Positions 1 to 64,000 of a stretch of DNA of 64,000 bases are shown here, piece after piece. This stretch comes from a virus. The notes under the pieces were generated by a model that saw nothing but the letters and a program-made list of their open reading frames with translations, ran no database searches and was not told where the DNA came from. The stretch spans positions 147,169 to 211,168 of IMG/VR virus record IMGVR_UViG_3300023181_000025, one strand, 5' to 3'. The translations under genes were made by a program, and so were the position numbers. Positions within the stretch are counted from its first letter, which is position 1. Each line of letters opens with the position of its first letter.

Positions 1-885
1 AAATTGGTTGATTTTGGTTATCGTGGAGTTACTACAGAAGAACAGGCTGGAATTGGCGGATTGGCCGTTTTGACATCCTTTATGGCCACGGATAATTTGG
101 CTGGTATTATTATGGGGATGGAATATTACGGGACACAAATGTGCGGTTTCTCTATTCCGGCTACAGAGCACAGTGTGATGGTGGCAAAGGGTCGCGAAGG
201 GGAGCTTGAACAATGCAAACGATTTCTGGACAAATATCCTAATGGATTAATCGCTTGTGTCTCGGATACTTATAATATTTTTGAATGTTGTAAAAATATC
301 TGGGGTGGCGAACTAAAGGATACTATTGAAAATCGGAACGGAACTTTAGTTGTTCGTCCTGATAGCGGTGATTTTTTTGTTGTAGTTCCAAAAATCCTAG
401 ATATTTTGGCGGAGAAATTTGGATTCTTCATCAATTCCAAAGGGTATAAAGTTCTTAGCGATAAAGTAAAGATTATTCAAGGTGACGGAATGGACCCAGA
501 AACAATTGATTTGCTTTTTGCTAAATTGGTAGAATTAGGTTGGAGTGCGGACAACCTTACCGTAGGGTCGGGAGGTGGACTTCTTATGGAAAATGTTACT
601 CGGGATACTCATAAATTTGCGATCAAGGCTTCTTGGGCGGAAATTGATGGTAAAGGGGTTAGTCTCTTTAAAGACCCGATCACGGATAATGGAAAAAGCA
701 GCAAAAAGGGCCGACTTAAACTTGTAAAACAACTTGCTTTGGATGGCGGCACACAATACATTACAGTTAATGACGCCCACCCTCTCTTTTATGATATGAA
801 GGATGAGCTTGTAGAAGTCTATCGAAACGGTCATTTGTTGGTTGACCAAACATTTGAAGAAATCAAGAATCGGGCTAATCAATGA
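1..885 (+). CDS. nadV: Nicotinamide phosphoribosyltransferase (NAMPT/NadV), 5' end outside window
   Basis: Makes NMN from nicotinamide and PRPP, the first step of NAD+ salvage, in the cytoplasm. The frame is open from base 1, so the gene starts upstream. The TTG at 4 lies inside the conserved block KLVDFGYRG and is not a start. Visible NAMPT signatures, numbered in this fragment: GYRG (6-9), the PRPP/product-binding TDNLAG (30-35), the catalytic His in TEHS (His57), SDTYN (88-92), VRPDSG (118-123), IQGDGMD and GSGGGLL. All expected active-site residues seem present. Phages use NAMPT with an NMN adenylyltransferase to rebuild NAD+, including after NAD-depleting defence; any partner gene would lie upstream, outside the window. 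Confidence 0.95.
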   Translation, partial: KLVDFGYRGVTTEEQAGIGGLAVLTSFMATDNLAGIIMGMEYYGTQMCGFSIPATEHSVMVAKGREGELEQCKRFLDKYPNGLIACVSDTYNIFECCKNIWGGELKDTIENRNGTLVVRPDSGDFFVVVPKILDILAEKFGFFINSKGYKVLSDKVKIIQGDGMDPETIDLLFAKLVELGWSADNLTVGSGGGLLMENVTRDTHKFAIKASWAEIDGKGVSLFKDPITDNGKSSKKGRLKLVKQLALDGGTQYITVNDAHPLFYDMKDELVEVYRNGHLLVDQTFEEIKNRANQ

Positions 886-1031
886 ATCAATACACCAAGA
901 CATTCATACTAGCAGTAGTTTTCTCCATATTGGCGGCAGTGTGCGCGATACTTGCATTTTTTCCTCTAGTCTTTACTTTTATTTTCTTGACAGTTCTTAC
1001 TTTATTTCTTGGTCCCCTTATGTTTGATTAA
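882..1031 (+). CDS. Small membrane protein, 49 aa
   Basis: The ATG overlaps the stop of the NAMPT gene (ATGA), implying translational coupling. After a short polar start (MNQYTK) the protein is almost entirely hydrophobic, with two probable membrane segments separated by a few residues and a short tail ending MFD. There are no catalytic motifs. Function unknown. Confidence 0.7.
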   Translation: MNQYTKTFILAVVFSILAAVCAILAFFPLVFTFIFLTVLTLFLGPLMFD

Positions 1032-1045
1032 ATATAAATATTAAT

Positions 1046-1261
1046 ATGACAGATTTACAAATCCTTGCGGTAAAGAGAATAAGAAGCCTAGCTGAGGGAA
1101 TGGATATTCCAATGGCATCTATTGGGTATGCCGCGAAAAATTGGACGGAAGAAATGATTAAGGAGCACGACGAAAAAGCTTCCCCAAAATGGTTAGAGAA
1201 CGATAAGGCGCAAAGGGAAATCATTGAATGGGCAATGGCATTATTGAAAGAATTAAAATAA
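1046..1261 (+). CDS. Hypothetical protein, 71 aa
   Basis: Charged, mostly helical small protein with several Lys/Glu pairs and a C-terminal amphipathic helix ending LLKELK. It starts after AATATTAAT with no Shine-Dalgarno sequence, the usual pattern in this operon. No family recognised. Confidence 0.75.
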   Translation: MTDLQILAVKRIRSLAEGMDIPMASIGYAAKNWTEEMIKEHDEKASPKWLENDKAQREIIEWAMALLKELK

Positions 1262-1270
1262 ATTATTTAT

Positions 1271-1489
1271 ATGAAAATTAAGACTATCACAAGCCAACAT
1301 AGGCGCGATTTTAAAGCAATTCTAGAGTGCGAGCATTGCGGAAAAGAAGAGAGTCTCAACACTGGATACGATGATGCTAATTATCACCAGAATGTTATTC
1401 CTTCCTTTAAATGCCCAAGTTGCGGGAAATCAGCGCCGGAAGAATATAGGCCACTTACTACTAAATATAAGGAAGGGTTCGTTATTTAA
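1271..1489 (+). CDS. Small zinc-ribbon protein, 72 aa
   Basis: Contains two CxxC knuckles, CEHC near residue 18 and CPSC near residue 46, about 26 residues apart. This is a classic zinc-ribbon layout able to bind one Zn. Small phage zinc ribbons often bind nucleic acid or act as protein adaptors; no target can be inferred. It ends 1 nt before the next ATG. Confidence 0.78.
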   Translation: MKIKTITSQHRRDFKAILECEHCGKEESLNTGYDDANYHQNVIPSFKCPSCGKSAPEEYRPLTTKYKEGFVI

Positions 1490-1490
1490 T

Positions 1491-2279
1491 ATGAAGAGGA
1501 CTGAGCTAATTTTTGGGTCAACTGCATTGAAATTTCATTTCCCTGACCTTCCGAGGGAGCCGCATGATTTGGATGTTATTTCCAAGTCCGGAAAGATGGA
1601 ACAAAAGGAACAGCACTATTGGGTTGATTCATTTCAATATATATTAGATAATAATAAGGACGATATATATATTGACCCCAATTTACTTTTGAGCTGCAAA
1701 CTCTCGCATCTCGGATGGAATGTCCACTGGTCAAAAACCCTTAATGATGTGCTTTTTCTAAAGAAAAAGGGGTGCAAAGTAGTTCCCGAATTATATAAAT
1801 TACTCGTTAAAGATTGGACAAAGGTTCACGGGAAAGCATGGGCGTCACTCGAAAATAAAGATGCCGGGAAATTCTTTAAAGATGCCGTCAAACGTAAATA
1901 TGTTCATGACGATTTGCATGAAGTGGTTTCAGTGTATGAAGAGCCGCTATATTTTCGCATCCTTAAAGAGGATGGAAAGGTTGGATGCTCAGAAGAAAAA
2001 TTCAACCAACTTTCCCACGAAGACAAAATTTTGCTGGTTAAAGAAGAGGTTTGGGTGACGGCATTAGAGCGTTATTTGATTCCTAACAATTTTAAATGCA
2101 GCAAGAATCTTGCATATTTCGAATCATTAAAAAAATTATCAACTACTATGGCAAGCGGTTGGTTTAAGTTTTTTATTCTTGACAACATTGACCAACTTTA
2201 CATCAGCAGGGATTACGCATACATTGACAAATTTAAACAAGCAGAAAAATTAGGAAAAATTAGACTAGAAAATAACTAA
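1491..2279 (+). CDS. Nucleotidyltransferase-like protein, 262 aa
   Basis: The start ATG at 1491 follows the zinc-ribbon stop directly; in-frame sequence further upstream overlaps that gene and is not needed. The N-terminus carries FGSTAL (about residues 7-12), then PHDLDV (about 23-28), the GS...DxD arrangement of polymerase-beta-type nucleotidyltransferases. The remaining 230 residues are Lys-rich with no second domain I recognise. Phages commonly encode such proteins of unknown substrate. A third acidic residue could not be placed with confidence, so the activity is inference. Confidence 0.7.
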   Translation: MKRTELIFGSTALKFHFPDLPREPHDLDVISKSGKMEQKEQHYWVDSFQYILDNNKDDIYIDPNLLLSCKLSHLGWNVHWSKTLNDVLFLKKKGCKVVPELYKLLVKDWTKVHGKAWASLENKDAGKFFKDAVKRKYVHDDLHEVVSVYEEPLYFRILKEDGKVGCSEEKFNQLSHEDKILLVKEEVWVTALERYLIPNNFKCSKNLAYFESLKKLSTTMASGWFKFFILDNIDQLYISRDYAYIDKFKQAEKLGKIRLENN

Positions 2280-2280
2280 T

Positions 2281-2676
2281 ATGGAAGAAGATAAAGTATA
2301 TAATGTAGAGGAAGTTCTTAAAAATTTTGATGGGTCCGAAGAGTCTCTTATTGATCTTTTCGCCGCCCTTAAAGAGCGTGATGAAGAAGAGGAATTTGAT
2401 AATAGCGAAGCTACAAGTGAACTCGAAGATGAGTTAATTGGAGAGGGCGGCTTTGAAATTAATGAAAATTGGTCTATTGAATTCGTAGATACTTCCGACC
2501 TTCATGAACTAGAGGAATGCTATTTGGTGTTTTCGGTAAAGAAGGACGGCGAAGTTCAGTCTAATTGGATGGTTAACGGTTTTCATTGTAGCCAAGAAGG
2601 CATGCAGCTTGAATTTGATAGTTTCTATGAGGTGGAAAAGGTCAGAAAAAATATTTGGGTTTGGGAGGAAAAATAA
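2281..2676 (+). CDS. Acidic paralog A1 of a four-gene tandem family, 131 aa
   Basis: The first of four adjacent related genes. The N-terminal half is very acidic (a run of Asp/Glu near residues 40-50). The C-terminal half has the family core: a short INENWSIE strand, then YLVFSVKKDGE and SNWMVNGF. The same core recurs as YWRVFSVEKDGE/SYWKVPGW in the following genes. Function unknown; the tandem array suggests repeated duplication and divergence. Confidence 0.82.
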   Translation: MEEDKVYNVEEVLKNFDGSEESLIDLFAALKERDEEEEFDNSEATSELEDELIGEGGFEINENWSIEFVDTSDLHELEECYLVFSVKKDGEVQSNWMVNGFHCSQEGMQLEFDSFYEVEKVRKNIWVWEEK

Positions 2677-2680
2677 AAAT

Positions 2681-3100
2681 ATGGAAGAATATACAAAACT
2701 ACTGGAAGATTTCTCTGGAGAGGAATCACAAATCAAAGCGCTACTTCGTTATTATGTGAATGAGGAAGAATACGACCCTAATAAATTAGATATTAAAGAA
2801 TTTATTAGTGACCGTTTAATGTCAAAGATCCGCTGGGATGGGGAAAAGTGCGTTCCTCGCGATAATATTTTCAAAATTAACGAAAGCTGGCAGATTCGCG
2901 GAGAAGCTGAGTATGGCGGTGAGGGAATGGGCGACGAATATTGGCGTGTTTTCTCGGTTGAGAAAGATGGCGAAACACAATCTTATTGGAAGGTGCCCGG
3001 CTGGTATCAATCTTATAACGGCGGCGAACTTGAATACAGTGAAGTTTTCAAAGTTAAACCTGTCCAAGTAACAATCACAAAATGGGAAAACGATAAATAA
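2681..3100 (+). CDS. Acidic paralog A2 of the tandem family, 139 aa
   Basis: The ATG at 2681 follows the previous stop by a few bases; an in-frame extension into the upstream gene is rejected. It shares with A3 a glycine-rich turn (YGGEGMGDEYW) and the block SYWKVPGWYQSYNGGELE, about 55 residues from the C-terminus. Aromatic and acidic residues dominate. No enzyme motif is visible. Function unknown. Confidence 0.85.
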   Translation: MEEYTKLLEDFSGEESQIKALLRYYVNEEEYDPNKLDIKEFISDRLMSKIRWDGEKCVPRDNIFKINESWQIRGEAEYGGEGMGDEYWRVFSVEKDGETQSYWKVPGWYQSYNGGELEYSEVFKVKPVQVTITKWENDK

Positions 3101-3118
3101 AATCAAAAATATTAGTAT

Positions 3119-3559
3119 ATGAAATTCAATAATAAAATAGTTAAAAAGGATGTGGAAGTTAATGTTGAGCAAGAATTTAATGATCTTGCCGAAGCGTTCA
3201 AACCAGACAGGCAAGGCGTTAGGGACATTATTAATTTTTTAGCGAAGCATGATAGTCCTGATTACGGTTTGTTGAACGAATGGGCTAGTGAGGAATCCGA
3301 CACTCCTCTTAAAATTACGGAAGAATACTCTTTCGAATTCGAGCAAAAAGAAGGCGGTTACGAGGGTGGCGGAGAAGAGTATTGGGTAGTAATTAAGTTG
3401 GTTAAAAACGGAGAAACCCATTCATATTGGAAAATTCCGGGATGGTATCAGTCTTACGATGGCGGAGAATTGGAATGGAGCGACACCTACCGAGTTTACC
3501 CATACACTAAACTTGTAACGGATTGGTCAACTGATCCAAATGTAAAAAATCACGTATGA
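3119..3559 (+). CDS. Acidic paralog A3 of the tandem family, 146 aa
   Basis: Clear relative of A2: GGYEGGGEEYWVV, then NGETHSYWKIPGWYQSY and GGELEWSDTYRV. The N-terminal 70 residues differ from A2, so the conserved part is a C-terminal beta-rich module. Its stop overlaps the next ATG (ATGA). Function unknown. Confidence 0.85.
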   Translation: MKFNNKIVKKDVEVNVEQEFNDLAEAFKPDRQGVRDIINFLAKHDSPDYGLLNEWASEESDTPLKITEEYSFEFEQKEGGYEGGGEEYWVVIKLVKNGETHSYWKIPGWYQSYDGGELEWSDTYRVYPYTKLVTDWSTDPNVKNHV

Positions 3560-3993
3560 ATAAAAAAGATTTAATTCTAGAAAGGAAAGCGGAGGTTTCG
3601 CGTCTTTGCAAGGAGATTGACGATTTGCATCTTGAGCTCGCTAAGGAGAACTGTAAATCTTTCCCTGAAACATCCGAACAATATAGCGTTTTTTATAATT
3701 CGCTTTTAAAGATTGACGCAGGGTGCTTTCATGTATTTGATCATGTAGAATGTGGAGGAACGGGATATTTATATGATGATTACGAAATTTCTTACATAGA
3801 CAAGGGAACGTTTGAGCGCGAATATGGTTCGGATGGTCTATATTTAGTATTTGAATTAAAGAAGGCCGGAAAATCTAAATATTTTAAAATTAAAGGCTGG
3901 TCTTCAAGCCTCAGCGATGACAAATACATTTGGGAGTCCGCAGAGCCCGTAAAGCCAATTACAAAAACAGTTTATATTTATGAAAACGATTGA
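3556..3993 (+). CDS. Acidic paralog A4 of the tandem family, 145 aa
   Basis: Most diverged member. It has a new N-terminal coiled-coil-like helix (about residues 8-33) followed by GGTGYLYDDYE and YLVFELKKAGKSKYFKIKGW, matching the conserved core of A1-A3. It overlaps A3 by 4 nt and the next gene by 14 nt, consistent with coupled translation. Function unknown. Confidence 0.83.
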   Translation: MNKKDLILERKAEVSRLCKEIDDLHLELAKENCKSFPETSEQYSVFYNSLLKIDAGCFHVFDHVECGGTGYLYDDYEISYIDKGTFEREYGSDGLYLVFELKKAGKSKYFKIKGWSSSLSDDKYIWESAEPVKPITKTVYIYEND

Positions 3994-4240
3994 AGAATTA
4001 AAAGTAATACAAAACGGAAAAATTTTATTTAGCGCGAGTTTTTGTGCACCTTGCCGAGGCATAATTGCGCACATTGGGCATAAAAATATTACGGATATTG
4101 AGGTATTTAAAGTTGACGATCATATCTCAGAAGTAAAAGAAATTTGGGGGATTAAGACAGTTCCAACTTTAATTGTTGTTGACAATGGAGTGCAAGTAGC
4201 TAAATTTGTAGGAGAACTAGAAGTTAAACAAAATCTATGA
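3980..4240 (+). CDS. Thioredoxin-like protein, 86 aa
   Basis: Small thioredoxin-fold disulphide reductant, probably cytoplasmic. The redox motif CAPC (Cys22-Cys25) sits after a short beta strand (KILFSASF), and the cis-proline motif TVPT (Pro62) is followed by LIVVDNG, both at the expected spacing. At 86 residues it is glutaredoxin-sized. Phage thioredoxins or glutaredoxins usually feed ribonucleotide reductase; no reductase gene is visible in this window. Confidence 0.88.
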   Translation: MKTIEELKVIQNGKILFSASFCAPCRGIIAHIGHKNITDIEVFKVDDHISEVKEIWGIKTVPTLIVVDNGVQVAKFVGELEVKQNL

Positions 4241-4416
4241 AAAAAACAGAACAAAACCCCGGCCCAGACAAAAAAGTTTCTTCAAAAGACCTAATTGAGC
4301 ATATTGCTTCGCTTTGTCCATCAACGGAACATGAGGAAAAGGTGGCCCAATTTAAAATGATGGCGCTTGACATTGTTTTGGATGTTATAAATTGGATCAA
4401 GAAGAACGAAAAGTGA
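4237..4416 (+). CDS. Hypothetical protein, 59 aa
   Basis: Starts at an ATGA overlap with the thioredoxin-like gene. Lys-rich N-terminus, then a helical stretch (LIEHIASL to IKKNEK). Its last codons overlap the glycosyltransferase start. No family recognised. Confidence 0.65.
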   Translation: MKKTEQNPGPDKKVSSKDLIEHIASLCPSTEHEEKVAQFKMMALDIVLDVINWIKKNEK

Positions 4417-5081
4417 ATAAAATCATTCACCAAAGCTATAAAACGGATGATTTAAATGGAACACCCTTCCGTTCGATTTGGAAGGAGAGCTGGCTAAAAG
4501 AAAATCCAACTTGGGAGCGCCGGTTTTGGAGCGACGAAGATACAGAATCTTTCATTGCGGAAGAATATCCAGAATTTTACAGAGACGTATGGTTGGAGTA
4601 TGACGTGAATATTAAGAAGTGGGACAGCGCGAGAACTCTTATTCTTAAGAGGATAGGGGGCGTTTATGCAGATATGGATTTTGCCTGCCTTAAACCATTG
4701 GATGATTTAGTTAAAAATTTAGGGAACAAATTTCTCATTACAACAGAAGGGGATATAGGTAACCCTCAGACCTTGGGAAATTCATTCATGGCGTGTGAGC
4801 CTAATTGCCCATTTTTAGACACTATTGAAGAAGACTTTAAAAAGGCGCGCTTCAAGCATGTGCTTAGTTCATCGGCATGTGGTTTTATGACAAAAAGGGC
4901 TAAAGAAACAGGCCGGGGAAATCAAATCTATTCCCCTAAGTCAGAATGGATTTTCCCCCTTTGGTGGCAAGATCCGCGCAAACCAAAATATTTCAACATG
5001 CCTCTTGAGGAAATTAAAAAAGATTTCCCAGAGAGTTTTGCGATTTCATTTTTTACAGGGTCATGGTTAAACCAGTATTGA
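4413..5081 (+). CDS. DXD-type glycosyltransferase, 222 aa
   Basis: Sugar transferase of the Gly_transf_sug/OCH1-like superfamily. The start MNKIIHQSYKT matches the family's usual IPKIIHQ opening. The metal/nucleotide-sugar motif GGVYADMDF (about 82-90) is followed by CLKPL, as in the family, and WDSARTLIL precedes it. I chose the GTG at 4413, which overlaps the upstream stop (GTGA); an in-frame TTG at 4392 would add seven residues. Phage glycosyltransferases modify phage DNA, virions or host surface glycans; the acceptor is unknown. Confidence 0.88.
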   Translation: MNKIIHQSYKTDDLNGTPFRSIWKESWLKENPTWERRFWSDEDTESFIAEEYPEFYRDVWLEYDVNIKKWDSARTLILKRIGGVYADMDFACLKPLDDLVKNLGNKFLITTEGDIGNPQTLGNSFMACEPNCPFLDTIEEDFKKARFKHVLSSSACGFMTKRAKETGRGNQIYSPKSEWIFPLWWQDPRKPKYFNMPLEEIKKDFPESFAISFFTGSWLNQY

Positions 5082-5108
5082 GGGGTAGGGATTTAAAATA
5101 AAAAATAT

Positions 5109-5342
5109 ATGAAAGCAAAATGTAACTTAATTTTTGATGTAGTCCAAATAAATAATGAAAATGACATTGATTTGTTCTTGACGGAATACTACGATAACGA
5201 TACAAATATAACCATAAACAAAGGAATGGTAAAAATCGGGCAACTGAATTTGGAATTTACAGATTGGATTGTAATTTCAGAAGAGGGAAACTTTTTAGTT
5301 TTGTCTGACGAAGAATTCCATAATAACTATACACTACAATAA
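5109..5342 (+). CDS. Small protein with PGDYG-like C-terminus, 77 aa
   Basis: The last third reads DWIVISEEGNF then SDEEFHNNY. This resembles the GDWIV...dG...F...Y pattern common in small phage proteins (PGDYG-like) and also visible in the gene at 15287. Function unknown. Confidence 0.75.
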   Translation: MKAKCNLIFDVVQINNENDIDLFLTEYYDNDTNITINKGMVKIGQLNLEFTDWIVISEEGNFLVLSDEEFHNNYTLQ

Positions 5343-5343
5343 T

Positions 5344-5562
5344 ATGATTAATCCATCATTGGTAAAAATTGAATTGATCGGCGGTCTTCATGACGGAACG
5401 ATCATTCAAAGGGAAAATCCTTTAGAAAAAATTAAATTTGAAGGGGTTGAATATAAAGATTCATTTAAGTTTACCAACGAAGGAAACGCTTTATATTATT
5501 GCTCTAAGGGTGAAGGAAGTTTGAAAAAGTCCTTTTTCGAGGATAAAAATAATAATGGATAA
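5344..5562 (+). CDS. Hypothetical protein, 72 aa
   Basis: Beta-rich small protein (VKIELIGGLHDGTII). Its stop overlaps the helicase start by 8 nt. No family recognised. Confidence 0.75.
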   Translation: MINPSLVKIELIGGLHDGTIIQRENPLEKIKFEGVEYKDSFKFTNEGNALYYCSKGEGSLKKSFFEDKNNNG

Positions 5563-6799
5563 TTTAAATAAAAAACAACGGGCCGCGATTAATTTAATTA
5601 AGCTTGGCAGTAATGTATTGGTAACGGGGGCGGCAGGTGTAGGCAAGTCTTATTTGGTAAGTGAAATTATTGGAGAATTTACAGATTTTCATATTACTTC
5701 CTCTACAGGAATTTCTGCCGTAAATATTGGAGGTCGCACAATTCACAGTTGGGCAGGAATAGGAATTGCTATCGGGACAAAAGAACAAATTTATAATGAA
5801 CTTTCTAAAAGAAAGCATGTTGTTCTAAAGATTAGAAAAGCTAAACGTCTTATTCTAGACGAAATATCAATGATAGACGCAGATCTACTAGATAAAATCG
5901 AATATGTTTTAAGGCGTATCAAGGGAAATCATAAGCCATTCGGTGGAATTCAAATGGTATTTTTTGGGGACTACTTGCAGCTTCCGCCCGTTAGCAGAGA
6001 GGGAGAAGAAGAAAAAAGATTCTCTTTTGAAGCGGAGTCTTTTAATAATAGCAATGTGAAAATTATTGAGTTGACGGAAGTTATTCGTCAAAGTGATGAG
6101 AGTTTTATTAAAGCTCTTCATAAAATTCGAATGGGGAATGTTGACCAACCAACTAAAGATCTATTTAATAGTAGGCTCGGGAAAAAGCCATCCAAAGATA
6201 TTTTGGCAACTCATTTAATGACTCATAATTATATGGTCGATAGGGTAAACGATAAAAAGCTTGCGGCAATTAATCTTCCAAGCAAAAACTTCAAATGGTC
6301 TAAGGGAGGGGCGGATGCGGCGCTAAATATGCTGGAGAAAAGCTGCCCAGCCCTAGAAACTCTTGAACTAAAAATTGGGGCGCAGGTTATATGCTTAAAA
6401 AACATTGATCCCGCCAAAGAAATTGCAAATGGTAGCGTTGGGAAAGTAACTGGATGGTCTGCGGACGGGCCAATTGTTAAATTTAATAATGGAGAAGAGA
6501 TTTCAATTAAAAAAGCTCTTTGGGAAATTAAAGAATTTAAAGGCGACAAGCAGGTTGTGACTGCATGGATTGAGCAATTCCCTCTTAAGTTAGGATGGGC
6601 CTCAAGTATTCACAAAGCGCAAGGCCAAACAATCGACCATGCAGTAATTAACCTAAAGAGTTGCTTTGAATGTGGTCAGGCTTATGTCGGACTATCTCGA
6701 ATTAAAAATCTTAATGGAATATATTTGGAAGATATTGACTGGGACAAAGTTATCGCTCACCCAAAAGCTGTGGAATTTTACGAGAATCTTAATAAGTAA
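5555..6799 (+). CDS. Pif1/Dda-like superfamily 1 DNA helicase, 414 aa
   Basis: ATP-dependent 5'-3' helicase of the Pif1/RecD/T4 Dda class, probably acting in replication initiation or restart. Motifs in order: Walker A GAAGVGKS (25-32), motif Ia with STGISAV, Walker B LDEISMID (101-108), motif III FGDYLQLPPV (137-146), motif IV/V region GWASSIHKAQGQT, and motif VI YVGLSRIKN. The length suits a compact phage Dda or Pif1 core. Overlap with the upstream gene implies co-transcription. Confidence 0.95.
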   Translation: MDNLNKKQRAAINLIKLGSNVLVTGAAGVGKSYLVSEIIGEFTDFHITSSTGISAVNIGGRTIHSWAGIGIAIGTKEQIYNELSKRKHVVLKIRKAKRLILDEISMIDADLLDKIEYVLRRIKGNHKPFGGIQMVFFGDYLQLPPVSREGEEEKRFSFEAESFNNSNVKIIELTEVIRQSDESFIKALHKIRMGNVDQPTKDLFNSRLGKKPSKDILATHLMTHNYMVDRVNDKKLAAINLPSKNFKWSKGGADAALNMLEKSCPALETLELKIGAQVICLKNIDPAKEIANGSVGKVTGWSADGPIVKFNNGEEISIKKALWEIKEFKGDKQVVTAWIEQFPLKLGWASSIHKAQGQTIDHAVINLKSCFECGQAYVGLSRIKNLNGIYLEDIDWDKVIAHPKAVEFYENLNK

Positions 6800-6804
6800 T
6801 TTCA

Positions 6805-7089
6805 ATGATAAAAACTGTATCAATTTTAATTGGAAATTCAGACGACAAACTAAGCCAACAAGAATGGCACGAGTTTGTTAATACTGCCAAACTTATTGTT
6901 CTAGCTCATTCAAAATCTGTTTACTTCGAAGGGGGATCAAATAATGAAAGTAAGTTTCAGAATTTTTGCTTTGTAGCTTCACTCGAAAATGATAGGGTAT
7001 ATTCAATTAAAAATCTTTTTAGATCTTTGGCTGATAAGTATAAGCAAGACTCTATCGCTTGGGTTGAGGGCGAAACTGAATTTATTTAA
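6805..7089 (+). CDS. Hypothetical protein, 94 aa
   Basis: Mixed alpha/beta protein starting MIKTVSILIGNSDDKL. The pattern is a short strand, a helix with a Trp-His-Glu stretch, and a second strand containing YFEGGS. It ends overlapping the tail of the minus-strand zincin gene. No family recognised. Confidence 0.75.
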   Translation: MIKTVSILIGNSDDKLSQQEWHEFVNTAKLIVLAHSKSVYFEGGSNNESKFQNFCFVASLENDRVYSIKNLFRSLADKYKQDSIAWVEGETEFI

Positions 7090-7420
7090 AGCTACTTAAT
7101 AATTCTAAAACGGCGGGTAAATAAACATTTTCCACACCCCTTACGAAACCCTCTTCTGTGTCCCCTTCGCTTTTGAAAACGGAAAAATCAAATCCGCAAA
7201 TTCTAATGGCGGCATGAAACAACTCATGCAATAAGGTGTCCCGTAATAATGCGGGATTTACGAGACAATTTGTGCTTATCTCAATTATTCTATCGTCAAA
7301 GCGCAAATAGCCCCATGCTTCGTCAGTTTCGATATAATTTATTTGAAAAGTATGCCCGGCGATGGTTACTTTATCAATTTTTATGGTTGACTGGGCGGGA
7401 ATATCCATTATTATCTCCAT
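7082..7420 (-). CDS. Zincin-like metallopeptidase domain protein, 112 aa
   Basis: The only minus-strand gene in the first 24 kb. It contains LLHELFHAAI with the HExxH zinc motif (His65, Glu66, His69) and a downstream Glu-rich helix that could supply a third ligand. The N-terminal 45 residues are beta strands with a GYLRFDD turn, as in phage SprT/ImmA-type small metalloproteins. A second Met at residue 5 is an alternative start. It converges with the gene at 6805 and diverges from 7423 with a 2-nt gap. Substrate unknown. Confidence 0.8.
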   Translation of the reverse strand: MEIIMDIPAQSTIKIDKVTIAGHTFQINYIETDEAWGYLRFDDRIIEISTNCLVNPALLRDTLLHELFHAAIRICGFDFSVFKSEGDTEEGFVRGVENVYLPAVLELLSSFK

Positions 7421-7422
7421 AG

Positions 7423-7890
7423 ATGATTACACCAAATCAGAAAGAACCTGTATGGCTAAAGTCCAGAGGAAGGATTAAAGTAGACAAAAATGAAGGCCGA
7501 ATTGTTTTGGAAATTTCAAATGATTTTTGTAATTATTATAACTGGCTTATTCAAAGGCATTTCTGGAAAGTCTTCTCTATTTCGCGATTCGGAGCGCATG
7601 TGTCCCTAGGGCTGCAAAAACTTCACCCTCATATGTCATTTATCGGGGCGCAAAAATACGCAGGCAAAGTAGTTGAATTTGAGTATAACCCACACATTGA
7701 AATTGGCGGAGGTTCTAAGGATTTTACTAGTTTTTGGATGAAAGTAAGAAGTCCAGAGCTGAAAGAAATTAAAAGAAATTTAGGAATTATTGATGGTGAC
7801 AAATTTATGGGATTACATGTTACATTAAGCAGTTCAAAAAAACAACCCAAAGGGGTTAAGTTTCAACCAAAAATGATTGAAGTTCGATGA
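7423..7890 (+). CDS. 2H phosphoesterase-like protein, 155 aa
   Basis: Carries two short His motifs 73 residues apart: AHVSLGL (His59, Ser61) and GLHVTLSS (His132, Thr134). This is the paired HxS/T signature of 2H phosphoesterases, which open cyclic phosphodiester bonds. Members include RNA 2',3'-cyclic phosphodiesterases and the phage anti-CBASS protein Acb1 (T4 gp57B), which has a similar size and motif spacing. The middle (residues 63-120) contains aromatic strands. Family assignment rests on the two motifs only; the substrate is unknown. Confidence 0.7.
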   Translation: MITPNQKEPVWLKSRGRIKVDKNEGRIVLEISNDFCNYYNWLIQRHFWKVFSISRFGAHVSLGLQKLHPHMSFIGAQKYAGKVVEFEYNPHIEIGGGSKDFTSFWMKVRSPELKEIKRNLGIIDGDKFMGLHVTLSSSKKQPKGVKFQPKMIEVR

Positions 7891-8510
7891 AAATTATCAG
7901 CAAATTTAAAGATTTTTATGATTCTGCCGGGGAAATTGACTATTCATTTAATTGGATAAGAGGGGAGCCGGTAGAAAGCCCAAACTGTGTCCATGTAGGT
8001 TACGGGCTAAGGGATTCTGACCGTTTTTCGCATCATCAGGCCCGCAAATCAATTGTATGTTTTTGTGGGAAAATGTATCCATTTCTTACAGCCCTCTCGG
8101 AATATGGAGATCCAATTGAATACATTTACGATAAAGAAAAAATTGCGGCGTGCCTAGAAGAAGAAAATAAAAAGATGAAATTTCTTCGGTGGGACAGTAA
8201 GGGCGAGCCACAAAGGTTCACTGGTCTATATGGCAAAGATTGTATTAATATTAATATGGAATTTAAAACGCCAATTGTATTGTTGGAACAAAAAGTTCTT
8301 ACCGTCAACCCAAACTTAAGTCTAATTAATTTTGGCAAAGCTGTTGGACCATACGATGCCCGCCAACGAATTGAGCAATTTCTTAGAAATGATTTGGCGT
8401 GCGAAAATAAAATACTTGAAACCCCTTCAGATAAAGTTAAGATTCAGGCTCACGGATTTGACCAAAAAACTTCTTTTAGAAAAGATACACCTCCCACACG
8501 AAAACAATGA
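7887..8510 (+). CDS. Conserved phage hypothetical protein, 207 aa
   Basis: The opening MKIISKFKDFYD is a pattern I recognise from many large-phage hypothetical proteins. An internal CFCGKMYPF block has a CxC that may bind metal, and the C-terminal third ends in PTRKQ. It overlaps the 2H gene by ATGA. No function known for this group. Confidence 0.85.
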   Translation: MKIISKFKDFYDSAGEIDYSFNWIRGEPVESPNCVHVGYGLRDSDRFSHHQARKSIVCFCGKMYPFLTALSEYGDPIEYIYDKEKIAACLEEENKKMKFLRWDSKGEPQRFTGLYGKDCININMEFKTPIVLLEQKVLTVNPNLSLINFGKAVGPYDARQRIEQFLRNDLACENKILETPSDKVKIQAHGFDQKTSFRKDTPPTRKQ

Positions 8511-8614
8511 AATTTGAAATTGAATTAAAACAAGTTGCGCTTTGCGAATGTGGGACTTGGGAAGCGCATGAGACGACTCGAAAGATTTGGAGGTTGGGGG
8601 TATTGCCAAAATAA
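8507..8614 (+). CDS. Very small ORF, 35 aa
   Basis: Starts at an ATGA overlap with the preceding stop and ends just before the lipoprotein start. Contains CECG, a possible half zinc site. Plausible from spacing and codon use, but too short to be sure. Confidence 0.45.
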   Translation: MKFEIELKQVALCECGTWEAHETTRKIWRLGVLPK

Positions 8615-8618
8615 AAAA

Positions 8619-8861
8619 ATGAGATTCTTATACACATCAATAATTTGTTTTCTTTTTATCGTATCATGTAATACTAAGGAATCCCCACGGGCCGCAACAA
8701 AAAGATATATTCCCGGTGATAAGCAGGATGAGGCCGCCGCGCTGGTCGCAAAATTAGTTGAATCAATGAAAGATAAAGGGTATAATCCTAATGTAATTAT
8801 GGATTCCGCAAAAGATCAGGTATACGATATTTACAGTGTTCCCGTCGAATTAAAAAAATAA
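8619..8861 (+). CDS. Small lipoprotein, 80 aa
   Basis: The ATG at 8619 gives a clean type II signal: MRFLYTSIICFLFIVSC, with lipobox IVSC and Cys17 as the lipidated residue. The mature part is about 64 residues, Lys-rich with a helical centre. Likely anchored in the host envelope, where phage lipoproteins often act in superinfection exclusion; that role is inference. In-frame sequence upstream of 8619 is rejected because it would hide the signal peptide. Confidence 0.78.
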   Translation: MRFLYTSIICFLFIVSCNTKESPRAATKRYIPGDKQDEAAALVAKLVESMKDKGYNPNVIMDSAKDQVYDIYSVPVELKK

Positions 8862-8862
8862 T

Positions 8863-9063
8863 ATGACTGATTTCGCGGGTAATGAAATATTAGTAAATTG
8901 TAAAGTTGTCTTTTTGAGTAATGACAAAAAGCCTAAATTTGAAAAGGGGGAGGTGATTGGGTTTGCGGGACAATATGTTATTGTTAGTTATATTCCTAAC
9001 GGCTTGACAGGTCGATATGAAATCAAAAAACCGCCGCAATCAATTGTGGTATTTGAAAAATGA
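8863..9063 (+). CDS. Hypothetical protein, 66 aa
   Basis: Beta-barrel-like small protein (VNCKVVFL, GEVIGFAGQYVIVSY, PPQSIVVFEK) resembling SH3-like or KOW-type folds by pattern only. It overlaps the next gene by ATGA. Function unknown. Confidence 0.72.
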   Translation: MTDFAGNEILVNCKVVFLSNDKKPKFEKGEVIGFAGQYVIVSYIPNGLTGRYEIKKPPQSIVVFEK

Positions 9064-9407
9064 ACTGGGCTTTAGAATTTAACAATCAGGCTCAATGTGT
9101 TGTCTCGGATATTAAATCGCACCCATTGAAAAAGAAAATTTGGGGGTATTTGACCAATGACTTTTCCAACGTTATAAAACAATTTAATATTTCCTTTAGC
9201 CAAACCAATTATTTGGAGTCAAAGGAATTTATTAAAATTGCTTCGGATATTTTTCGAGAACCTTTTGATAGAGTAAAGTTTAATGATTTGTTTAAAAATC
9301 ATTTTTTAAAATATAATACTTTTGAAGACGGCATATATAATCCATCTTTTGGCGAATACACAGAAAGAAAAGTCAAGTTGTTATTGGGGATTTATTGGAA
9401 TATTTAA
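9060..9407 (+). CDS. Hypothetical protein, 115 aa
   Basis: Mostly helical, rich in Phe, Asn and Lys. No motif recognised. Starts at an ATGA overlap with the preceding gene. Confidence 0.75.
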   Translation: MNWALEFNNQAQCVVSDIKSHPLKKKIWGYLTNDFSNVIKQFNISFSQTNYLESKEFIKIASDIFREPFDRVKFNDLFKNHFLKYNTFEDGIYNPSFGEYTERKVKLLLGIYWNI

Positions 9408-9408
9408 A

Positions 9409-9666
9409 ATGCAAAACAAAACTATTTTAGTTATGGGTGAGAAGGTTTTCTTCTCTCCAGATTGCGCATCTTGCATTGCAAAGGTCATGGTAAATAGCCA
9501 TAAGAAGGGCATCAAAATTGCGCAGTATTTGTTCACAGAAGGCTTGATACCGGAGCATAAATATGTTCAAGTCTTTTCTAAGAATCTCAGAAATGGATCA
9601 GTAATAAAAAGACACTATTTTGGAAATGAAAGCGACACGAAAGACGGAAATTACAATAGAAATTGA
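9409..9666 (+). CDS. Hypothetical protein, 85 aa
   Basis: The ATG at 9409 follows the previous TAA by one base. A CASC pair (about residues 19-22) may be a metal or redox site. The basic C-terminus overlaps the next gene. No family recognised. Confidence 0.72.
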   Translation: MQNKTILVMGEKVFFSPDCASCIAKVMVNSHKKGIKIAQYLFTEGLIPEHKYVQVFSKNLRNGSVIKRHYFGNESDTKDGNYNRN

Positions 9667-9886
9667 AGGACAAAAATTTGTTTTGTCAGAAAGCGAGGCT
9701 AAGAAATTGCGAGACGCTCTAGATAGCGTTTTGAATGATAAAGTTGCTCAAGCTCCGATTATTCTTGAAAAATGGATTGAGAAAAACAAAGATATTCCAT
9801 ATCCATATAAGCCCTCATACCCCAAAAAGGCCCCTGAATATCCGGGATATTGGCCGGATATTATTTGCAGAACGGTTGATTTTTAA
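9626..9886 (+). CDS. Hypothetical protein with Pro/Tyr-rich tail, 86 aa
   Basis: Starts MKATRKTEITIEIEGQKF and then has a helix with SESEAKKLRDAL. The C-terminus is unusual: repeated Tyr-Pro units (PYPYKPSYP, EYPGYWP) ending in RTVDF. I used ATG 9626 rather than an in-frame TTG at 9620. Function unknown. Confidence 0.75.
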   Translation: MKATRKTEITIEIEGQKFVLSESEAKKLRDALDSVLNDKVAQAPIILEKWIEKNKDIPYPYKPSYPKKAPEYPGYWPDIICRTVDF

Positions 9887-9892
9887 TTTATT

Positions 9893-10039
9893 ATGAAAAA
9901 TATTTTTAAAATTATTGGAATTATTTTTATATCTCCTTTTATGGTTATCCATTTTATCGCGTGGTATTCATTCAATTCATTTCTTGGGGGAACATTAAAC
10001 TATAAAAAATGGGGGCACGCTCCATTAAATCTTCCTTAA
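9893..10039 (+). CDS. Single-pass membrane protein, 48 aa
   Basis: One strongly hydrophobic segment (about residues 5-25) after a Lys start, then a short polar tail ending in PLNLP. The last gene before the GC-rich island. Function unknown. Confidence 0.65.
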   Translation: MKNIFKIIGIIFISPFMVIHFIAWYSFNSFLGGTLNYKKWGHAPLNLP

Positions 10040-10041
10040 TT

Positions 10042-11202
10042 ATGAATAATCTAACGCAATACCCCGAGCCGCCGAACCCTGACGCCGTGATACTCGGGCC
10101 GGGAGGGAGCTTCAAAGTGCCGGAGAGCTTAGCAGGCTTTCAAGGATGGGCATTTTATGAAGACGGAAGAGGCTGGGATGGGCCATATTGGCAACACGGA
10201 GAGTGCCCCCGAGCCATCTACGCCGCACGCCGCGATTCGGACGTGGTGAGGCTGAATATTCCTGATCACCTCGACATTGACGGCGATCCTCCGGACCATC
10301 GGACGTATAGGCACGAGGAAGCAGAAGATTTACCGCCGGAAAAAACATCGCCCGTAGCAAAGAGCGGCCTGCCGCCATACTTTCAGGAAGATGTCACGGT
10401 TGAGGAGCACGAGGCCGACTTGGGGGCGTTTTTAAATGCCATGGAGAAGCAGCACCCGAAAGACGTTTTTCGTGAGTGCGACAAGTGCGAGTCTTTAGGT
10501 GCTCAACTCGTCTGTGGAGACACCGGGCAGTGCTGCGCGGAGAACGGCGAACGGAAATTCCTGCATCTGGCTGCACAAGGATTGAAGCCGCTTACCGACG
10601 AGGAAGTTCAAAGGTGGGCTGACACGGCATTCACCAAGTTTACCACCCCACCCCTTGCCGGTTCAGGGAAGGGGGAGGCGGGGACTCCGAGAGGAATGAG
10701 GGAGTGTCACCGCACGTTCATGGAAATGTTCCCATGGCTGGACAAACAATTCTCCAGCTACGACGAGTGGATAGTTTCCGACGACGACCACGCACGATCA
10801 TTCCGCCAAGGATGGGCGGCCAACACCAGGGCTCTCGCCTCAGCGCGGGCGGAGATCGAGGACATTAGAACCTTCGCGCAGAAATTACAGGATGATGTTC
10901 GTTCACTTTGCGGAACGCCGGTCGGAGTCTCGACCCGAGACGGCATTTCCTTGCTCAAGGCAGAGATCGAGAGGCTGAGGGGTGCGCCAGTCACAATCGA
11001 CGGTAGGAACTTTAAGACGCCGCTTGAGGCCTCCCTGCATCTGCTTTGGCTGCTGCAACGCCTGAGCTATTACGAGCCGCACCGCGAAGGAATGCCCGCA
11101 GACGGCCCACGATTCCGCCAAGGGATCATTGAGTCCCGCAAACTCCTTTCCACCATTGGATACATGAAGGAAGCCACCAACGCGGGAGGCTCCGGTGAGT
11201 GA
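10042..11202 (+). CDS. Large hypothetical protein in a GC-rich island, 386 aa
   Basis: The ATG at 10042 follows the previous stop by 2 nt; upstream in-frame codons overlap that gene. Base composition is clearly richer in G+C than every neighbour, and codons favour GCC, GAG and CGC. The protein is acidic and modular: a Pro/Gly-rich N-terminus, a Cys-rich middle (CDKCESL, CGDTGQCC, residues about 148-180), a helical coiled-coil-like part (about 265-320) and a helical C-terminus. No known domain recognised. Probably a recent transfer from a high-GC phage or host. Confidence 0.82.
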   Translation: MNNLTQYPEPPNPDAVILGPGGSFKVPESLAGFQGWAFYEDGRGWDGPYWQHGECPRAIYAARRDSDVVRLNIPDHLDIDGDPPDHRTYRHEEAEDLPPEKTSPVAKSGLPPYFQEDVTVEEHEADLGAFLNAMEKQHPKDVFRECDKCESLGAQLVCGDTGQCCAENGERKFLHLAAQGLKPLTDEEVQRWADTAFTKFTTPPLAGSGKGEAGTPRGMRECHRTFMEMFPWLDKQFSSYDEWIVSDDDHARSFRQGWAANTRALASARAEIEDIRTFAQKLQDDVRSLCGTPVGVSTRDGISLLKAEIERLRGAPVTIDGRNFKTPLEASLHLLWLLQRLSYYEPHREGMPADGPRFRQGIIESRKLLSTIGYMKEATNAGGSGE

Positions 11203-11617
11203 GCTTCTGCCATGCCCGTTTTGCGGAAACAGTGCTATAATTAGAAAATATGATGGTGAATGGTATATCCGCTGTTACGGAAATGGAAGTTGTCATGCTA
11301 ATCCGTTTTACGCAGATCCAGACCGAGAAATAGTTTGTAAACGCTGGAACACCCGCGCCCCGTCAGCCGGTGAAGCAGAGGTTAGGGGAGAGCTAAAGCG
11401 AATCAAAGTCCACTTTGCCGAAGATATGGTTGACAAACGAGAGGAAATGCGCGCATTACGTTCGATAGCTGATAAACTTGAAGAGGCGGGAACATTTCTT
11501 CGTCAAGATTTAGAATTAGAATTAATTGATAGAAGACAAATTAATACCTCTAAATGGTGCTCCCTAGTAAATTGGAACGAAGTTTTGGCCGAATACGCTG
11601 TGTTTAAAAACGAGTAA
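11195..11617 (+). CDS. Lar-like restriction-alleviation zinc protein, 140 aa
   Basis: GTG start overlapping the preceding stop. The N-terminus ELLPCPFCGNSA, then YIRCYG, and RWNTR at about residue 50 match the Lar family (restriction alleviation protein), whose members blunt type I restriction in some phages and are generally zinc-binding. The C-terminal 85 residues are helical and AT-rich in coding, so the composition junction of the island lies inside this gene, near 11230. Activity is inferred from the motif only. Confidence 0.8.
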   Translation: MSELLPCPFCGNSAIIRKYDGEWYIRCYGNGSCHANPFYADPDREIVCKRWNTRAPSAGEAEVRGELKRIKVHFAEDMVDKREEMRALRSIADKLEEAGTFLRQDLELELIDRRQINTSKWCSLVNWNEVLAEYAVFKNE

Positions 11618-11627
11618 CTACAAATAT

Positions 11628-11993
11628 ATGAAAACTAAAAAAGAAATACTTGAATACGTAATCAGTGAAATTTGCGCACAGGGGCGGGCAACAAATGGAA
11701 GTCATTGCTGTCTCGAAACGAATGACGGAAAGCGTTGCGCATTTAGTTTATGTATAACTGATGATAGTCGAAAGGCTTTAATTTTATCTAATTATAGCGG
11801 GGCCGTAAGCGGCCTAAGCGATTGGGAGATTGAACAATATCTTAAACCAGAGTTTCACGGTCACGAGAGGGAATTTTGGGAAAACCTTCAAGTTCTTCAT
11901 GACGTAGCAACGAATTGGGAAAATTATAGCGGCCCAACACTATTATCCTCTGAAGGGGTAAAACAATATAAAAAAATTCTTAATAACGAATAA
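11628..11993 (+). CDS. NR/FHD family member 1, 121 aa
   Basis: Most diverged of eight paralogs in this window. It keeps the helical start (KKEILEYVISEI), a Cys block (GSHCCLETNDGKRCAFSLC), and the C-terminal HGHEREFWENLQVLHD followed by NWENYSG. The other members are at 23570, 23975, 37051, 38734, 39909, 42563 and 42962. The conserved Cys and His suggest a metal site. Function unknown. Confidence 0.85.
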   Translation: MKTKKEILEYVISEICAQGRATNGSHCCLETNDGKRCAFSLCITDDSRKALILSNYSGAVSGLSDWEIEQYLKPEFHGHEREFWENLQVLHDVATNWENYSGPTLLSSEGVKQYKKILNNE

Positions 11994-11997
11994 AATT

Positions 11998-12474
11998 ATG
12001 AATAGATCTCTATTTTATAAGGCGTGGCACGAGGCCGATAGCCAGAAAAACATTAAATTTCAAAACATTTTAATCGACCGGCAAACTTTTAATGTAATTA
12101 ATTTAATTTCAAGGCGGCCATCCAGAAGTTGGGCAGGTATTAAGAGGGAGGCAAAGAAATTTGGTTTTAAGCCGTCCACTTACGGGTATGCTTTAATTGG
12201 CAAAAATTTTGTAGTCAAAACCTCTGGCTTTTGCGGCAAAAAACCCAAAAAGGCTTGTCCCACTTATGAAATTAAAAATACCGGCTGGATATTACAACCT
12301 AAACTGGATTTACTTGCTGACGATTTTAAAGAGAGTCATTGGGAGGTATTGGTAAAAAATGGATGGGCAAAAAAAGAAGTTAATTATACATATAATATTC
12401 CCGGTTTTGGAGAGGACGCCCATGAGCAAAATTGGGGAATTTTAAACGGAGAATTCGTTCAGCATGATTGGTAA
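11998..12474 (+). CDS. Possible minimal kinase-like (APH-fold) protein, 158 aa
   Basis: The C-terminus reads EDAHEQNWGILNG then FVQHDW, echoing the DxHxxN catalytic loop and DW/DFG motif of aminoglycoside-phosphotransferase-type kinases. The centre GYALIGKNFVVKTSG resembles the glycine-rich loop plus ATP-contacting Lys. The protein is too short for a complete kinase. This may be a reduced or inactive member; the resemblance is by eye only. Confidence 0.75.
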   Translation: MNRSLFYKAWHEADSQKNIKFQNILIDRQTFNVINLISRRPSRSWAGIKREAKKFGFKPSTYGYALIGKNFVVKTSGFCGKKPKKACPTYEIKNTGWILQPKLDLLADDFKESHWEVLVKNGWAKKEVNYTYNIPGFGEDAHEQNWGILNGEFVQHDW

Positions 12475-12610
12475 AATATTTATTTTGTTGTTGTTTGTTG
12501 GGTTGACAAATTGCGCGAATGGCTATAAACCTGTCCCCGAAAAATTAGAGCTTCAATTGCCTTTGGTTGGCGGACCAAAATTTACCATGGGGTTTGAAAA
12601 GATAAAATGA
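12464..12610 (+). CDS. Small lipoprotein, 48 aa
   Basis: Overlaps the end of the previous gene in another frame. MIGKIFILLLFVGLTNC is a lipoprotein signal with lipobox LTNC (Cys17), leaving a mature peptide of about 32 residues. It overlaps the next start by 4 nt. Role unknown. Confidence 0.65.
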   Translation: MIGKIFILLLFVGLTNCANGYKPVPEKLELQLPLVGGPKFTMGFEKIK

Positions 12611-13095
12611 AGATATTTAATACAATTTTATTTAGCCGCAAAAGAGTCGAATTGGGCGGCGATAGCCACATTATTCAATATACTATCTTTGAAAATAAGA
12701 AATTTGGTGGAATTTGGTTTTATAACTGGGGAAAAGTAGGGTCAAAATCGGAGACCGGAGGAACAAGATTTCACACTCATGCATTTAATTCGTTTTGTTT
12801 TACTCTCAAAGGGTCATATGATCAAGAAGTAATTGATGAGAATGGAATAAAAAAAGAACGCGTGCGAAAATTGTTTAGGCCTAGGTTTCTACCCCGTAAT
12901 TATACCCACAGGATTACCAATGCAGCGCCCGGCACTTGGACTTGTGTGATTTTCGGTAAGTGGTCTAAGTTTTGGTTTGAGTATTTCCAAGATACAAATA
13001 CATGGGTTCAATTTAGTCACGGAAGAAAAGTTATTGACAAAATTACTAATTCCACATATTCTCAAATTAAAGAATTAATAAAAAATGAGCAATGA
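12607..13095 (+). CDS. Cupin-like protein, 162 aa
   Basis: The centre matches a cupin barrel: motif 1 TRFHTHAFNSFCFTLKGSY (about 56-74) and motif 2 FLPRNYTHRI then WTCVIFG. Both His of HTH and the later His in YTHR could bind a metal. Phage cupins of this length are usually unassigned; sugar or dioxygenase roles exist in the superfamily. Starts on an ATGA overlap. Confidence 0.8.
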   Translation: MKIFNTILFSRKRVELGGDSHIIQYTIFENKKFGGIWFYNWGKVGSKSETGGTRFHTHAFNSFCFTLKGSYDQEVIDENGIKKERVRKLFRPRFLPRNYTHRITNAAPGTWTCVIFGKWSKFWFEYFQDTNTWVQFSHGRKVIDKITNSTYSQIKELIKNEQ

Positions 13096-13336
13096 ACTAT
13101 TAAATAAACAGATTGATCAGGGTGAGAAATGGAGCCTTGCCTGTCTAGAGGCGGGCGAATGGGAAATCGCTGACGTATATATTTCTAATTCTCCGGGAAA
13201 AACAATGGAATTGGCTCAAGAAAAACTTGGGGCTGCTTACGGCAGGTCTTGCAGTTGGCAGCAGATAAAAAACTTAGGTTATATTTTAGTTAGGTTTAAT
13301 CAAACGGCGAAAATCACAGGAGTTTTAAATGAATAA
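13085..13336 (+). CDS. Hypothetical protein, 83 aa
   Basis: Overlaps the cupin gene by 11 nt. Contains a possible small helix-loop region (GAAYGRSCSWQQIKNLGYILVRF). No known family. Confidence 0.72.
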   Translation: MSNELLNKQIDQGEKWSLACLEAGEWEIADVYISNSPGKTMELAQEKLGAAYGRSCSWQQIKNLGYILVRFNQTAKITGVLNE

Positions 13337-13348
13337 AATATTGTTTAT

Positions 13349-13669
13349 ATGATTGAAAGAAAGCAAATATCTTACCAAGAATTAAAGAAGCTCTACCGCG
13401 AAAGGCGCGGATTTATGTTGGCTTTCCCTGTTCCCTCTAGTGGCAAAGGAGTTGAAGAGGTTTCCCAAAAAATGATTGACACTGGAGTGTGTTCCGTGCA
13501 TGCTGAATTCGTAACAAATTACAGGACTAAAAGTGGCGGGGAAATGTGGTTTTTTGTTTACCCACCCGATTCAGATTTCAACAGCGCAAAATTTTACGAA
13601 GATTCTCGCGCCGCACAATTCCACAACATACAATCAGATACTTTGCTAGGATACTTTAATGAGCATTAA
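13349..13669 (+). CDS. Hypothetical protein, 106 aa
   Basis: Alpha/beta protein. The YRERRGFMLAF start and MWFFVYPPDSDF strand suggest a compact fold; two Cys/His residues lie in CSVHAEF. No family recognised. Overlaps the HD gene by 11 nt. Confidence 0.75.
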   Translation: MIERKQISYQELKKLYRERRGFMLAFPVPSSGKGVEEVSQKMIDTGVCSVHAEFVTNYRTKSGGEMWFFVYPPDSDFNSAKFYEDSRAAQFHNIQSDTLLGYFNEH

Positions 13670-14219
13670 TTATATAAATGAGGAAAAACTAGAGCGGGCA
13701 AAACAATTTGCCATTGACGCCCATGAGAGCATTGGGCAAATGAGGAAATATGGCGAGGAAAAGTATTACTTTCATCCTTTACGCGTAGCTGAAACGATTA
13801 AGGCGGTAGGAGGAACGGAAAATATGATCATTGCAGCAAAATTCCACGACATTCTGGAAGACGTGCTTCCATTAAACTCAAGTTACGGACCAGACAAAAT
13901 TCTTAGATTATTTGGGCCAAAAGTTCTTAGTCTGGTTTTTGAACTAACGGACGTATTCACCAAAGAGGCCCACCCACAACATAATAGGAAGTTCCGAAAG
14001 GTGTTTGAAGCGGCAAGACTAGCTTCTATTAGCGATGAAGCAAAAATTATTAAAATGGCGGACATTGCTGATAACAGCCGAAATCTTGACACGTTCCCCG
14101 GATTTAATAGGGTTTGGATTGAAGAAAAAGCAAGACTGATTCCCCTTTTGCTACCAAGCGAAGGGCGTTGGCTGGAAGCTTACACAACTCTTTTGGGAAA
14201 ATGCGGGAAAATTAAATAA
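13659..14219 (+). CDS. HD-domain hydrolase, SpoT/MESH1-like, 186 aa
   Basis: Metal-dependent phosphohydrolase. The HD residues are in order: YYFHPLRVAETI (His39), KFHDILEDV (His63-Asp64, Glu67-Asp68) and KMADIADN (Asp135, Asp138-Asn139). This is the single-domain layout of small alarmone hydrolases (SpoT HD/MESH1), which remove pyrophosphate from (p)ppGpp or act on NADPH. No synthetase domain is present. Cleavage of ppGpp is likely from the family but not proven; another nucleotide is possible. Confidence 0.88.
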   Translation: MSINYINEEKLERAKQFAIDAHESIGQMRKYGEEKYYFHPLRVAETIKAVGGTENMIIAAKFHDILEDVLPLNSSYGPDKILRLFGPKVLSLVFELTDVFTKEAHPQHNRKFRKVFEAARLASISDEAKIIKMADIADNSRNLDTFPGFNRVWIEEKARLIPLLLPSEGRWLEAYTTLLGKCGKIK

Positions 14220-14235
14220 AAATATTATAATTATT

Positions 14236-14763
14236 ATGTCAAAAAAGAAAAATTACACCATTAAAGAACAGTTCGAATACGCCAATTCTTTTGTTGGGAA
14301 AACTGTTTCGATCGAAGAAAGGGTTACAATTTCCAATGTTGGGTGCATTGGGGATATAAGCGAATATCATGAAGACGACGACGGGGAAGAGGATTATCTT
14401 ATTCGAGCGCAAACCATTATTGATGAACAGGGGTTTATTTTTTGTTATCAATATGACGATAACGAACATATTATATTTATTCACCCTTCGGTTTTTCTGC
14501 TAGAAGAAGCCCCTCCAATTGTAAATATTAACGGTTTCCAAGCGCAAGAATTTGAAGATTATATTGAATTTGGATGTGCTAAATTTAATAAAGAAATTCT
14601 TAGGGCAGCGAAAGTTTTCCTTGAAAAGGTGGCCGAAGTAGAGTATAACGCAAAAACAAACAACAGACTAATCGAAAGTGTTCAACTAGGGAGTGGCAAA
14701 TTTTATTTGGATGACCTAAAAAATCTTCTATGGAAAGATGAAAAGAAGGAAGAAAACACCTAA
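14236..14763 (+). CDS. EQxELAK-type protein with shared C-terminal module, 175 aa
   Basis: Starts with the helix IKEQFEYANSFVGKTVS, related to EQIELAKSYVGK in the genes at 22929 and 48713. Near the end is the shared module NGFQAQEFEDYIEFGCAKFN followed by a helix, seen in six proteins of this window. The C-terminal extension has SGKFYLDDL, also shared with 48713. Function unknown. Confidence 0.83.
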   Translation: MSKKKNYTIKEQFEYANSFVGKTVSIEERVTISNVGCIGDISEYHEDDDGEEDYLIRAQTIIDEQGFIFCYQYDDNEHIIFIHPSVFLLEEAPPIVNINGFQAQEFEDYIEFGCAKFNKEILRAAKVFLEKVAEVEYNAKTNNRLIESVQLGSGKFYLDDLKNLLWKDEKKEENT

Positions 14764-14899
14764 TTCTATTGACGCGGGTTCGTATGCTCAACGCAAACGA
14801 GCGCGGCAAAAGCCTGTTCGCCCAAGCGAACGCCACAAGGACAAAAAAAACGATTATGACAGAAAAAAAGAACAAAAATCCGACGAACAAGGTTTATAA
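14738..14899 (+). CDS. Small basic protein, 53 aa
   Basis: Reads through a gap between two genes, in another frame and overlapping both. Extremely basic (MKRRKKTPNSIDAGSYAQR, then many Arg/Lys), with no acidic cluster until the end. Possibly nucleic-acid binding. The composition and ATG placement look like a real small phage gene, but the overlaps lower confidence. Confidence 0.55.
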   Translation: MKRRKKTPNSIDAGSYAQRKRARQKPVRPSERHKDKKNDYDRKKEQKSDEQGL

Positions 14900-15125
14900 G
14901 ATTAAATCTATAGAGGACATTTTCAACCTCCCGACCAAAGAAAACATTTTGGATTGTTTGGAGGATTTAAAAGAATGTCTGATTAAAGGCCGCGAAATAG
15001 AAGAGAAAATTAAATTTTTGGGTTTTACTATTCCGTATTTTAAGATAAGAGAGGTTAATTGGAAAGACGACGGGCTCAGAGAGGTAAAAATTAATCTAAG
15101 CAATGTTTTCATCAGCAATGAATAA
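14856..15125 (+). CDS. Hypothetical protein, 89 aa
   Basis: The ATG at 14856 gives a Lys-rich N-terminus, then helices (SIEDIFNL, LDCLEDLKECL) and a strand region. Longer in-frame starts at 14769 (TTG) overlap the small basic gene and are less likely. No family recognised. Confidence 0.72.
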   Translation: MTEKKNKNPTNKVYKIKSIEDIFNLPTKENILDCLEDLKECLIKGREIEEKIKFLGFTIPYFKIREVNWKDDGLREVKINLSNVFISNE

Positions 15126-15300
15126 AATCCTAACCGCTCACCTTCAAGAATTATTTGATACATATAAATTTTCGCGAATTCAATTGCTTGACATTCAAGA
15201 AAAGATGATTATGTTTGCAATTGAAGCTACCGAAAACGAAGACGTTCGTTTGTTTCTTGAGGATTACAAATTTATTATAGAGAAAAATGATCAAGCTTAA
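15118..15300 (+). CDS. Small helical protein, 60 aa
   Basis: Starts ATG 15118, overlapping the previous stop by 8 nt; an ATG at 15103 would add five residues. All-helical by pattern (LQELFDTYKFSRIQLLDIQE). It overlaps the next gene by 14 nt. Function unknown. Confidence 0.7.
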   Translation: MNKILTAHLQELFDTYKFSRIQLLDIQEKMIMFAIEATENEDVRLFLEDYKFIIEKNDQA

Positions 15301-15718
15301 AACACCACAAGACATTCCAGAGAGTTGGGAAAGGTTTTCAGCAAAAAAGAATACATTTATTAAAATTCGAAAGGCCAAAGGCGGGGAGGTTTTTAACGTT
15401 AGCTGGGGGGACGGAACGCTGGTAGCAGACCCTGATTTGGATTGGATTTTAATTAACCCTGACGGGCAAGAATATCCTTGTAAAAAACACATCTTTGAAA
15501 AGACATACGAAAAAGTAGCGGAATCAGATTTTTACATTAAGAATAAATCTTCTGTTTTGGTTAAAATTCCAGAATTTGAAAAGGTTTCTATTGAAACCTT
15601 GGAAGGAAGCCTTGAATGCGTAGAGTATCCAAACTATATTGCTATTGGAGAAACCCAAGAGCTTTACGCCAATGCCCAATCGTTTGTGAATAAAAACCTA
15701 ACACTGACAAAAATTTAA
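15287..15718 (+). CDS. PGDYG-like phage protein, 143 aa
   Basis: The central part GDGTLVADPDLDWILINPDG then HIFEKTYE resembles the PGDYG-type domain found in small phage and bacterial proteins, where an acidic loop precedes a F..tY helix. The C-terminal part is a second short alpha/beta segment. No activity is known for the group. Confidence 0.78.
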   Translation: MIKLKTPQDIPESWERFSAKKNTFIKIRKAKGGEVFNVSWGDGTLVADPDLDWILINPDGQEYPCKKHIFEKTYEKVAESDFYIKNKSSVLVKIPEFEKVSIETLEGSLECVEYPNYIAIGETQELYANAQSFVNKNLTLTKI

Positions 15719-15719
15719 T

Positions 15720-15962
15720 ATGACGAAAAAATTTAAAGAATCTTATGAATCTCTTCTAAAAATTGTAGTTGATGGACCACAAACAGAAATGGCTCTTAAA
15801 AATGCCGCCGCAAACATTGTGGCAATCATGAACAATGATGGGGGAACGCAAATTGGAAAAGCAATTAGATCTATCAGAAACGATATTATTAGTTCTACTC
15901 AGACTGAGCTCTTGCTTTATGAAGCGGCGGCGCATTTGATTGAAAAAGAAATTAAAAAATGA
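15720..15962 (+). CDS. Hypothetical helical protein, 80 aa
   Basis: Three or four amphipathic helices with alanine-rich faces (KNAAANIVAIM, YEAAAHLIEKEIKK). It overlaps the RNase H start by 4 nt. Function unknown. Confidence 0.72.
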   Translation: MTKKFKESYESLLKIVVDGPQTEMALKNAAANIVAIMNNDGGTQIGKAIRSIRNDIISSTQTELLLYEAAAHLIEKEIKK

Positions 15963-16399
15963 ATCTAATTGAAATCTATACAGATGGAAGCAGCGATCTG
16001 CCCCGAGGAGTTTGTTCTTGGGGCATTGTTGTAAAAAATGGCAATTACCAAAATAGTGGAGCATTAAAGGGGACAAATAATGTTGGCGAGTTGACGGCCA
16101 TTCAAGAAGCAATTAAATATTGTCTTCGGGAAAATTACAAAGGAAAAGTAATTCATATTTGCGCAGATTCGCAGTATGCAATAAATAGCACGGACGTTTG
16201 GTGCCACAAATGGCGAGCCAATGGTTGGTCAAAACCCGGCGGGATTAAAAATTTAGAAATCATTAAAGAAAATGTCCGGGCTTTGGAAGAGCTAAGAGCG
16301 GCGGGAAATATTGTTGAATTTAAATGGATTAAAGGCCACGCAGAGGACGAGTGGAATTGTCTTTGCGACCGAATCTGTAGCATCAAAAACTTTTATTGA
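15959..16399 (+). CDS. rnhA: Ribonuclease HI, possibly frameshifted at its C-terminus, 146 aa
   Basis: Degrades the RNA strand of RNA:DNA hybrids, for instance Okazaki primers. The four catalytic carboxylates are visible: YTDGSS (Asp9), NVGELTAI (Glu44), ADSQYA (Asp70) and CD (Asp137), plus the conserved KGHAED (His127). After CLCDR the frame ends quickly as ICSIKNFY. One base out of frame the sequence continues well as ESVASKTFIEALIKKAIDKN up to 16442, so a one-base indel near 16365 may have shortened the last helix. All catalytic residues precede it, so activity is likely retained. Confidence 0.9.
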   Translation: MNLIEIYTDGSSDLPRGVCSWGIVVKNGNYQNSGALKGTNNVGELTAIQEAIKYCLRENYKGKVIHICADSQYAINSTDVWCHKWRANGWSKPGGIKNLEIIKENVRALEELRAAGNIVEFKWIKGHAEDEWNCLCDRICSIKNFY

Positions 16400-16419
16400 G
16401 GCTTTGATAAAGAAAGCTA

Positions 16420-16448
16420 TTGACAAAAACCGCGAACAATGATTAATT
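16420..16448 (+). promoter_or_regulatory. Leaderless-type sigma70 promoter
   Basis: TTGACA, 17 nt, TTAATT, then 6 nt to the ATG at 16455. First of the recurring promoters. Confidence 0.6.
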
Positions 16449-16454
16449 ACCTCC

Positions 16455-16730
16455 ATGACAGAGCAAAAAACTAAAGACGCTAGGGGCCGCAAGGTTGGTT
16501 CAACCGACACAGTAAACGTGCCCATTTCATTTTTGATTCAAAATAATTTTAAACTAATTCCTGTCCGCCGCAAGTGGGTGGAGCAGATTTGCGCCGCACT
16601 TAATATCGAAATTCCAGACATGGAAGAAAAGGTTAAGATTACCGTTCCTGCCCCGGAAGTGTTGGAAACCGGAGAAAGCCCAGACGATCCAAAGGTGGCC
16701 GTCGCATTTATTTGTGAAGAATTGGATTGA
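16455..16730 (+). CDS. Hypothetical protein, 91 aa
   Basis: Begins with a polar stretch (TKDARGRKVGSTDTVN) like a short DNA-binding tail, then a helix with RRKWVEQICAAL. An acidic Pro-rich C-terminus follows. Predicted to be translated from a leaderless mRNA. Function unknown. Confidence 0.75.
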   Translation: MTEQKTKDARGRKVGSTDTVNVPISFLIQNNFKLIPVRRKWVEQICAALNIEIPDMEEKVKITVPAPEVLETGESPDDPKVAVAFICEELD

Positions 16731-16755
16731 CCTTTAGCTAAAAACCATTATTATC
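16727..16755 (+). promoter_or_regulatory. Leaderless-type promoter of the RuvB-like gene
   Basis: TTGACC, 17 nt, ATTATC, then 6 nt to ATG 16762. The -35 overlaps the stop of the preceding gene. Confidence 0.6.
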
Positions 16756-16761
16756 ACTCAC

Positions 16762-17754
16762 ATGACGACACACACAGACGATTATTTTGAAGGGGTTGTA
16801 GGCCAAACGCACGTAAAGAAAGCATTGTCTTTCTATCTTGATAAGCATCGCCACAATGGATCGGTAATGCCAAACATTTTGCTTACTGGTTTCCGTGGAG
16901 ACGGTAAGAGTCACCTTGCACGTAAGATTGCTCGGAACTTTCCAGACCTTTCCCAGCCTGAGAAAAAGCATAAGGCATTTTATTCTTTTAATGGAGCGTC
17001 CATTAAGAATATTTCAGTTTTTCTTGAGGGGATTTGGACCAAGCTTCAGTCAGAAAATGATTATCTAACGATTTTCATTGATGAGGCCCACGGCCTTCCG
17101 AAATCGGTCCAAACAGCCATGCTTTCCATTATGGAAAAAACCCGTAATCATATGACCAAATATGTTCATAACGATATGGAATATAATTTCGATTTCCGGA
17201 AAGTTAATTTTATTCTTGCGACTACGGAAGACGACGGAATTTTCCATGCTCTTAAAGATCGCCTTACCACCTTTGGGCTTCAGCCATACACTCGAAAAGA
17301 GCTTGGCGAAATTGTCCAAATGGTTGTAGATGATAGGTGTGAAATTAGCGATTCAATGCTAACTAAAATTTCTCATTACATCCGCCGCAATGCTCGCGCG
17401 GCAAATGAAATGGCGAACCATATTCTTTCATTCGGTTGTCCGGTTTTTGAAGATGAGCATTTTGAAGCCCTTAAAGAAAACCTCCACCTTTTGGATTACG
17501 GGATTAATGAAGATGAGCTTCGGGTTCTTGAAGCTTTGAGTGAAGGGGAGTTGAGTCTTGGTCAACTCGCTTGTCGTGTGGGAAGGCCCAGCAGAGCGAT
17601 GCAACACGAACTAGAGCCATACCTTATTTCCCTTAAGCTTATGGAAATTGATGGGAAGCGCCGTATTACTCAAAAAGGAAAGGATTTTCTCGCAAAAGTG
17701 AATGGGACTTTTGAAGAAAAGGTAAAGACTAAAGACAGCGGCGAGCAACTTTAA
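16762..17754 (+). CDS. RuvB-like AAA+ ATPase, 330 aa
   Basis: AAA+ motor closely patterned on RuvB, the Holliday-junction branch migration ATPase. The N-terminus FEGVVGQTHVKKAL resembles RuvB FDDFVGQ. Walker A GFRGDGKS (43-50), Walker B IFIDEAH (104-110), sensor I ATTEDDG and arginine finger DRLTTF are present. The C-terminus has a winged-helix end (KRRITQKGKDFL) as in RuvB. Length matches RuvB. No RuvA or RuvC-like gene is visible here, so it may instead load another replication or recombination factor. Confidence 0.92.
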   Translation: MTTHTDDYFEGVVGQTHVKKALSFYLDKHRHNGSVMPNILLTGFRGDGKSHLARKIARNFPDLSQPEKKHKAFYSFNGASIKNISVFLEGIWTKLQSENDYLTIFIDEAHGLPKSVQTAMLSIMEKTRNHMTKYVHNDMEYNFDFRKVNFILATTEDDGIFHALKDRLTTFGLQPYTRKELGEIVQMVVDDRCEISDSMLTKISHYIRRNARAANEMANHILSFGCPVFEDEHFEALKENLHLLDYGINEDELRVLEALSEGELSLGQLACRVGRPSRAMQHELEPYLISLKLMEIDGKRRITQKGKDFLAKVNGTFEEKVKTKDSGEQL

Positions 17755-17777
17755 TTTTTCTTCGTCATTATTTTCTA

Positions 17778-17805
17778 TTGACAAACTCAAAATTTTAGCT
17801 ATTCT
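17778..17805 (+). promoter_or_regulatory. Sigma70-like promoter
   Basis: TTGACA, 16 nt, TATTCT; 28 nt before ATG 17834, so this transcript has a short leader without a Shine-Dalgarno sequence. Confidence 0.6.
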
Positions 17806-17833
17806 CTAAACACAATACGAAAGACAAAACAAC

Positions 17834-18208
17834 ATGAACACAACTGATACAATTAACAAAATTAAGAAGGCCGGGCATCGAGTTAATATTTCTCACCTGC
17901 GCCGACTCAAGAACAATAAGCATCGAAGCGCCCTCGTCCGCGTTCGCGATGTTAAACCGGACAAGGACGGGAATAAGCCCATGATTAGTCCAACTGGCGG
18001 CGCAACCCATATGCGAATCGAATTCAATGATGGAACCATTCGCGAAGCAAAGTTCGGCGTGTGGCACGAAGACTCTTACGAAAAAGAAACGGGTCGCTAT
18101 AAGTGTCTTGCGCATCTTGCGGAAACCGTGCCCGACAAGTTCGCGGACCTTTTTGAAGACATTAAGGAATCTTCATTGGAAAATGAAAGCTGGGTGATTA
18201 AGCTCTAA
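17834..18208 (+). CDS. Basic hypothetical protein, 124 aa
   Basis: N-terminal half rich in Lys/Arg/His (INISHLRRLKNNKHRSAL-like), C-terminal half acidic with a short helix. Codons are less AT-rich than neighbours, as often seen for highly expressed genes. Possibly nucleic-acid binding. No family recognised. Confidence 0.8.
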   Translation: MNTTDTINKIKKAGHRVNISHLRRLKNNKHRSALVRVRDVKPDKDGNKPMISPTGGATHMRIEFNDGTIREAKFGVWHEDSYEKETGRYKCLAHLAETVPDKFADLFEDIKESSLENESWVIKL

Positions 18209-18233
18209 AAAACAAACAAACAATAACAATAAT

Positions 18234-18527
18234 ATGACTGATACAAACACTACTACGAATTCTCCCACAAACAAGCGGGTTCGCACCGCCAAGCCAAAGG
18301 CTATCAAGCGTGGCCGTCCGCCACGGGTTGACTGGAGCAAGTTCACGCTTCTCTGGAAGTCCCATACCGACAGTGAAATTGCTCATAAGGCGAATTGCAC
18401 CGTTGTCAACGTCTTTCTTCGTCGCAAGCGGCTTATCTCCGCTGCGGCAGACGACAAGAAGGCTTTTTATAGTTGCTCCAAGCCAGCTTATACGAAGTCC
18501 CGCTTTCTAAAGGAAAAGGCAAACTAA
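18234..18527 (+). CDS. AT-hook-like putative DNA-binding protein, 97 aa
   Basis: Contains KRGRPPRVDW (about residues 25-34), an RGRP-type AT-hook core, then a helix-turn-helix-like stretch with SEIAHKANCTVVNVFLRRKRL. This looks like a small DNA-binding regulator or nucleoid-type protein. Followed by a strong terminator. Confidence 0.78.
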   Translation: MTDTNTTTNSPTNKRVRTAKPKAIKRGRPPRVDWSKFTLLWKSHTDSEIAHKANCTVVNVFLRRKRLISAAADDKKAFYSCSKPAYTKSRFLKEKAN

Positions 18528-18566
18528 TATCTCGTGAGTCAAAACGATTGATGTTTGATCTTTATA

Positions 18567-18594
18567 AGAGCGCCCAAATCGGGCGCTCTTTTTT
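18567..18594 (+). terminator. Intrinsic terminator
   Basis: 9-bp perfect stem (AGAGCGCCC/GGGCGCTCT) with a 5-nt loop and a run of T. Ends the transcript of 17834-18527. Confidence 0.9.
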
Positions 18595-18595
18595 A

Positions 18596-18623
18596 TTGAC
18601 TAACGCCAGACATTAGCTATCAT
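18596..18623 (+). promoter_or_regulatory. Sigma70-like promoter
   Basis: TTGACT, 16 nt, TATCAT, directly after the terminator; about 50 nt of leader before ATG 18674, including a run of A. Confidence 0.6.
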
Positions 18624-18673
18624 CAACTTGTGGGTAAGGAACTCCATAAACAAAAAAAAAAAAAAACAACAAT

Positions 18674-18892
18674 ATGATTCGCAATTTTATCAAAGAATTC
18701 AAGAAGCGTCGTTTTCAAAAACGTGCATATGCTATCCATAAGCTCAATAGCGCGCGCCTTCTAATGAATCACATTAACGAAGTGACTCATTCAGGTCATT
18801 ACACCTTCGTAGCAAACCGGGAAAGGGTATTGAATAATCCCAAGCCAAAGGTCGCAAAACCAGTTTGGTATGCAAAATATTACGATCAATAA
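18674..18892 (+). CDS. Basic hypothetical protein, 72 aa
   Basis: Strongly basic N-terminus (KEFKKRRFQKRAYAIHKL) and Pro/Lys-rich tail. No motif. First gene after the terminator, with its own promoter. Confidence 0.75.
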   Translation: MIRNFIKEFKKRRFQKRAYAIHKLNSARLLMNHINEVTHSGHYTFVANRERVLNNPKPKVAKPVWYAKYYDQ

Positions 18893-18900
18893 ATAAGTAT

Positions 18901-19440
18901 ATGTTGTTGGGGGTAAAAATTCGCAAAAAGGTTGAAGAGGGTTTCTTAATTGCCGAAAAATATTATGGTCAGACAATTCCCCGTCCTAAAATTTCTTTTG
19001 ATTTAAAAGGGAGGACGGCGGGAACTTCAAATTACTCAAAAAATGAATTGAGATTTAATTTAATGCTCGCCATGGAAAATGAAGAGCAGTTTTTGGGCGA
19101 CACAGTATTCCACGAGGTGGCCCATTATATCCAAAGATGGAAGCATGGCTATGGGTGCCCGCCTCATGGTAATGAATGGAAAGCCATTATGATCCAATGC
19201 TTTAAGCTTCCGCCTAAGAGGTGCCATACCTATGATGTCACCAATGTCTCGCGAAGGACTCGACCCTATTCTTACAAGTGCAACTGCAAAACCTATCAGG
19301 TCGGCCTTACCCTCCACTCTCGTATTCAACGCAATAATCCTCAGTATATTTGTAGGCTTTGCGGGGTAATGATCGCGCTTCAATCAACCAAACTTCCAGT
19401 AAACAAGGGATTTGTAATAACTCCAGAAGAGCTTGACTAA
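18901..19440 (+). CDS. SprT-like zinc protein, 179 aa
   Basis: SprT-family metallopeptidase domain: VFHEVAHYIQ gives HExxH (His71, Glu72, His75), followed by HGYGCPPHGNEWKAIM with the third His (His89), the typical SprT/Spartan arrangement. A C-terminal zinc ribbon (KCNCKTYQ and CRLCG) follows, also as in SprT. Cellular SprT/Spartan proteins cut DNA-protein crosslinks; the phage role is unknown. ATG 18901 chosen because it follows the preceding stop closely. Confidence 0.87.
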   Translation: MLLGVKIRKKVEEGFLIAEKYYGQTIPRPKISFDLKGRTAGTSNYSKNELRFNLMLAMENEEQFLGDTVFHEVAHYIQRWKHGYGCPPHGNEWKAIMIQCFKLPPKRCHTYDVTNVSRRTRPYSYKCNCKTYQVGLTLHSRIQRNNPQYICRLCGVMIALQSTKLPVNKGFVITPEELD

Positions 19441-19458
19441 AATATTGTCAGAATATTG

Positions 19459-19486
19459 TTGACTAAAAGTCCTTAATACATACACT
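19459..19486 (+). promoter_or_regulatory. Sigma70-like promoter
   Basis: TTGACT, 16 nt, TACACT, 14 nt before ATG 19501. Confidence 0.55.
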
Positions 19487-19500
19487 CATAAACGTAACAC

Positions 19501-19770
19501 ATGAAATTCAATACACTCCTTGAAAAAATTATTGAGACCATCCAGCACTGGCAAGAGCTTGGTTTGGTGAACGCGGGACATTATATTTATAAGGCCACTA
19601 ATCAGATTGATGGGTTTATTCAAGAGGGAGAATATACTGTCCCTCAAGAAGTCTATATGCAAAGAGCGCGCACATTTTTTGAAACCATTTTGGAAATTGA
19701 TGGAGCGCCATCCCTTGAAATTATTGATGAATCTAATTTTATTATTGCCGCTAGCGCAAAACTTGTATAA
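19501..19770 (+). CDS. Hypothetical protein, 89 aa
   Basis: Helical N-terminus (FNTLLEKIIETIQHWQELG) then mixed. No family recognised. Followed by a 160-nt gap with a structured RNA candidate. Confidence 0.75.
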   Translation: MKFNTLLEKIIETIQHWQELGLVNAGHYIYKATNQIDGFIQEGEYTVPQEVYMQRARTFFETILEIDGAPSLEIIDESNFIIAASAKLV

Positions 19771-19794
19771 ACAATTTTAATACTAAAGGACTGA

Positions 19795-19895
19795 ACGGCG
19801 AAAGCACTGTCAATGCAGCCGGAAGGGAGTTTAGTTAGGGCGTGAGTAAGATTATCCTCCTATGGGAGGTGACAGGTTAAATAATTCCGGCAGGA
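19795..19895 (+). ncRNA. Candidate structured RNA with pseudoknot
   Basis: Non-coding gap with nested pairing visible by eye: CTGTC (19807-19811) with GACAG (19871-19875), GCCGGAA (19818-19824) with TTCCGGC (19885-19891), and hairpin CCTCC/GGAGG (19856-19869). The first two helices cross, which defines an H-type pseudoknot. A clear promoter was not found. It could be an RNA element in the 5' leader of the next gene rather than a separate RNA. Confidence 0.45.
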
Positions 19896-19934
19896 AAAGT
19901 TTAAAATATAATCGACAATCCGCCCAACCCTTTT

Positions 19935-20189
19935 ATGAAAACGATCAAACAAAAACGCAAAAGATCACGGGCAAGGGAGAGAGACAGACGCGCAAAAGAA
20001 AATAAATTTTGTAAAAAAATTAGCACAAAACGCTGCCAAATCTACTGGCTGTTCAATGAGAAAACACAAATATTCGCCTCCAATTTGTTTGAAAACAAAG
20101 AAGATCATGATTATTACGGTATTGCATGGAGTCTTTTTAGAAGGAAAAATAAAGAAAAGGGTCTATGGAGGATTGTAAAGAAAACTTAA
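19935..20189 (+). CDS. Very basic hypothetical protein, 84 aa
   Basis: N-terminus is a dense Arg/Lys run (KQKRKRSRARERDRRAK), C-terminus has FRRKNKEKGLWRIVKKT. Likely nucleic-acid binding. Lies downstream of the structured RNA candidate. Confidence 0.75.
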   Translation: MKTIKQKRKRSRARERDRRAKENKFCKKISTKRCQIYWLFNEKTQIFASNLFENKEDHDYYGIAWSLFRRKNKEKGLWRIVKKT

Positions 20190-20192
20190 TAT

Positions 20193-20342
20193 ATGAGCCT
20201 ACACACAATTAAACTTCGTTCAAATTATTGGCTTGCCCGGCTTTTTAAGCTTGCAGGGCTATGTTATAAATGCAAGATTACGTCATTGAACTTCACGCGA
20301 CATGGACAAGGGGTTTGCCCAAAGTGCGGGAAACGAGTTTGA
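20193..20342 (+). CDS. Small zinc-ribbon protein, 49 aa
   Basis: Two CxxC pairs (LCYKCKI and VCPKCGK) 19 residues apart suit a zinc ribbon. Length is normal for phage mini-ribbons. Function unknown. Confidence 0.68.
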   Translation: MSLHTIKLRSNYWLARLFKLAGLCYKCKITSLNFTRHGQGVCPKCGKRV

Positions 20343-20353
20343 ACATTATTTAT

Positions 20354-20887
20354 ATGAAATTTGCAGATATTCCAAAATTTCCACATTCTTTTTATAGAAT
20401 TAATGTAGATCTAGACCATGTAGAACGCGCACTGGAGCACTGGGATGAACCTGCATCGGGGAGCCCATTAATCCTTAATCCTGAATGGCAACGGGGCCAC
20501 GTCTGGACAAAAAAGCAACAAACTTCATATATGGAATATATGCTTAAGGGCGGGAACACGGGAAAAGAAATTTATTTTAATTGTTCTTCTTGGGGTGGAG
20601 GTTTCAATACTCCTATTTATTGCGTTGATGGTCTTCAGCGTCTAAGTGCGGCCCTTGCCTTTATCCGTAACGAGATTCCCGCTTTTGGGTTTTTGTGTAA
20701 AGATTACGAAGACAGGCTCAGAATGTCTGGCGTGGGGTTCTTTTTCAACATGCTTCAAGTTAAAAGCAAGAAAGAACTTCTCAATATTTATATTGATTTT
20801 AATAGCGGCGGCACACCTCACAAACCAAAAGAAATTGCCCGCATTATCGAATTGCAAAAAAATACAGATCCATCCGAAACAGTATGA
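20354..20887 (+). CDS. DUF262 (ParB-like) protein, 177 aa
   Basis: Contains NPEWQRGHVWTKKQ (about 48-61) and CVDGLQRLSAALAF (about 94-107), the two signatures of DUF262 domains, which share the ParB/sulfiredoxin fold and occur in GmrSD-type restriction enzymes. Only the N-terminal domain is present; there is no HNH (DUF1524) partner. It may be a nucleotide-binding or nicking protein, or a blocker of DUF262-based defence; that is inference. ATG 20354 chosen because earlier in-frame codons overlap the zinc-ribbon gene. Confidence 0.83.
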   Translation: MKFADIPKFPHSFYRINVDLDHVERALEHWDEPASGSPLILNPEWQRGHVWTKKQQTSYMEYMLKGGNTGKEIYFNCSSWGGGFNTPIYCVDGLQRLSAALAFIRNEIPAFGFLCKDYEDRLRMSGVGFFFNMLQVKSKKELLNIYIDFNSGGTPHKPKEIARIIELQKNTDPSETV

Positions 20888-21213
20888 AAGAAACTAAAAT
20901 TAAATTCGATTTTAAGTCACAAAGCACAGATGCAAAATTTGTAGCAAAAACATATATTAGAACAGAGGATAGCTCTCTTTTGTTTTTGGCTGATATTTCT
21001 TTTGAACCTAGCGAAGCGAATTGGGCGAAAGGGATTCGAGATATGGCCTCCATTATTTATTCTAAAAACTTTTCTAGTCTTATGAAAGAATACAATATTA
21101 GCTTGAAAAGTTTTGAAATTATTATAGAAAATGTTTCTGGGATTGCGGCATATTACTTTGGGTGCAATGAAATTATAATTAAATCAGATGAATCAAGCAC
21201 AAATAATCAATAA
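20884..21213 (+). CDS. Hypothetical protein, 109 aa
   Basis: Starts on an ATGA overlap. Alternating strands and helices, ending overlapped by the next gene. No family recognised. Confidence 0.75.
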   Translation: MKETKIKFDFKSQSTDAKFVAKTYIRTEDSSLLFLADISFEPSEANWAKGIRDMASIIYSKNFSSLMKEYNISLKSFEIIIENVSGIAAYYFGCNEIIIKSDESSTNNQ

Positions 21214-21616
21214 GATTCTCAATAGCAAAGGTAACTTTGTTCGTGCCGCATGGCGCTCTAATACAGAGCCTGCTGCGAAATTTAAAGATATCTCTATTGA
21301 AAAAAGAACGTCGGCCATCGTGCGGGCGGGAATTAATTTTGCCAACCTTCAAAAGAGCAAGGGTCGTGAGACCGAACCTTTGCCATATGGAGAATGGTTT
21401 AAATTTCCATATGTAATTAAACACAACAATACTATGTATCTCCGACTTTACTCAACTGAAAGCGAACAGGAGGAAACTTATTTTGTGGATGGTAAAGAGG
21501 TTGACAAAGAAACCTTTCGAAGCTATCTTACTCCTAGCGCGGCAAAAAAGCTGGATGAGGAAAAAGACTGCTTCAATATTAAACTTGAAAACGTAATCGG
21601 AACTGAAGAGCTATAA
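21188..21616 (+). CDS. Hypothetical protein, 142 aa
   Basis: Overlaps the previous gene by 26 nt. Contains GNFVRAAWRSN and PYGEWFKFPYVIKHNN, suggestive of a beta-rich fold. A similar layout is common among uncharacterised phage proteins. Function unknown. Confidence 0.78.
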   Translation: MNQAQIINKILNSKGNFVRAAWRSNTEPAAKFKDISIEKRTSAIVRAGINFANLQKSKGRETEPLPYGEWFKFPYVIKHNNTMYLRLYSTESEQEETYFVDGKEVDKETFRSYLTPSAAKKLDEEKDCFNIKLENVIGTEEL

Positions 21617-21619
21617 AAT

Positions 21620-21919
21620 ATGTCATACGCAGACGAAAACGAAAAAGTAATTACAAAGGAAAAAGATTTCCCGGCCTTCCAACATTTCGCGGCAATTGAA
21701 TTTTGTGATTTTTATTTTTCAGATGATGGCTATGGTGAATCCGGGTCTGTAGATATTACCAAATATATTTATTTTAAAGATAGGGCCGCTATGGAGACAT
21801 ACGTAAGAAATAAAGAACTTTCTGAAAGCTCTTTTTCCTCCAAAGTAAAATATAAAATTATTGAAGTTGCACCATTGCAGGTTCAAAAATCTGTTACAGT
21901 ATCAGCCAATACTTATTAA
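21620..21919 (+). CDS. Hypothetical acidic protein, 99 aa
   Basis: Acidic, aromatic-rich core (FCDFYFSDDGYGESG). No motif recognised. Confidence 0.75.
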   Translation: MSYADENEKVITKEKDFPAFQHFAAIEFCDFYFSDDGYGESGSVDITKYIYFKDRAAMETYVRNKELSESSFSSKVKYKIIEVAPLQVQKSVTVSANTY

Positions 21920-21920
21920 T

Positions 21921-22328
21921 ATGAACGAACAATTGCAAGAAAGAGTTTTCTCTTGGGTTTCTCAAACGGCTGAGAATATCGGGGAGTGGACCACAAAAGA
22001 AGTGCCGCTTTTCATTAACGAATATTTGTTGTGGAAGTTTTGGGAGAACGCGATTGGCATTGGGATGTATATCGCGGGATTTTTAATTTGTTGGGGTTTT
22101 TGGGCAATTTTATATAAAAAGCTTTGGGGAAAATTTAAAGAAAGTTGGGAAGACAATAGAGACTGGATTCCAGTTGTAACTATATTTGGTGGCGCGGCGC
22201 TATTTGTTTCTTTTGTTGTTACTCTTCTCGCCTTTCCAAGTGAAAATATTCTCACTTGCCTGAAAATTAAAGTTGCGCCGAAAATATACCTCGTTGAAGA
22301 GGCTGCGCGCATTATTAAAAATAAATAA
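21921..22328 (+). CDS. Membrane protein with two segments, 135 aa
   Basis: Two hydrophobic segments (about 45-68 and 85-112) separated by a charged loop with Lys/Asp, and a C-terminal amphipathic tail (PKIYLVEEAARIIK). The layout resembles a holin-like or envelope-associated phage protein, but no lysis genes are nearby, so a lytic role is unsupported. ATG 21921 follows the previous stop by one base. Confidence 0.8.
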   Translation: MNEQLQERVFSWVSQTAENIGEWTTKEVPLFINEYLLWKFWENAIGIGMYIAGFLICWGFWAILYKKLWGKFKESWEDNRDWIPVVTIFGGAALFVSFVVTLLAFPSENILTCLKIKVAPKIYLVEEAARIIKNK

Positions 22329-22333
22329 TTCAT

Positions 22334-22636
22334 ATGAAGATAGTCACGCGACAAGAATTTATAGATTGGATTAGGTCTAATCATGGGAATAAGAAAATCA
22401 ATATGTCTGAAAATAAGGCGGGCGATCCTTGTGGGTGCCTTATGGTTCAATATGCTCGGGATAAATTTCCTAAAGACTTCTTTAAAAAAGGAAGCTGCGG
22501 TTATGAATCATGGACAAATCAGGGCCGAACAATAGCTAAATTAGATTGTGATATTTGTGAAATTGTTCCCGGTTGGAAATGGGCAAATATTAAAACCTTC
22601 CAGCAGGTAAAAAAGATCTTGACAGAAACGCGCTAA
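22334..22636 (+). CDS. CGC family member 1, 100 aa
   Basis: First of five paralogs defined by TRQ-x-(I/F)ID start, NM-x-E, PCGCLMVQYARD, and an aromatic SCGYESW-like motif. Other copies at 28253, 31507, 32800 and 55777. The CGC next to a conserved Tyr and a second Cys downstream hint at a metal or redox site. Its last codons include a TTGACA box used by the next gene. Confidence 0.85.
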   Translation: MKIVTRQEFIDWIRSNHGNKKINMSENKAGDPCGCLMVQYARDKFPKDFFKKGSCGYESWTNQGRTIAKLDCDICEIVPGWKWANIKTFQQVKKILTETR

Positions 22637-22647
22637 TAAGTAAACGT
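22619..22647 (+). promoter_or_regulatory. Leaderless-type promoter
   Basis: TTGACA, 17 nt, AAACGT, then 6 nt to ATG 22654; the -35 lies inside the 3' end of the preceding CGC-family gene. Confidence 0.5.
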
Positions 22648-22653
22648 ATACCT

Positions 22654-22917
22654 ATGAAAGTAACAGAAGGAAAGACAGAAGTTCAAACGATCACCTCCGC
22701 TCTTAAGGATATTAAGGCGGGCGAAGTAGTTAGGTTTTCATACGATTCGATTGAAGAAGCCTTTAAGGCTGATTTGTTCTATATGAAGCTGGAAACTCCC
22801 GGCGCAAATCCGGGCCGCGTTCGGCTTGTAAACATTACGTCTGGAAAAGTAACGGAATATGATGACATTCATCGTGTCGTGACTCATAAGGCGGAACTCC
22901 ATCTTTTTAACCTATAA
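22654..22917 (+). CDS. Hypothetical protein, 87 aa
   Basis: Starts with MKVTEGKTEVQTI, then a helix rich in Ala/Asp (IEEAFKADLFYMKL) and a beta-rich C-terminus. No family recognised. Confidence 0.75.
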   Translation: MKVTEGKTEVQTITSALKDIKAGEVVRFSYDSIEEAFKADLFYMKLETPGANPGRVRLVNITSGKVTEYDDIHRVVTHKAELHLFNL

Positions 22918-22928
22918 TATATTGGTTT

Positions 22929-23534
22929 ATGAATAAATTTGAAATAAGAGAAGGGGGTTGGGGATTTTATATTGGCCTAGTCGATCAAGGGGCAACCCTA
23001 GAAGCATGGAGGTATCTTGGGCGCGGCGGAGAAATTCTTTCAGACTGTCGAAATGGCTGGTTTAAAACAAAAAAGGAAGCACAAGAAGCTCTAGATAAAT
23101 ATAACGATGAAAATAGATCCGCAATGATTAATATTTCCATTGAAGAACAAATCGAATTGGCGAAATCTTATGTTGGCAAGAGAGTAACATATAATTCTAT
23201 CATTATAACAACAGGGCAGGTCAAATCTTGGAGTATTCGTGGCGGTGAAGAGTTCAAGGATTTTTTTATTTCCCCTTCCCCTCATTCTTTAGTTAGTATG
23301 GAGATTAAAGAAACAGGATTTTGTGTTTGCCTAAATATGGCTAGTGGCGCAGCTATTCCGATTAGAATGGTATCGTTGGTAGTTGAGCCTGAATTTTACG
23401 AAGTAAAACTAAATAATAATTTCAAAGCAAAGGTATATAAGGATAAAATTGAGGTAGGGTGCCAAACCTTTCCTATTGCAGTCCTTAAAGATATGAAGGA
23501 AGCCCTTGATAACTTCAAGAAAGAAAGTCCTTGA
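22929..23534 (+). CDS. Two-part protein with shared C-terminal module, 201 aa
   Basis: N-terminal about 60 residues (GGWGFYIG..., GWFKTKKEAQEAL) are unique; then a second unit starts at an internal Met with INISIEEQIELAKSYVGK, like 14236 and 48713; the C-terminus carries the shared module (FKAKVYKDKIEVGCQTF). Thus it looks like a fusion of a unique head with the recurring unit. Function unknown. Confidence 0.83.
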   Translation: MNKFEIREGGWGFYIGLVDQGATLEAWRYLGRGGEILSDCRNGWFKTKKEAQEALDKYNDENRSAMINISIEEQIELAKSYVGKRVTYNSIIITTGQVKSWSIRGGEEFKDFFISPSPHSLVSMEIKETGFCVCLNMASGAAIPIRMVSLVVEPEFYEVKLNNNFKAKVYKDKIEVGCQTFPIAVLKDMKEALDNFKKESP

Positions 23535-23559
23535 CGGATCGTTTGAAATCGCGTAAACA
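23531..23559 (+). promoter_or_regulatory. Sigma70-like promoter
   Basis: TTGACG, 17 nt, TAAACA, 10 nt before ATG 23570; the -35 overlaps the end of the upstream gene. Confidence 0.45.
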
Positions 23560-23569
23560 TTATTCATAA

Positions 23570-23962
23570 ATGAAAACTAAGCAAGAGATCATCGAAGAAA
23601 CGGCAAATTATTACAATCTGAGTAATCGGGCAGTTACTCTTTCAGGTAAATGTAAATATTCAACCAGTGACGGAAGACAATGTGCCGTAGGTAGGTGCTT
23701 TACTGATAAAGAGGCTGACAGCTTTTGTGATTTTGACGGGCCGGTGAGTTTTGTAAACTCAACCCTAAAAGTCAACGCAAATAAAGAGCTTGATGATATT
23801 TTGAAAGAGGAATATCGCGGCCATTCGATTATTTTTTGGATGGATCTTCAAAGTTTTCATGATACACAGGAGAACTGGAATGATGATGGAATTTCTGAGG
23901 TTGGGCTGAAAGAAAAAGCAGAACTTCTTGAAAAGTATGTTGACAAACAAGAGGGAAACTAA
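23570..23962 (+). CDS. NR/FHD family member 2, 130 aa
   Basis: Family features in order: IIEETANYYN, SNR, CKYSTSDGRQCAVGRCFTD, LKEEYRGHSIIFWMDLQSF, HD, NW. The last codons (KYVDKQ) also spell a TTGACA -35 box for the next paralog. Conserved Cys, His and Asp suggest a metal site; function unknown. Confidence 0.87.
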   Translation: MKTKQEIIEETANYYNLSNRAVTLSGKCKYSTSDGRQCAVGRCFTDKEADSFCDFDGPVSFVNSTLKVNANKELDDILKEEYRGHSIIFWMDLQSFHDTQENWNDDGISEVGLKEKAELLEKYVDKQEGN

Positions 23963-23968
23963 TACTTT
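23940..23968 (+). promoter_or_regulatory. Leaderless-type promoter inside the preceding gene
   Basis: TTGACA, 17 nt, TACTTT, then 6 nt to ATG 23975. The -35 is encoded by the Val-Asp-Lys codons near the end of the upstream paralog. Confidence 0.6.
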
Positions 23969-23974
23969 ATTCAC

Positions 23975-24334
23975 ATGACCAAGCAATCAATTATTGAAGA
24001 GACCGCCGCCTATTACAATTTGGGAAATCGTTCGGTTTGCCCTAAAAAGGGCGGGTGCCTCTATTTGAACCCCGAGGGAAAAATGTGTGCTTTTGGTAGG
24101 TGCATGACGGAGGAAGGTCTGGACGCTTATAAGAATTCGGGCGATTACGTTAGAGCCTTAAGTGTTGGAGATAGCGTTGACCATCTTTTGCTGGCAGATT
24201 ATAAGGGCCATTCTGTAGAGTTTTGGACCGACATCCAAATGTTCCATGACATGGAAAATCATTGGACTGAGACCGGCCTTTCCTCTAAAGGCGAAGAATT
24301 TAAGAAAAAACTTCTCAAAAAGTATGTTGACTAA
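23975..24334 (+). CDS. NR/FHD family member 3, 119 aa
   Basis: Tandem paralog of 23570: IIEETAAYYN, NR, CLYLNPEGKMCAFGRCMTE, YKGHSVEFWTDIQMFHD, HW, GLSSKG. Ends with the conserved KKYVD, whose GTTGAC codons again build a -35 box. Confidence 0.87.
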   Translation: MTKQSIIEETAAYYNLGNRSVCPKKGGCLYLNPEGKMCAFGRCMTEEGLDAYKNSGDYVRALSVGDSVDHLLLADYKGHSVEFWTDIQMFHDMENHWTETGLSSKGEEFKKKLLKKYVD

Positions 24335-24355
24335 CTGCGCTTTTTAGTGTAACTT
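24327..24355 (+). promoter_or_regulatory. Promoter of a candidate RNA
   Basis: TTGACT (inside the upstream stop), 17 nt, TAACTT. Expected start about 24362; no ORF follows for 200 nt, so it would drive non-coding RNA. Confidence 0.5.
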
Positions 24356-24361
24356 CTTTTC

Positions 24362-24450
24362 ATAGCGCAACACAGGGGACCGCGCCCCTCCGAAAATTGT
24401 AGTGATACGGTGACTACTAAACTAAGCTTCTGCGAGATTTAGTTTGAGGA
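24362..24450 (+). ncRNA. Candidate structured RNA upstream of tRNA
   Basis: Three consecutive hairpins: AGGGG/CCCCT (24374-24389), GTAGT/ACTAC (24399-24417) and the 7-bp AAACTAA/TTAGTTT (24419-24445). A promoter precedes it and the tRNA promoter follows. No protein-coding frame. It is not a second tRNA, as no T-arm consensus is present. Confidence 0.45.
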
Positions 24451-24459
24451 ATAAAGAGG

Positions 24460-24488
24460 TTGACAGGGAAAAGAAAAAACGATAGATT
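24460..24488 (+). promoter_or_regulatory. tRNA promoter
   Basis: TTGACA, 17 nt, TAGATT, 11 nt before the tRNA 5' end. Confidence 0.6.
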
Positions 24489-24499
24489 GTAAAAACAAA

Positions 24500-24573
24500 G
24501 GGGCGATAGCTTAACCGGTGAAAGCAGCGGTTTCATAAACCGTTGAGTGAGGGTTCGACCCCCTCTCGCCCTA
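24500..24573 (+). tRNA. tRNA with CAU anticodon (Met or Ile2)
   Basis: Full cloverleaf by eye: 7-bp acceptor (GGGGCGA with TCGCCCT, first pair G-U), D-arm GCTT...AAGC, anticodon stem GCGGT/ACCGT with loop TTCATAA, and T-arm GAGGG-TTCGACC-CCCTC. CCA is not encoded. A CAU anticodon can be elongator or initiator Met, or Ile2 that needs lysidine at C34. A TilS-like gene 620 nt downstream makes Ile2 attractive. Confidence 0.92.
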
Positions 24574-24574
24574 C

Positions 24575-25099
24575 TTATAAAATTCTTTCAGGGTTGTGTA
24601 ATTCCATATGGCAATTAGAGCACAATAAATCACATTTGTCTATTTCTAGCAATAGAGAGGCCCAATTTGTATTGGAGAGTTTTCTAGAGTCCAGCTTAAA
24701 AGTTTTTTCTTTTGGATCTCTGTGATGGAAACACAGGGCGGAATAATTTTTATCGTATCCGCATATTTTGCATTTCCCGCCCTTCAAATCAACTAAAGTT
24801 TTCTTTCTGTCTAAAGAAACGAGTTTTTGACGTTCGTTATTCTTTCTATTTTGCTCTTGTTTATTATCTTTATAGAACTGCTTGCAACTACATTCGTTAG
24901 AGCAAAACTTTAGTTGATTCCCCTCTAATCTTTTGGAACACATTAAACAAAACGTATCGGGAGAATGAGTTTTTTTAGTATTTAATCCATGTTTTCTAAG
25001 CCAATACCTTATATTGGTTTGACTGCAATTAAGTTTAATTGCGATTTGATAAGTAGACATGCCTTGTTCAATTAATTCTTTTAATGTTTCATAGCTCAT
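24575..25099 (-). CDS. HNH homing-type endonuclease, 174 aa
   Basis: Minus strand, converging on the CAU tRNA with its stop 2 nt beyond the tRNA end. N-terminal helix-turn-helix (LKELIEQGMSTYQIAIKLN), a middle zinc finger (CLMCSKR, CSNEC), and an HNH nuclease domain (CKICGY, FHHRD, LCSNCHMELH) at the C-terminus. This HTH plus Cys-rich HNH layout is typical of phage free-standing homing endonucleases. Confidence 0.92.
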   Translation of the reverse strand: MSYETLKELIEQGMSTYQIAIKLNCSQTNIRYWLRKHGLNTKKTHSPDTFCLMCSKRLEGNQLKFCSNECSCKQFYKDNKQEQNRKNNERQKLVSLDRKKTLVDLKGGKCKICGYDKNYSALCFHHRDPKEKTFKLDSRKLSNTNWASLLLEIDKCDLLCSNCHMELHNPERIL

Positions 25100-25157
25100 A
25101 AAGTTATTTACACAAAAAATATAAATTGTGAACTAGTATGTTTGACTTTTTTATTTC

Positions 25158-25185
25158 TTGACTTTTCTCCATAATTTTCAATACT
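25158..25185 (+). promoter_or_regulatory. Leaderless-type promoter of tilS-like gene
   Basis: TTGACT, 16 nt, AATACT, then 7 nt to ATG 25193. Confidence 0.55.
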
Positions 25186-25192
25186 GCCCCCC

Positions 25193-25834
25193 ATGATCAA
25201 ATTCATCCCCGGCACAATCCCCCATGATCCCGTTTTCATGATCAGCGGCGGCGTGGATAGCGTGGCGGCGGCCCACTGGCTAGCCACCAAGGCGCGCAAA
25301 AAGATTTCGGCTATCCACTTCAACCATAACGTCCAACCCGCGAACGAAGCAATGCAGACGGCGGTGTGCGAGCTTTGCGCGTCTCTTGACATTCCCCTTA
25401 TGATCGTGAAGAATACGACAGCTTGCAAACTGAATGAGGCCAGTCTTAGGCATTGGAGACTAACAGTTTTGAAAGGCATTAAGGGAAACTTTCTAAGTGC
25501 TCATCATGTAGGGGATGCAATTGAAAATTATTTAAACAACTGTTTGAAAGGCTGTCCAGAATATAAGCCAATTAAAGAAAAAACTGAATTCGATGGTTTT
25601 ACAATTTCCCACCCATTCCTTACCACTCGCAAGAGCGATTTCGAAAAATACGCAAGACAAAACAATCTAGACCAATTCATCTGCCCCGACCCCACTAACG
25701 CCGATACTTCCTTTAATCGAAACTGGATTAGAAAACTAATTAGCGAATCGGAAGATCGCGGCAAAGGGTTGGAAAAAGTAGTCTTAAAGAAATTTTACAA
25801 AAAGAGAATTGACATTGGCGGGGGATTTGAATAG
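25193..25834 (+). CDS. tilS: TilS-like tRNA(Ile) lysidine synthetase, 213 aa
   Basis: N-type ATP pyrophosphatase. P-loop SGGVDS (18-23), HFNHN (42-46) and AHHVGDAIE (103-111) match TilS, which uses ATP and lysine to convert C34 of tRNA-Ile(CAU) into lysidine so that it reads AUA. The C-terminal TilS domains are missing or reduced (bacterial TilS is about 320-440 aa), as in other short forms. DPTN and FNRNWIR match the downstream TilS block DPTN...R..iR. The first 200 bases are richer in G+C than neighbours. Confidence 0.88.
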   Translation: MIKFIPGTIPHDPVFMISGGVDSVAAAHWLATKARKKISAIHFNHNVQPANEAMQTAVCELCASLDIPLMIVKNTTACKLNEASLRHWRLTVLKGIKGNFLSAHHVGDAIENYLNNCLKGCPEYKPIKEKTEFDGFTISHPFLTTRKSDFEKYARQNNLDQFICPDPTNADTSFNRNWIRKLISESEDRGKGLEKVVLKKFYKKRIDIGGGFE

Positions 25835-25847
25835 AACTAATCACCTT

Positions 25848-26171
25848 ATGACAACGACAGAACAAAAACTATTTGACGCTCTTTACCGAATCTGCAAAAA
25901 TGCCCATAGAAAGGAAAGGCATGGGTTTACTGATGATATCGTTGCTCCCCTATTCCTCAATGAGGCCCGCGCACTGCTAGAAGAAATTGAAGCCTCAAAT
26001 CAAAGATTTCGCTGTGGCATGAATCCGGGAGAAACGTGCTGCATTGTTTCTCAGCATCCGGGGTTGTCCCCGATTTTTGACTACGAAAATGGTGTGGGGA
26101 TTTTCTATTGTTTCGCTCTAAGCCCCACAGAAGCCAAAGAAATTGCTAAAAAACTAAACAAATCGGAATAA
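25848..26171 (+). CDS. Hypothetical protein, 107 aa
   Basis: ATG 25848 chosen over an upstream in-frame TTG at 25809. N-terminal helix (TEQKLFDALYRICKNA) and a central CGMNPGETCC block with three Cys. No family recognised. Confidence 0.75.
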   Translation: MTTTEQKLFDALYRICKNAHRKERHGFTDDIVAPLFLNEARALLEEIEASNQRFRCGMNPGETCCIVSQHPGLSPIFDYENGVGIFYCFALSPTEAKEIAKKLNKSE

Positions 26172-26175
26172 AATT

Positions 26176-26439
26176 ATGGAATTTTTTATAAAAAATAATG
26201 ACGAAATCACCTTGCCCGGCTGGATAGGTGGATCAAGTCTTACCCTTCAAGAAATTGGAGCGATTGTATGTTTGGCTTGTTTAGAAACCGATGGAGATAG
26301 CGAAGCATTGGGGGCAAGATTTTCTTCTGAAGAATTTTCTCTTTGCGCCAAACCTTTAATTGAAAGAGGAATCGTGAAAGTATCTTTTAACAAAGAGAAA
26401 TCACGAATGAAGATGGATATTGATCTTGATGAAATATGA
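26176..26439 (+). CDS. Hypothetical protein, 87 aa
   Basis: Contains LTLQEIGAIVCLACLE and KPLIERGIVKVSF, a pattern close to a winged-helix fold with the recognition wing near the end. May be a small regulator; not certain. Confidence 0.72.
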   Translation: MEFFIKNNDEITLPGWIGGSSLTLQEIGAIVCLACLETDGDSEALGARFSSEEFSLCAKPLIERGIVKVSFNKEKSRMKMDIDLDEI

Positions 26440-26484
26440 AAAAAACGAAGTAAATAATCTAAGAATATATAACGACTAAATAAT

Positions 26485-26808
26485 ATGGGCGACAGAGGAA
26501 ATATTGTAATTGAAGCCGATGGGCAGACGTTCCCACATGAGGTGTATCTTTATACCCATTGGGACGGATCAAACGTAAAAAAGACGCTAAAAAAAGCCCT
26601 TGTTAAAGGGAGGGATCGCTGGGATGACCCTCAGTATTTGGCTCGGGTTATTTTTCAAACCCTGATTGATGGAGATCAAGACGTTACGGGTTACGGCCTT
26701 TCCACTAAAATGGGAGATGGTGGGACAGAGATTTACGTAAATCTTGAGCAACAAAAGGTTAAATTTAAACAAAAAGAATGGTCTTTTGAAAATTTCGTCA
26801 AGGAATGA
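26485..26808 (+). CDS. Conserved MGDRGN-type hypothetical protein, 107 aa
   Basis: The start MGDRGNIVIEADGQ with YLYTHWDGSNV, RWDDPQYLARVIF and TGYGLSTKMGDGG is a pattern I recognise from phage and bacterial proteins of unknown function. Length is normal for that group. Confidence 0.85.
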   Translation: MGDRGNIVIEADGQTFPHEVYLYTHWDGSNVKKTLKKALVKGRDRWDDPQYLARVIFQTLIDGDQDVTGYGLSTKMGDGGTEIYVNLEQQKVKFKQKEWSFENFVKE

Positions 26809-26836
26809 TTGACTTTTTCTATAATTTACCCATATT
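26809..26836 (+). promoter_or_regulatory. Leaderless-type promoter
   Basis: TTGACT, 16 nt, CATATT, then 6 nt to ATG 26843; the -35 overlaps the preceding stop. Confidence 0.5.
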
Positions 26837-26842
26837 TATAAC

Positions 26843-27067
26843 ATGAAATACCAAGTTTTTGAAAACGATATCGCCTGTTCTGAAATTGCCAAAAGCCTGC
26901 GAGATCCCGCATGGCAAAAGGATACATTTGATAATTTCGCGGATGCTGTAGAATTTGCAGAACAATGGCTTGGCTTCTATGGCTTGGGGCATGAAAAATA
27001 TTACCCTAATCAAAAAATAAATTATTATCCCGAAGATGGGTGCACAATTGAAGTCCGCGAAATTTAA
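26843..27067 (+). CDS. Hypothetical protein, 74 aa
   Basis: Acidic helix then aromatic strand (FAEQWLGFYGLGHEKYYP). No family recognised. Leaderless by promoter position. Confidence 0.75.
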   Translation: MKYQVFENDIACSEIAKSLRDPAWQKDTFDNFADAVEFAEQWLGFYGLGHEKYYPNQKINYYPEDGCTIEVREI

Positions 27068-27078
27068 ACTTTAATAAT

Positions 27079-27288
27079 ATGACTTTTCTAATTGCAGCTT
27101 TTATTTATTTAATCTGTTGGGCGGCGGCCTCATTTCTTGTTTATATTCTTTTTACGATTGATTTTCCAGAACCCAAAGAAAAGGGAAGAAACCTAAGAAC
27201 ATCTATAGTCTTTGGGTTCGGCGGGCCTATATCTTTATTGGTATCTTTACTTTTAGTATTTATTGAATGGCCCTTTAAAAAGAATTAA
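27079..27288 (+). CDS. Membrane protein with two segments, 69 aa
   Basis: Hydrophobic segments at about residues 3-26 and 46-64 joined by a loop with PEPKEKGRN. Function unknown. Confidence 0.72.
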   Translation: MTFLIAAFIYLICWAAASFLVYILFTIDFPEPKEKGRNLRTSIVFGFGGPISLLVSLLLVFIEWPFKKN

Positions 27289-27292
27289 TAAT

Positions 27293-27796
27293 ATGAAACT
27301 ACAACTCATAAACAAAACTGAATTTAACAAACTTTCCGCCGCCCAAAAGCGCGTGGCAATCGCAAAGGATGTTCTATTGCGAATTAAAAAGAAAAATATT
27401 AAGCAATACCAAGGTGATTTTTTCTTAAATAAAGAAGATATATTTGAAGAACTTGACGAAAAAGATTCTATTCAAGACGCAATCAACAGTTCGCAATGCG
27501 AAGTATGCGCAAAAGGAGCACTCGTTTGCTCATGGGTAGGAAATTTTAACAAAGTAAAAAAGGAAGATATCGAATCATTTGAGGTCAATTTGGTTTTTGA
27601 AGACGCGGCCCCTAAAGGATTGGTTAAACTTTTCGGGCGTGACATGCTTGATTCTATTGAATATAATTTTGAGGGCGAAGATTATGCTTGGACTTCCCAT
27701 AACGCTCTCAGAAAAGGTTACAATAAAAAATATAATAATAATTTGCGCGCTATTATGCAAAACATCATCGAAAACGAAGGCAAATTCATTCCTTAA
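27293..27796 (+). CDS. CEVCAKGA family copy 1, 167 aa
   Basis: Strong paralog of 32284. Shared blocks: AAQKRVAIAKDVLLRI, SQCEVCAKGALVCSWVGNF, KLFGRDMLD and EGKFIP at the end. A CxxC pair may bind zinc. The block resembles a group of short bacterial and phage proteins with CEVCALGA-like motifs; no function known. Confidence 0.85.
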   Translation: MKLQLINKTEFNKLSAAQKRVAIAKDVLLRIKKKNIKQYQGDFFLNKEDIFEELDEKDSIQDAINSSQCEVCAKGALVCSWVGNFNKVKKEDIESFEVNLVFEDAAPKGLVKLFGRDMLDSIEYNFEGEDYAWTSHNALRKGYNKKYNNNLRAIMQNIIENEGKFIP

Positions 27797-27806
27797 TATC
27801 AATAAT

Positions 27807-28235
27807 ATGACAAAAGAAGTATTTTTGTTGGTGGGAATAAGCTATCTACACGTAGAGGGCCGCAAAATGCGTCATCGTCTTGACGAGCTTTACAGAACCG
27901 ATAAAGAGAAAGCAATTGCTTTAAATAAAGAATACCGCGCCTCTAAAGAATTTGTTTCTCATATCGGGAGTTCTACTGTTTTAAAAGGAATATTTGAAAC
28001 ACAAAAAGAAGCGATTGATTTTCTTCAAGAAAACCAGAACCATATCCATGAAGGCGCGTATTATACTTATTTTGTAATTGAAAAAAGATATTTTGGATAT
28101 GAAGGATATTCTTTTTTTGAGGTAGATCCAGAGCTTTGGTTTGAGGGTCAAAGCTGCGGTTCAGATTGGCATGACTATAAATATGTCCAATGTGAGAAGC
28201 CCGAATTTTATAAAGGAATAATTGGATTTGCGTGA
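27807..28235 (+). CDS. Hypothetical protein, 142 aa
   Basis: ATG 27807 used; much longer in-frame sequence upstream overlaps the previous gene in another frame. Contains FETQKEAIDFLQEN and a tyrosine-rich YYTYFVIEKRYFGY stretch. No family recognised. Confidence 0.78.
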   Translation: MTKEVFLLVGISYLHVEGRKMRHRLDELYRTDKEKAIALNKEYRASKEFVSHIGSSTVLKGIFETQKEAIDFLQENQNHIHEGAYYTYFVIEKRYFGYEGYSFFEVDPELWFEGQSCGSDWHDYKYVQCEKPEFYKGIIGFA

Positions 28236-28252
28236 AACATAAATATTAATAT

Positions 28253-28531
28253 ATGATTACGATAACTCGACAAGAATTAATTGATTTCATCAAACGCCAA
28301 CCTGATGAAAAAGAATTTTGGATGGACCAATCGACAAACCAATCTTCTTGCGGTTGTCTCATGGTTCAATACGGGAGAGAACAAAACTGGGACTTCGAGG
28401 GCTGCGGGTTTACTTCATGGTGGAGTGAAGCTGATGAGCTAATAGCACAAATTCCTTTTAATATTTTTTCTTTAGCTCCAAATGTAACTAAAAACACTTA
28501 TGGAGAAACAAAAAAGTTTCTTGGGCTATAA
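28253..28531 (+). CDS. CGC family member 2, 92 aa
   Basis: TRQELIDFIKRQPDEKE, MDQ, SCGCLMVQYGRE, and EGCGFTSWW match the five-copy family; the last part, with YGETKKFL, matches YGDIKTKL in the others. Function unknown. Confidence 0.85.
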   Translation: MITITRQELIDFIKRQPDEKEFWMDQSTNQSSCGCLMVQYGREQNWDFEGCGFTSWWSEADELIAQIPFNIFSLAPNVTKNTYGETKKFLGL

Positions 28532-28542
28532 ATATTAATAAT

Positions 28543-28791
28543 ATGTCCAATCAACCAATTTCCGCAAACCCTTATGAAGTCACAGACGAACAACTGGCGA
28601 TTGATTATGTTTTTCGTGCCGCGCATGGAGCGCAACGAAATCCTCATGTCGCTGCAATTGTTTTGCAAAAGTATGTAATGGATTTGGAGGCTAGGGGCTG
28701 GAAATGGCAACCAGAAGAATTTCCTAGTGTGGTGAAAGAAAATATTATGCTCAATCAAGAACGGGAGATTATTGATTTGACAATAACCTGA
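28543..28791 (+). CDS. Hypothetical protein, 82 aa
   Basis: Helical, with VTDEQLAIDYVFRAAHGAQ and a short basic/aromatic patch (GWKWQPEEF). The end overlaps the next promoter's -35. Confidence 0.75.
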   Translation: MSNQPISANPYEVTDEQLAIDYVFRAAHGAQRNPHVAAIVLQKYVMDLEARGWKWQPEEFPSVVKENIMLNQEREIIDLTIT

Positions 28792-28804
28792 ATTCCTCCA
28801 TTCT
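28777..28804 (+). promoter_or_regulatory. Leaderless-type promoter
   Basis: TTGACA, 16 nt, CATTCT, then 6 nt to ATG 28811; -35 inside the upstream gene. Confidence 0.55.
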
Positions 28805-28810
28805 AAGCGC

Positions 28811-29275
28811 ATGACCAACAGCAACTCACCAGTCTATGGCGATCTTCTTAAAGACGTTTACATCCCTGATATTTGCGAGCGCGTAATGTATAAATGGGCG
28901 GGTAAAGAAAAGGCTGAACCGCACCGCGTTGAGGGTTGGTATAAAGCAATTCCAGAGCGCGAAAAGCCTGCGGAAGATGCTGATTTCATGGAGAGGATCG
29001 GCTGGGATTTGGGGAAAGAGGATCGTGAGCGTCGTGCAGAGCGTGGTGATGTTCGTGTTATTGCTTGTTCTCGTGAGGAAGCAACTCATGTTTCGATCTA
29101 CGCTGTGGCGGGTGCGCTTGTTCGTATCGACAGGGTGGAGCCAACGAAAAAGCATGTTGAATGGAGTGCGGAACTGATTGAAGAAACGCGCAAAACTTGG
29201 CTTAACTTTTATTGCCGCGATGCAATGTATTTTGGTGCTGAGACTGAAAAATTAGTTTCCACACATAGATTCTAA
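28811..29275 (+). CDS. Hypothetical protein, 154 aa
   Basis: Charged, with a run ERDRERRAERGD-like centre (KEDRERRAERGDVRVI) and a C-terminal helix region. Codons are somewhat more GC-rich than neighbours. No family recognised. Confidence 0.8.
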   Translation: MTNSNSPVYGDLLKDVYIPDICERVMYKWAGKEKAEPHRVEGWYKAIPEREKPAEDADFMERIGWDLGKEDRERRAERGDVRVIACSREEATHVSIYAVAGALVRIDRVEPTKKHVEWSAELIEETRKTWLNFYCRDAMYFGAETEKLVSTHRF

Positions 29276-29279
29276 CCAC

Positions 29280-29765
29280 ATGGTTACTCCTTCCACGCAC
29301 TACGTTAAGTTCACTGGTAAATTCCGCGACCTTAAGGGTCAAGGATACCGATTCTGGAAGGCTTTTGGGCGTAATTACAGAGTTTATAGCAAAACTTTAA
29401 ACGCTCGTAATCTCACTATATGGCAACATCATGGAGGCTATTTTGAGGTTGCTGATTTGTATGAGCTTTCTGTGATGCTTGTTGAGTTGATTCGGGGAGG
29501 GTTCCAAGGGGTTACGCCAAACATCGGCATATTTTCAGGGCAACAGCGTTATACTATGGTGTTTGATCGACAAGAAAACAAATTTGTTGATGCTATTGGT
29601 CCGAATACAGCAAGGTATGCATTAAAAAATAACGATGACGCTGGGTTTGATGCGTGGTATGAGCGTTATCGGGAATATTGCCTCTGTAAGGATACGATTG
29701 AGGAAATCCAGCACCTACTATCTTCGGGGCAAATCGAGATAGCTCTTGACAATCGGAAGAAATAA
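29280..29765 (+). CDS. Hypothetical protein, 161 aa
   Basis: Aromatic N-terminus (GQGYRFWKAFGRNYRVYSK), a helix (ELSVMLVELIRGGF) and a C-terminal helix ending LDNRKK, whose codons hold the -35 of the next gene. Function unknown. Confidence 0.8.
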   Translation: MVTPSTHYVKFTGKFRDLKGQGYRFWKAFGRNYRVYSKTLNARNLTIWQHHGGYFEVADLYELSVMLVELIRGGFQGVTPNIGIFSGQQRYTMVFDRQENKFVDAIGPNTARYALKNNDDAGFDAWYERYREYCLCKDTIEEIQHLLSSGQIEIALDNRKK

Positions 29766-29773
29766 TCCATAGT
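29746..29773 (+). promoter_or_regulatory. Leaderless-type promoter
   Basis: TTGACA, 16 nt, CATAGT, then 6 nt to ATG 29780. The 18 nt from the -35 on (TTGACAATCGGAAGAAAT) recur at 30271, suggesting promoter duplication. Confidence 0.55.
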
Positions 29774-29779
29774 TGATCC

Positions 29780-30040
29780 ATGAAGGAATTTAATCTCGCC
29801 CAACTTAGATATGCTGAGGAAGTATGTTTTAAGGACGATTTCATTAAGCTATTCAACAAATACGCTTTGAATTCGTTAGAAGAGAACTTGGGACTATATC
29901 ACTGGTATTATATTTGCAGCGATTATCAAGGCAAAGTATTGAATTGGATTTTCCACTGGTCCCGCGCTGACATGAAAAATGCGATGGGTGGGATCATCGA
30001 AGGAATGCTCACCGATCTAATTGGAGATTACAAAGGATAA
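29780..30040 (+). CDS. Hypothetical protein, 86 aa
   Basis: Mostly helical with HWYYICSDYQGKVLNWIFHW in the centre. No family recognised. It ends 1 nt before the duplicated gene. Confidence 0.75.
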   Translation: MKEFNLAQLRYAEEVCFKDDFIKLFNKYALNSLEENLGLYHWYYICSDYQGKVLNWIFHWSRADMKNAMGGIIEGMLTDLIGDYKG

Positions 30041-30041
30041 A

Positions 30042-30280
30042 ATGAAAAGTTTAATCTTAGGGTTTATTTTGGGGTTCATGATGGTTTTTGGCGTGTGGTG
30101 GCTCAAAACTCCGAATCCCCCATTGGTTTGCTTTCTTCTGGCGGTAGCCTCTATCATTTACCCTCTCAAGGTAAAGATAGATGAGTTAAGCACCAAAATT
30201 TATGAATTCGACAAAGATTGCGGCGGAATTCTTGTAGATTTCCTGAAATGTGTTGAGGGTAAAAAGGATGTTGACAATCG
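30042..30280 (+). repeat. Recent intragenomic duplication, copy 1
   Basis: Matches 49638-49876 on the same strand, about 19.6 kb away. The 3' two thirds are identical by eye, and the copies diverge right after GTTGACAATC, at the promoter -35. Confidence 0.85.
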
Positions 30281-30290
30281 GAAGAAATAG
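30042..30290 (+). CDS. Duplicated membrane protein, copy 1, 82 aa
   Basis: Two hydrophobic stretches (ILGFILGFMMVFGVWWL and VCFLLAVASIIYPL) and a polar C-terminus with one Cys pair. Nearly identical in DNA to 49638-49880 (about 8 differences in 238 nt, and a tract near 140 nt without any). Ends in VDNRKK, overlapping a promoter -35. Function unknown. Confidence 0.8.
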   Translation: MKSLILGFILGFMMVFGVWWLKTPNPPLVCFLLAVASIIYPLKVKIDELSTKIYEFDKDCGGILVDFLKCVEGKKDVDNRKK

Positions 30291-30298
30291 TTCATTCT
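30271..30298 (+). promoter_or_regulatory. Leaderless-type promoter
   Basis: TTGACA, 16 nt, CATTCT, then 6 nt to ATG 30305. Shares 18 nt with the promoter at 29746. Confidence 0.55.
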
Positions 30299-30304
30299 AC
30301 TCAC

Positions 30305-30532
30305 ATGGACCGCGAAGCATTAGAAGCTGAATTGAATAGTCTTTACGAACAAATTGGTTCGGTGGGGGCGATTAGCGAAATTCCTGAATCTGTGTTCGAG
30401 CGAGTATGGGAAATCGAAAGGATTCTTACCCCGTCTTCGTTGGAATTGGAAGAGGATTATCGTTGCGGCTGCGAATCTGTGTGGTGCATGGAGTGTGCCT
30501 GCGAACGTGGTGGATGCCCCGAAGATATTTAA
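30305..30532 (+). CDS. Acidic Cys-rich protein, 75 aa
   Basis: Acidic helix then a Cys-rich end (RCGCESVWCMECACERGGC) with seven Cys in 20 residues, suggesting a small zinc- or metal-binding knot. Function unknown. Confidence 0.75.
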   Translation: MDREALEAELNSLYEQIGSVGAISEIPESVFERVWEIERILTPSSLELEEDYRCGCESVWCMECACERGGCPEDI

Positions 30533-30533
30533 T

Positions 30534-30824
30534 ATGAAAGGCTTAAAAGTTACTACTATTCCAGAACAACGGGTAGAAACTTTCAATGATGGAGAATCAT
30601 TGGGGTTTTTAAATCAGTTTGAAATAAATCGTCTTCGTATTGAAGTAAAGGATTTCTATAAGGGAAAACCCTCTACCGCTGACACTGGCCTTGAATTGCT
30701 GTTTGACGGTCAGACGATCAGAATTGACTCTAACGGTAATTTGGAATCTTGGCCGCGTGGTCTATTTGATATGTTGGATAACCAATTGATGGTTTTGATT
30801 GATTGGCCCCAAGAAAATAGTTGA
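30534..30824 (+). CDS. Hypothetical protein, 96 aa
   Basis: ATG 30534 directly after the previous stop. Alpha/beta pattern with LELLFDGQTIRIDSNGN. Ends PQENS, overlapping the next -35. Confidence 0.75.
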   Translation: MKGLKVTTIPEQRVETFNDGESLGFLNQFEINRLRIEVKDFYKGKPSTADTGLELLFDGQTIRIDSNGNLESWPRGLFDMLDNQLMVLIDWPQENS

Positions 30825-30848
30825 CAAATAAGTCCTCTCAAGTAGAGT
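30821..30848 (+). promoter_or_regulatory. Leaderless-type promoter
   Basis: TTGACA, 16 nt, TAGAGT, then 6 nt to ATG 30855. Confidence 0.6.
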
Positions 30849-30854
30849 AACTAC

Positions 30855-31184
30855 ATGAAGCGATACGAAGTCAACCTTTGTAATTCTGAAACCTTTCAAG
30901 GTATGATCGAAGCTCCCGATGGCGATTGGGTTGCTTATGACGAGCTTGGTGTGGTCTCGATGGACAAAGATAAGTTTTATAAAATTGCTAAGTCAATGGA
31001 GCCAGAAAAGAATTGTCGCTTATCTGGTGATGGAAAGCCTTTGTCAAAAGACAAACAAAGATGGCTGAATATTATGGTGGGGGAGATTCGCGCATTGCGC
31101 GAACTTTACGGCCAAGAAAACCCTTTAATAAAAGAAATCTGCACAAATCTACTCGTCGAGGCCATTCTTCTTGACGGCGAGTAA
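30855..31184 (+). CDS. Hypothetical protein, 109 aa
   Basis: N-terminal beta region with APDGDWVAYDEL, then a C-terminal all-helical part (MVGEIRALRELYGQ, EICTNLLVEAIL). No family recognised. Confidence 0.77.
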   Translation: MKRYEVNLCNSETFQGMIEAPDGDWVAYDELGVVSMDKDKFYKIAKSMEPEKNCRLSGDGKPLSKDKQRWLNIMVGEIRALRELYGQENPLIKEICTNLLVEAILLDGE

Positions 31185-31198
31185 AATTCAATTAATTT
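31171..31198 (+). promoter_or_regulatory. Leaderless-type promoter
   Basis: TTGACG, 16 nt, TAATTT, then 7 nt to ATG 31206; -35 in the end of the upstream gene. Confidence 0.5.
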
Positions 31199-31205
31199 AC
31201 CCCAC

Positions 31206-31451
31206 ATGACCGAGAATCAGGTTAATGTAATTCGATTTGCCGCATTATCTTTGGAACTAACGCTTTGCGATTCATTGAAAAATGATTTCGAAGAGGATCG
31301 CATACAAAAAGAAAATGTTTTGCAGGGTTTATTTTGTAACGCTGATTTGTTAGGTTTAGATTCTGGTGAAATTATTAAAGAATTCGAACGCCAAATGAGC
31401 GTTGTTTCGTGGCTTAGACCATCAATGATGGAGAGCCCTTGGGGTTTTTAA
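31206..31451 (+). CDS. Hypothetical helical protein, 81 aa
   Basis: Helical, acidic centre (LKNDFEEDRIQKENVLQ) and Pro-containing C-terminus. No family recognised. Confidence 0.73.
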   Translation: MTENQVNVIRFAALSLELTLCDSLKNDFEEDRIQKENVLQGLFCNADLLGLDSGEIIKEFERQMSVVSWLRPSMMESPWGF

Positions 31452-31471
31452 AGCTTTTTTGCAGAAAAAAG

Positions 31472-31500
31472 TTGACAAATTAATTTACAACGAATAGATT
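31472..31500 (+). promoter_or_regulatory. Leaderless-type promoter
   Basis: TTGACA, 17 nt, TAGATT, then 6 nt to ATG 31507. One of the best matches. Confidence 0.65.
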
Positions 31501-31506
31501 ATCCCC

Positions 31507-31809
31507 ATGACCACAGTTACCAGACAACAAATCATTGATTTCGTCCGCGCCCAACCCAATGATCGTCCCGTTAATATGGATGAAAACTCAAACAATGAAA
31601 CAGGTTGCGGCTGCGTGATGATTCATTACGGCAGGGAGATTTTGAAACTATCTCAGAATGATTTTGAGGGTTGCGGCTGCACCGTTTGGGAGGGGTTTAA
31701 TGGAGATATTCTTGCCAAAATTGAAAACAGAGAAAGGATCGAAAAGATCCTTTCGGTCAAGCTTTATTTCCGGGGAACGTATGGAGATATTAAAACAAAG
31801 CTTTCATAA
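31507..31809 (+). CDS. CGC family member 3, 100 aa
   Basis: TRQQIIDFVRAQPNDRPVN, MDEN, GCGCVMIHYGREIL, EGCGCTVW and YGDIKTKL. Closest to the member at 55777. Function unknown. Confidence 0.87.
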   Translation: MTTVTRQQIIDFVRAQPNDRPVNMDENSNNETGCGCVMIHYGREILKLSQNDFEGCGCTVWEGFNGDILAKIENRERIEKILSVKLYFRGTYGDIKTKLS

Positions 31810-31838
31810 TATATTACCTTACCTAAAATCTCCTAAAC

Positions 31839-32051
31839 ATGGATATTTACTGCTGTTTTAAACCCACTAAAAGGAATGAGAAGTGTCCACAAGATGTAAA
31901 TCCCGCTTCGCGGCGAATCCTTTATTTTGTGCGCGAAGACCCCGCTGGGGGTTTCACATTGGAGCGGGTTAAAACTGGCGCAATTGAACATGTTGACGAT
32001 ATTTCCCACTTGAAGAAAATGCCCAAAGACTTTATTTTACCCCTCAAATAA
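31839..32051 (+). CDS. Hypothetical protein, 70 aa
   Basis: Starts MDIYCCFKPTKRNEKC; three Cys near the N-terminus. A beta-rich centre (RILYFVREDPAGGFTLERVK). Function unknown. Confidence 0.7.
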   Translation: MDIYCCFKPTKRNEKCPQDVNPASRRILYFVREDPAGGFTLERVKTGAIEHVDDISHLKKMPKDFILPLK

Positions 32052-32066
32052 GATATATTAGTTAAT

Positions 32067-32273
32067 ATGAATAAACCATTTCTACTTATTGCGGGGCGTA
32101 ATTATTACCCCTGTGGCGGCACAGAAGATTGGATTGACCGTTTTGAAACAGAAGAACAGGCCAAAGAAGCCGTTATAATCGACAAATCAAGTAGCTGGGG
32201 CTACACCATTAATGGAAATTATTATGATTGGTTTTCAATAGTAAATCTTGACACTTGGCAAAAAGACAGTTAA
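32067..32273 (+). CDS. Conserved small phage protein, 68 aa
   Basis: FLLIAGRNYYPCGGTEDWIDRF then EEQAKEA is a pattern I recognise from many phage hypothetical proteins. Its C-terminal codons contain the next -35. Confidence 0.8.
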   Translation: MNKPFLLIAGRNYYPCGGTEDWIDRFETEEQAKEAVIIDKSSSWGYTINGNYYDWFSIVNLDTWQKDS

Positions 32274-32277
32274 ACAT
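32248..32277 (+). promoter_or_regulatory. Leaderless-type promoter
   Basis: TTGACA, 18 nt, AAACAT, then 6 nt to ATG 32284; weaker spacing. Confidence 0.45.
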
Positions 32278-32283
32278 ACCCCT

Positions 32284-32781
32284 ATGAAACTTATTGATAA
32301 AAAGACATTCAAATCTCTTACCGCCGCCCAAAAGCGCGTGGAAATTGCGAAAGACGTTCTGCTTCGAATTAAGAAGAAAATGGTGTCACCTACGGTGGGC
32401 CAGTTTTTTACTAATCTTGATGATGTTATAGGAGGCTTAGATTGGAAAGACTCAGTCCAAGAAGCCATCAATAATTCACAATGCGAGGTATGCGCCAAAG
32501 GGGCGCTGGTTTGTTCTTGGGTTGGAAACTTTAACAGGGTTAAGAAGAAAGATGTTGTAGGTTTCGATATAGATCTTAGATACGAAGATAGCTTTCCAAA
32601 ATCTTTGGTGAAACTATTCGGACGCGATATGCTTGATTGTATTGAAAACAATTTTGAGGGAATGGATTATGGCTGGGCCTCAAAAGAGGCAAGTAAACGA
32701 GGTATCCACCCTAAATATTGCGGGAATCTCGCGGCCATTATGAAAAACATTATTAAAAATAATGGCACATTCATTCCTTAA
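32284..32781 (+). CDS. CEVCAKGA family copy 2, 165 aa
   Basis: Paralog of 27293 with nearly identical blocks AAQKRVEIAKDVLLRIKKK, CEVCAKGALVCSWVGNF, KLFGRDMLDCIE and FIP end. Function unknown. Confidence 0.86.
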   Translation: MKLIDKKTFKSLTAAQKRVEIAKDVLLRIKKKMVSPTVGQFFTNLDDVIGGLDWKDSVQEAINNSQCEVCAKGALVCSWVGNFNRVKKKDVVGFDIDLRYEDSFPKSLVKLFGRDMLDCIENNFEGMDYGWASKEASKRGIHPKYCGNLAAIMKNIIKNNGTFIP

Positions 32782-32799
32782 CAATTTTAAATATTCGAT

Positions 32800-33096
32800 A
32801 TGAAAACCATTTCAACAAAAGAAATTCTAGATTTTGTCCGCGCCCAACCAGATGATAAAATGGTTAATATGACTGAATCGCTTAATTCAGACCCATGCGG
32901 CTGCGTTATGGTGCAGTATGGCCGGGAAAACAATATTGATTTTGATTGTTGTTTGGCTCGTAGCTTTTATAGAAACAAATCATTTGAAAACCCAATAGCT
33001 TTTCTTGAGGATAGTATTTTCTATATTCTTGGTATAGCCGGAAATTGGATTGGAACTTATGGAGAATTGAAAAAGAAACTACTTGACAAAGTATAG
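32800..33096 (+). CDS. CGC family member 4, 98 aa
   Basis: TKEILDFVRAQPDDKMVN, MTES, PCGCVMVQYGRE, then YGELKKKLLDKV. The middle aromatic segment differs from its relatives (FDCCLARSFY). Function unknown. Confidence 0.85.
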   Translation: MKTISTKEILDFVRAQPDDKMVNMTESLNSDPCGCVMVQYGRENNIDFDCCLARSFYRNKSFENPIAFLEDSIFYILGIAGNWIGTYGELKKKLLDKV

Positions 33097-33097
33097 G

Positions 33098-33147
33098 GAC
33101 AGGAACTGAAACAAAGCAGGTATCAAGCCCTGTCATCGTTATTTTTT
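33098..33147 (+). terminator. Possible terminator hairpin
   Basis: 6-bp stem GACAGG (33098-33103) with CCTGTC (33129-33134) and a T-rich tail at 33141-33147. Weak. Confidence 0.35.
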
Positions 33148-33158
33148 ATTATTTCTCA

Positions 33159-33187
33159 TTGACATTAATTCTCAATACCCATATTTT
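33159..33187 (+). promoter_or_regulatory. Leaderless-type promoter
   Basis: TTGACA, 17 nt, TATTTT, then 7 nt to the ATG at 33195, which begins a 14-codon ORF rather than the large gene. Confidence 0.55.
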
Positions 33188-33194
33188 ATACCCA

Positions 33195-33239
33195 ATGAAA
33201 CGCCGCGCTTCTTACTGTAATTTTACTAAAAATGATTAA
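33195..33239 (+). CDS. Possible 14-aa leader peptide ORF
   Basis: ATG placed exactly where leaderless starts lie, 14 codons (MKRRASYCNFTKND), with its stop overlapping the start of the 271-aa gene. It may couple translation to the next gene, or be chance. Confidence 0.35.
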   Translation: MKRRASYCNFTKND

Positions 33240-34047
33240 CCATATGAATGAATCAGATATTGCCCGCAAATCGTGTCCTGAAGGTTTCCATTATTTTGGG
33301 AATGGGCCAATTATTAATCCGGGAAGCGATTCGAATCGCGATGTGAGAGGTTATTTTAAAGAAAAATGGTGGGATCATAACTGTAATGGTTTAGGCTCTT
33401 CTATTCTTTATGCAATTCGCAAGGGGTCGAAACTTGCGCACATTAATGGATTAGAAAAGTCTTTTGAAGATATCGCGCGAGAAAGCTTGGACGGCAACTA
33501 TTGGTTTATTAAAGGGCCAATTAAAAGAGAAAGGGGCTTCAATGAAGGCGTGGCCATGTTTCTGCTGGGATCAAAAGAATGGGATTATGGTTCCAACATG
33601 GGCAGTGAGGAATATTTTTATGGAATTAAAAAGGGCTCCAGTCTAGCTATTCTTAATAAACTTGAGGGCCTCTATCCTCAATTGCCTAAGAATGCCGAGT
33701 ATATTGGCATGGGGTCGCCAGATAGAGAAAACGAGCGATGCGAGTATGTTTTTGGAGAGGGCGCGGGAACCAAGGAATGGCTTCATTATGGAAATTATTA
33801 CTTTGACGGATGGAAACCCTTGAGCCCAAACCTTCATTACGCCCGTATTGTTAAAAACCCGCATCTTAATTTTATTGAAGCCTTTAAAGAGCTTCAAAAG
33901 GGAAAAGAACTAATGGGGCCGAGCGGCGTAGTAATTTGGATGGAAAACGGATGTATTTGGGTTAAAATGGATCATCCGCATGAACCTCTCCAGTATAACT
34001 TTCGCGAAATAGATTATTTTTTTGAAAAGTGGAAAGTAATTGATTAA
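33232..34047 (+). CDS. Triplicated-repeat protein, 271 aa
   Basis: Start ATG 33232 or, four codons later, 33244. Three divergent repeats of about 65-80 residues: each has an aromatic turn, a Tyr/Trp-rich strand and a YAIRKGSKLAHINGLE-like end (YGIKKGSSLAILNKLE in the second, YARIVKNPHLNFIEA in the third). Repeats of this kind often make a binding surface. No enzyme motifs. Function unknown. Confidence 0.83.
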   Translation: MINHMNESDIARKSCPEGFHYFGNGPIINPGSDSNRDVRGYFKEKWWDHNCNGLGSSILYAIRKGSKLAHINGLEKSFEDIARESLDGNYWFIKGPIKRERGFNEGVAMFLLGSKEWDYGSNMGSEEYFYGIKKGSSLAILNKLEGLYPQLPKNAEYIGMGSPDRENERCEYVFGEGAGTKEWLHYGNYYFDGWKPLSPNLHYARIVKNPHLNFIEAFKELQKGKELMGPSGVVIWMENGCIWVKMDHPHEPLQYNFREIDYFFEKWKVID

Positions 34048-34048
34048 T

Positions 34049-34366
34049 ATGAGCAATAAACTATATTCATATGGAAACCGCGATTTCCCTATATGCGAAA
34101 GAAGCCGTGTTGTTTGTGCCGCCAATCGCCGAAAAGATGGCTTGATAATTTGCGGCGCTCGCCATTGGGATAGCGTCATGAGAGGGCAGAAGAATGCAAT
34201 TGGAGGCGCGCCCGAAGATTGGTATGATATAGAAGATGGGTTCATTGACCAATTCAATAACTTCTTGACACGGGAGGAAGCTTGGGTTATTGCTCTTAAA
34301 CAAAGGCAAATTATTCGCGACGAGGATAAAACGCCCGGCACCCTCTATTCTGAAAACCTTTATTAG
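34049..34366 (+). CDS. Conserved phage hypothetical protein, 105 aa
   Basis: VVCAANRRKDGLIICGARHWDSVM, GFIDQFNNFLTREEAWVIA and TLYSENLY are hallmarks of a family I recognise in many tailed phages of unrelated hosts. No function known. Confidence 0.88.
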   Translation: MSNKLYSYGNRDFPICERSRVVCAANRRKDGLIICGARHWDSVMRGQKNAIGGAPEDWYDIEDGFIDQFNNFLTREEAWVIALKQRQIIRDEDKTPGTLYSENLY

Positions 34367-34384
34367 AAATATCCAAATTAATAC

Positions 34385-34942
34385 ATGAACTCAATCTTAA
34401 ATTTTTATTATTTTCATCCGGTTTGGGGCTTTATTGTTCCAATAGCTTTTTTTATTATTTTAACTGCATTCTTCCACAGGATTGACAGGTTTGACGAATC
34501 GGGACTAGTTTCACTTTGTGGGCTGGGCGCGCTCCTAAGTTTTATTGGTTCTATTCTTCTTATTTTTGGAAGTTATTCAAAAATTAATGACCGATGGGAA
34601 GAAGAAACCCCTTTGAAAATTATTTCAATTACTTCTAAAGAAGGGTGGAACATACAAGGGGCAGGAGGCGGAAGTGTTTTAGGTTTTGCCGGACAAGTTC
34701 AAGGTGGATCGGCTTCAAAATATTCATTTTATTGTGAAGAAAAGGGCTTTATTGTCAAAAAGGTTGTTGACTTTGACAAGGTAAGGTTCCAGTATGGCCC
34801 CGAACCAAAAGTTACCCCTTGTTATCGTCTTAACAGTGACCGGGGCGGGACGACTTATTATGTAGATAAAAATTCAGAATTTATCTATACAATCACTGTC
34901 CCCGAGGGTTCGTTTGAAAAATATATCACTATTTCACAATAA
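34385..34942 (+). CDS. Membrane protein with soluble C-terminus, 185 aa
   Basis: Two membrane segments (about 12-30 and 42-65), then a soluble domain of about 115 residues with a glycine-rich loop (GAGGGSVLGFAGQVQGG) and beta strands. Function unknown. Confidence 0.78.
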   Translation: MNSILNFYYFHPVWGFIVPIAFFIILTAFFHRIDRFDESGLVSLCGLGALLSFIGSILLIFGSYSKINDRWEEETPLKIISITSKEGWNIQGAGGGSVLGFAGQVQGGSASKYSFYCEEKGFIVKKVVDFDKVRFQYGPEPKVTPCYRLNSDRGGTTYYVDKNSEFIYTITVPEGSFEKYITISQ

Positions 34943-34946
34943 AAAT

Positions 34947-35327
34947 ATGAATTATAAAATTAAGAAAGGAAGCGAAATCTCTCTTCGGGCTTTGCTTGGG
35001 GCCCTTGTTGGGCTTGGGTATAAATTTTCCGATTATTTCGAAGATGTAGAAAGATATTTACGTAAATCCACTTATCCGTATGTCCTTATCACAGAAAGCG
35101 GTATTATTGATGCGTGCCGGGAGAATTATACTGAAGCGGAGATCATTTTATGGCCGGAAGGCTTTGAGGAGATTATTTCGGTAGCTCTTATAAAATCAAT
35201 TTATATCGAAAATGTGGGGAAATATAAAGCAAAAATTACCGCTAAAGGCATTAAAGTGGGCTGCACTTCGATTTCATTTGAAAAGTTTAATGAGATTGCC
35301 GAAGCGGTCAAAAGTTTCCAACAATAA
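34947..35327 (+). CDS. Shared C-terminal module protein, 126 aa
   Basis: N-terminal 75 residues are unique; the C-terminus is the recurring module YKAKITAKGIKVGCTSIS followed by EKFNEIAEAVKSF. Related ends occur at 14236, 22929, 48713, 53618 and 59595. Confidence 0.8.
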   Translation: MNYKIKKGSEISLRALLGALVGLGYKFSDYFEDVERYLRKSTYPYVLITESGIIDACRENYTEAEIILWPEGFEEIISVALIKSIYIENVGKYKAKITAKGIKVGCTSISFEKFNEIAEAVKSFQQ

Positions 35328-35330
35328 TCT

Positions 35331-35359
35331 TTGACAGACCGGATGAGACCCGGTAAGTT
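35331..35359 (+). promoter_or_regulatory. Promoter of a non-coding transcript
   Basis: TTGACA, 17 nt, TAAGTT. Transcription would start near 35366. No significant ORF follows before the terminator at 35557. Confidence 0.55.
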
Positions 35360-35365
35360 ATAAGC

Positions 35366-35590
35366 AGTCGCCCATGCTGATTTTCTTTTTAGTTTTATTC
35401 AGCTAGAATTATTAAGAAAAGGGGCGGAATTGAATAAAAAATAGAGGTAAATCGAAACTATATAAGCTATTTGGTTCGAGTCCAAAAGGGTTGGCGTTCT
35501 TTCTATTAGGAAGACGCTATATAGAAGTAGGAAAAAGATAAAACGTGTAGCTAGCGGGGGTGGGAGATTTTCTCCTGCCCCTCTTTTTTT
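35366..35590 (+). ncRNA. Candidate independent non-coding RNA
   Basis: A complete transcription unit of about 225 nt without a credible gene: promoter upstream, strong terminator at its end. It includes a perfect T-arm-like hairpin TTTGG-TTCGAGT-CCAAA (35470-35486) and a hairpin GCGT...ACGC (about 35493-35516). No matching acceptor stem was found, so it is not a standard tRNA; it could be a decayed tRNA or a regulatory RNA. Confidence 0.55.
35557..35590 (+). terminator. Intrinsic terminator
   Basis: 10-bp stem (35557-35566 with 35572-35581, two G-U pairs), 5-nt loop and a T-rich tail. Confidence 0.85.
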
Positions 35591-35591
35591 G

Positions 35592-35619
35592 TTGACATCA
35601 AAGGCGTAAAATATAAGAT
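35592..35619 (+). promoter_or_regulatory. Leaderless-type promoter
   Basis: TTGACA, 16 nt, TAAGAT, then 6 nt to ATG 35626. Confidence 0.65.
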
Positions 35620-35625
35620 GAGCTT

Positions 35626-35790
35626 ATGGAAAACCATATTGACGCCGCCGAATCGAAAGAGACCAGCTACGAAATTGGCTGGAAGGCCGGGGAAACCGAT
35701 GCCCCTTATGACAATCCATACATGGAGAATACCGACGAATGGGTTCAATATAATCAAGGATTTTGCGAGGCCGTTAAAACTGTAAACTAA
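35626..35790 (+). CDS. Small RMF-like acidic protein, 54 aa
   Basis: SYEIGWKAGETDAPYDNPY then WVQYNQGF resembles the G..AG...NPY...W..G pattern of ribosome modulation factor and related small phage proteins, though this one is acidic rather than basic. Role unknown. Leaderless by promoter position. Confidence 0.7.
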   Translation: MENHIDAAESKETSYEIGWKAGETDAPYDNPYMENTDEWVQYNQGFCEAVKTVN

Positions 35791-35799
35791 AATATTAAT

Positions 35800-35871
35800 A
35801 TGAACATATGTAATTTTTTTCTTTGTTTTAATGAGGTAACCGTCAAAGAAATTGACAAAACGACAGGGTGA
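35800..35871 (+). CDS. Tiny ORF, 23 aa
   Basis: Preceded by the typical AATATTAATATG context. Starts MNICNFFLCF, so hydrophobic with two Cys. Could be chance. Confidence 0.35.
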   Translation: MNICNFFLCFNEVTVKEIDKTTG

Positions 35872-35899
35872 TTTATCGCTGGCGAGAACTACACAAATA

Positions 35900-36124
35900 A
35901 TGAGAGACATTAACAATACTGAATATTCTAATCCGTGTCAATACATTCTAGACACTTCTTCTGAGAACTGGATTGAGGATTTAGAAGAGAAACCTTTTAA
36001 TATTCAAAAGAAATCAATGCCAATTAATTGCGGCAATAAAAATATTTCGCCATATAGGGTATCTAAACGTCGCAAGAAAAAAGAATTTTCCAGAAAATCT
36101 AAACAAAAGAACCGCCGCCCATGA
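35900..36124 (+). CDS. Hypothetical basic-tailed protein, 74 aa
   Basis: Acidic N-terminal half, then a very basic end (VSKRRKKKEFSRKSKQKNRRP), a common nucleic-acid-binding tail. It overlaps the next gene by 4 nt. Confidence 0.7.
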   Translation: MRDINNTEYSNPCQYILDTSSENWIEDLEEKPFNIQKKSMPINCGNKNISPYRVSKRRKKKEFSRKSKQKNRRP

Positions 36125-36360
36125 ACACCGAAACCAATATTCAAAAATCTAGGAGAGACTCTGTTCCGAAAAGCCCGCAAGATAAATTTACTTCCCTTTG
36201 TTTGTTTTATAGGACAAAGAATAAAGAACCAGACTCTGGCCTTTTTAGTTGCCTTGCTGGGGAAATGTTCCCTGACAGTTGGCACGCAGCTTTTGAATCT
36301 GGAGTTTGGGAGGAAAAGGGGGTCTATGGCGATAATTTTCGTAAATATTTTGGGCTTTAA
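36121..36360 (+). CDS. Hypothetical protein, 79 aa
   Basis: Contains FSCLAGEMFPDSWHAAFESGVWEE. No known family. Starts on ATGA. Confidence 0.73.
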   Translation: MNTETNIQKSRRDSVPKSPQDKFTSLCLFYRTKNKEPDSGLFSCLAGEMFPDSWHAAFESGVWEEKGVYGDNFRKYFGL

Positions 36361-36363
36361 ACT

Positions 36364-36657
36364 ATGACAAATAATAAACGTTGCTGCAATTGCCGATACT
36401 CCCTTACGGAAGACAATGGTTATTCAAATTGGACAGTTGAGGGAACCGATATTGATTGCCTCAAAAAACTCAATCCGTCTTTTCCTGTTGACGCTTGGTA
36501 TGGAGAATGCCCCGAAGGAAAATTCGCATAAACATGCCCTTCTTTCACAGAGGGCGAAGGCGTTCATGTTGATGTGGATAAAGATGACGGAAAGCTAGAA
36601 AACTATTCGCCTCATCCTGACATTAAAGAACTACTTAGAGCCCGCGAACTTTCTTAA
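36364..36657 (+). pseudogene. Conserved phage protein interrupted by in-frame TAA
   Basis: The same frame runs from ATG 36364 to TAA 36655 with a single TAA at 36529-36531. Both halves look like one family: CCNCRYS, GYSNWTVEGTDIDCL and WYGE before the stop; TCPSFTEGEGVHVDVD and SPHPDIKELL after it. GAA to TAA in a KFAE context would explain it. Either a nonsense mutation, read-through or a sequence error. Confidence 0.75.
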
Positions 36658-36676
36658 TGCTAAAAACGTAAAGTCC

Positions 36677-36705
36677 TTGACTTTACCGTGAGCAACCTTT
36701 AGATT
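36677..36705 (+). promoter_or_regulatory. Sigma70-like promoter
   Basis: TTGACT, 17 nt, TAGATT, 8 nt before ATG 36714. Confidence 0.5.
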
Positions 36706-36713
36706 GCGAACAT

Positions 36714-37049
36714 ATGAAATACATCGCGCCCATACTTATAAGTTCAGCAATGAGTCTAGTTTATTATTTGGCTTTTGCGCCTGAATATATTGTGTTTAAG
36801 ACAATCGCATGGGTTCTTATTTTTTTAAGTTTTATTGGACTATTTGTTCCGAGTTCATACAAAAAAGACAATTCAGAAATAAACATTTTTTTTAGAATTC
36901 TGTTTTTTACCTTTTTCAATACAATCAATTTGTTGATTATGTTTTCTTTCCCTTCTGGTGTTCAATACGGATTTTTATACCTAATTATTCAAATTGTTTT
37001 TTGGGGCATCAAAGCGGCAGTTTGGTCAAAAGAAAACGAAAATCATTAA
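36714..37049 (+). CDS. Polytopic membrane protein, 111 aa
   Basis: Three or four hydrophobic segments covering most of the length, with short Lys/Asp loops (SYKKDNSEI). Function unknown. Confidence 0.75.
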   Translation: MKYIAPILISSAMSLVYYLAFAPEYIVFKTIAWVLIFLSFIGLFVPSSYKKDNSEINIFFRILFFTFFNTINLLIMFSFPSGVQYGFLYLIIQIVFWGIKAAVWSKENENH

Positions 37050-37050
37050 T

Positions 37051-37416
37051 ATGAAATACTCCAAAATTCAAATCATCGAAGAAATCGCGGCAAAGTATAA
37101 TAGTGACAATCGTTCTTATAAATCTATGGCGGGGTATGAAGTGTGCCAATACGATTTTCGTGGGAAACAATGTGCCGTAGGTCATTGCATGACAGAAGAA
37201 GGGCGGGATTTGGCCATGAGACAGTTATGGGAAGGCGTAGAGGATTTGGGAATTCGTCTTTTGGAGGGTAGCCTGAAGGAAGAATACAAGGGGCACGAAT
37301 TGGAGTTTTGGAGCGACCTTCAACGTTTTCATGATACAACCCAATATTGGAGATCCGAAGGACTTTCTCTTCGTGGTGAATTTTACAAACAAGAACTACT
37401 AATTAAATATGCTTGA
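37051..37416 (+). CDS. NR/FHD family member 4, 121 aa
   Basis: IIEEIAAKYN, DNR, CQYDFRGKQCAVGHCMTEE, LKEEYKGHELEFWSDLQRFHD, YW, GLSLRG. Here the third Cys block has GHC in place of GRC. Function unknown. Confidence 0.87.
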   Translation: MKYSKIQIIEEIAAKYNSDNRSYKSMAGYEVCQYDFRGKQCAVGHCMTEEGRDLAMRQLWEGVEDLGIRLLEGSLKEEYKGHELEFWSDLQRFHDTTQYWRSEGLSLRGEFYKQELLIKYA

Positions 37417-37609
37417 AAATCTAATTACCGCGATTGCGATTGGCACCCTAATAGCTTCTGGAGCGATTGTCTCTATAGGCGGGTTAGTTATTTTAGTTTG
37501 GGTAAGTAATCTTTATAACGGTTCTCAAGACAAATTAAAAGTTTCCTTCGGTTATTTTTTGGCTATTGGAATTTTTGTTGCTTCTTTAGCTTATTTACTA
37601 ATTAAATAA
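37409..37609 (+). CDS. Membrane protein with two segments, 66 aa
   Basis: Segments at about 5-33 and 46-64. Overlaps the previous gene by 8 nt. Function unknown. Confidence 0.7.
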   Translation: MLENLITAIAIGTLIASGAIVSIGGLVILVWVSNLYNGSQDKLKVSFGYFLAIGIFVASLAYLLIK

Positions 37610-37629
37610 ATTATAAAAGGTTTAATGAT

Positions 37630-37911
37630 ATGAAAGTTGCGGTAGTTATTTTTGTTTTGCTTTTTGGATTTGCTAACGCTTCAATTCCTAACTACGCTCC
37701 TATTTTTCCTAGAATTGTAAGTGAGAAATATCTAAAAAGCCATAATTTGGAAGTTTTTGATAAAAAGGATAAAGAAAAAGTCCCGATGGTTATTCGGGTT
37801 TGTCCTCAAGAGGGTTGGCTAGAAAAGTGGGATATCATTTTAATTGAAAAGGATTTATTTTTGCGTATCGTGAGAATAAAAGGCGATTGGGGTATTCGAA
37901 ATAAGTCTTGA
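37630..37911 (+). CDS. Secreted small protein, 93 aa
   Basis: N-terminal Sec-type signal (MKVAVVIFVLLFGFANA), probable cleavage after Ala17. The mature part has one Cys and beta strands (MVIRVCPQEGW). Probably periplasmic. The last codons include the next -35. Confidence 0.75.
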   Translation: MKVAVVIFVLLFGFANASIPNYAPIFPRIVSEKYLKSHNLEVFDKKDKEKVPMVIRVCPQEGWLEKWDIILIEKDLFLRIVRIKGDWGIRNKS

Positions 37912-37935
37912 CAAATTGGCCGGGCAGTTTAAATT
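37908..37935 (+). promoter_or_regulatory. Sigma70-like promoter
   Basis: TTGACA, 16 nt, TAAATT, 20 nt before ATG 37956. Confidence 0.5.
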
Positions 37936-37955
37936 ATACACATTAAGACATTAAC

Positions 37956-38477
37956 ATGAAAGTAATTAATAACAATATTGAAACTAAGATCGAAGACAAA
38001 TCCATTAAGGATATGACGGACGGGGAGATGGGCGTAATTACTCAATGGGGAACACTCCATAGTTATACTGGAAGGGTTATCCAAAGGTGTGGGAATAGAT
38101 TTATTTCTTTGGGGCAAGGGGCGGGCAAATCTTTTAATGGAATTTTGGGAAGCTCTCTAGATTTGGAGCTTCTGCGCGTTAAGCCGCTAGGTCCGGGTGA
38201 CATTATTAATGTTTCCGATCTAACGGTAACTTTTGCGGAACCGTCTGATGATAGCATTCCTGTAAACGAAATGGTGGACGGGGAAATCGCCATTATTAGC
38301 AAGTGGATAGATCCTAAACTAAATCTTGGTGTGGTCGTTAAAAGAGTGGGTGGAAACCTTGTTTCTTTACGGATTAAAAGTGGCGTTGGAGGAGTTTACC
38401 ACAATCTTTTTAGAGGGGAATTGCACCCACACCTTCGCGTTAAGATTTTGCCTCCCGGCACTCAAATTGAGATTTAA
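37956..38477 (+). CDS. Internally duplicated protein, 173 aa
   Basis: Two homologous halves: MTDGEMGVITQWG...GRVIQRCGNRFISLG...LRVKPLGPGD and MVDGEIAIISKWI...GVVVKRVGGNLVSL...LRVKILPPGT. Each half is about 80 residues and beta-rich. Tandem duplication of a small domain; function unknown. Confidence 0.82.
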   Translation: MKVINNNIETKIEDKSIKDMTDGEMGVITQWGTLHSYTGRVIQRCGNRFISLGQGAGKSFNGILGSSLDLELLRVKPLGPGDIINVSDLTVTFAEPSDDSIPVNEMVDGEIAIISKWIDPKLNLGVVVKRVGGNLVSLRIKSGVGGVYHNLFRGELHPHLRVKILPPGTQIEI

Positions 38478-38481
38478 AATT

Positions 38482-38730
38482 ATGAACGACGCTGAACTTA
38501 AAGAGCTTTTCAAAGATCTTAAATTTTATCAACTTGTTTCCACTGACTATGGCGGATCGCAAACCGTAGAGAAAATTTCCTGCTCTAAAGAGGATTTGGA
38601 GGAAATTATTGAGAAGGCTGGCCGGTATGAGCAATTTTGGTCCGCTAATTGGCATAAGCCAGAATTTGATTTTCTTCCCTACCCACGCTTTAGACATTGT
38701 TATGTAGAGATTGAAGAAGTTAAGAATTAA
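38482..38730 (+). CDS. Hypothetical protein, 82 aa
   Basis: Acidic helix N-terminus (DAELKELFKDLKFYQLV), aromatic C-terminus. ATG 38482 follows the previous stop. Confidence 0.75.
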   Translation: MNDAELKELFKDLKFYQLVSTDYGGSQTVEKISCSKEDLEEIIEKAGRYEQFWSANWHKPEFDFLPYPRFRHCYVEIEEVKN

Positions 38731-38733
38731 TAT

Positions 38734-39111
38734 ATGAACGTTAAAAGGAAAACAGATGTTATCCGCGAAACTGCGGAATTTTACAATCTTAATAATAGAG
38801 GTGTGGATGGTAATGGCCATTACCATTATCTAACCGATGATAAAAAGTGCGGCGTAGGTCGCTGCATGACGGATGAAGCCCTACAAAGGTCTCTGGAAGG
38901 ATGGCCGTCTATTGGATCTTTTGTCCAGTGGCAGATTGGCAGTGAATCTTATTTAAAAATTTTTAAACCCCAATATAAAATTGATGATATTCAATTTTGG
39001 GAAGACATTCAGGGCTTTCACGACGTAGATGACTATTGGAATGAAACTGGTCTTTCGGCAGAAGGTAAGAAAAAATATCAACGCCTTCTTGACAAATACC
39101 TCAATCAATAA
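38734..39111 (+). CDS. NR/FHD family member 5, 125 aa
   Basis: VIRETAEFYN, NNR, HYHYLTDDKKCGVGRCMTDE, YKIDDIQFWEDIQGFHD, YW, GLSAEG. It has Tyr/His where others have the first Cys. The final LLDKY codons hold a -35. Confidence 0.87.
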   Translation: MNVKRKTDVIRETAEFYNLNNRGVDGNGHYHYLTDDKKCGVGRCMTDEALQRSLEGWPSIGSFVQWQIGSESYLKIFKPQYKIDDIQFWEDIQGFHDVDDYWNETGLSAEGKKKYQRLLDKYLNQ

Positions 39112-39117
39112 TATAAA
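39089..39117 (+). promoter_or_regulatory. Sigma70-like promoter
   Basis: TTGACA, 17 nt, TATAAA, 27 nt before ATG 39145; -35 inside the upstream gene. Confidence 0.6.
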
Positions 39118-39144
39118 AGGCGCGAACCAAAACAACAAACCATC

Positions 39145-39405
39145 ATGGCACTTAAAGAAGTTAAATCATACAAAACCCGCGACAACGCGATCTTTGAAAG
39201 CAAGATTGAAGCTGAAAAGCACGAGGCCGCACTTACTTTGCGCGCCCTTGTTCAGCAAACCATTCGCACCGATTCGCTGAGTCCGCTGCAATTTGGAAAA
39301 TTCGCTGTTGACAATCTGGATTCTGTGATTGATACTCTAATCAATCTGCGGCGCAAGGTTAACGCAGCGGGCCGCACTCGCAAGCCCCCTGAAAATCTCG
39401 GTTGA
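39145..39405 (+). CDS. Hypothetical protein, 86 aa
   Basis: Helical, with a basic C-terminus (INLRRKVNAAGRTRKPP). GC-richer codons than neighbours. No family recognised. Confidence 0.77.
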   Translation: MALKEVKSYKTRDNAIFESKIEAEKHEAALTLRALVQQTIRTDSLSPLQFGKFAVDNLDSVIDTLINLRRKVNAAGRTRKPPENLG

Positions 39406-39414
39406 ATAGCTGGC

Positions 39415-39463
39415 CCCGCTTCTCGCTTGTTTTTTATTTCCTATTTTTCGAGTGAGAGGCGGG
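39415..39463 (+). terminator. Long stem-loop, possible terminator
   Basis: 15-bp stem (39415-39429 with 39449-39463, three G-U pairs) with a T-rich 19-nt loop, after the 39145 gene. A classic T-run does not follow, so it may be an RNA stability element. Confidence 0.5.
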
Positions 39464-39557
39464 AAAGATTTTGTTGACAAACTCTTTTTTAAATGAAAAT
39501 AATTCAATCAGTATTGCTCCTTGAAGGGGAGCTTGTATTTCACAAATAAAATCTCCA

Positions 39558-39905
39558 ATGAATCCAAACACCGATCAACTACTCAGAGAGCTTTCCCAAA
39601 AGCTCGGCATAAGCATTCAATTTATTCTTGATGCATATGTTAAACAAGCATATGTTTATGGCTGGACGGCTATTGGAAGTTATATTTTCTCAATCGCGGT
39701 AATTCTGTCTTTTTTCGCTTTCACTAGGTTTAAGCAAAAAGAATTTGAGGAACGGGGCAAAAACTTCGACAAGGAAAATTATCTTTTTCCTAGCTTTCTC
39801 GCGGGTATTTTTATTATTGCATTTTTGTGTTCTGTTGGGAGCGTGATCAGTGCTTTCGCGAACCCTCAATATTGGGCGCTTAAGGAACTTCTTTCTAATT
39901 TTTAA
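39558..39905 (+). CDS. Membrane protein with two segments, 115 aa
   Basis: Segments about 36-55 and 75-100, with a charged loop between. Helical N-terminus. Similar size to phage holin-like proteins but no lysis context. Confidence 0.77.
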   Translation: MNPNTDQLLRELSQKLGISIQFILDAYVKQAYVYGWTAIGSYIFSIAVILSFFAFTRFKQKEFEERGKNFDKENYLFPSFLAGIFIIAFLCSVGSVISAFANPQYWALKELLSNF

Positions 39906-39908
39906 TTT

Positions 39909-40322
39909 ATGAAAACTAAAATTAAAGTCATTAACGAAACTGCGGCACATTACAATTCTAATAATCGTGGAAACGATGGATTGAGCTGTGTGTATGATGC
40001 GGGTGATGGGAACAGGTGTGCGGTAGGTAGGTGCATGACGCCCGAGGCATTGGAAAAGTCTTTGTTTGTTTTGCATAGTAATTATGCTTGGGGAAGCGTA
40101 AGAAACATTGAGGCCAACATTGAAAACCATTTGTTTCAATTCCCAGAAGGAGCGAAAAGTTTTCTTGATCTTCTTAGGGAAGAATACCAAATTGATGATC
40201 TTAAATTTTGGAAAGATCTCCAGCAATTTCATGATGAGGGGTCTAATTGGGACGACCAAGGCCTTTCCGAGCGAGGGAAAAAGGCTTATAAGATTCTGCT
40301 TGACCAATATAAGGGTCAATGA
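39909..40322 (+). CDS. NR/FHD family member 6, 137 aa
   Basis: Longest member: VINETAAHYN, NNR, CVYDAGDGNRCAVGRCMTPE, an insertion of about 20 residues, LREEYQIDDLKFWKDLQQFHD, NW, GLSERG. Function unknown. Confidence 0.87.
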   Translation: MKTKIKVINETAAHYNSNNRGNDGLSCVYDAGDGNRCAVGRCMTPEALEKSLFVLHSNYAWGSVRNIEANIENHLFQFPEGAKSFLDLLREEYQIDDLKFWKDLQQFHDEGSNWDDQGLSERGKKAYKILLDQYKGQ

Positions 40323-40355
40323 TAGAGTGAGTTTGTCGTTAGGAAAAACATTTAT

Positions 40356-40658
40356 ATGAAACTTAATATTCCCCGCGCCACGGCGCTCCAAATGCTTGCC
40401 GAAAGCGAATCTTTCCGTGAATTTATTGTTGACAATTTCGTTGGAATTGACAATGTATCTCAAACCGCCACTGAAGAGTTTAAGGATAGAATCCGTTTCA
40501 TTAAGATGGCTAGCCCTATTCAAGCTATCAAAGTAGTTAGAGAGGCCTTTGGCACTAGTGAAGAAGCTGTTGCAAGGTTGGCGGCAAAGGATTTTGGAAT
40601 TGTTTTTGGTGATAATTTCGGTCTTTTGGATGCAAAAAGATTTGTAGAAAGACTTTGA
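40356..40658 (+). CDS. Helical hypothetical protein, 100 aa
   Basis: All-helical pattern (RATALQMLAESESF, IQAIKVVREAFG, VARLAAKDFG). Possibly DNA-binding or protein-binding; no family recognised. Confidence 0.77.
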   Translation: MKLNIPRATALQMLAESESFREFIVDNFVGIDNVSQTATEEFKDRIRFIKMASPIQAIKVVREAFGTSEEAVARLAAKDFGIVFGDNFGLLDAKRFVERL

Positions 40659-40661
40659 CAA

Positions 40662-40874
40662 ATGAAACCGCGTTATATTATCTTCTGGCATGGCGTGACG
40701 CCAAAGATTGAAGAAAAAATTAAAGAAATCTGCGGTGATAAAATGGAATTTGCTGATAGTTATTTTTATTCTGGAAGTATTGACAATTTCATTGACAAAT
40801 GGCTAGGAGGGCCTATTATGGTAACAGATCAGTGGATCGCAGTCACACAATATGGTAGGTTTGATGCGCGATAG
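40662..40874 (+). CDS. Hypothetical protein, 70 aa
   Basis: Starts MKPRYIIFWHGVTPK, alpha/beta. Contains an internal sigma70-like promoter that points at the tRNA downstream. Confidence 0.72.
   Translation: MKPRYIIFWHGVTPKIEEKIKEICGDKMEFADSYFYSGSIDNFIDKWLGGPIMVTDQWIAVTQYGRFDAR
40792..40819 (+). promoter_or_regulatory. tRNA-Leu promoter inside a gene
   Basis: TTGACA, 16 nt, TATTAT, a near-consensus match; 80 nt before the tRNA. Confidence 0.6.
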
Positions 40875-40899
40875 ATAGTAAATAGATTTTTATAAAAAC

Positions 40900-40981
40900 G
40901 GTCCGTTGCCCAAATTGGTAAAGGGAACATCTTTAAACGGTGTCGCGTAACAGCTTCTCGGTTCGAGTCCGAGGCGGACTA
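40900..40981 (+). tRNA. tRNA-Leu (UAA)
   Basis: Class II tRNA by eye: acceptor GGTCCGT with GCGGACT (first and last pairs G-U-type), D-arm CCC...GGG with AAATTGGTAAA, anticodon stem ACATC/GGTGT with loop TTTAAAC (anticodon TAA, reads UUA), long variable arm, T-arm CTCGG-TTCGAGT-CCGAG. CCA not encoded. Matches the AT-rich codon preference of the phage. Confidence 0.9.
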
Positions 40982-41596
40982 CTTATTTTTACCTTTGTTT
41001 TTGCCGCAATAAGTTTCCGTAAGGGAATGGCAATTAGGACAAAGAAATCGAAGGTTTGACAGTTCATTGTTGGAGTTGTCCCCATCTATATGGTCCAAGT
41101 GAAGAGAGAGTTTAATTCCTCGCCATTCTGTAAGGAAACACTCATCACATATATAAGGAATAAGACCGTATTTAAGAATTTTTCGTTTTAGATTTGTGCT
41201 ATGGAGAGTTCCATCTTTAACAAAAGATTCCTCTATAGATTTTTCTGGTGCATATATATTTGTCTTATTTTTTAAATGCCCCTGACCAGTAAAATGGGAG
41301 GTGTCCAAGCACAGTGATTTTATTCTATTATAAAAAATTCTATAATTGCCTCCCCTAGGAACAATGTCACATTTCTTTAAAACCTCGGCGACTGAAAAAC
41401 TTTCAGCAACATATTGAGAAAATAATTCATTATCAACTTTTGCCGTTGAATGTTTGGATTTAATTTTATCCTTGCTGGTCTTTCCTTTGCACCAGTCCAT
41501 AACAGTTGAGCGATTTACCCCTGTTTGTCTGGATATTTCACAGTAATTTAAACCCTTTTCCCTTAATTTTAATACATTTTCAAATAATTCATTCAT
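40979..41596 (-). CDS. HNH homing-type endonuclease, 205 aa
   Basis: Minus strand; its stop overlaps the last 3 nt of tRNA-Leu. N-terminal helix-turn-helix (LREKGLNYCEISRQTGVNRSTV), basic middle, and HNH nuclease with CDECF, LHLDHIDGDNSNN and LCPNCHSLTE. An extra upstream Met (41620) is possible. Same layout as the endonuclease after the CAU tRNA. Confidence 0.92.
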   Translation of the reverse strand: MNELFENVLKLREKGLNYCEISRQTGVNRSTVMDWCKGKTSKDKIKSKHSTAKVDNELFSQYVAESFSVAEVLKKCDIVPRGGNYRIFYNRIKSLCLDTSHFTGQGHLKNKTNIYAPEKSIEESFVKDGTLHSTNLKRKILKYGLIPYICDECFLTEWRGIKLSLHLDHIDGDNSNNELSNLRFLCPNCHSLTETYCGKNKGKNK

Positions 41597-41650
41597 GATG
41601 AAATTAATTACACTCACCATGGTGAAATGTGAACTAGGGCAATTTCTCTG

Positions 41651-41679
41651 TTGACATTCACCCCATCTTAACCCATTCT
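41651..41679 (+). promoter_or_regulatory. Sigma70-like promoter
   Basis: TTGACA, 17 nt, CATTCT, about 46 nt before ATG 41726. Confidence 0.5.
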
Positions 41680-41725
41680 ATCCAAAGATGAGCTAGGAAC
41701 AAAAGCCTTTAAATATCAAATCAAC

Positions 41726-41968
41726 ATGAAATTTCAATTCTTTAACTACTTCACAAAATCATGGATGAGCGAACAGTCCTTTGCCATTTCTTCCGGGGAG
41801 GTCTATGGACTTATTCATAATTTTCCAGACGTAAATGACGAAGCTTTGGGCGATGTTCCCATTCACGGATTTCTATATCTAAACGGAATTTTTCTAAAAT
41901 CTACAGTTTTGATTAATGGCGAAGTAATTGTGCCGCCGCCGCATTTTATCGTCCCGAGAGGGTTTTAA
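41726..41968 (+). CDS. Hypothetical protein, 80 aa
   Basis: Aromatic start (MKFQFFNYFTKSW), beta-rich, Pro-rich end (VPPPHFIVPRGF). No family recognised. Confidence 0.73.
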   Translation: MKFQFFNYFTKSWMSEQSFAISSGEVYGLIHNFPDVNDEALGDVPIHGFLYLNGIFLKSTVLINGEVIVPPPHFIVPRGF

Positions 41969-41971
41969 CTC

Positions 41972-41999
41972 TTGACTCTCGCCCGAATTAAACTAAATT
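41972..41999 (+). promoter_or_regulatory. Sigma70-like promoter
   Basis: TTGACT, 16 nt, TAAATT, 10 nt before ATG 42010. Confidence 0.5.
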
Positions 42000-42009
42000 T
42001 ATTCAAATT

Positions 42010-42267
42010 ATGACACCCGAAACCAAACAATACGCCAAGGAAACCTTGGCCAGAGCGGAAAGGGCTATTAAACTAGCAGACGATAGCAAAAAGAAAGGTA
42101 AATTTGCCCGCGAAATTACCTACTACTCTTCCGAAGTTGCGTTTCGTATGCCTATTGTTAAGAATAATGTGGACGCGGCAATTGTTACCTATCACGCCAA
42201 TATCCTTCGCAATGATACGGTAACTCTCAGGGGGTATTTGGCCTTGGACGCGGAAGAAACAATTTGA
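42010..42267 (+). CDS. Hypothetical helical protein, 85 aa
   Basis: Alanine- and lysine-rich helix (KETLARAERAIKLADDSKKK). No motif. Confidence 0.74.
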   Translation: MTPETKQYAKETLARAERAIKLADDSKKKGKFAREITYYSSEVAFRMPIVKNNVDAAIVTYHANILRNDTVTLRGYLALDAEETI

Positions 42268-42277
42268 AAATATTTAT

Positions 42278-42484
42278 ATGAAATACATTATCGCTTTTAT
42301 AGCTTTTATCGTGCTTGTCCCAACCCTTTCAGTGGTTTGGCTTGTTCATTATAGTAACGCTAACGAGGCCATGGGGACCGTCTTAGTAGAATCCAATGAA
42401 GACGTGCGGCTTTACAAACGCTGGGATTCAAATAACGCAGAGTGGATCTATTTCACAAACAAGGGGAATGTTTATTCTAAATAA
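42278..42484 (+). CDS. Small membrane-anchored protein, 68 aa
   Basis: One membrane segment (about 3-24), then a soluble end with VRLYKRWDSNNAEWIYFTNKG. The same LYR/K...D...WIYF ending occurs in 57486, so these two are related. Location: membrane. Function unknown. Confidence 0.74.
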   Translation: MKYIIAFIAFIVLVPTLSVVWLVHYSNANEAMGTVLVESNEDVRLYKRWDSNNAEWIYFTNKGNVYSK

Positions 42485-42527
42485 ATATAAAAATCTATTA
42501 AATTTTGGGGAAGCAAGAAATTCCTCA

Positions 42528-42556
42528 TTGACATTCGCAAAGAATCTTGATATTTT
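42528..42556 (+). promoter_or_regulatory. Leaderless-type promoter
   Basis: TTGACA, 17 nt, TATTTT, then 6 nt to ATG 42563. Confidence 0.62.
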
Positions 42557-42562
42557 AACTCT

Positions 42563-42931
42563 ATGACTAAGCAAGCAATTATCGAAGAAACTGCCGCATT
42601 TTACAATAGCGGTAATCGCGGGCAAACCTCTATTGGCTATATTTATGTAAATAAATATGGTAACAAATGTGGGGTAGGTCGCTGTATGACAGATGACGGC
42701 ATCGCAGTGTTTGGGGGATTTGGGGATGATGTTATTGAACTTGAAAAAAAGGTTAAGGATTCCTATAGCGGCCTTGATGATATTTTGAAAGAGGAATATC
42801 GCGGCCATTCGGTTGATTTCTGGGCGGACATCCAAGGGTTTCATGACAATAGCGAGAATTGGGATAAAGAAGGAATTTCGTTTCGGGGTTTAGCATCTAA
42901 AGCATTCCTTCTTGAAAAATATTCCAGTTGA
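42563..42931 (+). CDS. NR/FHD family member 7, 122 aa
   Basis: IIEETAAFYN, NR, YIYVNKYGNKCGVGRCMTDD, LKEEYRGHSVDFWADIQGFHD, NW. A 24-nt stretch around LKEEYRGHS is DNA-identical to the member at 23570 (42786 region), showing a close relation. Confidence 0.87.
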   Translation: MTKQAIIEETAAFYNSGNRGQTSIGYIYVNKYGNKCGVGRCMTDDGIAVFGGFGDDVIELEKKVKDSYSGLDDILKEEYRGHSVDFWADIQGFHDNSENWDKEGISFRGLASKAFLLEKYSS

Positions 42932-42955
42932 CACTTAGCAAAATCCTAATACCTT
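42928..42955 (+). promoter_or_regulatory. Leaderless-type promoter
   Basis: TTGACA, 16 nt, TACCTT, then 6 nt to ATG 42962; -35 at the upstream stop. Confidence 0.58.
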
Positions 42956-42961
42956 CATTTT

Positions 42962-43345
42962 ATGAACAAAGAATCAATTATCGAAGAGACGGCGAATTAT
43001 TACAATTCGGAGAATCGTTCACTTAATAGTGGTGGGACCGGATGCTCGTATCTTGGCTCAAATGGAACTTGGTGCGGTTTCTCTAGGTGTTGCAAAAATG
43101 ACGCCAAGACTATAGAGTCTCTTGAGGCTATGGATGATGTAGTAGGAACCCTGAATTGTTATGAACTTGATAAAAATGAGATTTCGTATGAAGAACTTCT
43201 CCAAGATCAATACAAAGGACACGAATTGGAATTTTGGAGAGACGTTCAGTTTCTCCATGACGGAAAAGAAAATTGGAATAAGTCTGGTCTGAGTGAAAAG
43301 GGGCAAAAATTTAAGGATAGGCTTATTGGAAAGTGGCGAGAGTAA
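42962..43345 (+). CDS. NR/FHD family member 8, 127 aa
   Basis: IIEETANYYN, NR, CSYLGSNGTWCGFSRCCKND, YKGHELEFWRDVQFLHD, NW, GLSEKG. Here the motif reads LHD for FHD. Function unknown. Confidence 0.87.
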   Translation: MNKESIIEETANYYNSENRSLNSGGTGCSYLGSNGTWCGFSRCCKNDAKTIESLEAMDDVVGTLNCYELDKNEISYEELLQDQYKGHELEFWRDVQFLHDGKENWNKSGLSEKGQKFKDRLIGKWRE

Positions 43346-43359
43346 AAGAAAATATTAAT

Positions 43360-43413
43360 ATGAATGGCACGCGCGAATGGTGGGACAATATTATATGGCA
43401 ACAGGAAAAATGA
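43360..43413 (+). CDS. Tiny ORF, 17 aa
   Basis: ATG after AATATTAAT, the operon's normal start context. Three Trp in 17 residues. Its TGA overlaps the next start (ATGA). May be a leader. Confidence 0.3.
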   Translation: MNGTREWWDNIIWQQEK

Positions 43414-43583
43414 TCTCCCTCACAAGCGAAGAGGCAATTGAAATTTTAATTCGAATTAATGAAATTTCCTGCGTTAGGCAATATTCGAATGGGACAAAAG
43501 TAGTCATGGAAAATGGTGATTTCGAATTCGTAAAAGAATCTGCGGGTCATATCCAAGAAATAATTAACGAAATCGAACAATGA
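43410..43583 (+). CDS. FlbD-like small protein, 57 aa
   Basis: MISLTSEEAIEILIRIN...GTKVVMENGDFEFVKESAGHIQEII follows the pattern of small beta-rich proteins like FlbD (ISLT...ILI...G..V.V.ES...I). An upstream in-frame ATG at 43395 would add five residues. Function unknown. Confidence 0.65.
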   Translation: MISLTSEEAIEILIRINEISCVRQYSNGTKVVMENGDFEFVKESAGHIQEIINEIEQ

Positions 43584-43762
43584 AACGCCAATTTATTAAA
43601 CTCACCGTTAAAACTTCGGGCCTTGATATTCTAATCCCCGTAGATTCTATTGTTAAAATTTCTGAACCCGCCCATGATAATGGGGCACACGTTTATCGCG
43701 AAAATTCCGAAATGCTCCATACGCGAGAAAATATCGAAAATATTATCGAACTTTTGAAATAA
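43580..43762 (+). CDS. FlbD-like small protein, 60 aa
   Basis: FIKLTVKTSGLDILIPVDSIVKI then a helix (RENIENIIELL), the same outline as the gene before it, so probably a tandem relative. Starts on ATGA. Confidence 0.68.
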   Translation: MKRQFIKLTVKTSGLDILIPVDSIVKISEPAHDNGAHVYRENSEMLHTRENIENIIELLK

Positions 43763-43763
43763 T

Positions 43764-44003
43764 ATGATTTATTTGATTCTGTATGCTATCGCGGGGATCG
43801 TGGTTTTCTTTATTAATATCATTTATAATATGAAAAAGAATACATATAAAGGGCTTCACGATTTCTATATTATTGCTGGTATAGTATGGCCGATAACAAT
43901 TTTCGCGGTTCTCTTCGATTTTCTTCGTCCATTTTTGGAAAACTTGTGGATTAAAATTGAAACCATTCTTTACAAAATATCTGGGAAAACCAAAAACTCA
44001 TGA
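43764..44003 (+). CDS. Membrane protein of tandem pair, 79 aa
   Basis: Two membrane segments, IVWPITIFAV motif, C-terminal amphipathic helix ending ILYKISGKTK. Paralog of the next gene. Function unknown. Confidence 0.76.
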   Translation: MIYLILYAIAGIVVFFINIIYNMKKNTYKGLHDFYIIAGIVWPITIFAVLFDFLRPFLENLWIKIETILYKISGKTKNS

Positions 44004-44239
44004 CTCTTTATATTATTTTAGCTTATATTTTAATTGGATTTTTAATGTTTTGCGCATTGATTGTCTATGACATGCGATCAGGCGAATATTTTGGATTTAG
44101 TGGAGTCTATCTTCTTGGGTGGGTTCTTTGGCCCATCTTTGCTATTTCTTATATACTTTTCGAAATCCTCCCATTTCTTTGGGAAAAGTTTGAAAATCTT
44201 TTATATAAGTTTTCTGGAAAACAACGGGGGGAGACTTAA
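44000..44239 (+). CDS. Membrane protein of tandem pair, 79 aa
   Basis: Same layout as 43764: VLWPIFAISYI and end LLYKFSGKQ. The pair arose by tandem duplication. Start overlaps the previous stop. Confidence 0.76.
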   Translation: MTLYIILAYILIGFLMFCALIVYDMRSGEYFGFSGVYLLGWVLWPIFAISYILFEILPFLWEKFENLLYKFSGKQRGET

Positions 44240-44244
44240 TCCTT

Positions 44245-44502
44245 ATGAATGAGCAATTAGAAGCGTTCGCTCGCAAAAAACTTCTAGAAGGTCTGCTAAA
44301 ATGTAGCGATTCCGAACAACTTATTTTTAAGCGAATGTATTCTCATAAAAATCTTGACAACCCTATTTCAAATGTGGTCGCCGAAATGGCGACCGATAAG
44401 CTAAATTGGGCACTTAGTCAAGTTGAAGCTACCCTTAAGAACAAGAGAAAAAGAGAGCGAGAAATTTCTAAAAATGCAATTGACTTTTTGAGAATCCTTT
44501 AG
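44245..44502 (+). CDS. Hypothetical helical protein, 85 aa
   Basis: Helical, basic centre and end (LKNKRKREREIS). No family recognised. Confidence 0.75.
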   Translation: MNEQLEAFARKKLLEGLLKCSDSEQLIFKRMYSHKNLDNPISNVVAEMATDKLNWALSQVEATLKNKRKREREISKNAIDFLRIL

Positions 44503-44516
44503 TAATTTAACTGCAT

Positions 44517-44591
44517 ATGAATGACACGTTCTCTATTATCGTTCTTTTAATTCTATTGGTTCTCTTTGGAATCGCCTATATTACCAAATAA
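44517..44591 (+). CDS. Single-pass mini membrane protein, 24 aa
   Basis: MNDTFS followed by 15 hydrophobic residues and a Lys end. Too short to be sure, but start context and composition fit small phage membrane peptides. Confidence 0.45.
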   Translation: MNDTFSIIVLLILLVLFGIAYITK

Positions 44592-44609
44592 AATTAAAAA
44601 TATTTTTAT

Positions 44610-45011
44610 ATGCCCTGCAATTGTGATTATATGGAGCCAAGCGAGAGTGAATTTCAATCCCAGCTTACTTGTCAGCACATTCAATATGTTCTAAAAACTT
44701 TGGACCGCCCTGTTCCACAATGGATCAAGGACGCCGCGAAAAATAGTTACGGGAATCCCAGCCGACTTAACGAGGCCGTAGTGACTCTTTGTGACTTGTG
44801 CCATGAACTTACCACCGAGCAAGAGGGCGCAATCATTTATGACGGGCGCAATCCAAGGGCGCGAGCACTCGCTGATTGGTGGGATCGCCATAAGGCGGCA
44901 GACAAAGCGCGAAAGAAAAAAGAACGGGAAGAGAAAAATAAACTAAAAGCAATTGCCTCGGCGAAAGACAAGCTAACCGCTGACGAGAAAAAGGCTTTGG
45001 GAATTGCGTGA
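44610..45011 (+). CDS. Conserved phage hypothetical protein, 133 aa
   Basis: CNCDYMEPSESE start, LDRPVPQWIKDAA, LCDLCHELT and YDGRNPRARALADWW then a Lys/Glu-rich helix. A pattern I recognise from many phages of diverse hosts. Cys pairs may bind metal. No function known. Confidence 0.87.
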   Translation: MPCNCDYMEPSESEFQSQLTCQHIQYVLKTLDRPVPQWIKDAAKNSYGNPSRLNEAVVTLCDLCHELTTEQEGAIIYDGRNPRARALADWWDRHKAADKARKKKEREEKNKLKAIASAKDKLTADEKKALGIA

Positions 45012-45018
45012 ATTCATA

Positions 45019-45047
45019 TTGACAATTTGCTGCATATTGGATAATTT
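45019..45047 (+). promoter_or_regulatory. Leaderless-type promoter
   Basis: TTGACA, 17 nt, TAATTT, then 6 nt to ATG 45054. Best example of the motif. Confidence 0.68.
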
Positions 45048-45053
45048 ACACCC

Positions 45054-45632
45054 ATGGAACTGTCCCTTAAAACCTTAAAAGATCGAAAGAAAGTCGCCGA
45101 GCACCTTCGGGAAAGGGCAAAAGATCCGGGTGAGGATAGTTATTATCAATATGGTTTGTTTCTAATTAAAAATACTCCAAATGCACTTGAGAAAGCGGCC
45201 AAGCTAATTACACGTAGCGGGCCATCATTTTATAAAATTAAGCCAAGCGACGGGTCAGCGCAGGCTTTGACATTTTACGGTTCATACCAAAAGAATATTG
45301 AAGCCATTGTTCGGCAATTGGAAATCCAGAGGGAATATATGGAGCCTTCTCAGGTAATTGCATGTGAGAGGCAATTGGTAATTCTTAAAAATCTAAGACA
45401 GGCAGAAACAATTGAGAATCTAAGACGCTCTCTTTCTATAGATCTACGAAATTCTATTTATTATCTTAATGTAGAAACGGAGCGCCTGACGCGCACGCGG
45501 GGCGCAAAGCTTATTGAGGAAAGAAAATCAAAAATTGAAAAATTAAAAAAATCTTTCGAACAGGAACTTGATAAATTCGCGCAAGACGATCAGGAATTGA
45601 TTGAAAACATTTATAAATATCTAATATTGTGA
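45054..45632 (+). CDS. Coiled-coil protein, 192 aa
   Basis: Long charged helices; the last third (about 150-185) is a clear heptad-like coiled coil. The rest has no motif. It may be structural or an adaptor. Function unknown. Confidence 0.82.
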   Translation: MELSLKTLKDRKKVAEHLRERAKDPGEDSYYQYGLFLIKNTPNALEKAAKLITRSGPSFYKIKPSDGSAQALTFYGSYQKNIEAIVRQLEIQREYMEPSQVIACERQLVILKNLRQAETIENLRRSLSIDLRNSIYYLNVETERLTRTRGAKLIEERKSKIEKLKKSFEQELDKFAQDDQELIENIYKYLIL

Positions 45633-46042
45633 AAGTAAAAGTTTCTTTAATTCTGGATATTCCAGATAAATATGCTGATGATGGATTACCTAAAAGCGAT
45701 CCACTCACTCCATCGGGCACGCCTTGGGCCGATGCCTTTATTAGACAGGGAGTATTTGATAATTTTACGAATTACGCTAATTGCCAGCATTTACAAGATG
45801 CTTTAAAATGGGTGTGCGAGCCAAAATCCGTTACTCAACAGTATATTGTGGATACTCATAAAGAGTGGGCTGAAATCCTCAATAAAGGAAATAGAAACTG
45901 TCAAGTGGAAATTCTTAGCGAGAAGGACGGAAAGGAACAAATTGCCGCTAGGTTCGCCGCAATGGGATTCAGCGAGAAAGATCTGGTTACTTTGGGCTAT
46001 GTGGAGGAAAAAGAACTTTACAAAAGCTCAAGGGAATGCTGA
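45629..46042 (+). CDS. Hypothetical protein, 137 aa
   Basis: GTG start overlapping the previous TGA. Acidic, with a Trp-containing region and a helical end FAAMGFSEKDLVTLGYV that resembles a UBA-like small helix bundle (GF-S..D). Function unknown. Confidence 0.78.
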   Translation: MKVKVSLILDIPDKYADDGLPKSDPLTPSGTPWADAFIRQGVFDNFTNYANCQHLQDALKWVCEPKSVTQQYIVDTHKEWAEILNKGNRNCQVEILSEKDGKEQIAARFAAMGFSEKDLVTLGYVEEKELYKSSREC

Positions 46043-46080
46043 CAAGGATTTATCCAAATGCAGCCGCCAATTAATAATTC

Positions 46081-46108
46081 TTGACACCCTTCAAAAAACA
46101 ACCATACT
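46081..46108 (+). promoter_or_regulatory. Sigma70-like promoter
   Basis: TTGACA, 16 nt, CATACT, 9 nt before ATG 46118. Confidence 0.52.
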
Positions 46109-46117
46109 AATCTCACT

Positions 46118-46309
46118 ATGAAACAAGGAACCATTGCAGAACTCGCACAAACATATAAGGTCAATCCAATTCAAATGAATGGCGCGATCCACTTTCTTCT
46201 TGCTGTTGGTAAGGCGGAACTCGTCGGCCCTAAGGAACGCCCGGCAGGAACTAAGGGCAAGCCAAGTATGATTTATAGTGTTGACATTGAACCAAAAACT
46301 GAAGTATAA
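46118..46309 (+). CDS. Small winged-helix-like protein, 63 aa
   Basis: MKQGTIAELAQTYKVNPIQMNGAIHFLL matches a HTH, followed by a basic wing (RPAGTKGKP). Likely a small DNA-binding regulator; no family name. Ends before a strong terminator. Confidence 0.76.
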   Translation: MKQGTIAELAQTYKVNPIQMNGAIHFLLAVGKAELVGPKERPAGTKGKPSMIYSVDIEPKTEV

Positions 46310-46348
46310 TAATTTATCCGCAGGCTGTGAGATAAGGTGAGAGGTAAT

Positions 46349-46380
46349 AAGGGCGGCGGAAGAAATTCCCCGCCCTTTTT
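46349..46380 (+). terminator. Intrinsic terminator
   Basis: 8-bp stem AAGGGCGG/CCGCCCTT (46349-46356 with 46370-46377) and T-run. Confidence 0.85.
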
Positions 46381-46382
46381 CG

Positions 46383-46412
46383 TTGACAAACCCCTCATAA
46401 TATTAATAATAT
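46383..46412 (+). promoter_or_regulatory. Leaderless-type promoter
   Basis: TTGACA, 18 nt, TAATAT, then 6 nt to ATG 46419; begins 2 nt after the terminator. Confidence 0.58.
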
Positions 46413-46418
46413 CCCCAT

Positions 46419-46841
46419 ATGAATGAACTTATCGAATCTCTTAGGAGGGGAACTGAGCAGGCAATTGCACGCGGCGAAGAAATGAAACGCCAGAAAGAAA
46501 AAGACGACGCCCAAAAAGAGCTTTTCCGTCATGACCTTGCTAAGACATGGGCAGAAGCGAAGGCGCAATGCCTCCCCGAAAAAGCTAAACAAGCGGCCAG
46601 TGAAGGAAAAAATGAGGTTTGCGTTGTAGCTTCTGGGAAATACGGAAAATCTGAATTTGGGGTTGTTGAGGATGATCGCAGTTTTACGGGAGTCCTAAAG
46701 GATTGGAATACAAAAGGATCGGGGTTGAAATATTATTACCTTCATAAACTTTTGATTGAGGCGGATTTTAACGTTAGTGTTAAATATGAGTATGATGGTG
46801 GCGGGCAATGGAGCTGGTATAGCATTTACATTAATTGGTAA
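46419..46841 (+). CDS. Hypothetical protein, 140 aa
   Basis: N-terminal charged helix (RGTEQAIARGEEMKRQKEKDD), then an alpha/beta C-terminus with CVVASGKYGKSEF. No family recognised. Confidence 0.8.
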   Translation: MNELIESLRRGTEQAIARGEEMKRQKEKDDAQKELFRHDLAKTWAEAKAQCLPEKAKQAASEGKNEVCVVASGKYGKSEFGVVEDDRSFTGVLKDWNTKGSGLKYYYLHKLLIEADFNVSVKYEYDGGGQWSWYSIYINW

Positions 46842-46856
46842 TTAATTAAAAATAAT

Positions 46857-47102
46857 ATGGCAAAGTTTATTTCACAGTCTGGGCTACGAAACCTCAAAGA
46901 GGGGGCGGTTGTTTCGTTATGCGGAGACAATGGGAAAATACAAATTTTTAGTTGGAGCGGTAGAATTTCTGAATTAGTTTTAGAGGTTTTTGACGCGAAT
47001 ATTCAATTTAGTATGAAGGGCAAAGAAACTGAGATTAGTATTTATGGTTATGTTTCTAGCTCTAACGGCAAATATGAACTAATTGAAATTTATTTAAAAT
47101 AA
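46857..47102 (+). CDS. Hypothetical beta-rich protein, 81 aa
   Basis: Alternating strands (AVVSLCGDNGKIQIFSW, EISIYGYVSSSNGKYEL). No motif. Confidence 0.74.
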   Translation: MAKFISQSGLRNLKEGAVVSLCGDNGKIQIFSWSGRISELVLEVFDANIQFSMKGKETEISIYGYVSSSNGKYELIEIYLK

Positions 47103-47112
47103 TATTTTATAT

Positions 47113-47496
47113 ATGAAAACATACGCAGAAATACAGGGCGAGCCACCCTTTAATTGGTTTAATTTTTTGAGCCAAGAAAACATTTCATCCGAGGAATGGC
47201 AAGACGCTAAGATTAAATCAAGTTCATGGGTTACCTGCGCTTGTGGCAACCAATGCAGTATTATCCCTCGCTCAATTTACGGCGCGCCTCTTGATAATGA
47301 GCTAGAGGCATTAGGAGGGGGTCAAGGCTTTCATGGGGCAATCGAATTGAAGCTTAAAGGGGTGGCGCTGGAATACCTTAAACTTATTGAAAAAAGGTCC
47401 GCCTATTTGATCAAAAATATAAACGAAGAGATTGAAAGGGAGATTATGGATCATGAAGAAGAAATTAAAAGGCTCAAAAAACTACTTATTTCTTGA
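47113..47496 (+). CDS. Conserved phage protein with CACGNQC, 127 aa
   Basis: SSSWVTCACGNQCSIIPR followed by YGAPLDNELEALG is a combination I recognise from other phages; the Cys trio may bind metal. C-terminal coiled coil (INEEIEREIMDHEEEIKRL). Function unknown. Confidence 0.83.
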   Translation: MKTYAEIQGEPPFNWFNFLSQENISSEEWQDAKIKSSSWVTCACGNQCSIIPRSIYGAPLDNELEALGGGQGFHGAIELKLKGVALEYLKLIEKRSAYLIKNINEEIEREIMDHEEEIKRLKKLLIS

Positions 47497-47521
47497 TATT
47501 TGCGAAAAATAAGTGTATAAC
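47493..47521 (+). promoter_or_regulatory. Leaderless-type promoter
   Basis: TTGATA, 17 nt, TATAAC, then 6 nt to ATG 47528. Confidence 0.6.
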
Positions 47522-47527
47522 GAAGGC

Positions 47528-47749
47528 ATGAAGGTCTTCTTATTTATGTCTTTTGTAGCAATTTGGCCTGTTTCTTGTCATGATAAGAACAAAAACCATT
47601 GCCCCGCGCCACCTCAAAAGCAGGTTTGCGAGCCTAAACCGCATTGCTATACTCAAATGCCCCTGATCGCGCCTGAGCCGTCCTTAGCTATGGGAAGCGC
47701 CTTTACATGCACGGTAATGCTAGGGGTTCTACGCAGGCGAAAGCCATAA
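47528..47749 (+). CDS. Secreted protein with PEP-CTERM-like tail, 73 aa
   Basis: N-terminal signal MKVFLFMSFVAIWPVSC (possible lipobox PVSC), a short Cys/Pro/Lys-rich middle (CPAPPQKQVCEPKPHC), and a C-terminus PEPSLAMGS, hydrophobic segment, RRRKP, which fits the PEP-CTERM sorting pattern (PEP, then a transmembrane helix, then Arg cluster). Such tails are processed by exosortase in Gram-negative hosts. A phage use of host exosortase would be unusual. Start ATG 47528 over GTG 47513 because the signal starts there. Confidence 0.75.
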   Translation: MKVFLFMSFVAIWPVSCHDKNKNHCPAPPQKQVCEPKPHCYTQMPLIAPEPSLAMGSAFTCTVMLGVLRRRKP

Positions 47750-47756
47750 AATTAGG

Positions 47757-47784
47757 TTGACAAATTTAATAAACGGTCCATTCT
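47757..47784 (+). promoter_or_regulatory. Leaderless-type promoter
   Basis: TTGACA, 16 nt, CATTCT, then 6 nt to ATG 47791. Confidence 0.58.
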
Positions 47785-47790
47785 TTTCGC

Positions 47791-48090
47791 ATGACTCGTC
47801 ACAAAAAGCTCATTGAGCAAATAACCTCTCTTGAAAGTTCAATTTCTCAAACTCCGGTGAAGGCAAAGAACGCACGGAAATTTGAGTTAGATTCTAATTT
47901 TGCTTTCCAGTGCGGCGAAATGTCAAGGGTTATAGATAAAATGCTTCCTATCGTAAATGAGTATGCTAATTTTGTTGGACATGGGGAAATTTATTTAAAA
48001 TGCGTTAATGCTTTGGAAACTTACCGGGATTTTCAGGAAAACAGATTAGCTTTTGTATCTGGGAAAGATTTCCCCGGAATTGAAGGTTAA
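47791..48090 (+). CDS. Hypothetical helical protein, 99 aa
   Basis: Mostly helical (KKLIEQITSLESSI, MSRVIDKMLPIVNEY). No family recognised. Confidence 0.76.
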   Translation: MTRHKKLIEQITSLESSISQTPVKAKNARKFELDSNFAFQCGEMSRVIDKMLPIVNEYANFVGHGEIYLKCVNALETYRDFQENRLAFVSGKDFPGIEG

Positions 48091-48109
48091 ATATAAACAA
48101 ATTAAAATA

Positions 48110-48340
48110 ATGGACACAATCCCATCGCCTCGGCCTAACGAAACCCTTGATGGTTATTATCTCCGATTGGTGGATACTCTGGAAGCAGAGCGAAGCTCAT
48201 CGCCTACATTTCTTAAACAGCGGATTGCTATAGTTCTTAGTCTAATTGGAAATGTAGATCATTCAATTGGAAATGGCCCCAAGGCTGCCAAAGTGCGCGG
48301 CGAAAAACTAAACGATATTCGTCTTATCCTTAGCGAATAA
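48110..48340 (+). CDS. Hypothetical protein, 76 aa
   Basis: ATG 48110 used. Pro-rich start (IPSPRPNETLDGYYLRLVDTL) then helices. No family recognised. Confidence 0.73.
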   Translation: MDTIPSPRPNETLDGYYLRLVDTLEAERSSSPTFLKQRIAIVLSLIGNVDHSIGNGPKAAKVRGEKLNDIRLILSE

Positions 48341-48344
48341 TAAT

Positions 48345-48680
48345 ATGGACATTAAAACCCTTGAAGAATTGATTCAAATTTTGGATCAAAATAAAATTAA
48401 ATATTATGGGGAAACCTCCGAAACGGTCATTTACCCCGCCATGAAAAAAGAATACAAAGGATATATTAGGATTCATTTTAGTCCAGAAAATCCTCTTCCC
48501 GATGTTTGGGAAAGCATTCTTATTTCAAATATTAAAGGAATCGAGGTCTCTGTTTCTGGAACTCGTATTGTGAGCGGAAACGGTGCAATTGATGGTATGC
48601 TATTGCCGGAATATGCCATGCGGCGAGAAAGCCTTAACGAAAAGAGGAAATCGCTTGGATTCCAGCCTATTGGATATTGA
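48345..48680 (+). CDS. Hypothetical protein, 111 aa
   Basis: Alpha/beta with ISNIKGIEVSVSGTRIVSG in the middle; no motif. Its last codons include the -35 of the next gene. Confidence 0.75.
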   Translation: MDIKTLEELIQILDQNKIKYYGETSETVIYPAMKKEYKGYIRIHFSPENPLPDVWESILISNIKGIEVSVSGTRIVSGNGAIDGMLLPEYAMRRESLNEKRKSLGFQPIGY

Positions 48681-48705
48681 CTTTTCCAGCAAGCCTTTGT
48701 ATTGT
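48677..48705 (+). promoter_or_regulatory. Leaderless-type promoter
   Basis: TTGACT, 17 nt, TATTGT, then 7 nt to ATG 48713. Confidence 0.55.
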
Positions 48706-48712
48706 CGTTTAT

Positions 48713-49609
48713 ATGGATAAGATTTATAAAATTTGCTCAACAGAGGAATATGATTTGTTGGTGGAGAAGTTTGGGAAAGAGTATTGGAAGACCTCCAAAA
48801 GAGGTTGTCTTTCCGCTCTTGGGATGCATTCAGAAATTGCTATTTTCCCTCGCTCTATTTCTTTGTCGGGGAATTATTCTTCTAATCCTGAAGCGACTAA
48901 AAAACACAAACCTTGCCTAGAAATTGTTTCTTTTGATGAGGCGATGGCGGAAAATTTTAATATAAATACTGGGGATAAGTTTGAAGCTGTGAGGGATGAG
49001 CCTTTTTGTATTAGTCGTCTTAAAAAGGGTGGACCAATTACAGTTACGAAAATTTTGGAAACGGGCGGGTTTCTTGGAAAAATTCCCGGAGACATTTTTG
49101 ATTATATTTTTAGGAACGATCCGCGCCAAATTAAAAAAATCAAATCAAAAACATCCATGACCCTCCGCGAGCAAATCGAATTGGCAAAAAGCTACTTAGG
49201 AAAAACAATTGAATACTCTGAAGGGATATCCAATACAGTTTCGGGGATTGTATTGGGAACAGATACGAATGCTCAAGTTGGGGGCGCTTATACCGACAGA
49301 GCGGAAAAACAAATCGCTAAAAATGGCTTTTTTGTTTCAATTTGGTTGAAAGAAAGTAAAGGATTTATTTTGATTGATGATCAGACCCCTAATTTTAAAA
49401 TTCATGAGCCTATCATGGTGAACGGTTTTGAAGCCAAAGATCGCGGGGATTCTTATGGTTTTGGGTGCGCGAAGATTGGAAAGGAGTCCTTGAAAGCGGC
49501 GAAAACCTTTTTGGAAACAGTCAAATCAGACGGAACTAATAAGCCGGTCGAGTTTGTAGAGATTGGCGCGGGTAAATTTACTTTGGAAATTCTTAATAAG
49601 CTCGTTTGA
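48713..49609 (+). CDS. Two-domain protein with EQxELAK unit, 298 aa
   Basis: N-terminal 148 residues are unique (YDLLVEKFGKEYWKTSKRG, ...GDIFDYIFR). From an internal Met near residue 149 the recurring unit LREQIELAKSYLGKT begins, and it ends with the shared module NGFEAKDRGDSYGFGCAKIG and SGKFTLEIL-like end (GAGKFTLEIL). So this looks like a fusion of a new head with the 14236-like gene. Function unknown. Confidence 0.83.
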   Translation: MDKIYKICSTEEYDLLVEKFGKEYWKTSKRGCLSALGMHSEIAIFPRSISLSGNYSSNPEATKKHKPCLEIVSFDEAMAENFNINTGDKFEAVRDEPFCISRLKKGGPITVTKILETGGFLGKIPGDIFDYIFRNDPRQIKKIKSKTSMTLREQIELAKSYLGKTIEYSEGISNTVSGIVLGTDTNAQVGGAYTDRAEKQIAKNGFFVSIWLKESKGFILIDDQTPNFKIHEPIMVNGFEAKDRGDSYGFGCAKIGKESLKAAKTFLETVKSDGTNKPVEFVEIGAGKFTLEILNKLV

Positions 49610-49637
49610 AAAATAATTATTGACAGTCCTTCAATTA

Positions 49638-49876
49638 ATGAAAAGTTTAATCTTAGGATTTATTTTGGGGTTCATGATGGTTTTTGGCGTATGGTGGCTT
49701 GAGACTCCAAATCCCCCATTAGTTTGCTTTCTTTTGGCGGTAGCCTCTATCATTTACCCTCTCAAGGTAAAGATAGATGAGTTAAGCACCAAAATTTATG
49801 AATTCGACAAAGATTGCGGCGGAATTCTTGTAGATTTCCTGAAATGTGTTGAGGGTAAAAAGGATGTTGACAATCA
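49638..49876 (+). repeat. Recent intragenomic duplication, copy 2
   Basis: Partner of 30042-30280, same strand, with about 8 mismatches, all in the first 110 nt; the remaining tract is identical by eye. Confidence 0.85.
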
Positions 49877-49880
49877 ATAA
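49638..49880 (+). CDS. Duplicated membrane protein, copy 2, 80 aa
   Basis: Nearly identical to 30042-30290 at the DNA level; protein differs at only a few residues (WWLET for WWLKT) and at the last residues (VDNQ). Two membrane segments. Upstream there is a TTGACA at 49620 but no -10 at the right distance, so this copy has probably lost its promoter or relies on the upstream transcript. Confidence 0.78.
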   Translation: MKSLILGFILGFMMVFGVWWLETPNPPLVCFLLAVASIIYPLKVKIDELSTKIYEFDKDCGGILVDFLKCVEGKKDVDNQ

Positions 49881-49885
49881 TTTGC

Positions 49886-49913
49886 TTGACAAGTTTCAAT
49901 AATCCATTACCTT
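49886..49913 (+). promoter_or_regulatory. Sigma70-like promoter
   Basis: TTGACA, 16 nt, TACCTT, 9 nt before ATG 49923; with a 19-nt spacer, CTTAAT would sit 6 nt from the ATG. Confidence 0.45.
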
Positions 49914-49922
49914 AATCCCGTT

Positions 49923-50123
49923 ATGCCTGAGCAACAATTAATTAATTTGCAAATCACTCCCGGAGAGCTTTCCACAATTAAGTGTGGGGTTTATGCTCTT
50001 ATTGGCAGACAGCGGGAAATTATCGCCTCGGCAAAAGAGCGGGGACAATTTATTCTTGTGGATATTAAAAAGGACGAATTGAAAAAACTAGAGGAAGTTT
50101 ACCAAAAACTCTTGACAGCTTGA
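49923..50123 (+). CDS. Hypothetical protein, 66 aa
   Basis: Helical, with TIKCGVYALIGRQREIIASAKERG and a Lys-rich end. No family recognised. Its end contains the next -35. Confidence 0.73.
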   Translation: MPEQQLINLQITPGELSTIKCGVYALIGRQREIIASAKERGQFILVDIKKDELKKLEEVYQKLLTA

Positions 50124-50140
50124 TATATTTATAAATAATA
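50112..50140 (+). promoter_or_regulatory. Leaderless-type promoter
   Basis: TTGACA, 17 nt, ATAATA, then 6 nt to ATG 50147. Confidence 0.62.
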
Positions 50141-50146
50141 GTCCTT

Positions 50147-50461
50147 ATGAAAGACGTGGAATCTCATTACGCTTGGCTAGAGGATCATATCGTTGATTTT
50201 GCGGCCACCTTTAATATTGAAAATATGAATCGTGGTGTTATTGCAGCCCACGGCGATAAGTGTTATGGGTATAGATCTTATTGGAAAGAAAACGAAGTTC
50301 CTTTTGCGCTGGGGGTGGCAATTTATTTTCTAACTTATTTTCACCCTTTTAGCGAAACCGCTCGGGACACAAAAGACGGTTGGGTAAAGCCAGAACAATG
50401 GGTGGTTAATTTTTTTAATTCGAATAAAAACAAACTAAAAAAGTATCTGGAGGACTTCTAA
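50147..50461 (+). CDS. Hypothetical protein, 104 aa
   Basis: Helix-rich with HYAWLEDHIVDFAATF and aromatic patches (WKENEVPFALGVAIYFLTYFHPF). No family recognised. Confidence 0.76.
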   Translation: MKDVESHYAWLEDHIVDFAATFNIENMNRGVIAAHGDKCYGYRSYWKENEVPFALGVAIYFLTYFHPFSETARDTKDGWVKPEQWVVNFFNSNKNKLKKYLEDF

Positions 50462-50465
50462 CCAT

Positions 50466-50600
50466 ATGAAAAACTTTCACGAAAAAGGAATTAAATTAAT
50501 TCAAGAGGATAAGCGCGGGCAATGGGATTGTTTTATTGGTTTTATTTGGCAAACTACTTGCGAAACCAAAACAGACGCCTTGAATTGGCTTAACAATTAG
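50466..50600 (+). CDS. Hypothetical small protein, 44 aa
   Basis: MKNFHEKGIKLIQED then WDCFIGFIWQTTCETKTDA. ATG follows the previous stop by 4 nt. Two Cys. Function unknown. Confidence 0.6.
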   Translation: MKNFHEKGIKLIQEDKRGQWDCFIGFIWQTTCETKTDALNWLNN

Positions 50601-50601
50601 C

Positions 50602-50766
50602 ATGAAAACAATTTTTGTTTATACTTCCCCTTATTTTTATAAAAGGATCAGGGCTATGGCTTTCCATTATCTGCAAAATTTTCGAGTTTCAAAGAATCCG
50701 CTAGATCTTAAGAAAGCGCGATGCTTGTTCAGGCAGTCCAGCGCCCATAGAATGGTTTTTAAATAA
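50602..50766 (+). CDS. Small basic protein, 54 aa
   Basis: MKTIFVYTSPYFYKRIRAMA then LKKARCLFRQSSAHRMVFK; basic and aromatic. One base after the previous stop. Followed by a terminator. Confidence 0.6.
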   Translation: MKTIFVYTSPYFYKRIRAMAFHYLQNFRVSKNPLDLKKARCLFRQSSAHRMVFK

Positions 50767-50771
50767 TTTTT

Positions 50772-50810
50772 AAGGAATAGGCTGATTTCGCTGCGCCTAT
50801 TCCTTATTTT
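50772..50810 (+). terminator. Intrinsic terminator
   Basis: 11-bp perfect stem (50772-50782 with 50795-50805) and T-rich tail. Confidence 0.8.
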
Positions 50811-50814
50811 CTCA

Positions 50815-50843
50815 TTGACAGATTAACAAAAATATCCAATACT
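50815..50843 (+). promoter_or_regulatory. Leaderless-type promoter
   Basis: TTGACA, 17 nt, AATACT, then 6 nt to ATG 50850. Confidence 0.62.
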
Positions 50844-50849
50844 ACCTGT

Positions 50850-50996
50850 ATGAAGTTTACCGCAGAACAAATTAAGCTTTTGGAAAGGCTCTTGGAAGAA
50901 AGAATTGATTATTTGACACTAAATTTTAAAGGTTTGGAAGATTCTATTCGGCTGGCCGAGAAAACTTTGAAAGAAATTAAAGACTTTTATCGTTAA
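50850..50996 (+). CDS. Small helical protein, 48 aa
   Basis: One long amphipathic helix (EQIKLLERLLEERI, EDSIRLAEKTLKEIK). Possibly coiled-coil. Leaderless by promoter position. Confidence 0.68.
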   Translation: MKFTAEQIKLLERLLEERIDYLTLNFKGLEDSIRLAEKTLKEIKDFYR

Positions 50997-51006
50997 ATAT
51001 TAATAT

Positions 51007-51288
51007 ATGAAAACAAAAGCAATTCGCGCCGCTGCCCGCACATATCACCAAAATCGAATCAAATCGACTGCTGAGAATCCTTGGAGCAAAGAGGAAGACC
51101 AAAAGGCACTGTTTGGGGCTATGGGAGAAGCGGGACTAGGAAAGCTTCACGCAATGGCCGGAACCCACATCGGAACAAAGCCCAACGGCAAGCTTTTTGT
51201 TGTCGATATTGGCGACGAAATCAGTTTTAAAACATATAAAGACTCCGCTGACTTTTTCAATTCTTTTCCTAAAGTATTTAGGCGTTGA
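51007..51288 (+). CDS. Hypothetical basic protein, 93 aa
   Basis: N-terminus rich in Arg/Lys/Ala, centre GAMGEAGLGKLHAMAGTHIG, beta-rich C-terminus. No family recognised. A TTGACA (51285-51290) overlaps its stop but no -10 fits well. Confidence 0.75.
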   Translation: MKTKAIRAAARTYHQNRIKSTAENPWSKEEDQKALFGAMGEAGLGKLHAMAGTHIGTKPNGKLFVVDIGDEISFKTYKDSADFFNSFPKVFRR

Positions 51289-51326
51289 CATTAAAGCCCG
51301 AATTATTGATATTTAAATTTATTATT

Positions 51327-51521
51327 ATGGAAAACGAAATATTGTGGAACGTATCCAAAACAATCTTGGAAAGAGAAAAGGAACCGCTTTTGCTTTCTCG
51401 TGTGGCGGCGGCAACTGGTTTGACTGAACTGGACATTATTGAAAGACTAATTAAATATTCTTCATCCAAAGGGACGGCTCAATTCAATATTCCCGCTACA
51501 AAAATAATTTCTTTGTCATAA
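51327..51521 (+). CDS. Small helical protein, 64 aa
   Basis: ATG 51327 used. Helix-turn-helix-like order (LLLSRVAAATGLTELDIIERLIKY). May be DNA-binding; no family recognised. Confidence 0.68.
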   Translation: MENEILWNVSKTILEREKEPLLLSRVAAATGLTELDIIERLIKYSSSKGTAQFNIPATKIISLS

Positions 51522-51539
51522 AATTAATTCATTAACACT

Positions 51540-51770
51540 ATGACTCTTTACACCCTTTTGGGCGGACGCTCAAAAAAGAAAATGGTTCGTCTGGAAACGA
51601 ATTCTAAGGAAAAGTGCGAAAACTACAGGGATGCCCTTAAGGTCACTCGTAACAGCAAATACAAATGGTTTGAGATTCGCGAAGCACTGCCAGAGGAAGA
51701 GCTGAAAGTTCACAAATCGCAAAACGCTTGGACTAATTATGGGGCTTCTGGCCCAAAAATAATCAAATAA
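51540..51770 (+). CDS. Hypothetical protein, 76 aa
   Basis: MTLYTLLGGRSKKKMVRLETN start, alpha/beta. No motif. Confidence 0.72.
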   Translation: MTLYTLLGGRSKKKMVRLETNSKEKCENYRDALKVTRNSKYKWFEIREALPEEELKVHKSQNAWTNYGASGPKIIK

Positions 51771-51775
51771 TTCAT

Positions 51776-52042
51776 ATGGAAACAAAAATTCATTCACCCG
51801 CCGATATTGAAGTCGGCGCATATTATTTAGATCCAGATTTGAATCTTTTGCTTGGCGTCGGGAAAAGAAAAATCTTTACTTCGGACCAATTTCATTTTAA
51901 ATGTTTAGTTATTATGCAAGGGAACTGGAAGGGGCGCGTGATACAAGAGGGGTTGTGGGAAAACGGATTTCAAAAAATTGATGATCAATTAGCACAAGAA
52001 ATGTTGAGATGTGAAACAATTTTGATGGTCGCCAGACAATAA
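51776..52042 (+). CDS. Hypothetical protein, 88 aa
   Basis: Beta-rich with ADIEVGAYYLDPDLNLLLGVG. No family recognised. Confidence 0.74.
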   Translation: METKIHSPADIEVGAYYLDPDLNLLLGVGKRKIFTSDQFHFKCLVIMQGNWKGRVIQEGLWENGFQKIDDQLAQEMLRCETILMVARQ

Positions 52043-52048
52043 AACTTA

Positions 52049-52077
52049 TTGACACGAGGGCTTGAATCTCTACAATT
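52049..52077 (+). promoter_or_regulatory. Leaderless-type promoter
   Basis: TTGACA, 17 nt, ACAATT, then 6 nt to ATG 52084. Confidence 0.6.
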
Positions 52078-52083
52078 ACGCCC

Positions 52084-52284
52084 ATGGCTACACTAGAAGC
52101 TCAATTGAAAATCGCCCGCAAGAAAGTTGGTAAACTAATTTTTGGCACTTCTGAATGGGAAGCCGCTATGCAGATTGTTCGGGATCTTTGCGAAGCAATA
52201 GACTCCCAAAGGCCTCAAGAAGAGTTTTGCAGCGTGGATAGCGGATTCCATCGAACTCGTTTGAATTCAGGGCGAATCATTTAA
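52084..52284 (+). CDS. Small helical protein, 66 aa
   Basis: Helical, starting MATLEAQLKIARKKVGKLI, and ending with a Cys and Arg-rich tail. No family recognised. Confidence 0.72.
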   Translation: MATLEAQLKIARKKVGKLIFGTSEWEAAMQIVRDLCEAIDSQRPQEEFCSVDSGFHRTRLNSGRII

Positions 52285-52315
52285 ATTTTATATTTTCTTT
52301 AAAAACAATATTAAT

Positions 52316-52486
52316 ATGAATATATTTATTTCTTACAGTAATATGATTATTGGGGCCGCAATGATTGCCTTTGCGCTCATCATGACAACTTCTGGCCTCA
52401 GAAGCGCAGTAATTTTCAAGGTCTTGCCTTTCTTTGGCGGGGTAATTCTACTCTTTAATGGCTGCAAGCTTATTGGTTTGATCTGA
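52316..52486 (+). CDS. Membrane protein with two segments, 56 aa
   Basis: Two hydrophobic stretches (about 10-27 and 36-55) with a polar turn SGLRSA. Starts after AATATTAAT. Confidence 0.68.
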   Translation: MNIFISYSNMIIGAAMIAFALIMTTSGLRSAVIFKVLPFFGGVILLFNGCKLIGLI

Positions 52487-52530
52487 AAATATCAATATGG
52501 ATCACGGAAAATTTTAAAACAAATAAGTAT

Positions 52531-52767
52531 ATGATTAAAATCAAAATTCCTTCCAACCCTTCCAAAAAACTTTTGACCCGGAGACAAATTCTTAAAAAAG
52601 ATGGGGTTTACGCTTCAGAAAACAGTTTTGTTCGTTTCGTTGTAGCTTCTAATGTTTGTTTTATTATAGGCGATCAGTGCCCTATTTATGTATCGGGAGA
52701 TTTTGATATGGACACCCCAAAGTATTACGAAACGAGCGAAACAATCGTATTTGAAAAAGATCAATAA
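52531..52767 (+). CDS. Hypothetical protein, 78 aa
   Basis: Basic start (MIKIKIPSNPSKKLLTRRQ), beta-rich centre with two Cys. No family recognised. Confidence 0.73.
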   Translation: MIKIKIPSNPSKKLLTRRQILKKDGVYASENSFVRFVVASNVCFIIGDQCPIYVSGDFDMDTPKYYETSETIVFEKDQ

Positions 52768-52828
52768 CGAAATTCCCGATTTTATTTGTTTTGTTATTAA
52801 TTAGAATAAGGGCGGCGGAAATTAATTA

Positions 52829-52857
52829 TTGACAAACACGTCAAAATTTCAATAATA
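52829..52857 (+). promoter_or_regulatory. Promoter with AATTAATTATTGACA upstream element
   Basis: TTGACA, 17 nt, ATAATA, 9 nt before ATG 52867. Preceded by GGGCGGCGGAAATTAATTA, shared with promoters at 53582 and 56496. Confidence 0.58.
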
Positions 52858-52866
52858 CCACCATAT

Positions 52867-53388
52867 ATGGCAATAGAACTTTCCAAACCGAAATATCAAA
52901 TCAATGAACGCGTGAGGTTCATTTATGATTCCAAACCCTATTACTCCACATCCGCAGAGTATTCGATTGCTCGCGGGGATGTAATTGATTCTCATTTTGA
53001 CAGTATCAAAGGCGAATGGGTTTACATTATTGACCCTTGGAACGCGGGTTACGCTGGACATAAAAAGCACAATATTCCAGAATCCGCGATTAATCCCTCA
53101 TTTGATGCGATTGAGGCACTAACTGAAAAGGCCTCAATTACTTTGTGTAAATATGATATGGATGGAGATTCCGCTCATAGAAATAGGAAAAATGAAATTG
53201 AAAATAAAGATTTCCGGGAGATTATCGTAAATGGGTATAGGGTAATCCGGGCATCGGACGAAAACGCCATCCACAAAGCGATCCAGAAGGCCGACGAGGA
53301 GGCCAAAAACATCGCGCATTGGAAAGACGCAGAGGGGCGCGAAGCGGTGATTAATTCCTTCGCCGTAGTCCGTAAGGTCGAACCATAA
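52867..53388 (+). CDS. Hypothetical protein, 173 aa
   Basis: Alpha/beta protein with a beta-rich first half (INERVRFIYDSKPYYSTS, GEWVYIIDPWNAGY) and a helical, charged second half. The last 60 residues use GC-richer codons. No family recognised. Confidence 0.82.
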   Translation: MAIELSKPKYQINERVRFIYDSKPYYSTSAEYSIARGDVIDSHFDSIKGEWVYIIDPWNAGYAGHKKHNIPESAINPSFDAIEALTEKASITLCKYDMDGDSAHRNRKNEIENKDFREIIVNGYRVIRASDENAIHKAIQKADEEAKNIAHWKDAEGREAVINSFAVVRKVEP

Positions 53389-53399
53389 ACAACATCTTC

Positions 53400-53573
53400 G
53401 TGAGTAATTACAAATCATTTGCCGAAAAGGTGAAAAAAGCAAAAACTTTAATTGATTTGAAAAAGCTGGGAGAATTGCTGACTCGTCTTTACGATGCCTG
53501 AGCTCTAACTATTTCAGAATTTCAACGGCTGGATGCCAAGATCATTGACGCGGAAATTTCGATGGCCGGGTGA
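53400..53573 (+). pseudogene. Small gene interrupted by in-frame TGA
   Basis: GTG start; the frame runs 57 codons with a TGA at 53499-53501. The halves SFAEKVKKAKTLIDLKKLGELLTRLYDA and ALTISEFQRLDAKIIDAEIS fit as one helical protein. Nonsense mutation, read-through or sequence error. Lacks its own clear promoter. Confidence 0.6.
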
Positions 53574-53581
53574 ATTAATTA

Positions 53582-53610
53582 TTGACTTCATAAGAACAAC
53601 CCATTAGCTT
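53582..53610 (+). promoter_or_regulatory. Leaderless-type promoter
   Basis: TTGACT, 17 nt, TAGCTT, then 7 nt to ATG 53618; preceded by GAATTAATTA. Confidence 0.55.
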
Positions 53611-53617
53611 CATTTAT

Positions 53618-53986
53618 ATGCAAAAAAACATTAAAGTTAATTCAGAAAAATCCGCAAAAACCATAATCGCCACGTTGAAAAAAATGGGATATGCGTGGCG
53701 CAGTAACCGCGTTCAATGGAGCACGAATTATCCAATCATTATTATTTCTTCTGAAAAGAAAGAAATGTGGGGAGATGACCACCATAATGTTGAAGGTGGA
53801 AAACAACTTTTTTGGCCCGAAGATGCGACCGAAATTCTTTCTGAGTCTATTGAAATTGAAATTCGCAATGTGGCGGGACATACTGCTGTAATTTCCGAAG
53901 CGAAAATTAAAGTGGGATGCCAGTTTGTGAGTTTTGAGAAATTTGACGAAATCGCTGAAGCCGTCAAGAAAGTTAGGGGCAGTTGA
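53618..53986 (+). CDS. Shared C-terminal module protein, 122 aa
   Basis: Unique N-terminus, then the module: VAGHTAVISEAKIKVGCQFVS, EKFDEIAEAVKKV. Closest relative by ending: 34947. The middle WPEDATEILS also recurs in 59595 as WPADATKILA. Confidence 0.82.
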   Translation: MQKNIKVNSEKSAKTIIATLKKMGYAWRSNRVQWSTNYPIIIISSEKKEMWGDDHHNVEGGKQLFWPEDATEILSESIEIEIRNVAGHTAVISEAKIKVGCQFVSFEKFDEIAEAVKKVRGS

Positions 53987-53995
53987 TAAAAAGTA

Positions 53996-54292
53996 ATGAA
54001 TTACACAGTTTCAAAAGCAAGCTGGGAAAAGCAAACTATTTATATCCTAGAAAACGGTTGGGTTCTTACCGAGGAACATAATCAATGTTATGGTTATTTT
54101 GTAAAAAGCTTGCGATCCCCACAAGGAAAAGTTTGGCTAGCCTGCAATGGCGATAGACACTTATATTATAATGAAGTGTTTAAAACAGATAAATATATCG
54201 CTTTGCCAGATTTTGCGGCTGGATGGAAGGAAACTAAATTCCCTGAGTTGGTTCGCTTTGATAAATCATTTTATAAAAGGATTGACAACTAA
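53996..54292 (+). CDS. Hypothetical protein, 98 aa
   Basis: Aromatic, beta-rich (NYTVSKASWEKQTIYILENGW). No family recognised. Its last codons (RIDN) contain the next -35. Confidence 0.75.
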   Translation: MNYTVSKASWEKQTIYILENGWVLTEEHNQCYGYFVKSLRSPQGKVWLACNGDRHLYYNEVFKTDKYIALPDFAAGWKETKFPELVRFDKSFYKRIDN

Positions 54293-54309
54293 CCGAATTG
54301 TTACATAAT
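54282..54309 (+). promoter_or_regulatory. Leaderless-type promoter
   Basis: TTGACA, 16 nt, CATAAT, then 6 nt to ATG 54316. Confidence 0.62.
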
Positions 54310-54315
54310 ACGGCC

Positions 54316-54489
54316 ATGCAAATAACTTCTATTGGTTTTCTAAACACTTCTGAAGGTGTAACACTGGTTGCTTGCACCCTAGAAAACTCTCATGGTTTCC
54401 GCCAGAAGGTTTCTCGGGAAGAGTTTGAAAAGGTTCGCGGCGATCAAGAACAAATGAAAAATCTTTTCCTTTTGAAATATGAAAATTAG
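54316..54489 (+). CDS. Small protein, 57 aa
   Basis: Beta strand start (MQITSIGFLNTSEGVTLVAC), helical end. No family recognised. Confidence 0.7.
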   Translation: MQITSIGFLNTSEGVTLVACTLENSHGFRQKVSREEFEKVRGDQEQMKNLFLLKYEN

Positions 54490-54500
54490 AATGGATACTA

Positions 54501-54674
54501 ATGGAAATAAAACACTTTATTGTTTCTACGGTGGCACAAATAGGAAAATCCAAACAAATGGAAATCTACCGCGCACCCACAATGACGGCATCGGACCTTG
54601 GACGCAAAGGGAAATTTTGGATTATTTTCAATCCGGAAGGGATCGCATTGCGAATCCGTAAATATTTATTTTAA
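54501..54674 (+). CDS. Small protein, 57 aa
   Basis: MEIKHFIVSTVAQIGKSK start, then APTMTASDLGRKGKFWIIFNPEG, which reads like a conserved phage ending. An alternative overlapping ORF (54479-54661) in another frame is less protein-like. Function unknown. Confidence 0.6.
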   Translation: MEIKHFIVSTVAQIGKSKQMEIYRAPTMTASDLGRKGKFWIIFNPEGIALRIRKYLF

Positions 54675-54679
54675 CAAGG

Positions 54680-54798
54680 TTGGTGAGCAGCACGGAAAGC
54701 AGACGTGCGGGACTAGAGAAATCCGCGAACGGCAGGACAGAGGCCCCTCTAGGGTAGCGACCGTTGAGCATAATCCGATTAGCGCCGGATCTCACTAA
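54680..54798 (+). ncRNA. Candidate structured RNA, about 120 nt
   Basis: Closed by an 8-bp stem TTGGTGAG (54680-54687) with CTCACTAA (54791-54798, one G-U). Inside: GCACG/CGTGC (54690-54708), AACGG/CCGTT (54728-54765) enclosing AGAG/CTCT, and ATCCG/CGGAT (54773-54790). No ORF; GC content is above surrounding AT-rich DNA. Not a tRNA (no T-arm consensus). Promoter not recognised. Confidence 0.55.
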
Positions 54799-54866
54799 CG
54801 CCACTTTAAACGATGCTCCGAAATGTGGCAAAATTGATAATTCTTTTTCATTTAAAAACTTTTAAT

Positions 54867-55265
54867 ATGCAATTCTTTTCGGACCTATGGGAAATATTTA
54901 GCAATAAGCCGCCCATTGAAAATTCGTCTCGGCTTGAGGAAACAAAAAATTCAAATGAGTTATTTTTTTCTGTGGTGTCATTTAGCGGGGAATACTATGT
55001 CTTAATGGTAAGGTTAGGGAATAGGGCGTGGAAATACGTAAAAGAAACTCGTGGCGACCGTTATGACAGTTTAAGGATTCTTAGTCGTTATGATCAGCCT
55101 GTTTTGGGACGCTTTGAAGAGTTGAAAACTTTGGCGAAAAAATATAAACAAAATCCTAATCTTTATTACGAATTTATTGCTCAAGAGGATAAAAAATATA
55201 ACGATGCACGGGAAAGAATTTTAAATAAAGAAAAGGAATATCGCAGCAAAACCTTTGAAATCTGA
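54867..55265 (+). CDS. Hypothetical protein, 132 aa
   Basis: ATG 54867 used after the AT-rich context; in-frame upstream codons have a poor start. Helical with a strongly basic/acidic C-terminal half (EEDKKYNDARERIL-like). No family recognised. Confidence 0.77.
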   Translation: MQFFSDLWEIFSNKPPIENSSRLEETKNSNELFFSVVSFSGEYYVLMVRLGNRAWKYVKETRGDRYDSLRILSRYDQPVLGRFEELKTLAKKYKQNPNLYYEFIAQEDKKYNDARERILNKEKEYRSKTFEI

Positions 55266-55273
55266 ATTGATTT

Positions 55274-55408
55274 ATGAAAAAACGATTTAAAAATGGATGT
55301 TGCCGCGAATTTATCTATAGGGTAATAGAAACGAATCCAATTAAACCAATTCCAAATAATAACCCTATTTGCTACAAGCATTTAAGAAAAATTAAAGAAA
55401 ATAGATAA
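55274..55408 (+). CDS. Small basic protein, 44 aa
   Basis: MKKRFKNGCCREFIYRVIE then Pro/Asn-rich middle and basic end. Possible metal or nucleic-acid binding. Function unknown. Confidence 0.58.
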   Translation: MKKRFKNGCCREFIYRVIETNPIKPIPNNNPICYKHLRKIKENR

Positions 55409-55437
55409 TCTCAGAGGACGCGGAATGATTAAATGAT

Positions 55438-55465
55438 TTGACATTGGCGGGAAATTAGCTAAAGT
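55438..55465 (+). promoter_or_regulatory. Leaderless-type promoter
   Basis: TTGACA, 16 nt, TAAAGT, then 6 nt to ATG 55472. Confidence 0.58.
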
Positions 55466-55471
55466 TTGGAC

Positions 55472-55729
55472 ATGAAAAAAAGGATTGTTGTCGCAAATGA
55501 ACATACGCTAGGGATTATTTCTGGCCCCGAAATTTTGCCGGAATTTAGCTATTTAGAAATTTTGCGCGCATCAGTCCTGAAAGGCTCACCTTTTGACTAT
55601 CTTAGCGGAAGGGTTTTAGTCGGCCCTAACTGCAATATCCGCTTGGCCACACTTGCGGATTTTGAAGCATTTCGGGTTTCTTCCAAAGGGTTTTTTGAAA
55701 ATGAAACAGAATATGAAATGATTCGATAA
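55472..55729 (+). CDS. Hypothetical protein, 85 aa
   Basis: Alpha/beta with KRIVVANEHTLGIISG start and a conserved-looking RVLVGPNCNIRLATLADFEAF. No family recognised. ATG 55472 over an in-frame TTG at 55466. Confidence 0.73.
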   Translation: MKKRIVVANEHTLGIISGPEILPEFSYLEILRASVLKGSPFDYLSGRVLVGPNCNIRLATLADFEAFRVSSKGFFENETEYEMIR

Positions 55730-55742
55730 AAATATTTAGTTA

Positions 55743-55770
55743 TTGACAAATAGTTGGAATTATAAAAAAT
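55743..55770 (+). promoter_or_regulatory. Leaderless-type promoter
   Basis: TTGACA, 16 nt, AAAAAT, then 6 nt to ATG 55777. Confidence 0.55.
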
Positions 55771-55776
55771 AGCCTC

Positions 55777-56097
55777 ATGGACACAGTAGTTACCAGACAA
55801 CAAATAATTGATTTCGTGAATGCTCAACCTGATGAGAGACCTGTCGATATGAGAGAATGTATAAATTCAGAGCCTTTTTGCGGATGTGTTATGATTCATT
55901 ACGGACGGGAGGTTTTAAAACTTTTTTCGTCGAAGGATTTTTTTGGCTGCGGGGTGGCGCAGTGGATAGTAGAGGATGGGCTGGCCCCTTATATTCATAT
56001 TGAAAATTACGAAAGTATCGGTGATATTCTCAATATTAGTTTTGACTTTGAGGGGAATTACGGACAAATTAAAGCAAGATTGTTGCAAAAAAACTAA
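55777..56097 (+). CDS. CGC family member 5, 106 aa
   Basis: TRQQIIDFVNAQPDERPVD, MREC, FCGCVMIHYGREVLKL and YGQIKARL. Nearly the same start DNA as 31507, over 24 kb away. Function unknown. Confidence 0.87.
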   Translation: MDTVVTRQQIIDFVNAQPDERPVDMRECINSEPFCGCVMIHYGREVLKLFSSKDFFGCGVAQWIVEDGLAPYIHIENYESIGDILNISFDFEGNYGQIKARLLQKN

Positions 56098-56110
56098 AAA
56101 AATCATTTAT

Positions 56111-56470
56111 ATGGGATATACTCACTACTTTGAACAAACGGGCGGAACCATTCCGCAAGATAAATGGGACGAACTGCTGGAAGCCGTTGGGCCAATCTTG
56201 AGAGATCATGCGGAAATCATCTGCTGCAATTACGATGAGCCCGAAGGAAGCCCAATCGCTGATGAAAACGAAATCATTTTTAACGGCAAAGGCGAAGACG
56301 GACACGAAACATTTGTTTTGACTCGCGAAGCCAGCGGTGAATTTGAATTTTGTAAAACGGATCACAAGCCCTATGATAAAGTTGTGGTGGAGGTTTTGCA
56401 ACAAGTCAACAAAATTTGCCCTGAATATTATAATCTTGATAGTGACGGCGGATCTGACATTTTCCAATAG
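56111..56470 (+). CDS. Conserved MGYTHY-type hypothetical protein, 119 aa
   Basis: MGYTHYFEQTGGTIPQDKWDELL, GEDGHETFVL and FCKTDHKPYDKVVVEVL match a group of phage and bacterial proteins I recognise, without known function. Length is typical. Confidence 0.87.
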   Translation: MGYTHYFEQTGGTIPQDKWDELLEAVGPILRDHAEIICCNYDEPEGSPIADENEIIFNGKGEDGHETFVLTREASGEFEFCKTDHKPYDKVVVEVLQQVNKICPEYYNLDSDGGSDIFQ

Positions 56471-56495
56471 GGACAAGGGGCGGCAAATTTAATTA

Positions 56496-56524
56496 TTGAC
56501 ATATTAGTTCGGTTATTGAATAAT
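56496..56524 (+). promoter_or_regulatory. Leaderless-type promoter with upstream element
   Basis: TTGACA, 17 nt, AATAAT, then 6 nt to ATG 56531; preceded by GGGGCGGCAAATTTAATTA. Confidence 0.62.
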
Positions 56525-56530
56525 AAGCGC

Positions 56531-56719
56531 ATGACAGCAATTAAAGCTCTTTGCAAACAAACTGGAACCATTCCAAAACAATGGGATGAAATTGATGGCC
56601 CGGATTCTGGCCATGGGGTGGATCATTATTTTATGCACGCTGTAACAGAGGAAGTCTGGTATGCGAATGAAGATCAGGGAGACTTTTCTGTTTACTTTTG
56701 TTCTGAAGATGAAGAATAA
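56531..56719 (+). CDS. Small acidic protein, 62 aa
   Basis: MTAIKALCKQTGTIPKQWDEI then aromatic/acidic C-terminus ending SEDEE. The last gene before the non-coding region. Confidence 0.72.
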   Translation: MTAIKALCKQTGTIPKQWDEIDGPDSGHGVDHYFMHAVTEEVWYANEDQGDFSVYFCSEDEE

Positions 56720-57450
56720 GGGGCGCGGGTCAAATGATTTATTTAAATAGATTAGAATGTTTAACTATTTGAAAAGGTTCATTTAATACAATTAACTACA
56801 CCGCATTACATATAACTACACTGCTATGCACTCATTCATTTGATCAAAGCCCGTGTAAGGCGTTCTGAGAGCAACCAGAGGGTAATAAAGAGGGTTGAAA
56901 GCAGTCGAAAAAAGCACAAAATAATAAGGAATTAGACGTGGTTTTGGACGGCTTGGAATGACTGGAAAGCCTTATGGAATAAGGCTTCTACCAAACATAA
57001 ACCATAATAGAGAATATAACTATATATAAGTCCCATAGAGAAACAATAAGAAAAATGCAGGAGTGTTGAAAATTTTGGGGGAATAAATAGGGGTTCGCAG
57101 AAATTTATCTAATTTTACTCGTAATTTTAAGTTAATAGTGGAAAAACTACTAGTTCAAGTTTTTTTGAACAAATATAACTCATTAATAATCAATAAAAAT
57201 ATCCCAAGCAAAACCCAAGGTATCCCAAGGTGAGATAAAATGTCACAGAGAAAAAACAAAACAAAAATTAGACCCATTTAAGGCATTTTAAATAATTAGG
57301 CTGTTTTATATTTCATTCATTTTCGATCAATTTCGGCAAATTATCGAATTTTTCGACAATTTTTGATACGAAAAAAGTGTTTTTCCCTATAGCTCCAAGA
57401 AATCACTTTTCTATATTCTATAAGGGTTCCAGCGTTTTCTGAATATTTAA
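56720..57450 (+). other. Non-coding region of about 730 bp
   Basis: No credible gene on either strand. Contains TAACTACAC(C/T)GC twice near 56790-56830, two close copies of ATCCCAAG near 57203-57228, a hairpin AGCCTTA/TAAGGCT near 56970, hairpin GTTCAA/TTGAAC near 57152, and clustered ATTTTTCGA-like repeats near 57325-57375. AT-rich. Could be a replication origin, a regulatory locus or house a small RNA. Confidence 0.6.
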
Positions 57451-57479
57451 TTGACAAAAAAGGCACGATCGAACACACT
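57451..57479 (+). promoter_or_regulatory. Leaderless-type promoter
   Basis: TTGACA, 17 nt, CACACT, then 6 nt to ATG 57486. Confidence 0.55.
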
Positions 57480-57485
57480 AGCTCT

Positions 57486-57701
57486 ATGGATAGGTTTGAT
57501 ATTTCTGTTGCGATATTCATTGCGTGGGCGGTTATTCTGGTTTCGATACCCTTTATTTTGGGCGGACCTAACAAAACCCCATCAAACCCAATCCCCGCGC
57601 CTGCCCTCTATTGCGAAATTGACGGAATCAAGCTCTATAGGGTGAAGGATGAGAGAGGGGATTGGATTTATTTTAACGAAAAATCAACAAAAACTGATTA
57701 A
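57486..57701 (+). CDS. Small membrane-anchored protein, 71 aa
   Basis: One membrane segment (about 7-26), Pro-rich linker, and C-terminal IKLYRVKDERGDWIYFNEK, related to the end of the 42278 protein. Function unknown. Confidence 0.74.
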   Translation: MDRFDISVAIFIAWAVILVSIPFILGGPNKTPSNPIPAPALYCEIDGIKLYRVKDERGDWIYFNEKSTKTD

Positions 57702-57746
57702 AAAGTCTTTTTCCCTATAGTGCGGAAAAAATAAATGGCAAAAAGA

Positions 57747-57775
57747 TTGACTGCCGCGCCCCTTTATCTAAACTT
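57747..57775 (+). promoter_or_regulatory. Leaderless-type promoter
   Basis: TTGACT, 17 nt, AAACTT, then 6 nt to ATG 57782. TTTTTCCCTATAG repeats at 57376 and 57708 lie upstream. Confidence 0.52.
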
Positions 57776-57781
57776 GCGGCC

Positions 57782-58225
57782 ATGAAAGGAATCCTACTGA
57801 GGTTTGAGAAAGACGTAAAGCATGCCACCGATGTAGTGGGGCTGGGCCTTTATTCCGCATATTTTAGCGATGAATTTAATTTATATCAGGGCGACCTCCA
57901 CATTCCGCCCGATGAAGATAAAAAACTAATTAAAAACAAAAAGAAAACTGGGATCGTGGAAACCTTTGGTAATTTCTATTTTGGATTTTCCGACTATAGG
58001 CAAATCAGGCGCTGGATGTATGATGACGGGATTTTTGATTCTCTCCAAGCTGAGGGGTTCTATCTTGGAATTTACTATGGGGATATCGTGAAAGGCAACA
58101 CGCAGGCGATGATTCAAAACAATAGTAATTTAAAACTAATCAAAAAGGTTCCCGCCCACGCTGTTGCAAGAAAAGTAAAGAAAATTCCTTATTTCGGAGC
58201 TATTGACCCTAGAAATTCTAATTAA
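57782..58225 (+). CDS. Hypothetical protein, 147 aa
   Basis: Alpha/beta with GLGLYSAYFSDEFNLYQG and GFYLGIYYGDIVKGNTQAM; basic C-terminus. No family recognised. Confidence 0.8.
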   Translation: MKGILLRFEKDVKHATDVVGLGLYSAYFSDEFNLYQGDLHIPPDEDKKLIKNKKKTGIVETFGNFYFGFSDYRQIRRWMYDDGIFDSLQAEGFYLGIYYGDIVKGNTQAMIQNNSNLKLIKKVPAHAVARKVKKIPYFGAIDPRNSN

Positions 58226-58244
58226 AAATCTCTACTATTCATAT

Positions 58245-58484
58245 ATGGATATTAACAATCTTAAGTCAGGCGATAAATTTAAATCAAAAGGAAATAAATA
58301 TAATCCGCCCGCGACCACCATCTACACGCTCCAGAAACTTCCCGATTTTGATTTGTGGGTTCTAGTTTCTGACTATGGGGTTTCCAAGCCGGGCATCCGA
58401 AGGTTTAACTACTGGTGCGCGCCGCAACCCTCCGCAATTCAGGCTTTCGGGCACGCGGAAAACGAATTTGAAAAGATTATTTGA
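58245..58484 (+). CDS. Hypothetical protein, 79 aa
   Basis: ATG 58245 used. Basic start (LKSGDKFKSKGNKYN), aromatic beta-rich core. No family recognised. Confidence 0.73.
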   Translation: MDINNLKSGDKFKSKGNKYNPPATTIYTLQKLPDFDLWVLVSDYGVSKPGIRRFNYWCAPQPSAIQAFGHAENEFEKII

Positions 58485-58495
58485 TAAAAAAAGAG

Positions 58496-58524
58496 TTGAC
58501 CCGCGCCGGGTTATTAACTAATGT
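58496..58524 (+). promoter_or_regulatory. Sigma70-like promoter
   Basis: TTGACC, 17 nt, TAATGT, 8 nt before ATG 58533. Confidence 0.52.
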
Positions 58525-58532
58525 CTTTTTAG

Positions 58533-58865
58533 ATGAAAACAACGCCAATCTTTTCTGATTCAATTTTTGGATACTATCTCAGCCAGCATAGCGAGGGCGG
58601 TCGGAAACAAATTGATTCTATTTTTTGCTATACTAAGGGTGACGGGGGATTCCTCCGCGCCATTTATTACAAAACAAAAAAACGCTCTACCCGGACAGAA
58701 TCGCGAAAACAAATTTATTTTGTTCCAAACGAATTAGCGGACCCGAAACTAATCAAAGCAGAATTTACCCGCGCCATGCAATTTTTTTCCGCAAAGGATG
58801 GTATGCTTTGGGGAGCCTATTACGAACTTACCAAGCTGGGAAAATTTGTGGAAATTAATGTTTGA
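58533..58865 (+). CDS. Hypothetical protein, 110 aa
   Basis: Basic/aromatic, with KTKKRSTRTESRKQIYF. No family recognised. Its end overlaps the next -35. Confidence 0.75.
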   Translation: MKTTPIFSDSIFGYYLSQHSEGGRKQIDSIFCYTKGDGGFLRAIYYKTKKRSTRTESRKQIYFVPNELADPKLIKAEFTRAMQFFSAKDGMLWGAYYELTKLGKFVEINV

Positions 58866-58889
58866 CATGGGATAAAGAATAGCTAATCT
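58862..58889 (+). promoter_or_regulatory. Leaderless-type promoter
   Basis: TTGACA, 16 nt, TAATCT, then 6 nt to ATG 58896. Confidence 0.62.
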
Positions 58890-58895
58890 CCCCTT

Positions 58896-59081
58896 ATGAC
58901 TCTGGACGAAAAAGTTGCTGCCACAATCCGCTTCGCTTCTTCCCTTATTAGGGCGGGATGGAAAACAGATGCCGCAATTGTTAATTCTCAAAACCTCTAC
59001 CATCTTTCTAAAAAAAGAATGAGAGTAGTTTCCGCCGCCGTTGAAAATGCTGTATTGTCTGGCAAAGCTGTAGAAGAATAA
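58896..59081 (+). CDS. Small helical protein, 61 aa
   Basis: MTLDEKVAATIRFASSLIRAGW start, helical with a basic middle. No family recognised. Confidence 0.72.
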   Translation: MTLDEKVAATIRFASSLIRAGWKTDAAIVNSQNLYHLSKKRMRVVSAAVENAVLSGKAVEE

Positions 59082-59100
59082 AACAATATCCTTTTTACTT

Positions 59101-59358
59101 ATGAAAATAATTCTCCTACCTCCGGGCAATGGTAAAGGTTGGCGAGCGGAAATCCACAATGGACCAGAGGGAACCCGTGGAGAAATTCTAATTCGTTTTA
59201 GTAGGTTTAAAGATGCTCATCCGTTTTTGCAGTGTGATTCGCCGGACTATTATATGGTAGAATTTTGGACCGATAAAGAAGAGAGGGCTAATGCAGCCTT
59301 CGAAATCTTAAAAGAAATTGAAAATAACTATCTTGCATCTGTAGTTCTCGCCTCTTAA
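59101..59358 (+). CDS. Hypothetical protein, 85 aa
   Basis: Alpha/beta; MKIILLPPGNGKGWRAEI start, long C-terminal helix (EERANAAFEILKEIE). No family recognised. Confidence 0.75.
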   Translation: MKIILLPPGNGKGWRAEIHNGPEGTRGEILIRFSRFKDAHPFLQCDSPDYYMVEFWTDKEERANAAFEILKEIENNYLASVVLAS

Positions 59359-59359
59359 T

Positions 59360-59372
59360 AATGCGGAGTTTT
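59360..59372 (+). repeat. AATGCGGAGTTTT motif, copy 1
   Basis: Short conserved motif found just after stop codons; also at 60024, 62199 and 62738. Confidence 0.5.
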
Positions 59373-59411
59373 AAGGGTGGACATTTTTTTGGGTTAATTT
59401 ATTTTTTGTAT

Positions 59412-59573
59412 ATGAAGTTAAGTCAATTGCTCGCGAGCTGTTTCTGGTCTGCATCTTATGACCTTACGGACATTGCTCGCTTTGTCAGGGTTGTTGGAAA
59501 GGCTCGCGATCATAGCGTGAAACGCCCTAACAGTGCCGTTGGCGCTGCCCTTTACAAATCAATGGGGCTATAA
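59412..59573 (+). CDS. Small helical protein, 53 aa
   Basis: ATG 59412 used; an in-frame ATG at 59361 sits inside the AATGCGGAGTTTT motif and is less likely. Helical with ASYDLTDIARFVRVVGKAR, and a basic end. Function unknown. Confidence 0.66.
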   Translation: MKLSQLLASCFWSASYDLTDIARFVRVVGKARDHSVKRPNSAVGAALYKSMGL

Positions 59574-59594
59574 ATCTTTTTTAATGAAAAGCAT

Positions 59595-59999
59595 ATGAAA
59601 ACACTAATTCGCACCACTTCTTTGGAGGATAATGAAACAGTTATTAAAATGCTGGTTTCTTTTGGATTTGAAAAGCCAATTAATCTAGGAAATTTTGAAA
59701 GTTATAACTATATCGTTGTTGGCTACGACAACTCTAATGTTTTGACAAGGGCTAATTCAAAATATACCAAATATGATATTTCATTCGATTGGCCCGCCGA
59801 TGCAACAAAAATCCTTGCACTTCGACCTGAAAAGAAAATCAAAATTTTTAATGTTGGAACGGATGGTTATGAGGCCACTGTTTCAAAGGCTAATCTCGTG
59901 GTGGGTTGTCAAACCATTAGTTGGGAAAAGTTCGCGGAAATCGAAGCGGCCCGGAAAGAAGTTTTTGAAGAAAATAAAACAGAATATCCCGGCCCTTAG
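59595..59999 (+). CDS. Shared C-terminal module protein, 134 aa
   Basis: Module GYEATVSKANLVVGCQTIS then EKFAEIEAARKEV, matching 34947 and 53618; middle WPADATKILA matches the same position in 53618. Function unknown. Confidence 0.8.
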   Translation: MKTLIRTTSLEDNETVIKMLVSFGFEKPINLGNFESYNYIVVGYDNSNVLTRANSKYTKYDISFDWPADATKILALRPEKKIKIFNVGTDGYEATVSKANLVVGCQTISWEKFAEIEAARKEVFEENKTEYPGP

Positions 60000-60023
60000 A
60001 AACGAGACAACGGGTTGTCTTAA

Positions 60024-60041
60024 AATGCGGGATTGTTTTTT
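60024..60041 (+). repeat. AATGCGGGATTGTTTT motif, copy 2
   Basis: Variant of the motif at 59360, immediately before the promoter of 60078. Confidence 0.4.
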
Positions 60042-60042
60042 C

Positions 60043-60070
60043 TTGTCATTCGCAAATTATCTAATAATCT
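60043..60070 (+). promoter_or_regulatory. Leaderless-type promoter
   Basis: TTGTCA, 16 nt, TAATCT, then 7 nt to ATG 60078. Confidence 0.52.
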
Positions 60071-60077
60071 TGTCTTT

Positions 60078-60287
60078 ATGAGAAACAAATCGAAAAACAA
60101 ATTGATTCGCGTTAGGGTTTGCCCGGACGTAATGGCGACCGATTTCAAGGGGGAATGGCACACTGGCTGGCGGAAGCCCTTTTCACAAACAATTGCTTTT
60201 TATTATAAAAAAGCTTGGTATTCTCTTCACGAGCACAATATTGTGAAAATGAATTCAAAAGAAAAAGCCCTACAGGGTGTGAATTAA
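60078..60287 (+). CDS. Basic small protein, 69 aa
   Basis: MRNKSKNKLIRVRVCPDV start; basic, aromatic. No family recognised. Confidence 0.72.
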   Translation: MRNKSKNKLIRVRVCPDVMATDFKGEWHTGWRKPFSQTIAFYYKKAWYSLHEHNIVKMNSKEKALQGVN

Positions 60288-60298
60288 AAAAATAATCC

Positions 60299-60326
60299 TT
60301 GCAAAATAATCCCTATTAACTAAATT
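60299..60326 (+). promoter_or_regulatory. Leaderless-type promoter
   Basis: TTGCAA, 16 nt, TAAATT, then 7 nt to ATG 60334; -35 diverges from consensus. Confidence 0.42.
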
Positions 60327-60333
60327 CATCCAT

Positions 60334-60603
60334 ATGGAAACACAAGTTACCTCAATCGAAATTTCCCCCGTTGTTCAAAAACGCGCATATGACAAGCGGT
60401 TTTATGTCGAATCAACTTTGAAGGCGAAAAATGGGCATTCTTGCACCTATCAAATTTCCAGCCAAAAGAAAAAGGACTTGCCCGCCGCCATCGAACGCGC
60501 TAAAACTTCAGTCGCGGGAGGCGGAATGTTTTTCACTGATACCGGGATGGTGATCTCAAAATGGGAAATGGGAAAAAAGGGCTTGCAACCCGCCGCAAAT
60601 TGA
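60334..60603 (+). CDS. Hypothetical protein, 89 aa
   Basis: Basic beta-rich protein with GGGMFFTDTGMVISKW. No family recognised. Overlaps the next ORF. Confidence 0.75.
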   Translation: METQVTSIEISPVVQKRAYDKRFYVESTLKAKNGHSCTYQISSQKKKDLPAAIERAKTSVAGGGMFFTDTGMVISKWEMGKKGLQPAAN

Positions 60604-60713
60604 TTGGCCCGCTGGAGCTTTCCAAGCATAACGATTATAACGCGGAGTTAATCGCCCGCCCCGCTCTAAAAGGCCGAAAGGGGGAAAGGCCAACAATTTT
60701 CTTGCAACTCTAA
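60561..60713 (+). CDS. Small basic protein, 50 aa
   Basis: Overlaps the end of the previous gene in another frame. MGNGKKGLATRRKLIGPLEL then RPALKGRKGERPTI; coherent basic protein, possible nucleic-acid binder. Confidence 0.55.
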   Translation: MGNGKKGLATRRKLIGPLELSKHNDYNAELIARPALKGRKGERPTIFLQL

Positions 60714-60751
60714 ATAAATCACTTACCTTTCATTCATAACCAACTAACACC

Positions 60752-61024
60752 ATGGCCAGCAAACGTCTCCGCTCAACTCTTACCCGCCGTCAACGTGTCA
60801 CTCATATTCAAAATGAACGCGCATTGAAGGAATATTTTAACTTGCTTCGCGAGGCCCGCCTTTCCAATCCGGTGCCCGCTCGCAAGGTTTTTGAATCTGT
60901 GAAAGCAATGCAGCTTCATCCCGCCGAAAAAATCAAAGTCGCAAAGGACGGGAAACTGTTTTTCCAAGCGCGCGTAAAGGGGAAATTCCAGCCCCGGCAA
61001 ATTGTGGACCTTAGCGCCCATTAA
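60752..61024 (+). CDS. Basic hypothetical protein, 90 aa
   Basis: Start RLRSTLTRRQRVTHIQNERAL; strongly basic, helical. GC-richer codons. Possibly nucleic-acid binding. Confidence 0.76.
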   Translation: MASKRLRSTLTRRQRVTHIQNERALKEYFNLLREARLSNPVPARKVFESVKAMQLHPAEKIKVAKDGKLFFQARVKGKFQPRQIVDLSAH

Positions 61025-61111
61025 AATATAAACAAATAAATTCCCGCGCCCCTAAAAGCATTTGAGTTTTCAATGGGGCCGGGCAACTTAATTATTATGT
61101 TTATTATCCAT

Positions 61112-61180
61112 ATGGAACTTATTTTTGCTTTTATTTTTATCCTTCTTTTTGTCAAATCTTATTGCTCAGCTCAAGACTGA
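61112..61180 (+). CDS. Tiny membrane peptide, 22 aa
   Basis: MELIFAFIFILLFVKSYCSAQD, a signal-like hydrophobic peptide; an in-frame ATG at 61097 would add five residues. Weak. Confidence 0.35.
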   Translation: MELIFAFIFILLFVKSYCSAQD

Positions 61181-61246
61181 TCACCCCGAAAAACGCTTAG
61201 TTTTCTTTCTTGTCATTTAACTAAAACTAACCCATCTTTCGCTCGT

Positions 61247-61546
61247 ATGAAAAAACAAATCATCGCAATTGCAATCCTCGCTGAATTTCTCGCCACCTAC
61301 CCGGTGCAAGTCATTCCGGAAGGAACTCACGAACTCATCGTTATTTCCGACAAAGGGGAACTTCGGATTGATGCCCGCAAGGATACCGCCGCCGAGTCTC
61401 TGATTGATTTCCTTGCCTCTGATGGCTTTGACAAGGAAGTGCTGCAATCGGATCTGAAGGTGACAATCTCGGTTTCCGACTATGCGGATACGGTGCCCGA
61501 TGCTCCAGAAGATGAGCAAGAGACCGAGATTGATGAGGCGGTCTGA
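61247..61546 (+). CDS. Acidic protein, 99 aa
   Basis: Hydrophobic N-terminus (KKQIIAIAILAEFLATYPVQVI), acidic C-terminal tail (DAPEDEQETEIDEAV). A weak TTGTCA box precedes it at 61210. No family recognised. Confidence 0.76.
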   Translation: MKKQIIAIAILAEFLATYPVQVIPEGTHELIVISDKGELRIDARKDTAAESLIDFLASDGFDKEVLQSDLKVTISVSDYADTVPDAPEDEQETEIDEAV

Positions 61547-61731
61547 AATTCCCCTAGGAAATAAAAACAATACAAAAAATAAAAATGGCCCGCGCCCCAC
61601 CCTGAAAAGAAAAGGTGATTGGACAAGGTTTTATTTTGGGAATTAAAAATTGAATAGAAACTCTAACCTTTGGGAAGGGAATAAAAATGGTTAACTATCA
61701 TAAGAACTAATAAACATATCTAAAGTATATT
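61547..61731 (+). other. AT-rich gap without genes
   Basis: No credible ORF or promoter seen before the hairpin at 61732. Confidence 0.5.
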
Positions 61732-61773
61732 TCCCGCGCTTCTTTAACTAGGGGCGCGGGATTTCTGTTTTAA
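61732..61773 (+). terminator. Intrinsic terminator
   Basis: 8-bp stem TCCCGCGC/GCGCGGGA (61732-61739 with 61754-61761) followed by T-rich sequence. Confidence 0.65.
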
Positions 61774-61827
61774 AAATGCTTAGTTTTTTGTCTAGACGCA
61801 GGCACGTTATTAGCTAATAGTTCCCGC

Positions 61828-62196
61828 ATGGATCGCAAAACTATTGAATTGCTTTTTCGGATCGAATGCCGTCAACACAAGATTGAAGGTGTTAAGCTGG
61901 CTTGGCGCGATAAAAAGCAAAGCCCCCATGGATTGGCTTGCGCCAATGGGCCGGAAAGAACCATTTACTTTTACCCGCTCGCAACCCTATTAGGAGAAAA
62001 AACAATTGAAAAAATCATGCGCCATGAATTGGCCCATATTTTGGATCATGACGAGCGCGGCCAGTATGAAAATGAAAATGGCAGATTCAATGCGCATGGT
62101 AAAAATTGGCGCAAATATTGTAAACAGCTTGGATGCCCGCCTACGGCAAAACTTGTTCTAACGCAAGAGGAAAATAGAAGGCTCGCCGTCGCCTGA
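61828..62196 (+). CDS. SprT-like zinc protein, 122 aa
   Basis: Compact SprT core: MRHELAHILDHDERG gives HExxH (His66, Glu67, His70), third His in NAHGKNWRKY (His90), and GCPPTAKL end. No zinc ribbon, unlike the copy at 18901. Role unknown. Confidence 0.83.
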   Translation: MDRKTIELLFRIECRQHKIEGVKLAWRDKKQSPHGLACANGPERTIYFYPLATLLGEKTIEKIMRHELAHILDHDERGQYENENGRFNAHGKNWRKYCKQLGCPPTAKLVLTQEENRRLAVA

Positions 62197-62198
62197 AA

Positions 62199-62211
62199 AA
62201 TGCGGAGTTTT
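62199..62211 (+). repeat. AATGCGGAGTTTT motif, copy 3
   Basis: Identical to 59360-59372; starts just after the SprT-like stop and before the RadC promoter. Confidence 0.5.
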
Positions 62212-62216
62212 TTCAC

Positions 62217-62244
62217 TTGGATTAAATAAAACCTATTCTAGTTT
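62217..62244 (+). promoter_or_regulatory. Leaderless-type promoter
   Basis: TTGGAT, 16 nt, TAGTTT, then 6 nt to ATG 62251. Confidence 0.5.
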
Positions 62245-62250
62245 CTAGTC

Positions 62251-62736
62251 ATGTCATTGCCAACCCCTGCTAGCGTTAAATTTATCCTTCGCGAAGAGCC
62301 ATTAGCTTATTGCCCGCGCGAGCTTAAGCTAGACACGCCGGAAAGGATAAATGATTTCCTTAAAACCGTTGTGGCCACAGATGGATCATTCGAGGCGGGT
62401 AAGGAAAATTTGATTTTGATTTGTTTGGATGCTCGTTTGAATTTCACGGGATATTCTATTCTATCGGTTGGAACATTGACAGAGACCGCCGCGCATCCTC
62501 GCGACATTTTCCGCGCCGCGATACTGGCAAATGCATGCTATTTCATTTTGGCTCACAATCACCCAAGCGGGGAAGTAAGCCCTAGCCGGGCAGATGAGCA
62601 AATGACTAGAAAGGTTGACGAGGCCGCTGCAATCATGGGCATTCGTTTTTTGGATCATGTCATTTTTTCTACTGGCTACCCTACGCCCGGAAAATTGCCA
62701 TATTATTCCTTCAGGGAAGGCGGATTCATTCGTTAA
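62251..62736 (+). CDS. radC: RadC/JAB (MPN) domain protein, 161 aa
   Basis: MPN-type metal site AHNHPSGEVSPSRAD (His102, His104, Ser106, Asp115) preceded by an upstream Glu in GKENL, with IMGIRFLDHVI as in RadC. The N-terminal HhH part of bacterial RadC is absent, as in many phage or plasmid RadC-like proteins. Such proteins are common on mobile elements; function unproven, sometimes linked to anti-restriction. Confidence 0.88.
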   Translation: MSLPTPASVKFILREEPLAYCPRELKLDTPERINDFLKTVVATDGSFEAGKENLILICLDARLNFTGYSILSVGTLTETAAHPRDIFRAAILANACYFILAHNHPSGEVSPSRADEQMTRKVDEAAAIMGIRFLDHVIFSTGYPTPGKLPYYSFREGGFIR

Positions 62737-62737
62737 A

Positions 62738-62749
62738 AATGCGGAATTT
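62738..62749 (+). repeat. AATGCGGAATTT motif, copy 4
   Basis: Variant of the motif, after the RadC-like stop. Confidence 0.4.
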
Positions 62750-62802
62750 ATTTCGATTCTTTTCTTTCCTTTGTTTTAGATAAAAGCCATATTGGTCACG
62801 TA

Positions 62803-63055
62803 ATGAAAACGCAAGAGAACATGAAACACACGCCGGGGCCTTGGAATTACGGAATCGCATCCGAATGTATTATTACTCCCCAAGGTCATGAGATTGCTAG
62901 TTTAGCAGATTCAGACTCTACTGAAAAAGAAACCAATGCCCGCCTCATCGCAGCGGCTCCGGTTGCGCGGAAAAATCGCCATCGCCAAGCAATACGAAGA
63001 TATCTGCGATTGGCTCTATAGGGAGCGCATCGCCCCCGTCATTGAGTGCTGGTAA
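62803..63055 (+). pseudogene. HTPGPW-type phage protein with probable frameshift
   Basis: MKHTPGPWNYG then NARLIAAAP are hallmarks of a common phage family. At AAAAA (62971-62975) the reading frame is lost: the plain frame ends as VARKNRHRQAIRRY, while removing one A gives VARKIAIAKQYEDICDWLYR up to TAA 63053, which looks like the natural end. Either a real homopolymer frameshift or a sequence error. Confidence 0.7.
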
Positions 63056-63141
63056 AACCCCGCCTGATGAGATCCCCGGCACGGGATCGAAACGCCTCCG
63101 GGCGTCGCGGCATGCAAACCAACTGCCCACCTAATCCCCCT

Positions 63142-63357
63142 ATGAAACACGCGCAAGCAATCGTATTTCCCGCCCGTCGCCACAATCTTAACCGGCGCGT
63201 GCGCTCATCAAGCGTTGAAACCCTTAAGACTCTGGCACTCGTCACAATGGCTGTGCTAGCTCTTGCGGGGATCATCGTGGCAGATAACTACAATCCACCC
63301 GCGCCAGATATGAGCAAGGCCCCGGCATGCGTGAGAGAATTGCTTTTGATTAAATAA
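63142..63357 (+). CDS. Single-pass membrane protein, 71 aa
   Basis: ATG 63142 used. Basic start (VFPARRHNLNRRVR), membrane segment about 29-47, Pro-rich periplasmic end. Type II-like topology. Function unknown. Confidence 0.68.
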   Translation: MKHAQAIVFPARRHNLNRRVRSSSVETLKTLALVTMAVLALAGIIVADNYNPPAPDMSKAPACVRELLLIK

Positions 63358-63367
63358 TTATTCCGAT

Positions 63368-63592
63368 ATGAAAATTACCGATATGAAAACACGCCCCACA
63401 AAAGAACAAATCGAAATCCTAGCTGCAAAAGCTTCGGACCCGGAACCCGTATGGGATTTTGTCGGATCTCTCCCCTTCGGATCAACCCTGCCCGACAATC
63501 TTGCAAACCTAGCTATGGATGCACGTTTGTATGGATGGGATAAAAGCATTGTGGACGCAATTCGCGAGGGAATCAAAATGGCGGTTTATTAA
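63368..63592 (+). CDS. Hypothetical protein, 74 aa
   Basis: Start MKITDMKTRPTKEQIEIL, helical with a Pro-rich middle. An in-frame ATG at 63383 is a shorter alternative. Confidence 0.72.
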   Translation: MKITDMKTRPTKEQIEILAAKASDPEPVWDFVGSLPFGSTLPDNLANLAMDARLYGWDKSIVDAIREGIKMAVY

Positions 63593-63600
63593 ATTATAAG

Positions 63601-63629
63601 TTGACCGGCGCGGGAAATCCAATTAGTTT
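63601..63629 (+). promoter_or_regulatory. Leaderless-type promoter
   Basis: TTGACC, 17 nt, TAGTTT, then 7 nt to ATG 63637. Confidence 0.55.
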
Positions 63630-63636
63630 CTCCCTA

Positions 63637-63888
63637 ATGAGTGCAACCCAAACGATTCCAGAAAGCGAAACCATCGAATGTGAAGGCGTGAAGTTTTATT
63701 TTTTGGATTTGATGGAAGATGATAGCCGCAACTTTATTCTATACGTCTTGCTAGACGGGGAGTGGGTCGCGGCTGATTATGTCTGCCCATTCTACTGCCG
63801 GGATATGACTCTCAATTTTCTTGCGACCTATCTTAAGCAAGTTGGCGCGCTTTCCGTTAGCGTGGAGGATTTCGGGCCGGACCAATAA
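63637..63888 (+). CDS. Acidic protein, 83 aa
   Basis: ATG 63637 used over an in-frame TTG at 63601, which is the -35 box. Beta-rich, CEGVKFYFLDLMEDDSR and ADYVCPFYCRDM. No family recognised. Confidence 0.75.
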   Translation: MSATQTIPESETIECEGVKFYFLDLMEDDSRNFILYVLLDGEWVAADYVCPFYCRDMTLNFLATYLKQVGALSVSVEDFGPDQ

Positions 63889-63913
63889 AAACTAAACAAA
63901 TCTAAACAAAGTT

Positions 63914-63940
63914 GAGCGGCTCGCCCCCGCTCTTTTTTTT
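63914..63940 (+). terminator. Intrinsic terminator
   Basis: 6-bp stem GAGCGG/CCGCTC (63914-63919 with 63927-63932), 7-nt loop, 8 T. Confidence 0.85.
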
Positions 63941-63956
63941 GTGCCTGTATCAAAAA

Positions 63957-63968
63957 ATTGCATGCAAT
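63957..63968. promoter_or_regulatory. Perfect 12-bp palindrome
   Basis: ATTGCATGCAAT just after the last terminator, possible operator; context ends with the window. Confidence 0.25.
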
Positions 63969-64000
63969 ATTAATGATTGGGGAAATTGATAGTTTAAGCT

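Follow-up and report, generated by a model that had tools for sequence, protein, structure and literature searches.

Putative leaderless promoters of sigma70 type at the start codons of small genes in a large phage lacking Shine-Dalgarno sites

The 64,000-nt window analysed here (positions 147,169 to 211,168, at one end of the 211-kb record IMGVR_UViG_3300023181_000025 of an uncultured phage) contains an array of about 100 small ORFs on the + strand (16420-63888), 43 of which have a sigma70-like promoter abutting the start codon. These are very probably sigma70 promoters of host type from which autonomous small-gene cassettes would be transcribed as leaderless or near-leaderless mRNAs, with a gene-start style like that of Patescibacteria, as judged from sequence. 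In the proposed scheme, each promoter (TTGACA, a 16-17 nt spacer and TANNNT) would abut the start codon of one small gene, with transcription starting at the A of the ATG or no more than 1-2 nt away. Translation of such leaderless or near-leaderless mRNAs would proceed without a Shine-Dalgarno (SD) site, each unit forming a self-contained cassette of promoter and ORF. Given the canonical host form of the promoters, the array genes would most likely be read by host RNA polymerase, and the canonical promoters also suggest that the genes are probably expressed early in infection. RNA polymerase was not found among 22 large phage proteins scanned, which represent part of the proteome.

Promoter geometry in the array

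Blind scoring was carried out with an E. coli-type sigma70 matrix against the first ATG of each ORF of 50 aa or more. Between 16.4 and 64 kb on the + strand, sigma70-like sites numbered 22, 13 and 11 at gaps of 6, 7 and 8 nt between the -10 element and the start codon, against a mean of 0.98 sites per gap at gaps 12-59 (Poisson P of about 2e-22 for the gap-6 peak), and the above-chance spacing described in an earlier note is thus reproduced. Assignment of the best gap to each start, for ORFs of at least 40 aa, gave 43 starts, with 21 at gap 6, 13 at gap 7 and 9 at gap 8. The total agrees with the earlier hand count (29 at gap 6 and 8 at gap 7), but the peak is somewhat broader than that count implied. 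The 43 sites pair a TTGACA-like -35 with a TATAAT-like -10 more often than chance would give, as sigma70 promoters with their spacers of 16-18 nt do; the spacer is 16 nt in 24 cases and 17 nt in 16.

The two elements are also enriched when considered singly. There are 61 copies of TTGACA on the + strand of the array and 9 on the - strand, and with the -10 ignored the hexamer lies 28 nt 5' of 11 ATG-ORFs and 29 nt 5' of another 11 (expected 0.4 each; 22 observed versus 0.8 for the two distances). TANNNT alone precedes 10 and 11 array starts at gaps 6 and 7 (versus 1.8 per gap), and 28 starts at gap 6 in the whole phage genome (versus 7.3), giving the above-chance placement of TANNNT about 12 bp 5' of the start by which TA-led leaderless genes are recognized (PMC3160421).

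In the same blind scoring, the gap peak is absent on the opposite strand and in reversed sequence, and the first 16 kb of the window, correctly described earlier as free of the pattern, has 0 sites at gaps 6-7. A chance origin is ruled out by these strand and reversed-sequence controls together with those using other gaps and other genomes. Confinement of the pattern to the window is likewise ruled out: the stretch of this record from 100 to 147 kb, which precedes the window, has 12 sites at gap 6 (0.5 expected), and the class extends beyond the array to which it had been assigned. Among the 43 promoters the conserved sequence consists of the -35 and -10 hexamers, with nothing extended beyond them. 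A motif for a phage-specific polymerase was rejected in view of these ordinary elements and of the scan of 22 large proteins, which showed no RNA polymerase.

The 43 candidate leaderless-type promoters, all on the + strand, are given here as intervals from the -35 to the base before the ATG, with their scores. The series opens with the promoter of the ORF with its ATG at 16455 (16420-16454; gap 6, spacer 17, score 7.7) and that of a RuvB/clamp-loader-like AAA gene at 16762-17754 (16727-16761, 9.7). It continues with ORFs 21188 (21152-21187, 6.5), 22654 (22619-22653, 7.3), 23975 (23940-23974, 8.2), 25193 (25158-25192, 7.7), 26843 (26809-26842, 7.4), 28811 (28777-28810, 7.8), 29280 (29244-29279, 6.1) and 29780 (29746-29779, 8.8), and then with ORFs 30305 (30271-30304, 7.8), 30855 (30821-30854, 9.9), 31206 (31171-31205, 6.2), 31507 (31472-31506, 10.9), 32284 (32248-32283, 7.6), 35626 (35592-35625, 10.0) and 36714 (36677-36713, gap 8, 9.3). 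Further along are the promoters of ORFs 42563 (42528-42562, 10.0), 42962 (42928-42961, 8.4), 45054 (45019-45053, gap 8, 8.4), 46419 (46383-46418, gap 8, 10.2), 47528 (47493-47527, 8.8), 47791 (47757-47790, 7.8), 48713 (48677-48712, 8.0) and 49923 (49886-49922, 6.9), followed by those of ORFs 50147 (50112-50146, 10.2), 50850 (50815-50849, 10.1), 52084 (52049-52083, 11.7), 52867 (52829-52866, gap 8, 6.4), 53618 (53582-53617, 7.7), 54316 (54282-54315, 10.9), 54501 (54464-54500, gap 8, 7.1), 55472 (55438-55471, 9.3), 55777 (55743-55776, 8.2), 56531 (56496-56530, 10.9), 57486 (57451-57485, 9.1), 57782 (57747-57781, 9.0), 58533 (58496-58532, gap 8, 6.3) and 58896 (58862-58895, 8.3). The last four belong to ORFs 60078 (60043-60077, 6.5), 60334 (60299-60333, 6.5), 61247 (61210-61246, gap 8, 6.4) and 63637 (63601-63636, 7.2). 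Individual expression, proposed earlier for the array as a whole, would apply to these 43 or so of roughly 100 genes; more than half of the array genes have no start-abutting promoter, and many of them look like SD-less operon followers.

Related phages, Patescibacteria and the host

The same peaks are strong in the related phages G004 and G012 and weaker in G014 and G002, while G001 has no gap-6 TANNNT peak. The middle region of G021 is mostly N and uninformative. Across about 80 related large-phage loci the pattern is present in a looser form: TTGACA peaks at 29 nt (28 versus 2.2) and at 31 nt (20), TANNNT at gap 6 is modestly raised (24 versus 12.9) with gaps 5 and 8 equal or higher, and there is no SD in the pool. 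The promoters turn over between relatives, and of the 18 homologue pairs with a promoter in this phage, the relative has one in only 6. In G004 and G014 the counterparts of gene 16762 likewise have a promoter beside the ATG, with different spacer sequences; the gene has 66 homologues, most of them without a start-abutting promoter. A single-sequence search found no close relatives of gene 16762, and alignment found distant ones; in INPHARED no nucleotide-similarity match to the phage was found.

A parallel promoter/ATG signal, new to this study, is present in Patescibacteria. Pooled genomes show the -10/ATG geometry at 65 starts (15.2 expected), the excess of predicted leaderless starts being about 8-9% of starts in the genomes sampled, a Woesebacteria MAG has TANNNT at gap 6 before 30 starts (versus 6.0), and both the pools and the MAG have little SD. 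In a cellular start-region comparison that covered Patescibacteria and Bacillota, the correlation of the upstream start-region profile with that of the phage is 0.78 for Patescibacteria and 0.12 for Bacillota, and the Bacillota pool has no gap peak. No report of leaderless initiation in Patescibacteria was found in the literature searched. The sole phage-like DnaE relative found in GTDB is carried by a single Woesebacteria MAG, on a contig of 11 kb, and a TerL search gave no match in 287 Patescibacteria genomes or in Bacillota genomes. Patescibacteria or relatives are suggested as a plausible host group.

Because Patescibacteria share the geometry, the phage may be doing no more than following its host, and there is about an even chance that the geometry is an inherited style of a host with leaderless, SD-poor genes and represents no strategy of the phage. 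The gap-6 signal and scarcity of SD in the Patescibacteria pools and the Woesebacteria MAG favor this, if Patescibacteria are indeed the hosts, but TTGACA-N28/29-ATG is far denser in the array (22 in 47.6 kb) than in the MAG (13 matches to the pattern over about 900 kb, a count that spans all sites rather than ORF starts alone, a phage early region and a chromosome being not strictly comparable). Inheritance from the host is compatible with the reading preferred here, host-type promoters giving leaderless or near-leaderless mRNAs, in which the phage gene-start style would follow one existing in Patescibacteria. We propose more tentatively, and as somewhat doubtful, that leaderless initiation at canonical -35/-10 promoters is a major way of starting genes in Patescibacteria and in a clade of SD-less large phages infecting them, with minimal phage cassettes, freely gained and lost, whose promoter of about 35 bp supplies the starts of both transcription and translation.

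Expression models and gene-finding programs applied to large phages from metagenomes take SD sites for granted, whereas here the start signal would be the promoter itself. If so, promoter position can fix start codons, delimit transcription units directly from the sequence and help host assignment. The parallel signal also suggests that leaderless translation is common in Patescibacteria, a group that holds a large share of bacterial diversity.

Start codons and alternative readings of the geometry

SD sites are not enriched anywhere in the genome (3-15% by region versus 6-15% in controls), and the SD core precedes 3% of array starts versus 6-13% in controls, the SD-less condition being another feature of TA-led genes (PMC3160421). 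The base at -1 is C in 21 of the 43 promoter-adjacent starts, compared with 14 of the 99 others (P = 3e-5), an excess expected of a pyrimidine/purine initiator. The sequences thus support the earlier suggestion that the promoters are placed for leaderless mRNA, in the form of predicted leaders of 0-2 nt; gaps 7 and 8 (22 of 43) could leave leaders of 1-2 nt.

It is improbable that the true starts lie further inside the ORFs, with ordinary mRNA leaders and a leaderless geometry produced by mis-annotation. The start codons were called from sequence alone, and in G004 the region homologous to gene 16762 is preceded by an ATG lying 37 codons upstream; however, the G004 promoter adjoins this upstream start as well. 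An SD-like site precedes an internal start within 30 codons in only 2 of the 43 ORFs, similarity within a paralogous gene family begins exactly at the ATG in 3 of 4 copies, and some homologues (of gene 51540 and of the gene at record position 119927) align from residue 1. There is equally little chance that TANNNT beside the ATG serves translation initiation as an A/T-rich element instead of being a -10, with no transcription start there. Such an element might suit a genome without SD whose start regions are generally A-rich, but TANNNT is paired with TTGACA across spacers of 16-17 nt on the coding strand, and starts lacking this promoter have an AAT-ATG or TAT-ATG context, versus the C-rich context of promoter-adjacent starts. 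Least probable of all are asymmetric operator-like sites overlapping the -35 boxes and bound by a phage repressor, for which the strand bias and wide dispersal of the short sequences could speak (the operators of mycobacteriophage L5 are reportedly of this general stoperator type), but conservation stops at the -35 and -10 hexamers.

Comparison with known systems

In the early regions of large phages such as T4, small genes with host sigma70-type promoters are numerous, and the array resembles these regions in bringing such genes together in one part of the genome. T4 differs in having SD before 56% of starts in the tested stretch, where neither TANNNT nor TTGACA peaks at leaderless distances; taken together, the T4 and phiKZ stretches have SD at 56-59%, no TTGACA peak at 28-29 nt and no comparable gap-6 peak.

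The earlier description of leaderless translation as rare among phage strategies appears overstated, in view of the geometry in Patescibacteria and of two Thermus phages. In P23-45 (EU100883), TTATTC or TATTCT boxes lie directly before the ATG of several genes, and its middle/late promoters belong to an extended -10 class (PMC7403470); these boxes adjoin the ATG, but SD is common (before about 60% of genes) and there is no -35 array. In phiYS40, the middle and late mRNAs were reported to be mostly leaderless (review PMC3594737). Like the present phage it is a large phage with most of one expression class leaderless, but by its published description the middle/late classes are involved, whereas here the promoters are canonical TTGACA/TANNNT, probably early, in a genome without SD.

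Among cellular genes, the Deinococcus-Thermus pattern known as '-10 region adjacent to ORF' (PMC12340547) and the TA-led genes, in which TANNNT directly 5' of the start codon gives leaderless mRNA (PMC3160421), share the placement of the -10 directly before the start codon. The Deinococcus -10 can act without a -35, whereas the phage sites have a strong TTGACA. Canonical -35/-10 promoters of leaderless type, as the apparent main class in an SD-less clade of large phages, would be new.

Promoter geometry and gene starts in the array

In the + strand array of small genes at window 16.4-64 kb, predicted full promoters cluster immediately before start codons, with 22, 13 and 11 sites in which the gap between the -10 end and the ATG is 6, 7 and 8 nt, respectively, against a mean of 0.98 at other gaps (P ~2e-22 for gap 6). 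These sites were obtained by scanning with an E. coli-type -35/-10 matrix upstream of ORFs of 50 aa or more, each taken from its first ATG (score at least 6, which lets through about 1 false site per gap). The scan made no use of the sites placed by hand in the earlier note, and bears out its claims that this -10/ATG spacing is enriched here and lacking in the first 16 kb (no such peak in the first 16.4 kb). A comparable peak is also absent from the opposite strand and the reversed sequence, and the same peak is present outside the window, at 100-147 kb of the record (12 at gap 6 vs 0.5). When each start is assigned its best gap and ORFs down to 40 aa are included, 43 promoters are predicted, with -35/-10 spacers mostly of 16 or 17 nt. 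In 16.4-64 kb the + strand has 61 copies of TTGACA and the - strand 9, and the distance from TTGACA to the ATG of an ORF (40 aa or longer) peaks at 28 nt (n=11) and 29 nt (n=11; 0.4 expected per distance).

Sigma70 promoters initiate transcription about 7 bp past the -10, so a 6-nt gap would place +1 on the A of the ATG, and transcription by the host RNA polymerase would produce leaderless mRNA. With such a promoter, about 35 bp would be enough to make a gene self-sufficient, an arrangement that may suit genes that are gained and lost.

Two kinds of gene start (as called in this analysis) are found. The -1 base at promoter-adjacent starts is C in 21/43 and a pyrimidine in 39/43, vs C in 14/99 of the other starts, where the commonest contexts are AAT-ATG or TAT-ATG. 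Many of the non-promoter genes lie close behind the preceding gene (median 27 nt), as in short operons. Neither kind carries Shine-Dalgarno (SD) signals, which show no excess in any region of the genome, and the -35 begins within the upstream ORF in 16 of 36 measured cases. Together these features fit a predicted set of about 43 transcription units, each opening at its start codon, plus some SD-less followers.

The array comprises about 100 small accessory genes, mostly without known function, with members including RadC, SprT-like and QueC/PP-loop proteins. The combination of canonical host-type promoters and small accessory genes suggests, by analogy with other large phages, that it may be an early region. 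A Cys-rich paralogous family (GxxCAVGxCMTEE-like) is present in about six copies (window 23672-42879); PHROG 31716, matched by seven array proteins, could be either this family or a different one. A 239-nt duplication (97% identity; window 30041-30279 and 49637-49875) represents a small ORF that was copied recently.

The phage genome and its relatives

The record (211168 bases, the window being bases 147169-211168) is a tailed-phage genome encoding a terminase large subunit (TerL), DnaE-type DNA polymerase, ribonucleotide reductase and minor tail protein. A megablast-level search of 50,697 phage records found no nucleotide relatives. The TerL gene (L005:14115-16295, record position 14115-16295) contains an intein splicing domain (PF14890, residues 32-274).

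Two large relatives reached through DnaE, G004 (59% identity) and G012 (39% identity), have the same peaks as the array (TANNNT, a -10-like motif, at gap 6: 19 vs 4.0 and 26 vs 6.0, respectively). The signal is weaker in the related phages G014 and G002, and G001 has no gap-6 TANNNT peak. Few array genes (13 ORFs) have homologues in the relatives, and promoters turn over, with 6 of 18 homologue pairs keeping an adjoining promoter. For the RuvB/clamp-loader-like AAA gene of the array (window 16762-17754, + strand), the G004 and G014 homologues also have a start-abutting promoter, with a different spacer sequence; the G004 homologue starts 37 codons further upstream, and its promoter adjoins that start. 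Among 80 loci with homologues of this gene, most homologues lack an adjacent promoter. The pooled gene starts at these loci show no SD excess (8% vs 8%). Upstream of them, TTGACA is concentrated at 29 nt (28 vs 2.2) and at 31 nt (20), and TANNNT is raised only modestly at gap 6 (24 vs 12.9), gap 5 having 33. The peaks in the relatives and in this pool thus indicate a start style common to a clade of large phages, with looser spacing in part of it.

The leaderless-type promoters of G012, on both strands, have a conserved A-rich spacer (~ATAAAAAT), which the promoters of the window array do not share. The G004 DnaE match (L017:10001-13455) extends over 3455 nt and covers about 853 residues, which points to an insertion of ~900 nt, e.g. 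an intein or intron.

Patescibacteria as candidate hosts

The DnaE search of GTDB genomes turned up a single phage-like relative, carried on an 11-kb contig (itself phage-like) from a Candidatus Woesebacteria (Patescibacteria) MAG; the remaining matches were Lactobacillus sequences at ~30%. In Patescibacteria, TANNNT stands at gap 6 at 65 of 587 starts (15.2 expected), and is raised in the Woesebacteria MAG and four other genomes sampled, a further one being mostly N; SD is weak (17% vs 9% in the control). In Bacillota analyzed through the same pipeline, 51% of starts have SD and TANNNT shows no peak at gap 6 (3 vs 7.2). For the 20 nt upstream of starts, the correlation with the phage profile is 0.78 in Patescibacteria and 0.12 in Bacillota. 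The contig DnaE, the shared start architecture and the profile correlation make a Patescibacteria host plausible. A search for TerL in 287 Patescibacteria genomes found nothing.

In five Patescibacteria genomes (G019, G025, G032, G052 and G070), TANNNT is over-represented at precisely the 6-nt distance from the start codon, and SD is weak. The gap-6 TANNNT and weak SD may point to leaderless genes throughout the phylum; the literature searched contained no report of a matching leaderless signal in Patescibacteria.

Comparison with known systems

TANNNT before the ATG is an established mark of leaderless genes in bacteria (PMC3160421), and is common in Deinococcus-Thermus (PMC12340547). Leaderless middle/late expression has been reported for Thermus phage phiYS40 (PMC3594737), and the sequence of Thermus phage P23-45 has a related layout, with the -10 adjoining the start as in the array. 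The stretches of T4 and phiKZ examined differ from the array in having no such geometry. What is distinctive here is that several features occur together: canonical -35 and -10 elements, their dense arrangement, a complete lack of SD, recurrence in a clade, and a parallel signal in Patescibacteria.

Follow-up and report, generated by a model that had tools for sequence, protein, structure and literature searches.

The open reading frame (ORF) at positions 47528-47749 of the window probably encodes a small phage protein of 73 residues that is secreted and ends in a PEP-CTERM-like sorting tail. The large tailed phage that carries this ORF appears to encode two proteins of this kind. The window, which is the whole stretch of 64,000 nucleotides analysed here, corresponds to bases 147169-211168 of a virus record of 211,168 bases (G000). 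The record encodes a terminase, a DnaE-like polymerase, a ribonucleotide reductase and a tape-measure-type protein. For the most part it is collinear with the IMG/VR contig G005 (166 kb), and the protein identity is approximately 40-60% over the structural and replication genes. No near relative of G000 was found in INPHARED. G000 is a genuine tailed phage, which is large and previously undescribed.

Some other features of the genome were observed. Two ORFs at G000:C1:92355-93691 (L006:12355-13691), one of which encodes a DNA methylase (PF01555), share 95-98% identity with G005 in the parts that match; compared with the identity of 40-60% over most of the genomes, this suggests a recent exchange between G000 and G005. 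The ORFs at 27263-27796 and 32248-32781 of the window both match one G005 gene (located at about 163900) at approximately 38% each, and this suggests that a gene may have been duplicated in the window. TerC-family and TelA-family genes (tellurite/toxic-anion resistance families) are located side by side at L008:16882-19050.

The preliminary description had placed here an ORF with a signal-like start, a Cys/Pro-rich middle, PEPS, a hydrophobic segment and RRRKP, and all of these are present exactly at these positions (Table 1). The product translated from the ATG is MKVFLFMSFVAIWPVSCHDKNKNHCPAPPQKQVCEPKPHCYTQMPLIAPEPSLAMGSAFTCTVMLGVLRRRKP, and the stop codon is 47747-47749. A GTG located 15 nt upstream is also possible as the start. 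PEP-CTERM tails are defined by an almost invariant Pro-Glu-Pro, a stretch of approximately 14 residues that is strongly hydrophobic, and a basic end of five residues, and signal peptides are nearly always present in these proteins (Haft et al., 2006; PMC1569441). All three parts of the tail are found in the 73-residue protein. The 17 residues following the PEP contain no charged residue and no Asn, Gln, His or Pro, and they are followed by RRRKP. Residues 1-17 are signal-like according to a simple pattern and hydropathy only. The Cys residues at 17, 25, 34 and 40 are located in or ahead of the Cys/Pro-rich middle. The structure model is a single-sequence prediction of low confidence.

Table 1. 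Location of the 73-residue ORF, its parts and the PEP-CTERM gene of a second phage lineage
Feature	Position	Strand	Basis or remark
ORF with PEP-CTERM-like layout	47528..47749	+	73 aa, stop codon included
Signal-peptide-like N-terminus, residues 1-17 MKVFLFMSFVAIWPVSC	47528..47578	+	sequence, hydropathy; AlphaFold helix 3-12, low confidence
Cys/Pro-rich middle, residues 18-48	47579..47671	+	sequence; predicted disordered, pLDDT < 50 over most
Pro-Glu-Pro motif, residues 49-51 of 73	47672..47680	+	sequence; reads A-PEPS
17-residue non-polar stretch SLAMGSAFTCTVMLGVL	47681..47731	+	hydropathy; predicted transmembrane helix, AlphaFold helix 51-71, low to moderate confidence
Basic C-terminal end RRRKP	47732..47746	+	sequence
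FxDxF PEP-CTERM gene	G423:C1 about 53500-54041 (L128:7196-7687)		profile match

A signal-like start and a C-terminal helix with a basic end in a short, Pro-rich protein could also indicate a small bitopic membrane or lysis protein of the spanin type (outer-membrane or unimolecular), in which the PEP is incidental. The topology with an N-terminal signal and a C-terminal helix is known for unimolecular spanins. However, the Cys of the would-be lipobox is preceded by Pro at -3 (WPVSC), which breaks the lipobox, and a loose lipobox pattern was not matched. The linker is only approximately 30 residues long. No lysis family was recognized among the ten neighbouring proteins, most of which have no recognized family (a Pfam search with the ten gave no convincing match). 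The spanin explanation, which we regard as unlikely, also leaves the placement of the PEP and the second PEP-CTERM protein unexplained.

In order to describe the rarity of the layout, a strict layout rule was used, because a home-made HMM built from 31 bacterial tails separated the candidates poorly owing to local fragments and bias correction. The rule was composed after the candidate had been seen, and the resulting figures express rarity and not a blind test. Two of the 1240 ORFs (40 or more residues) of the phage's own record pass the rule, the 73-residue ORF and the ORF at 115412-116200 of G000, and both also have a signal-like start. The latter ORF had first been picked up by a looser pattern. 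None of approximately 4990 ORFs from other viral loci passed; the sole row found there, L035, is the phage's own locus. With shuffled tails, fewer than 0.005 passes are expected in the phage's own ORF set, against two observed. When the candidate's own tail was shuffled, the strict layout was passed once in 2,000,000. The PEP-CTERM layout proposed for this protein is real, and chance alone would give it far more rarely than it was observed.

A scan with the PEP-CTERM HMM, also proposed in the preliminary description, gave a mixed result. The tail scores close to the TIGR02595 cut-off of 16 bits and not far under it: the isolated 26-residue tail reaches 16.2 bits, and the tail with its flank reaches 15.3 and 14.9 bits, with the match covering positions 1-23 of 24. 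One scrambled control tail showed no TIGR02595 match. The PF07589 score of the tail (9.9 bits) is under the gathering score of 20.7, and the full-length protein matched no Pfam or NCBIfam profile. The TIGR02595 scan across the whole record reported only the second protein. A TIGR02595 match in G016 contained an in-frame stop and was rejected. As the formal profile scores are borderline, the 73-residue protein is termed PEP-CTERM-like only and is not filed as a confirmed member.

The tail of the 73-residue ORF alone would be a borderline case; the case is strengthened by another PEP-CTERM-type protein that this phage encodes. This protein (G000:C1:115412-116200; L007:15412-16200) is encoded outside the window. 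It has 262 residues, a clean signal-like start and a choice-of-anchor A domain with scores of 80.2 bits on TIGR04215 (cut-off 29) and 93.6 bits on PF20597 (cut-off 23.8). Its C-terminus is SVPEPSVFGLAIVGGLVTCGKRRR, and the tail scores 13.2-15.1 bits on TIGR02595 against the cut-off of 16, and 13.6 against 20.7 on PF07589. The protein aligns end to end, tail included, with bacterial choice-of-anchor A proteins, one of which is encoded on a Halotia plasmid, and most of the aligned proteins end with VPEP, a helix and RRR. Judging from its sequence, the second protein is the clearer PEP-CTERM surface protein of the phage, probably of the adhesin/lectin type. The gene is inside the phage genome, because the genes on both sides (112574-113008 and 117444-118475) have homologues in G005. 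It is located directly downstream of an 88-residue lipoprotein-like ORF (115109-115375). No other viral copy was detected in IMG/VR using the choice-of-anchor A protein and a nine-member alignment. Choice-of-anchor A homology has been mentioned beside a phage tail-fibre gene (PMC5135824); that context is different, as the protein described here has a signal peptide and a sorting tail. Scans of G005 detected neither the 73-residue protein nor the choice-of-anchor A protein. Thus both genes look as if they were acquired by the G000 lineage.

The genes flanking the 73-residue ORF are on the same strand in a dense run of small genes. One ends at 47496 and the next begins at 47791, and the gap contains no other ORF of 40 or more residues. 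The codon score of the 73-residue ORF is in the lowest 1% among real 219-nt gene segments, and it is in the lowest 10% when only synonymous codons are considered. These codon statistics are weak and give no clear support for coding. It may be considered that the ORF is not a gene and arose by chance in the intergenic gap, since its low coding score is equalled by 32-39% of spurious ORFs, and an ATG ORF as long as 73 codons appears in 1.8% of shuffled gaps. A chance ORF is, however, improbable in view of the combination of a signal with the PEP-CTERM layout, the rarity of which among tail shuffles is given above, and of the other PEP-CTERM-type gene that the genome carries.

The GC content of the ORF is 0.477, compared with 0.391 for the window. 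This value and the poor codon score are as compatible with a gene that was acquired recently or has decayed as they are with a functional one. No homologue of the 73-residue protein was found in IMG/VR, INPHARED, the genome contigs or the related phage G005. Its only IMG/VR match (L001) is an antisense chance match inside an SbcD gene; an INPHARED match (H42, Caulobacter phage CcrBL10) is antisense to annotated genes; and a genome-contig match (L011) is DXP reductoisomerase, named from its sequence. The atypical codon use and GC, the lack of a homologue in related phages and the tiny middle would all be expected if the ORF were the remnant of a host PEP-CTERM gene or a fragment captured from one recently, with the signal joined to the tail, the middle lost and the product not selected for function in the phage. 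Nevertheless, the frame is intact with start and stop, the signal and tail are complete, and the second intact PEP-CTERM gene shows that the phage keeps such proteins. There is little probability, in our judgement, that the ORF is such a remnant, and we prefer the small secreted protein with a PEP-CTERM-like tail.

Similar tails were sought in other phages, as the preliminary description had suggested, and were found. IMG/VR was searched with a codon-restricted pattern scan and an ORF filter. An FxDxF-family PEP-CTERM protein of 163 residues is encoded, in identical form, on the contigs G423 (113 kb) and G425 (90 kb), which are derived from different metagenomes. It scores 100.9 bits on NF038126 (cut-off 50) and 26-30 bits on TIGR02595. 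In G423, the gene is located among T4-like phage genes for the tail tube, tail sheath, head closure and head-tail adaptor. The full-score PEP-CTERM protein in this T4-like contig pair indicates that the trait is not a one-off, and phage-borne PEP-CTERM proteins occur in at least two unrelated lineages. Two further contigs were not counted: the prophage contig G424, in which the PEP-CTERM gene is at the contig end beside an integrase and may be host flank, and G426, a 5.3-kb fragment. A tblastn search of INPHARED with a generic PEP-CTERM tail detected nothing, the 28-residue query being insensitive. In the open-licence papers searched, no account of phages using the exosortase/PEP-CTERM pathway was found, in agreement with the earlier statement that no described use was known.

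A search of the phage record detected no exosortase, and therefore any sorting must use that of the host. The choice-of-anchor A domain is present in ten of 399 Pseudomonadota genomes, nine of which also have PEP-CTERM proteins over the threshold. Exosortase is present in all ten, compared with 8 of 20 other genomes (one-sided Fisher test, approximately 0.0015). Because of this association, the second PEP-CTERM protein would point to an exosortase-bearing host, for which it is strong support. The interpretation offered in the preliminary description, a tail targeted by the exosortase of the host, is supported in part. A Shine-Dalgarno motif precedes 17 of the 171 ORFs of G000 and 13 of the 142 of G005, and the starts are preceded by A-rich sequence. 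An RlpA-like (DPBB_1), lipoprotein-like protein is encoded by the phage at L007:9996-10373. The scarcity of Shine-Dalgarno motifs and the RlpA-like and other lipoprotein-like ORFs fit a two-membrane host without identifying it. For the NAMPT of the phage, the best phage matches are at approximately 46% or less, and among the matches listed with a named host, all are from Gram-negative bacteria.

From these sequences, we infer that the phage surface proteins are most likely sorted by the host exosortase. At the first step, the phage protein would be exported by the host Sec pathway. Then the protein would be anchored in the inner membrane by the C-terminal helix and RRRKP, and its PEP would be located at the periplasmic face. 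At the third step, the host exosortase would cut at the PEP, and the protein would be released or transferred to the surface or the exopolysaccharide. The choice-of-anchor A (lectin-type) protein may thus coat the surface of the infected cell. The phage would probably benefit from a change in the surface or matrix of its host, such as a shield against superinfecting phages or a different aggregation of the cells. Phage lipoproteins that block superinfection are described in PMC9586334. T5 Llp is a lipoprotein of this type, and the analogy would make superinfection exclusion or altered aggregation the likeliest benefit. A surface coat that binds carbohydrate is plausible, because an Acanthamoeba choice-of-anchor A lectin binds cellulose and, more weakly, chitin (PMC6541295), and a link between PEP-CTERM proteins and exopolysaccharide has been described (PMC1569441). 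The role of the 73-residue Cys/Pro-rich protein itself is less certain.

The two PEP-CTERM-tailed genes in the phage suggest that phages can borrow the host exosortase to put their own proteins on the cell surface. On balance, we favour the general explanation that tailed phages whose hosts possess exosortase use their own PEP-CTERM proteins and the host exosortase to remodel or shield the infected surface and exopolysaccharide, and that this occurs in at least two unrelated lineages. If this is true, a widespread and poorly understood Gram-negative sorting pathway is also used by phages, and these proteins are a natural substrate set for tests of exosortase function. A PEP-CTERM gene in a phage would imply an exosortase host and serve as a host-prediction marker. 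Phages would also have a new route for altering the biofilm matrix or blocking competing phages.

The phage case resembles the known PEP-CTERM system (TIGR02595/PF07589, exosortase/EpsH; PMC1569441) in the PEP, the hydrophobic helix, the basic end, the signal-like start and the presence of more than one copy per genome. The 73-residue protein differs from the known members in that it is phage-encoded, has a very short Cys/Pro-rich cargo, and is at or just below the TIGR02595 cut-off and below that of PF07589. The second phage protein shares its domain order with the choice-of-anchor A PEP-CTERM proteins of Pseudomonadota and Cyanobacteria (TIGR04215/PF20597), and its tail aligns with theirs, whereas it is phage-encoded and shows approximately 23-33% identity to the aligned bacterial members. 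The FxDxF protein of G423 and G425 (NF038126) is likewise a PEP-CTERM protein within a tailed-phage genome, but the phage lineage and the cargo domain are unrelated to those of G000, and the HMM scores are strong. T5 Llp offers a proposed analogy, as it is phage-encoded and displayed in the envelope via a host sorting route; it uses the lipoprotein pathway and not exosortase, and has no sequence relation to the G000 proteins.
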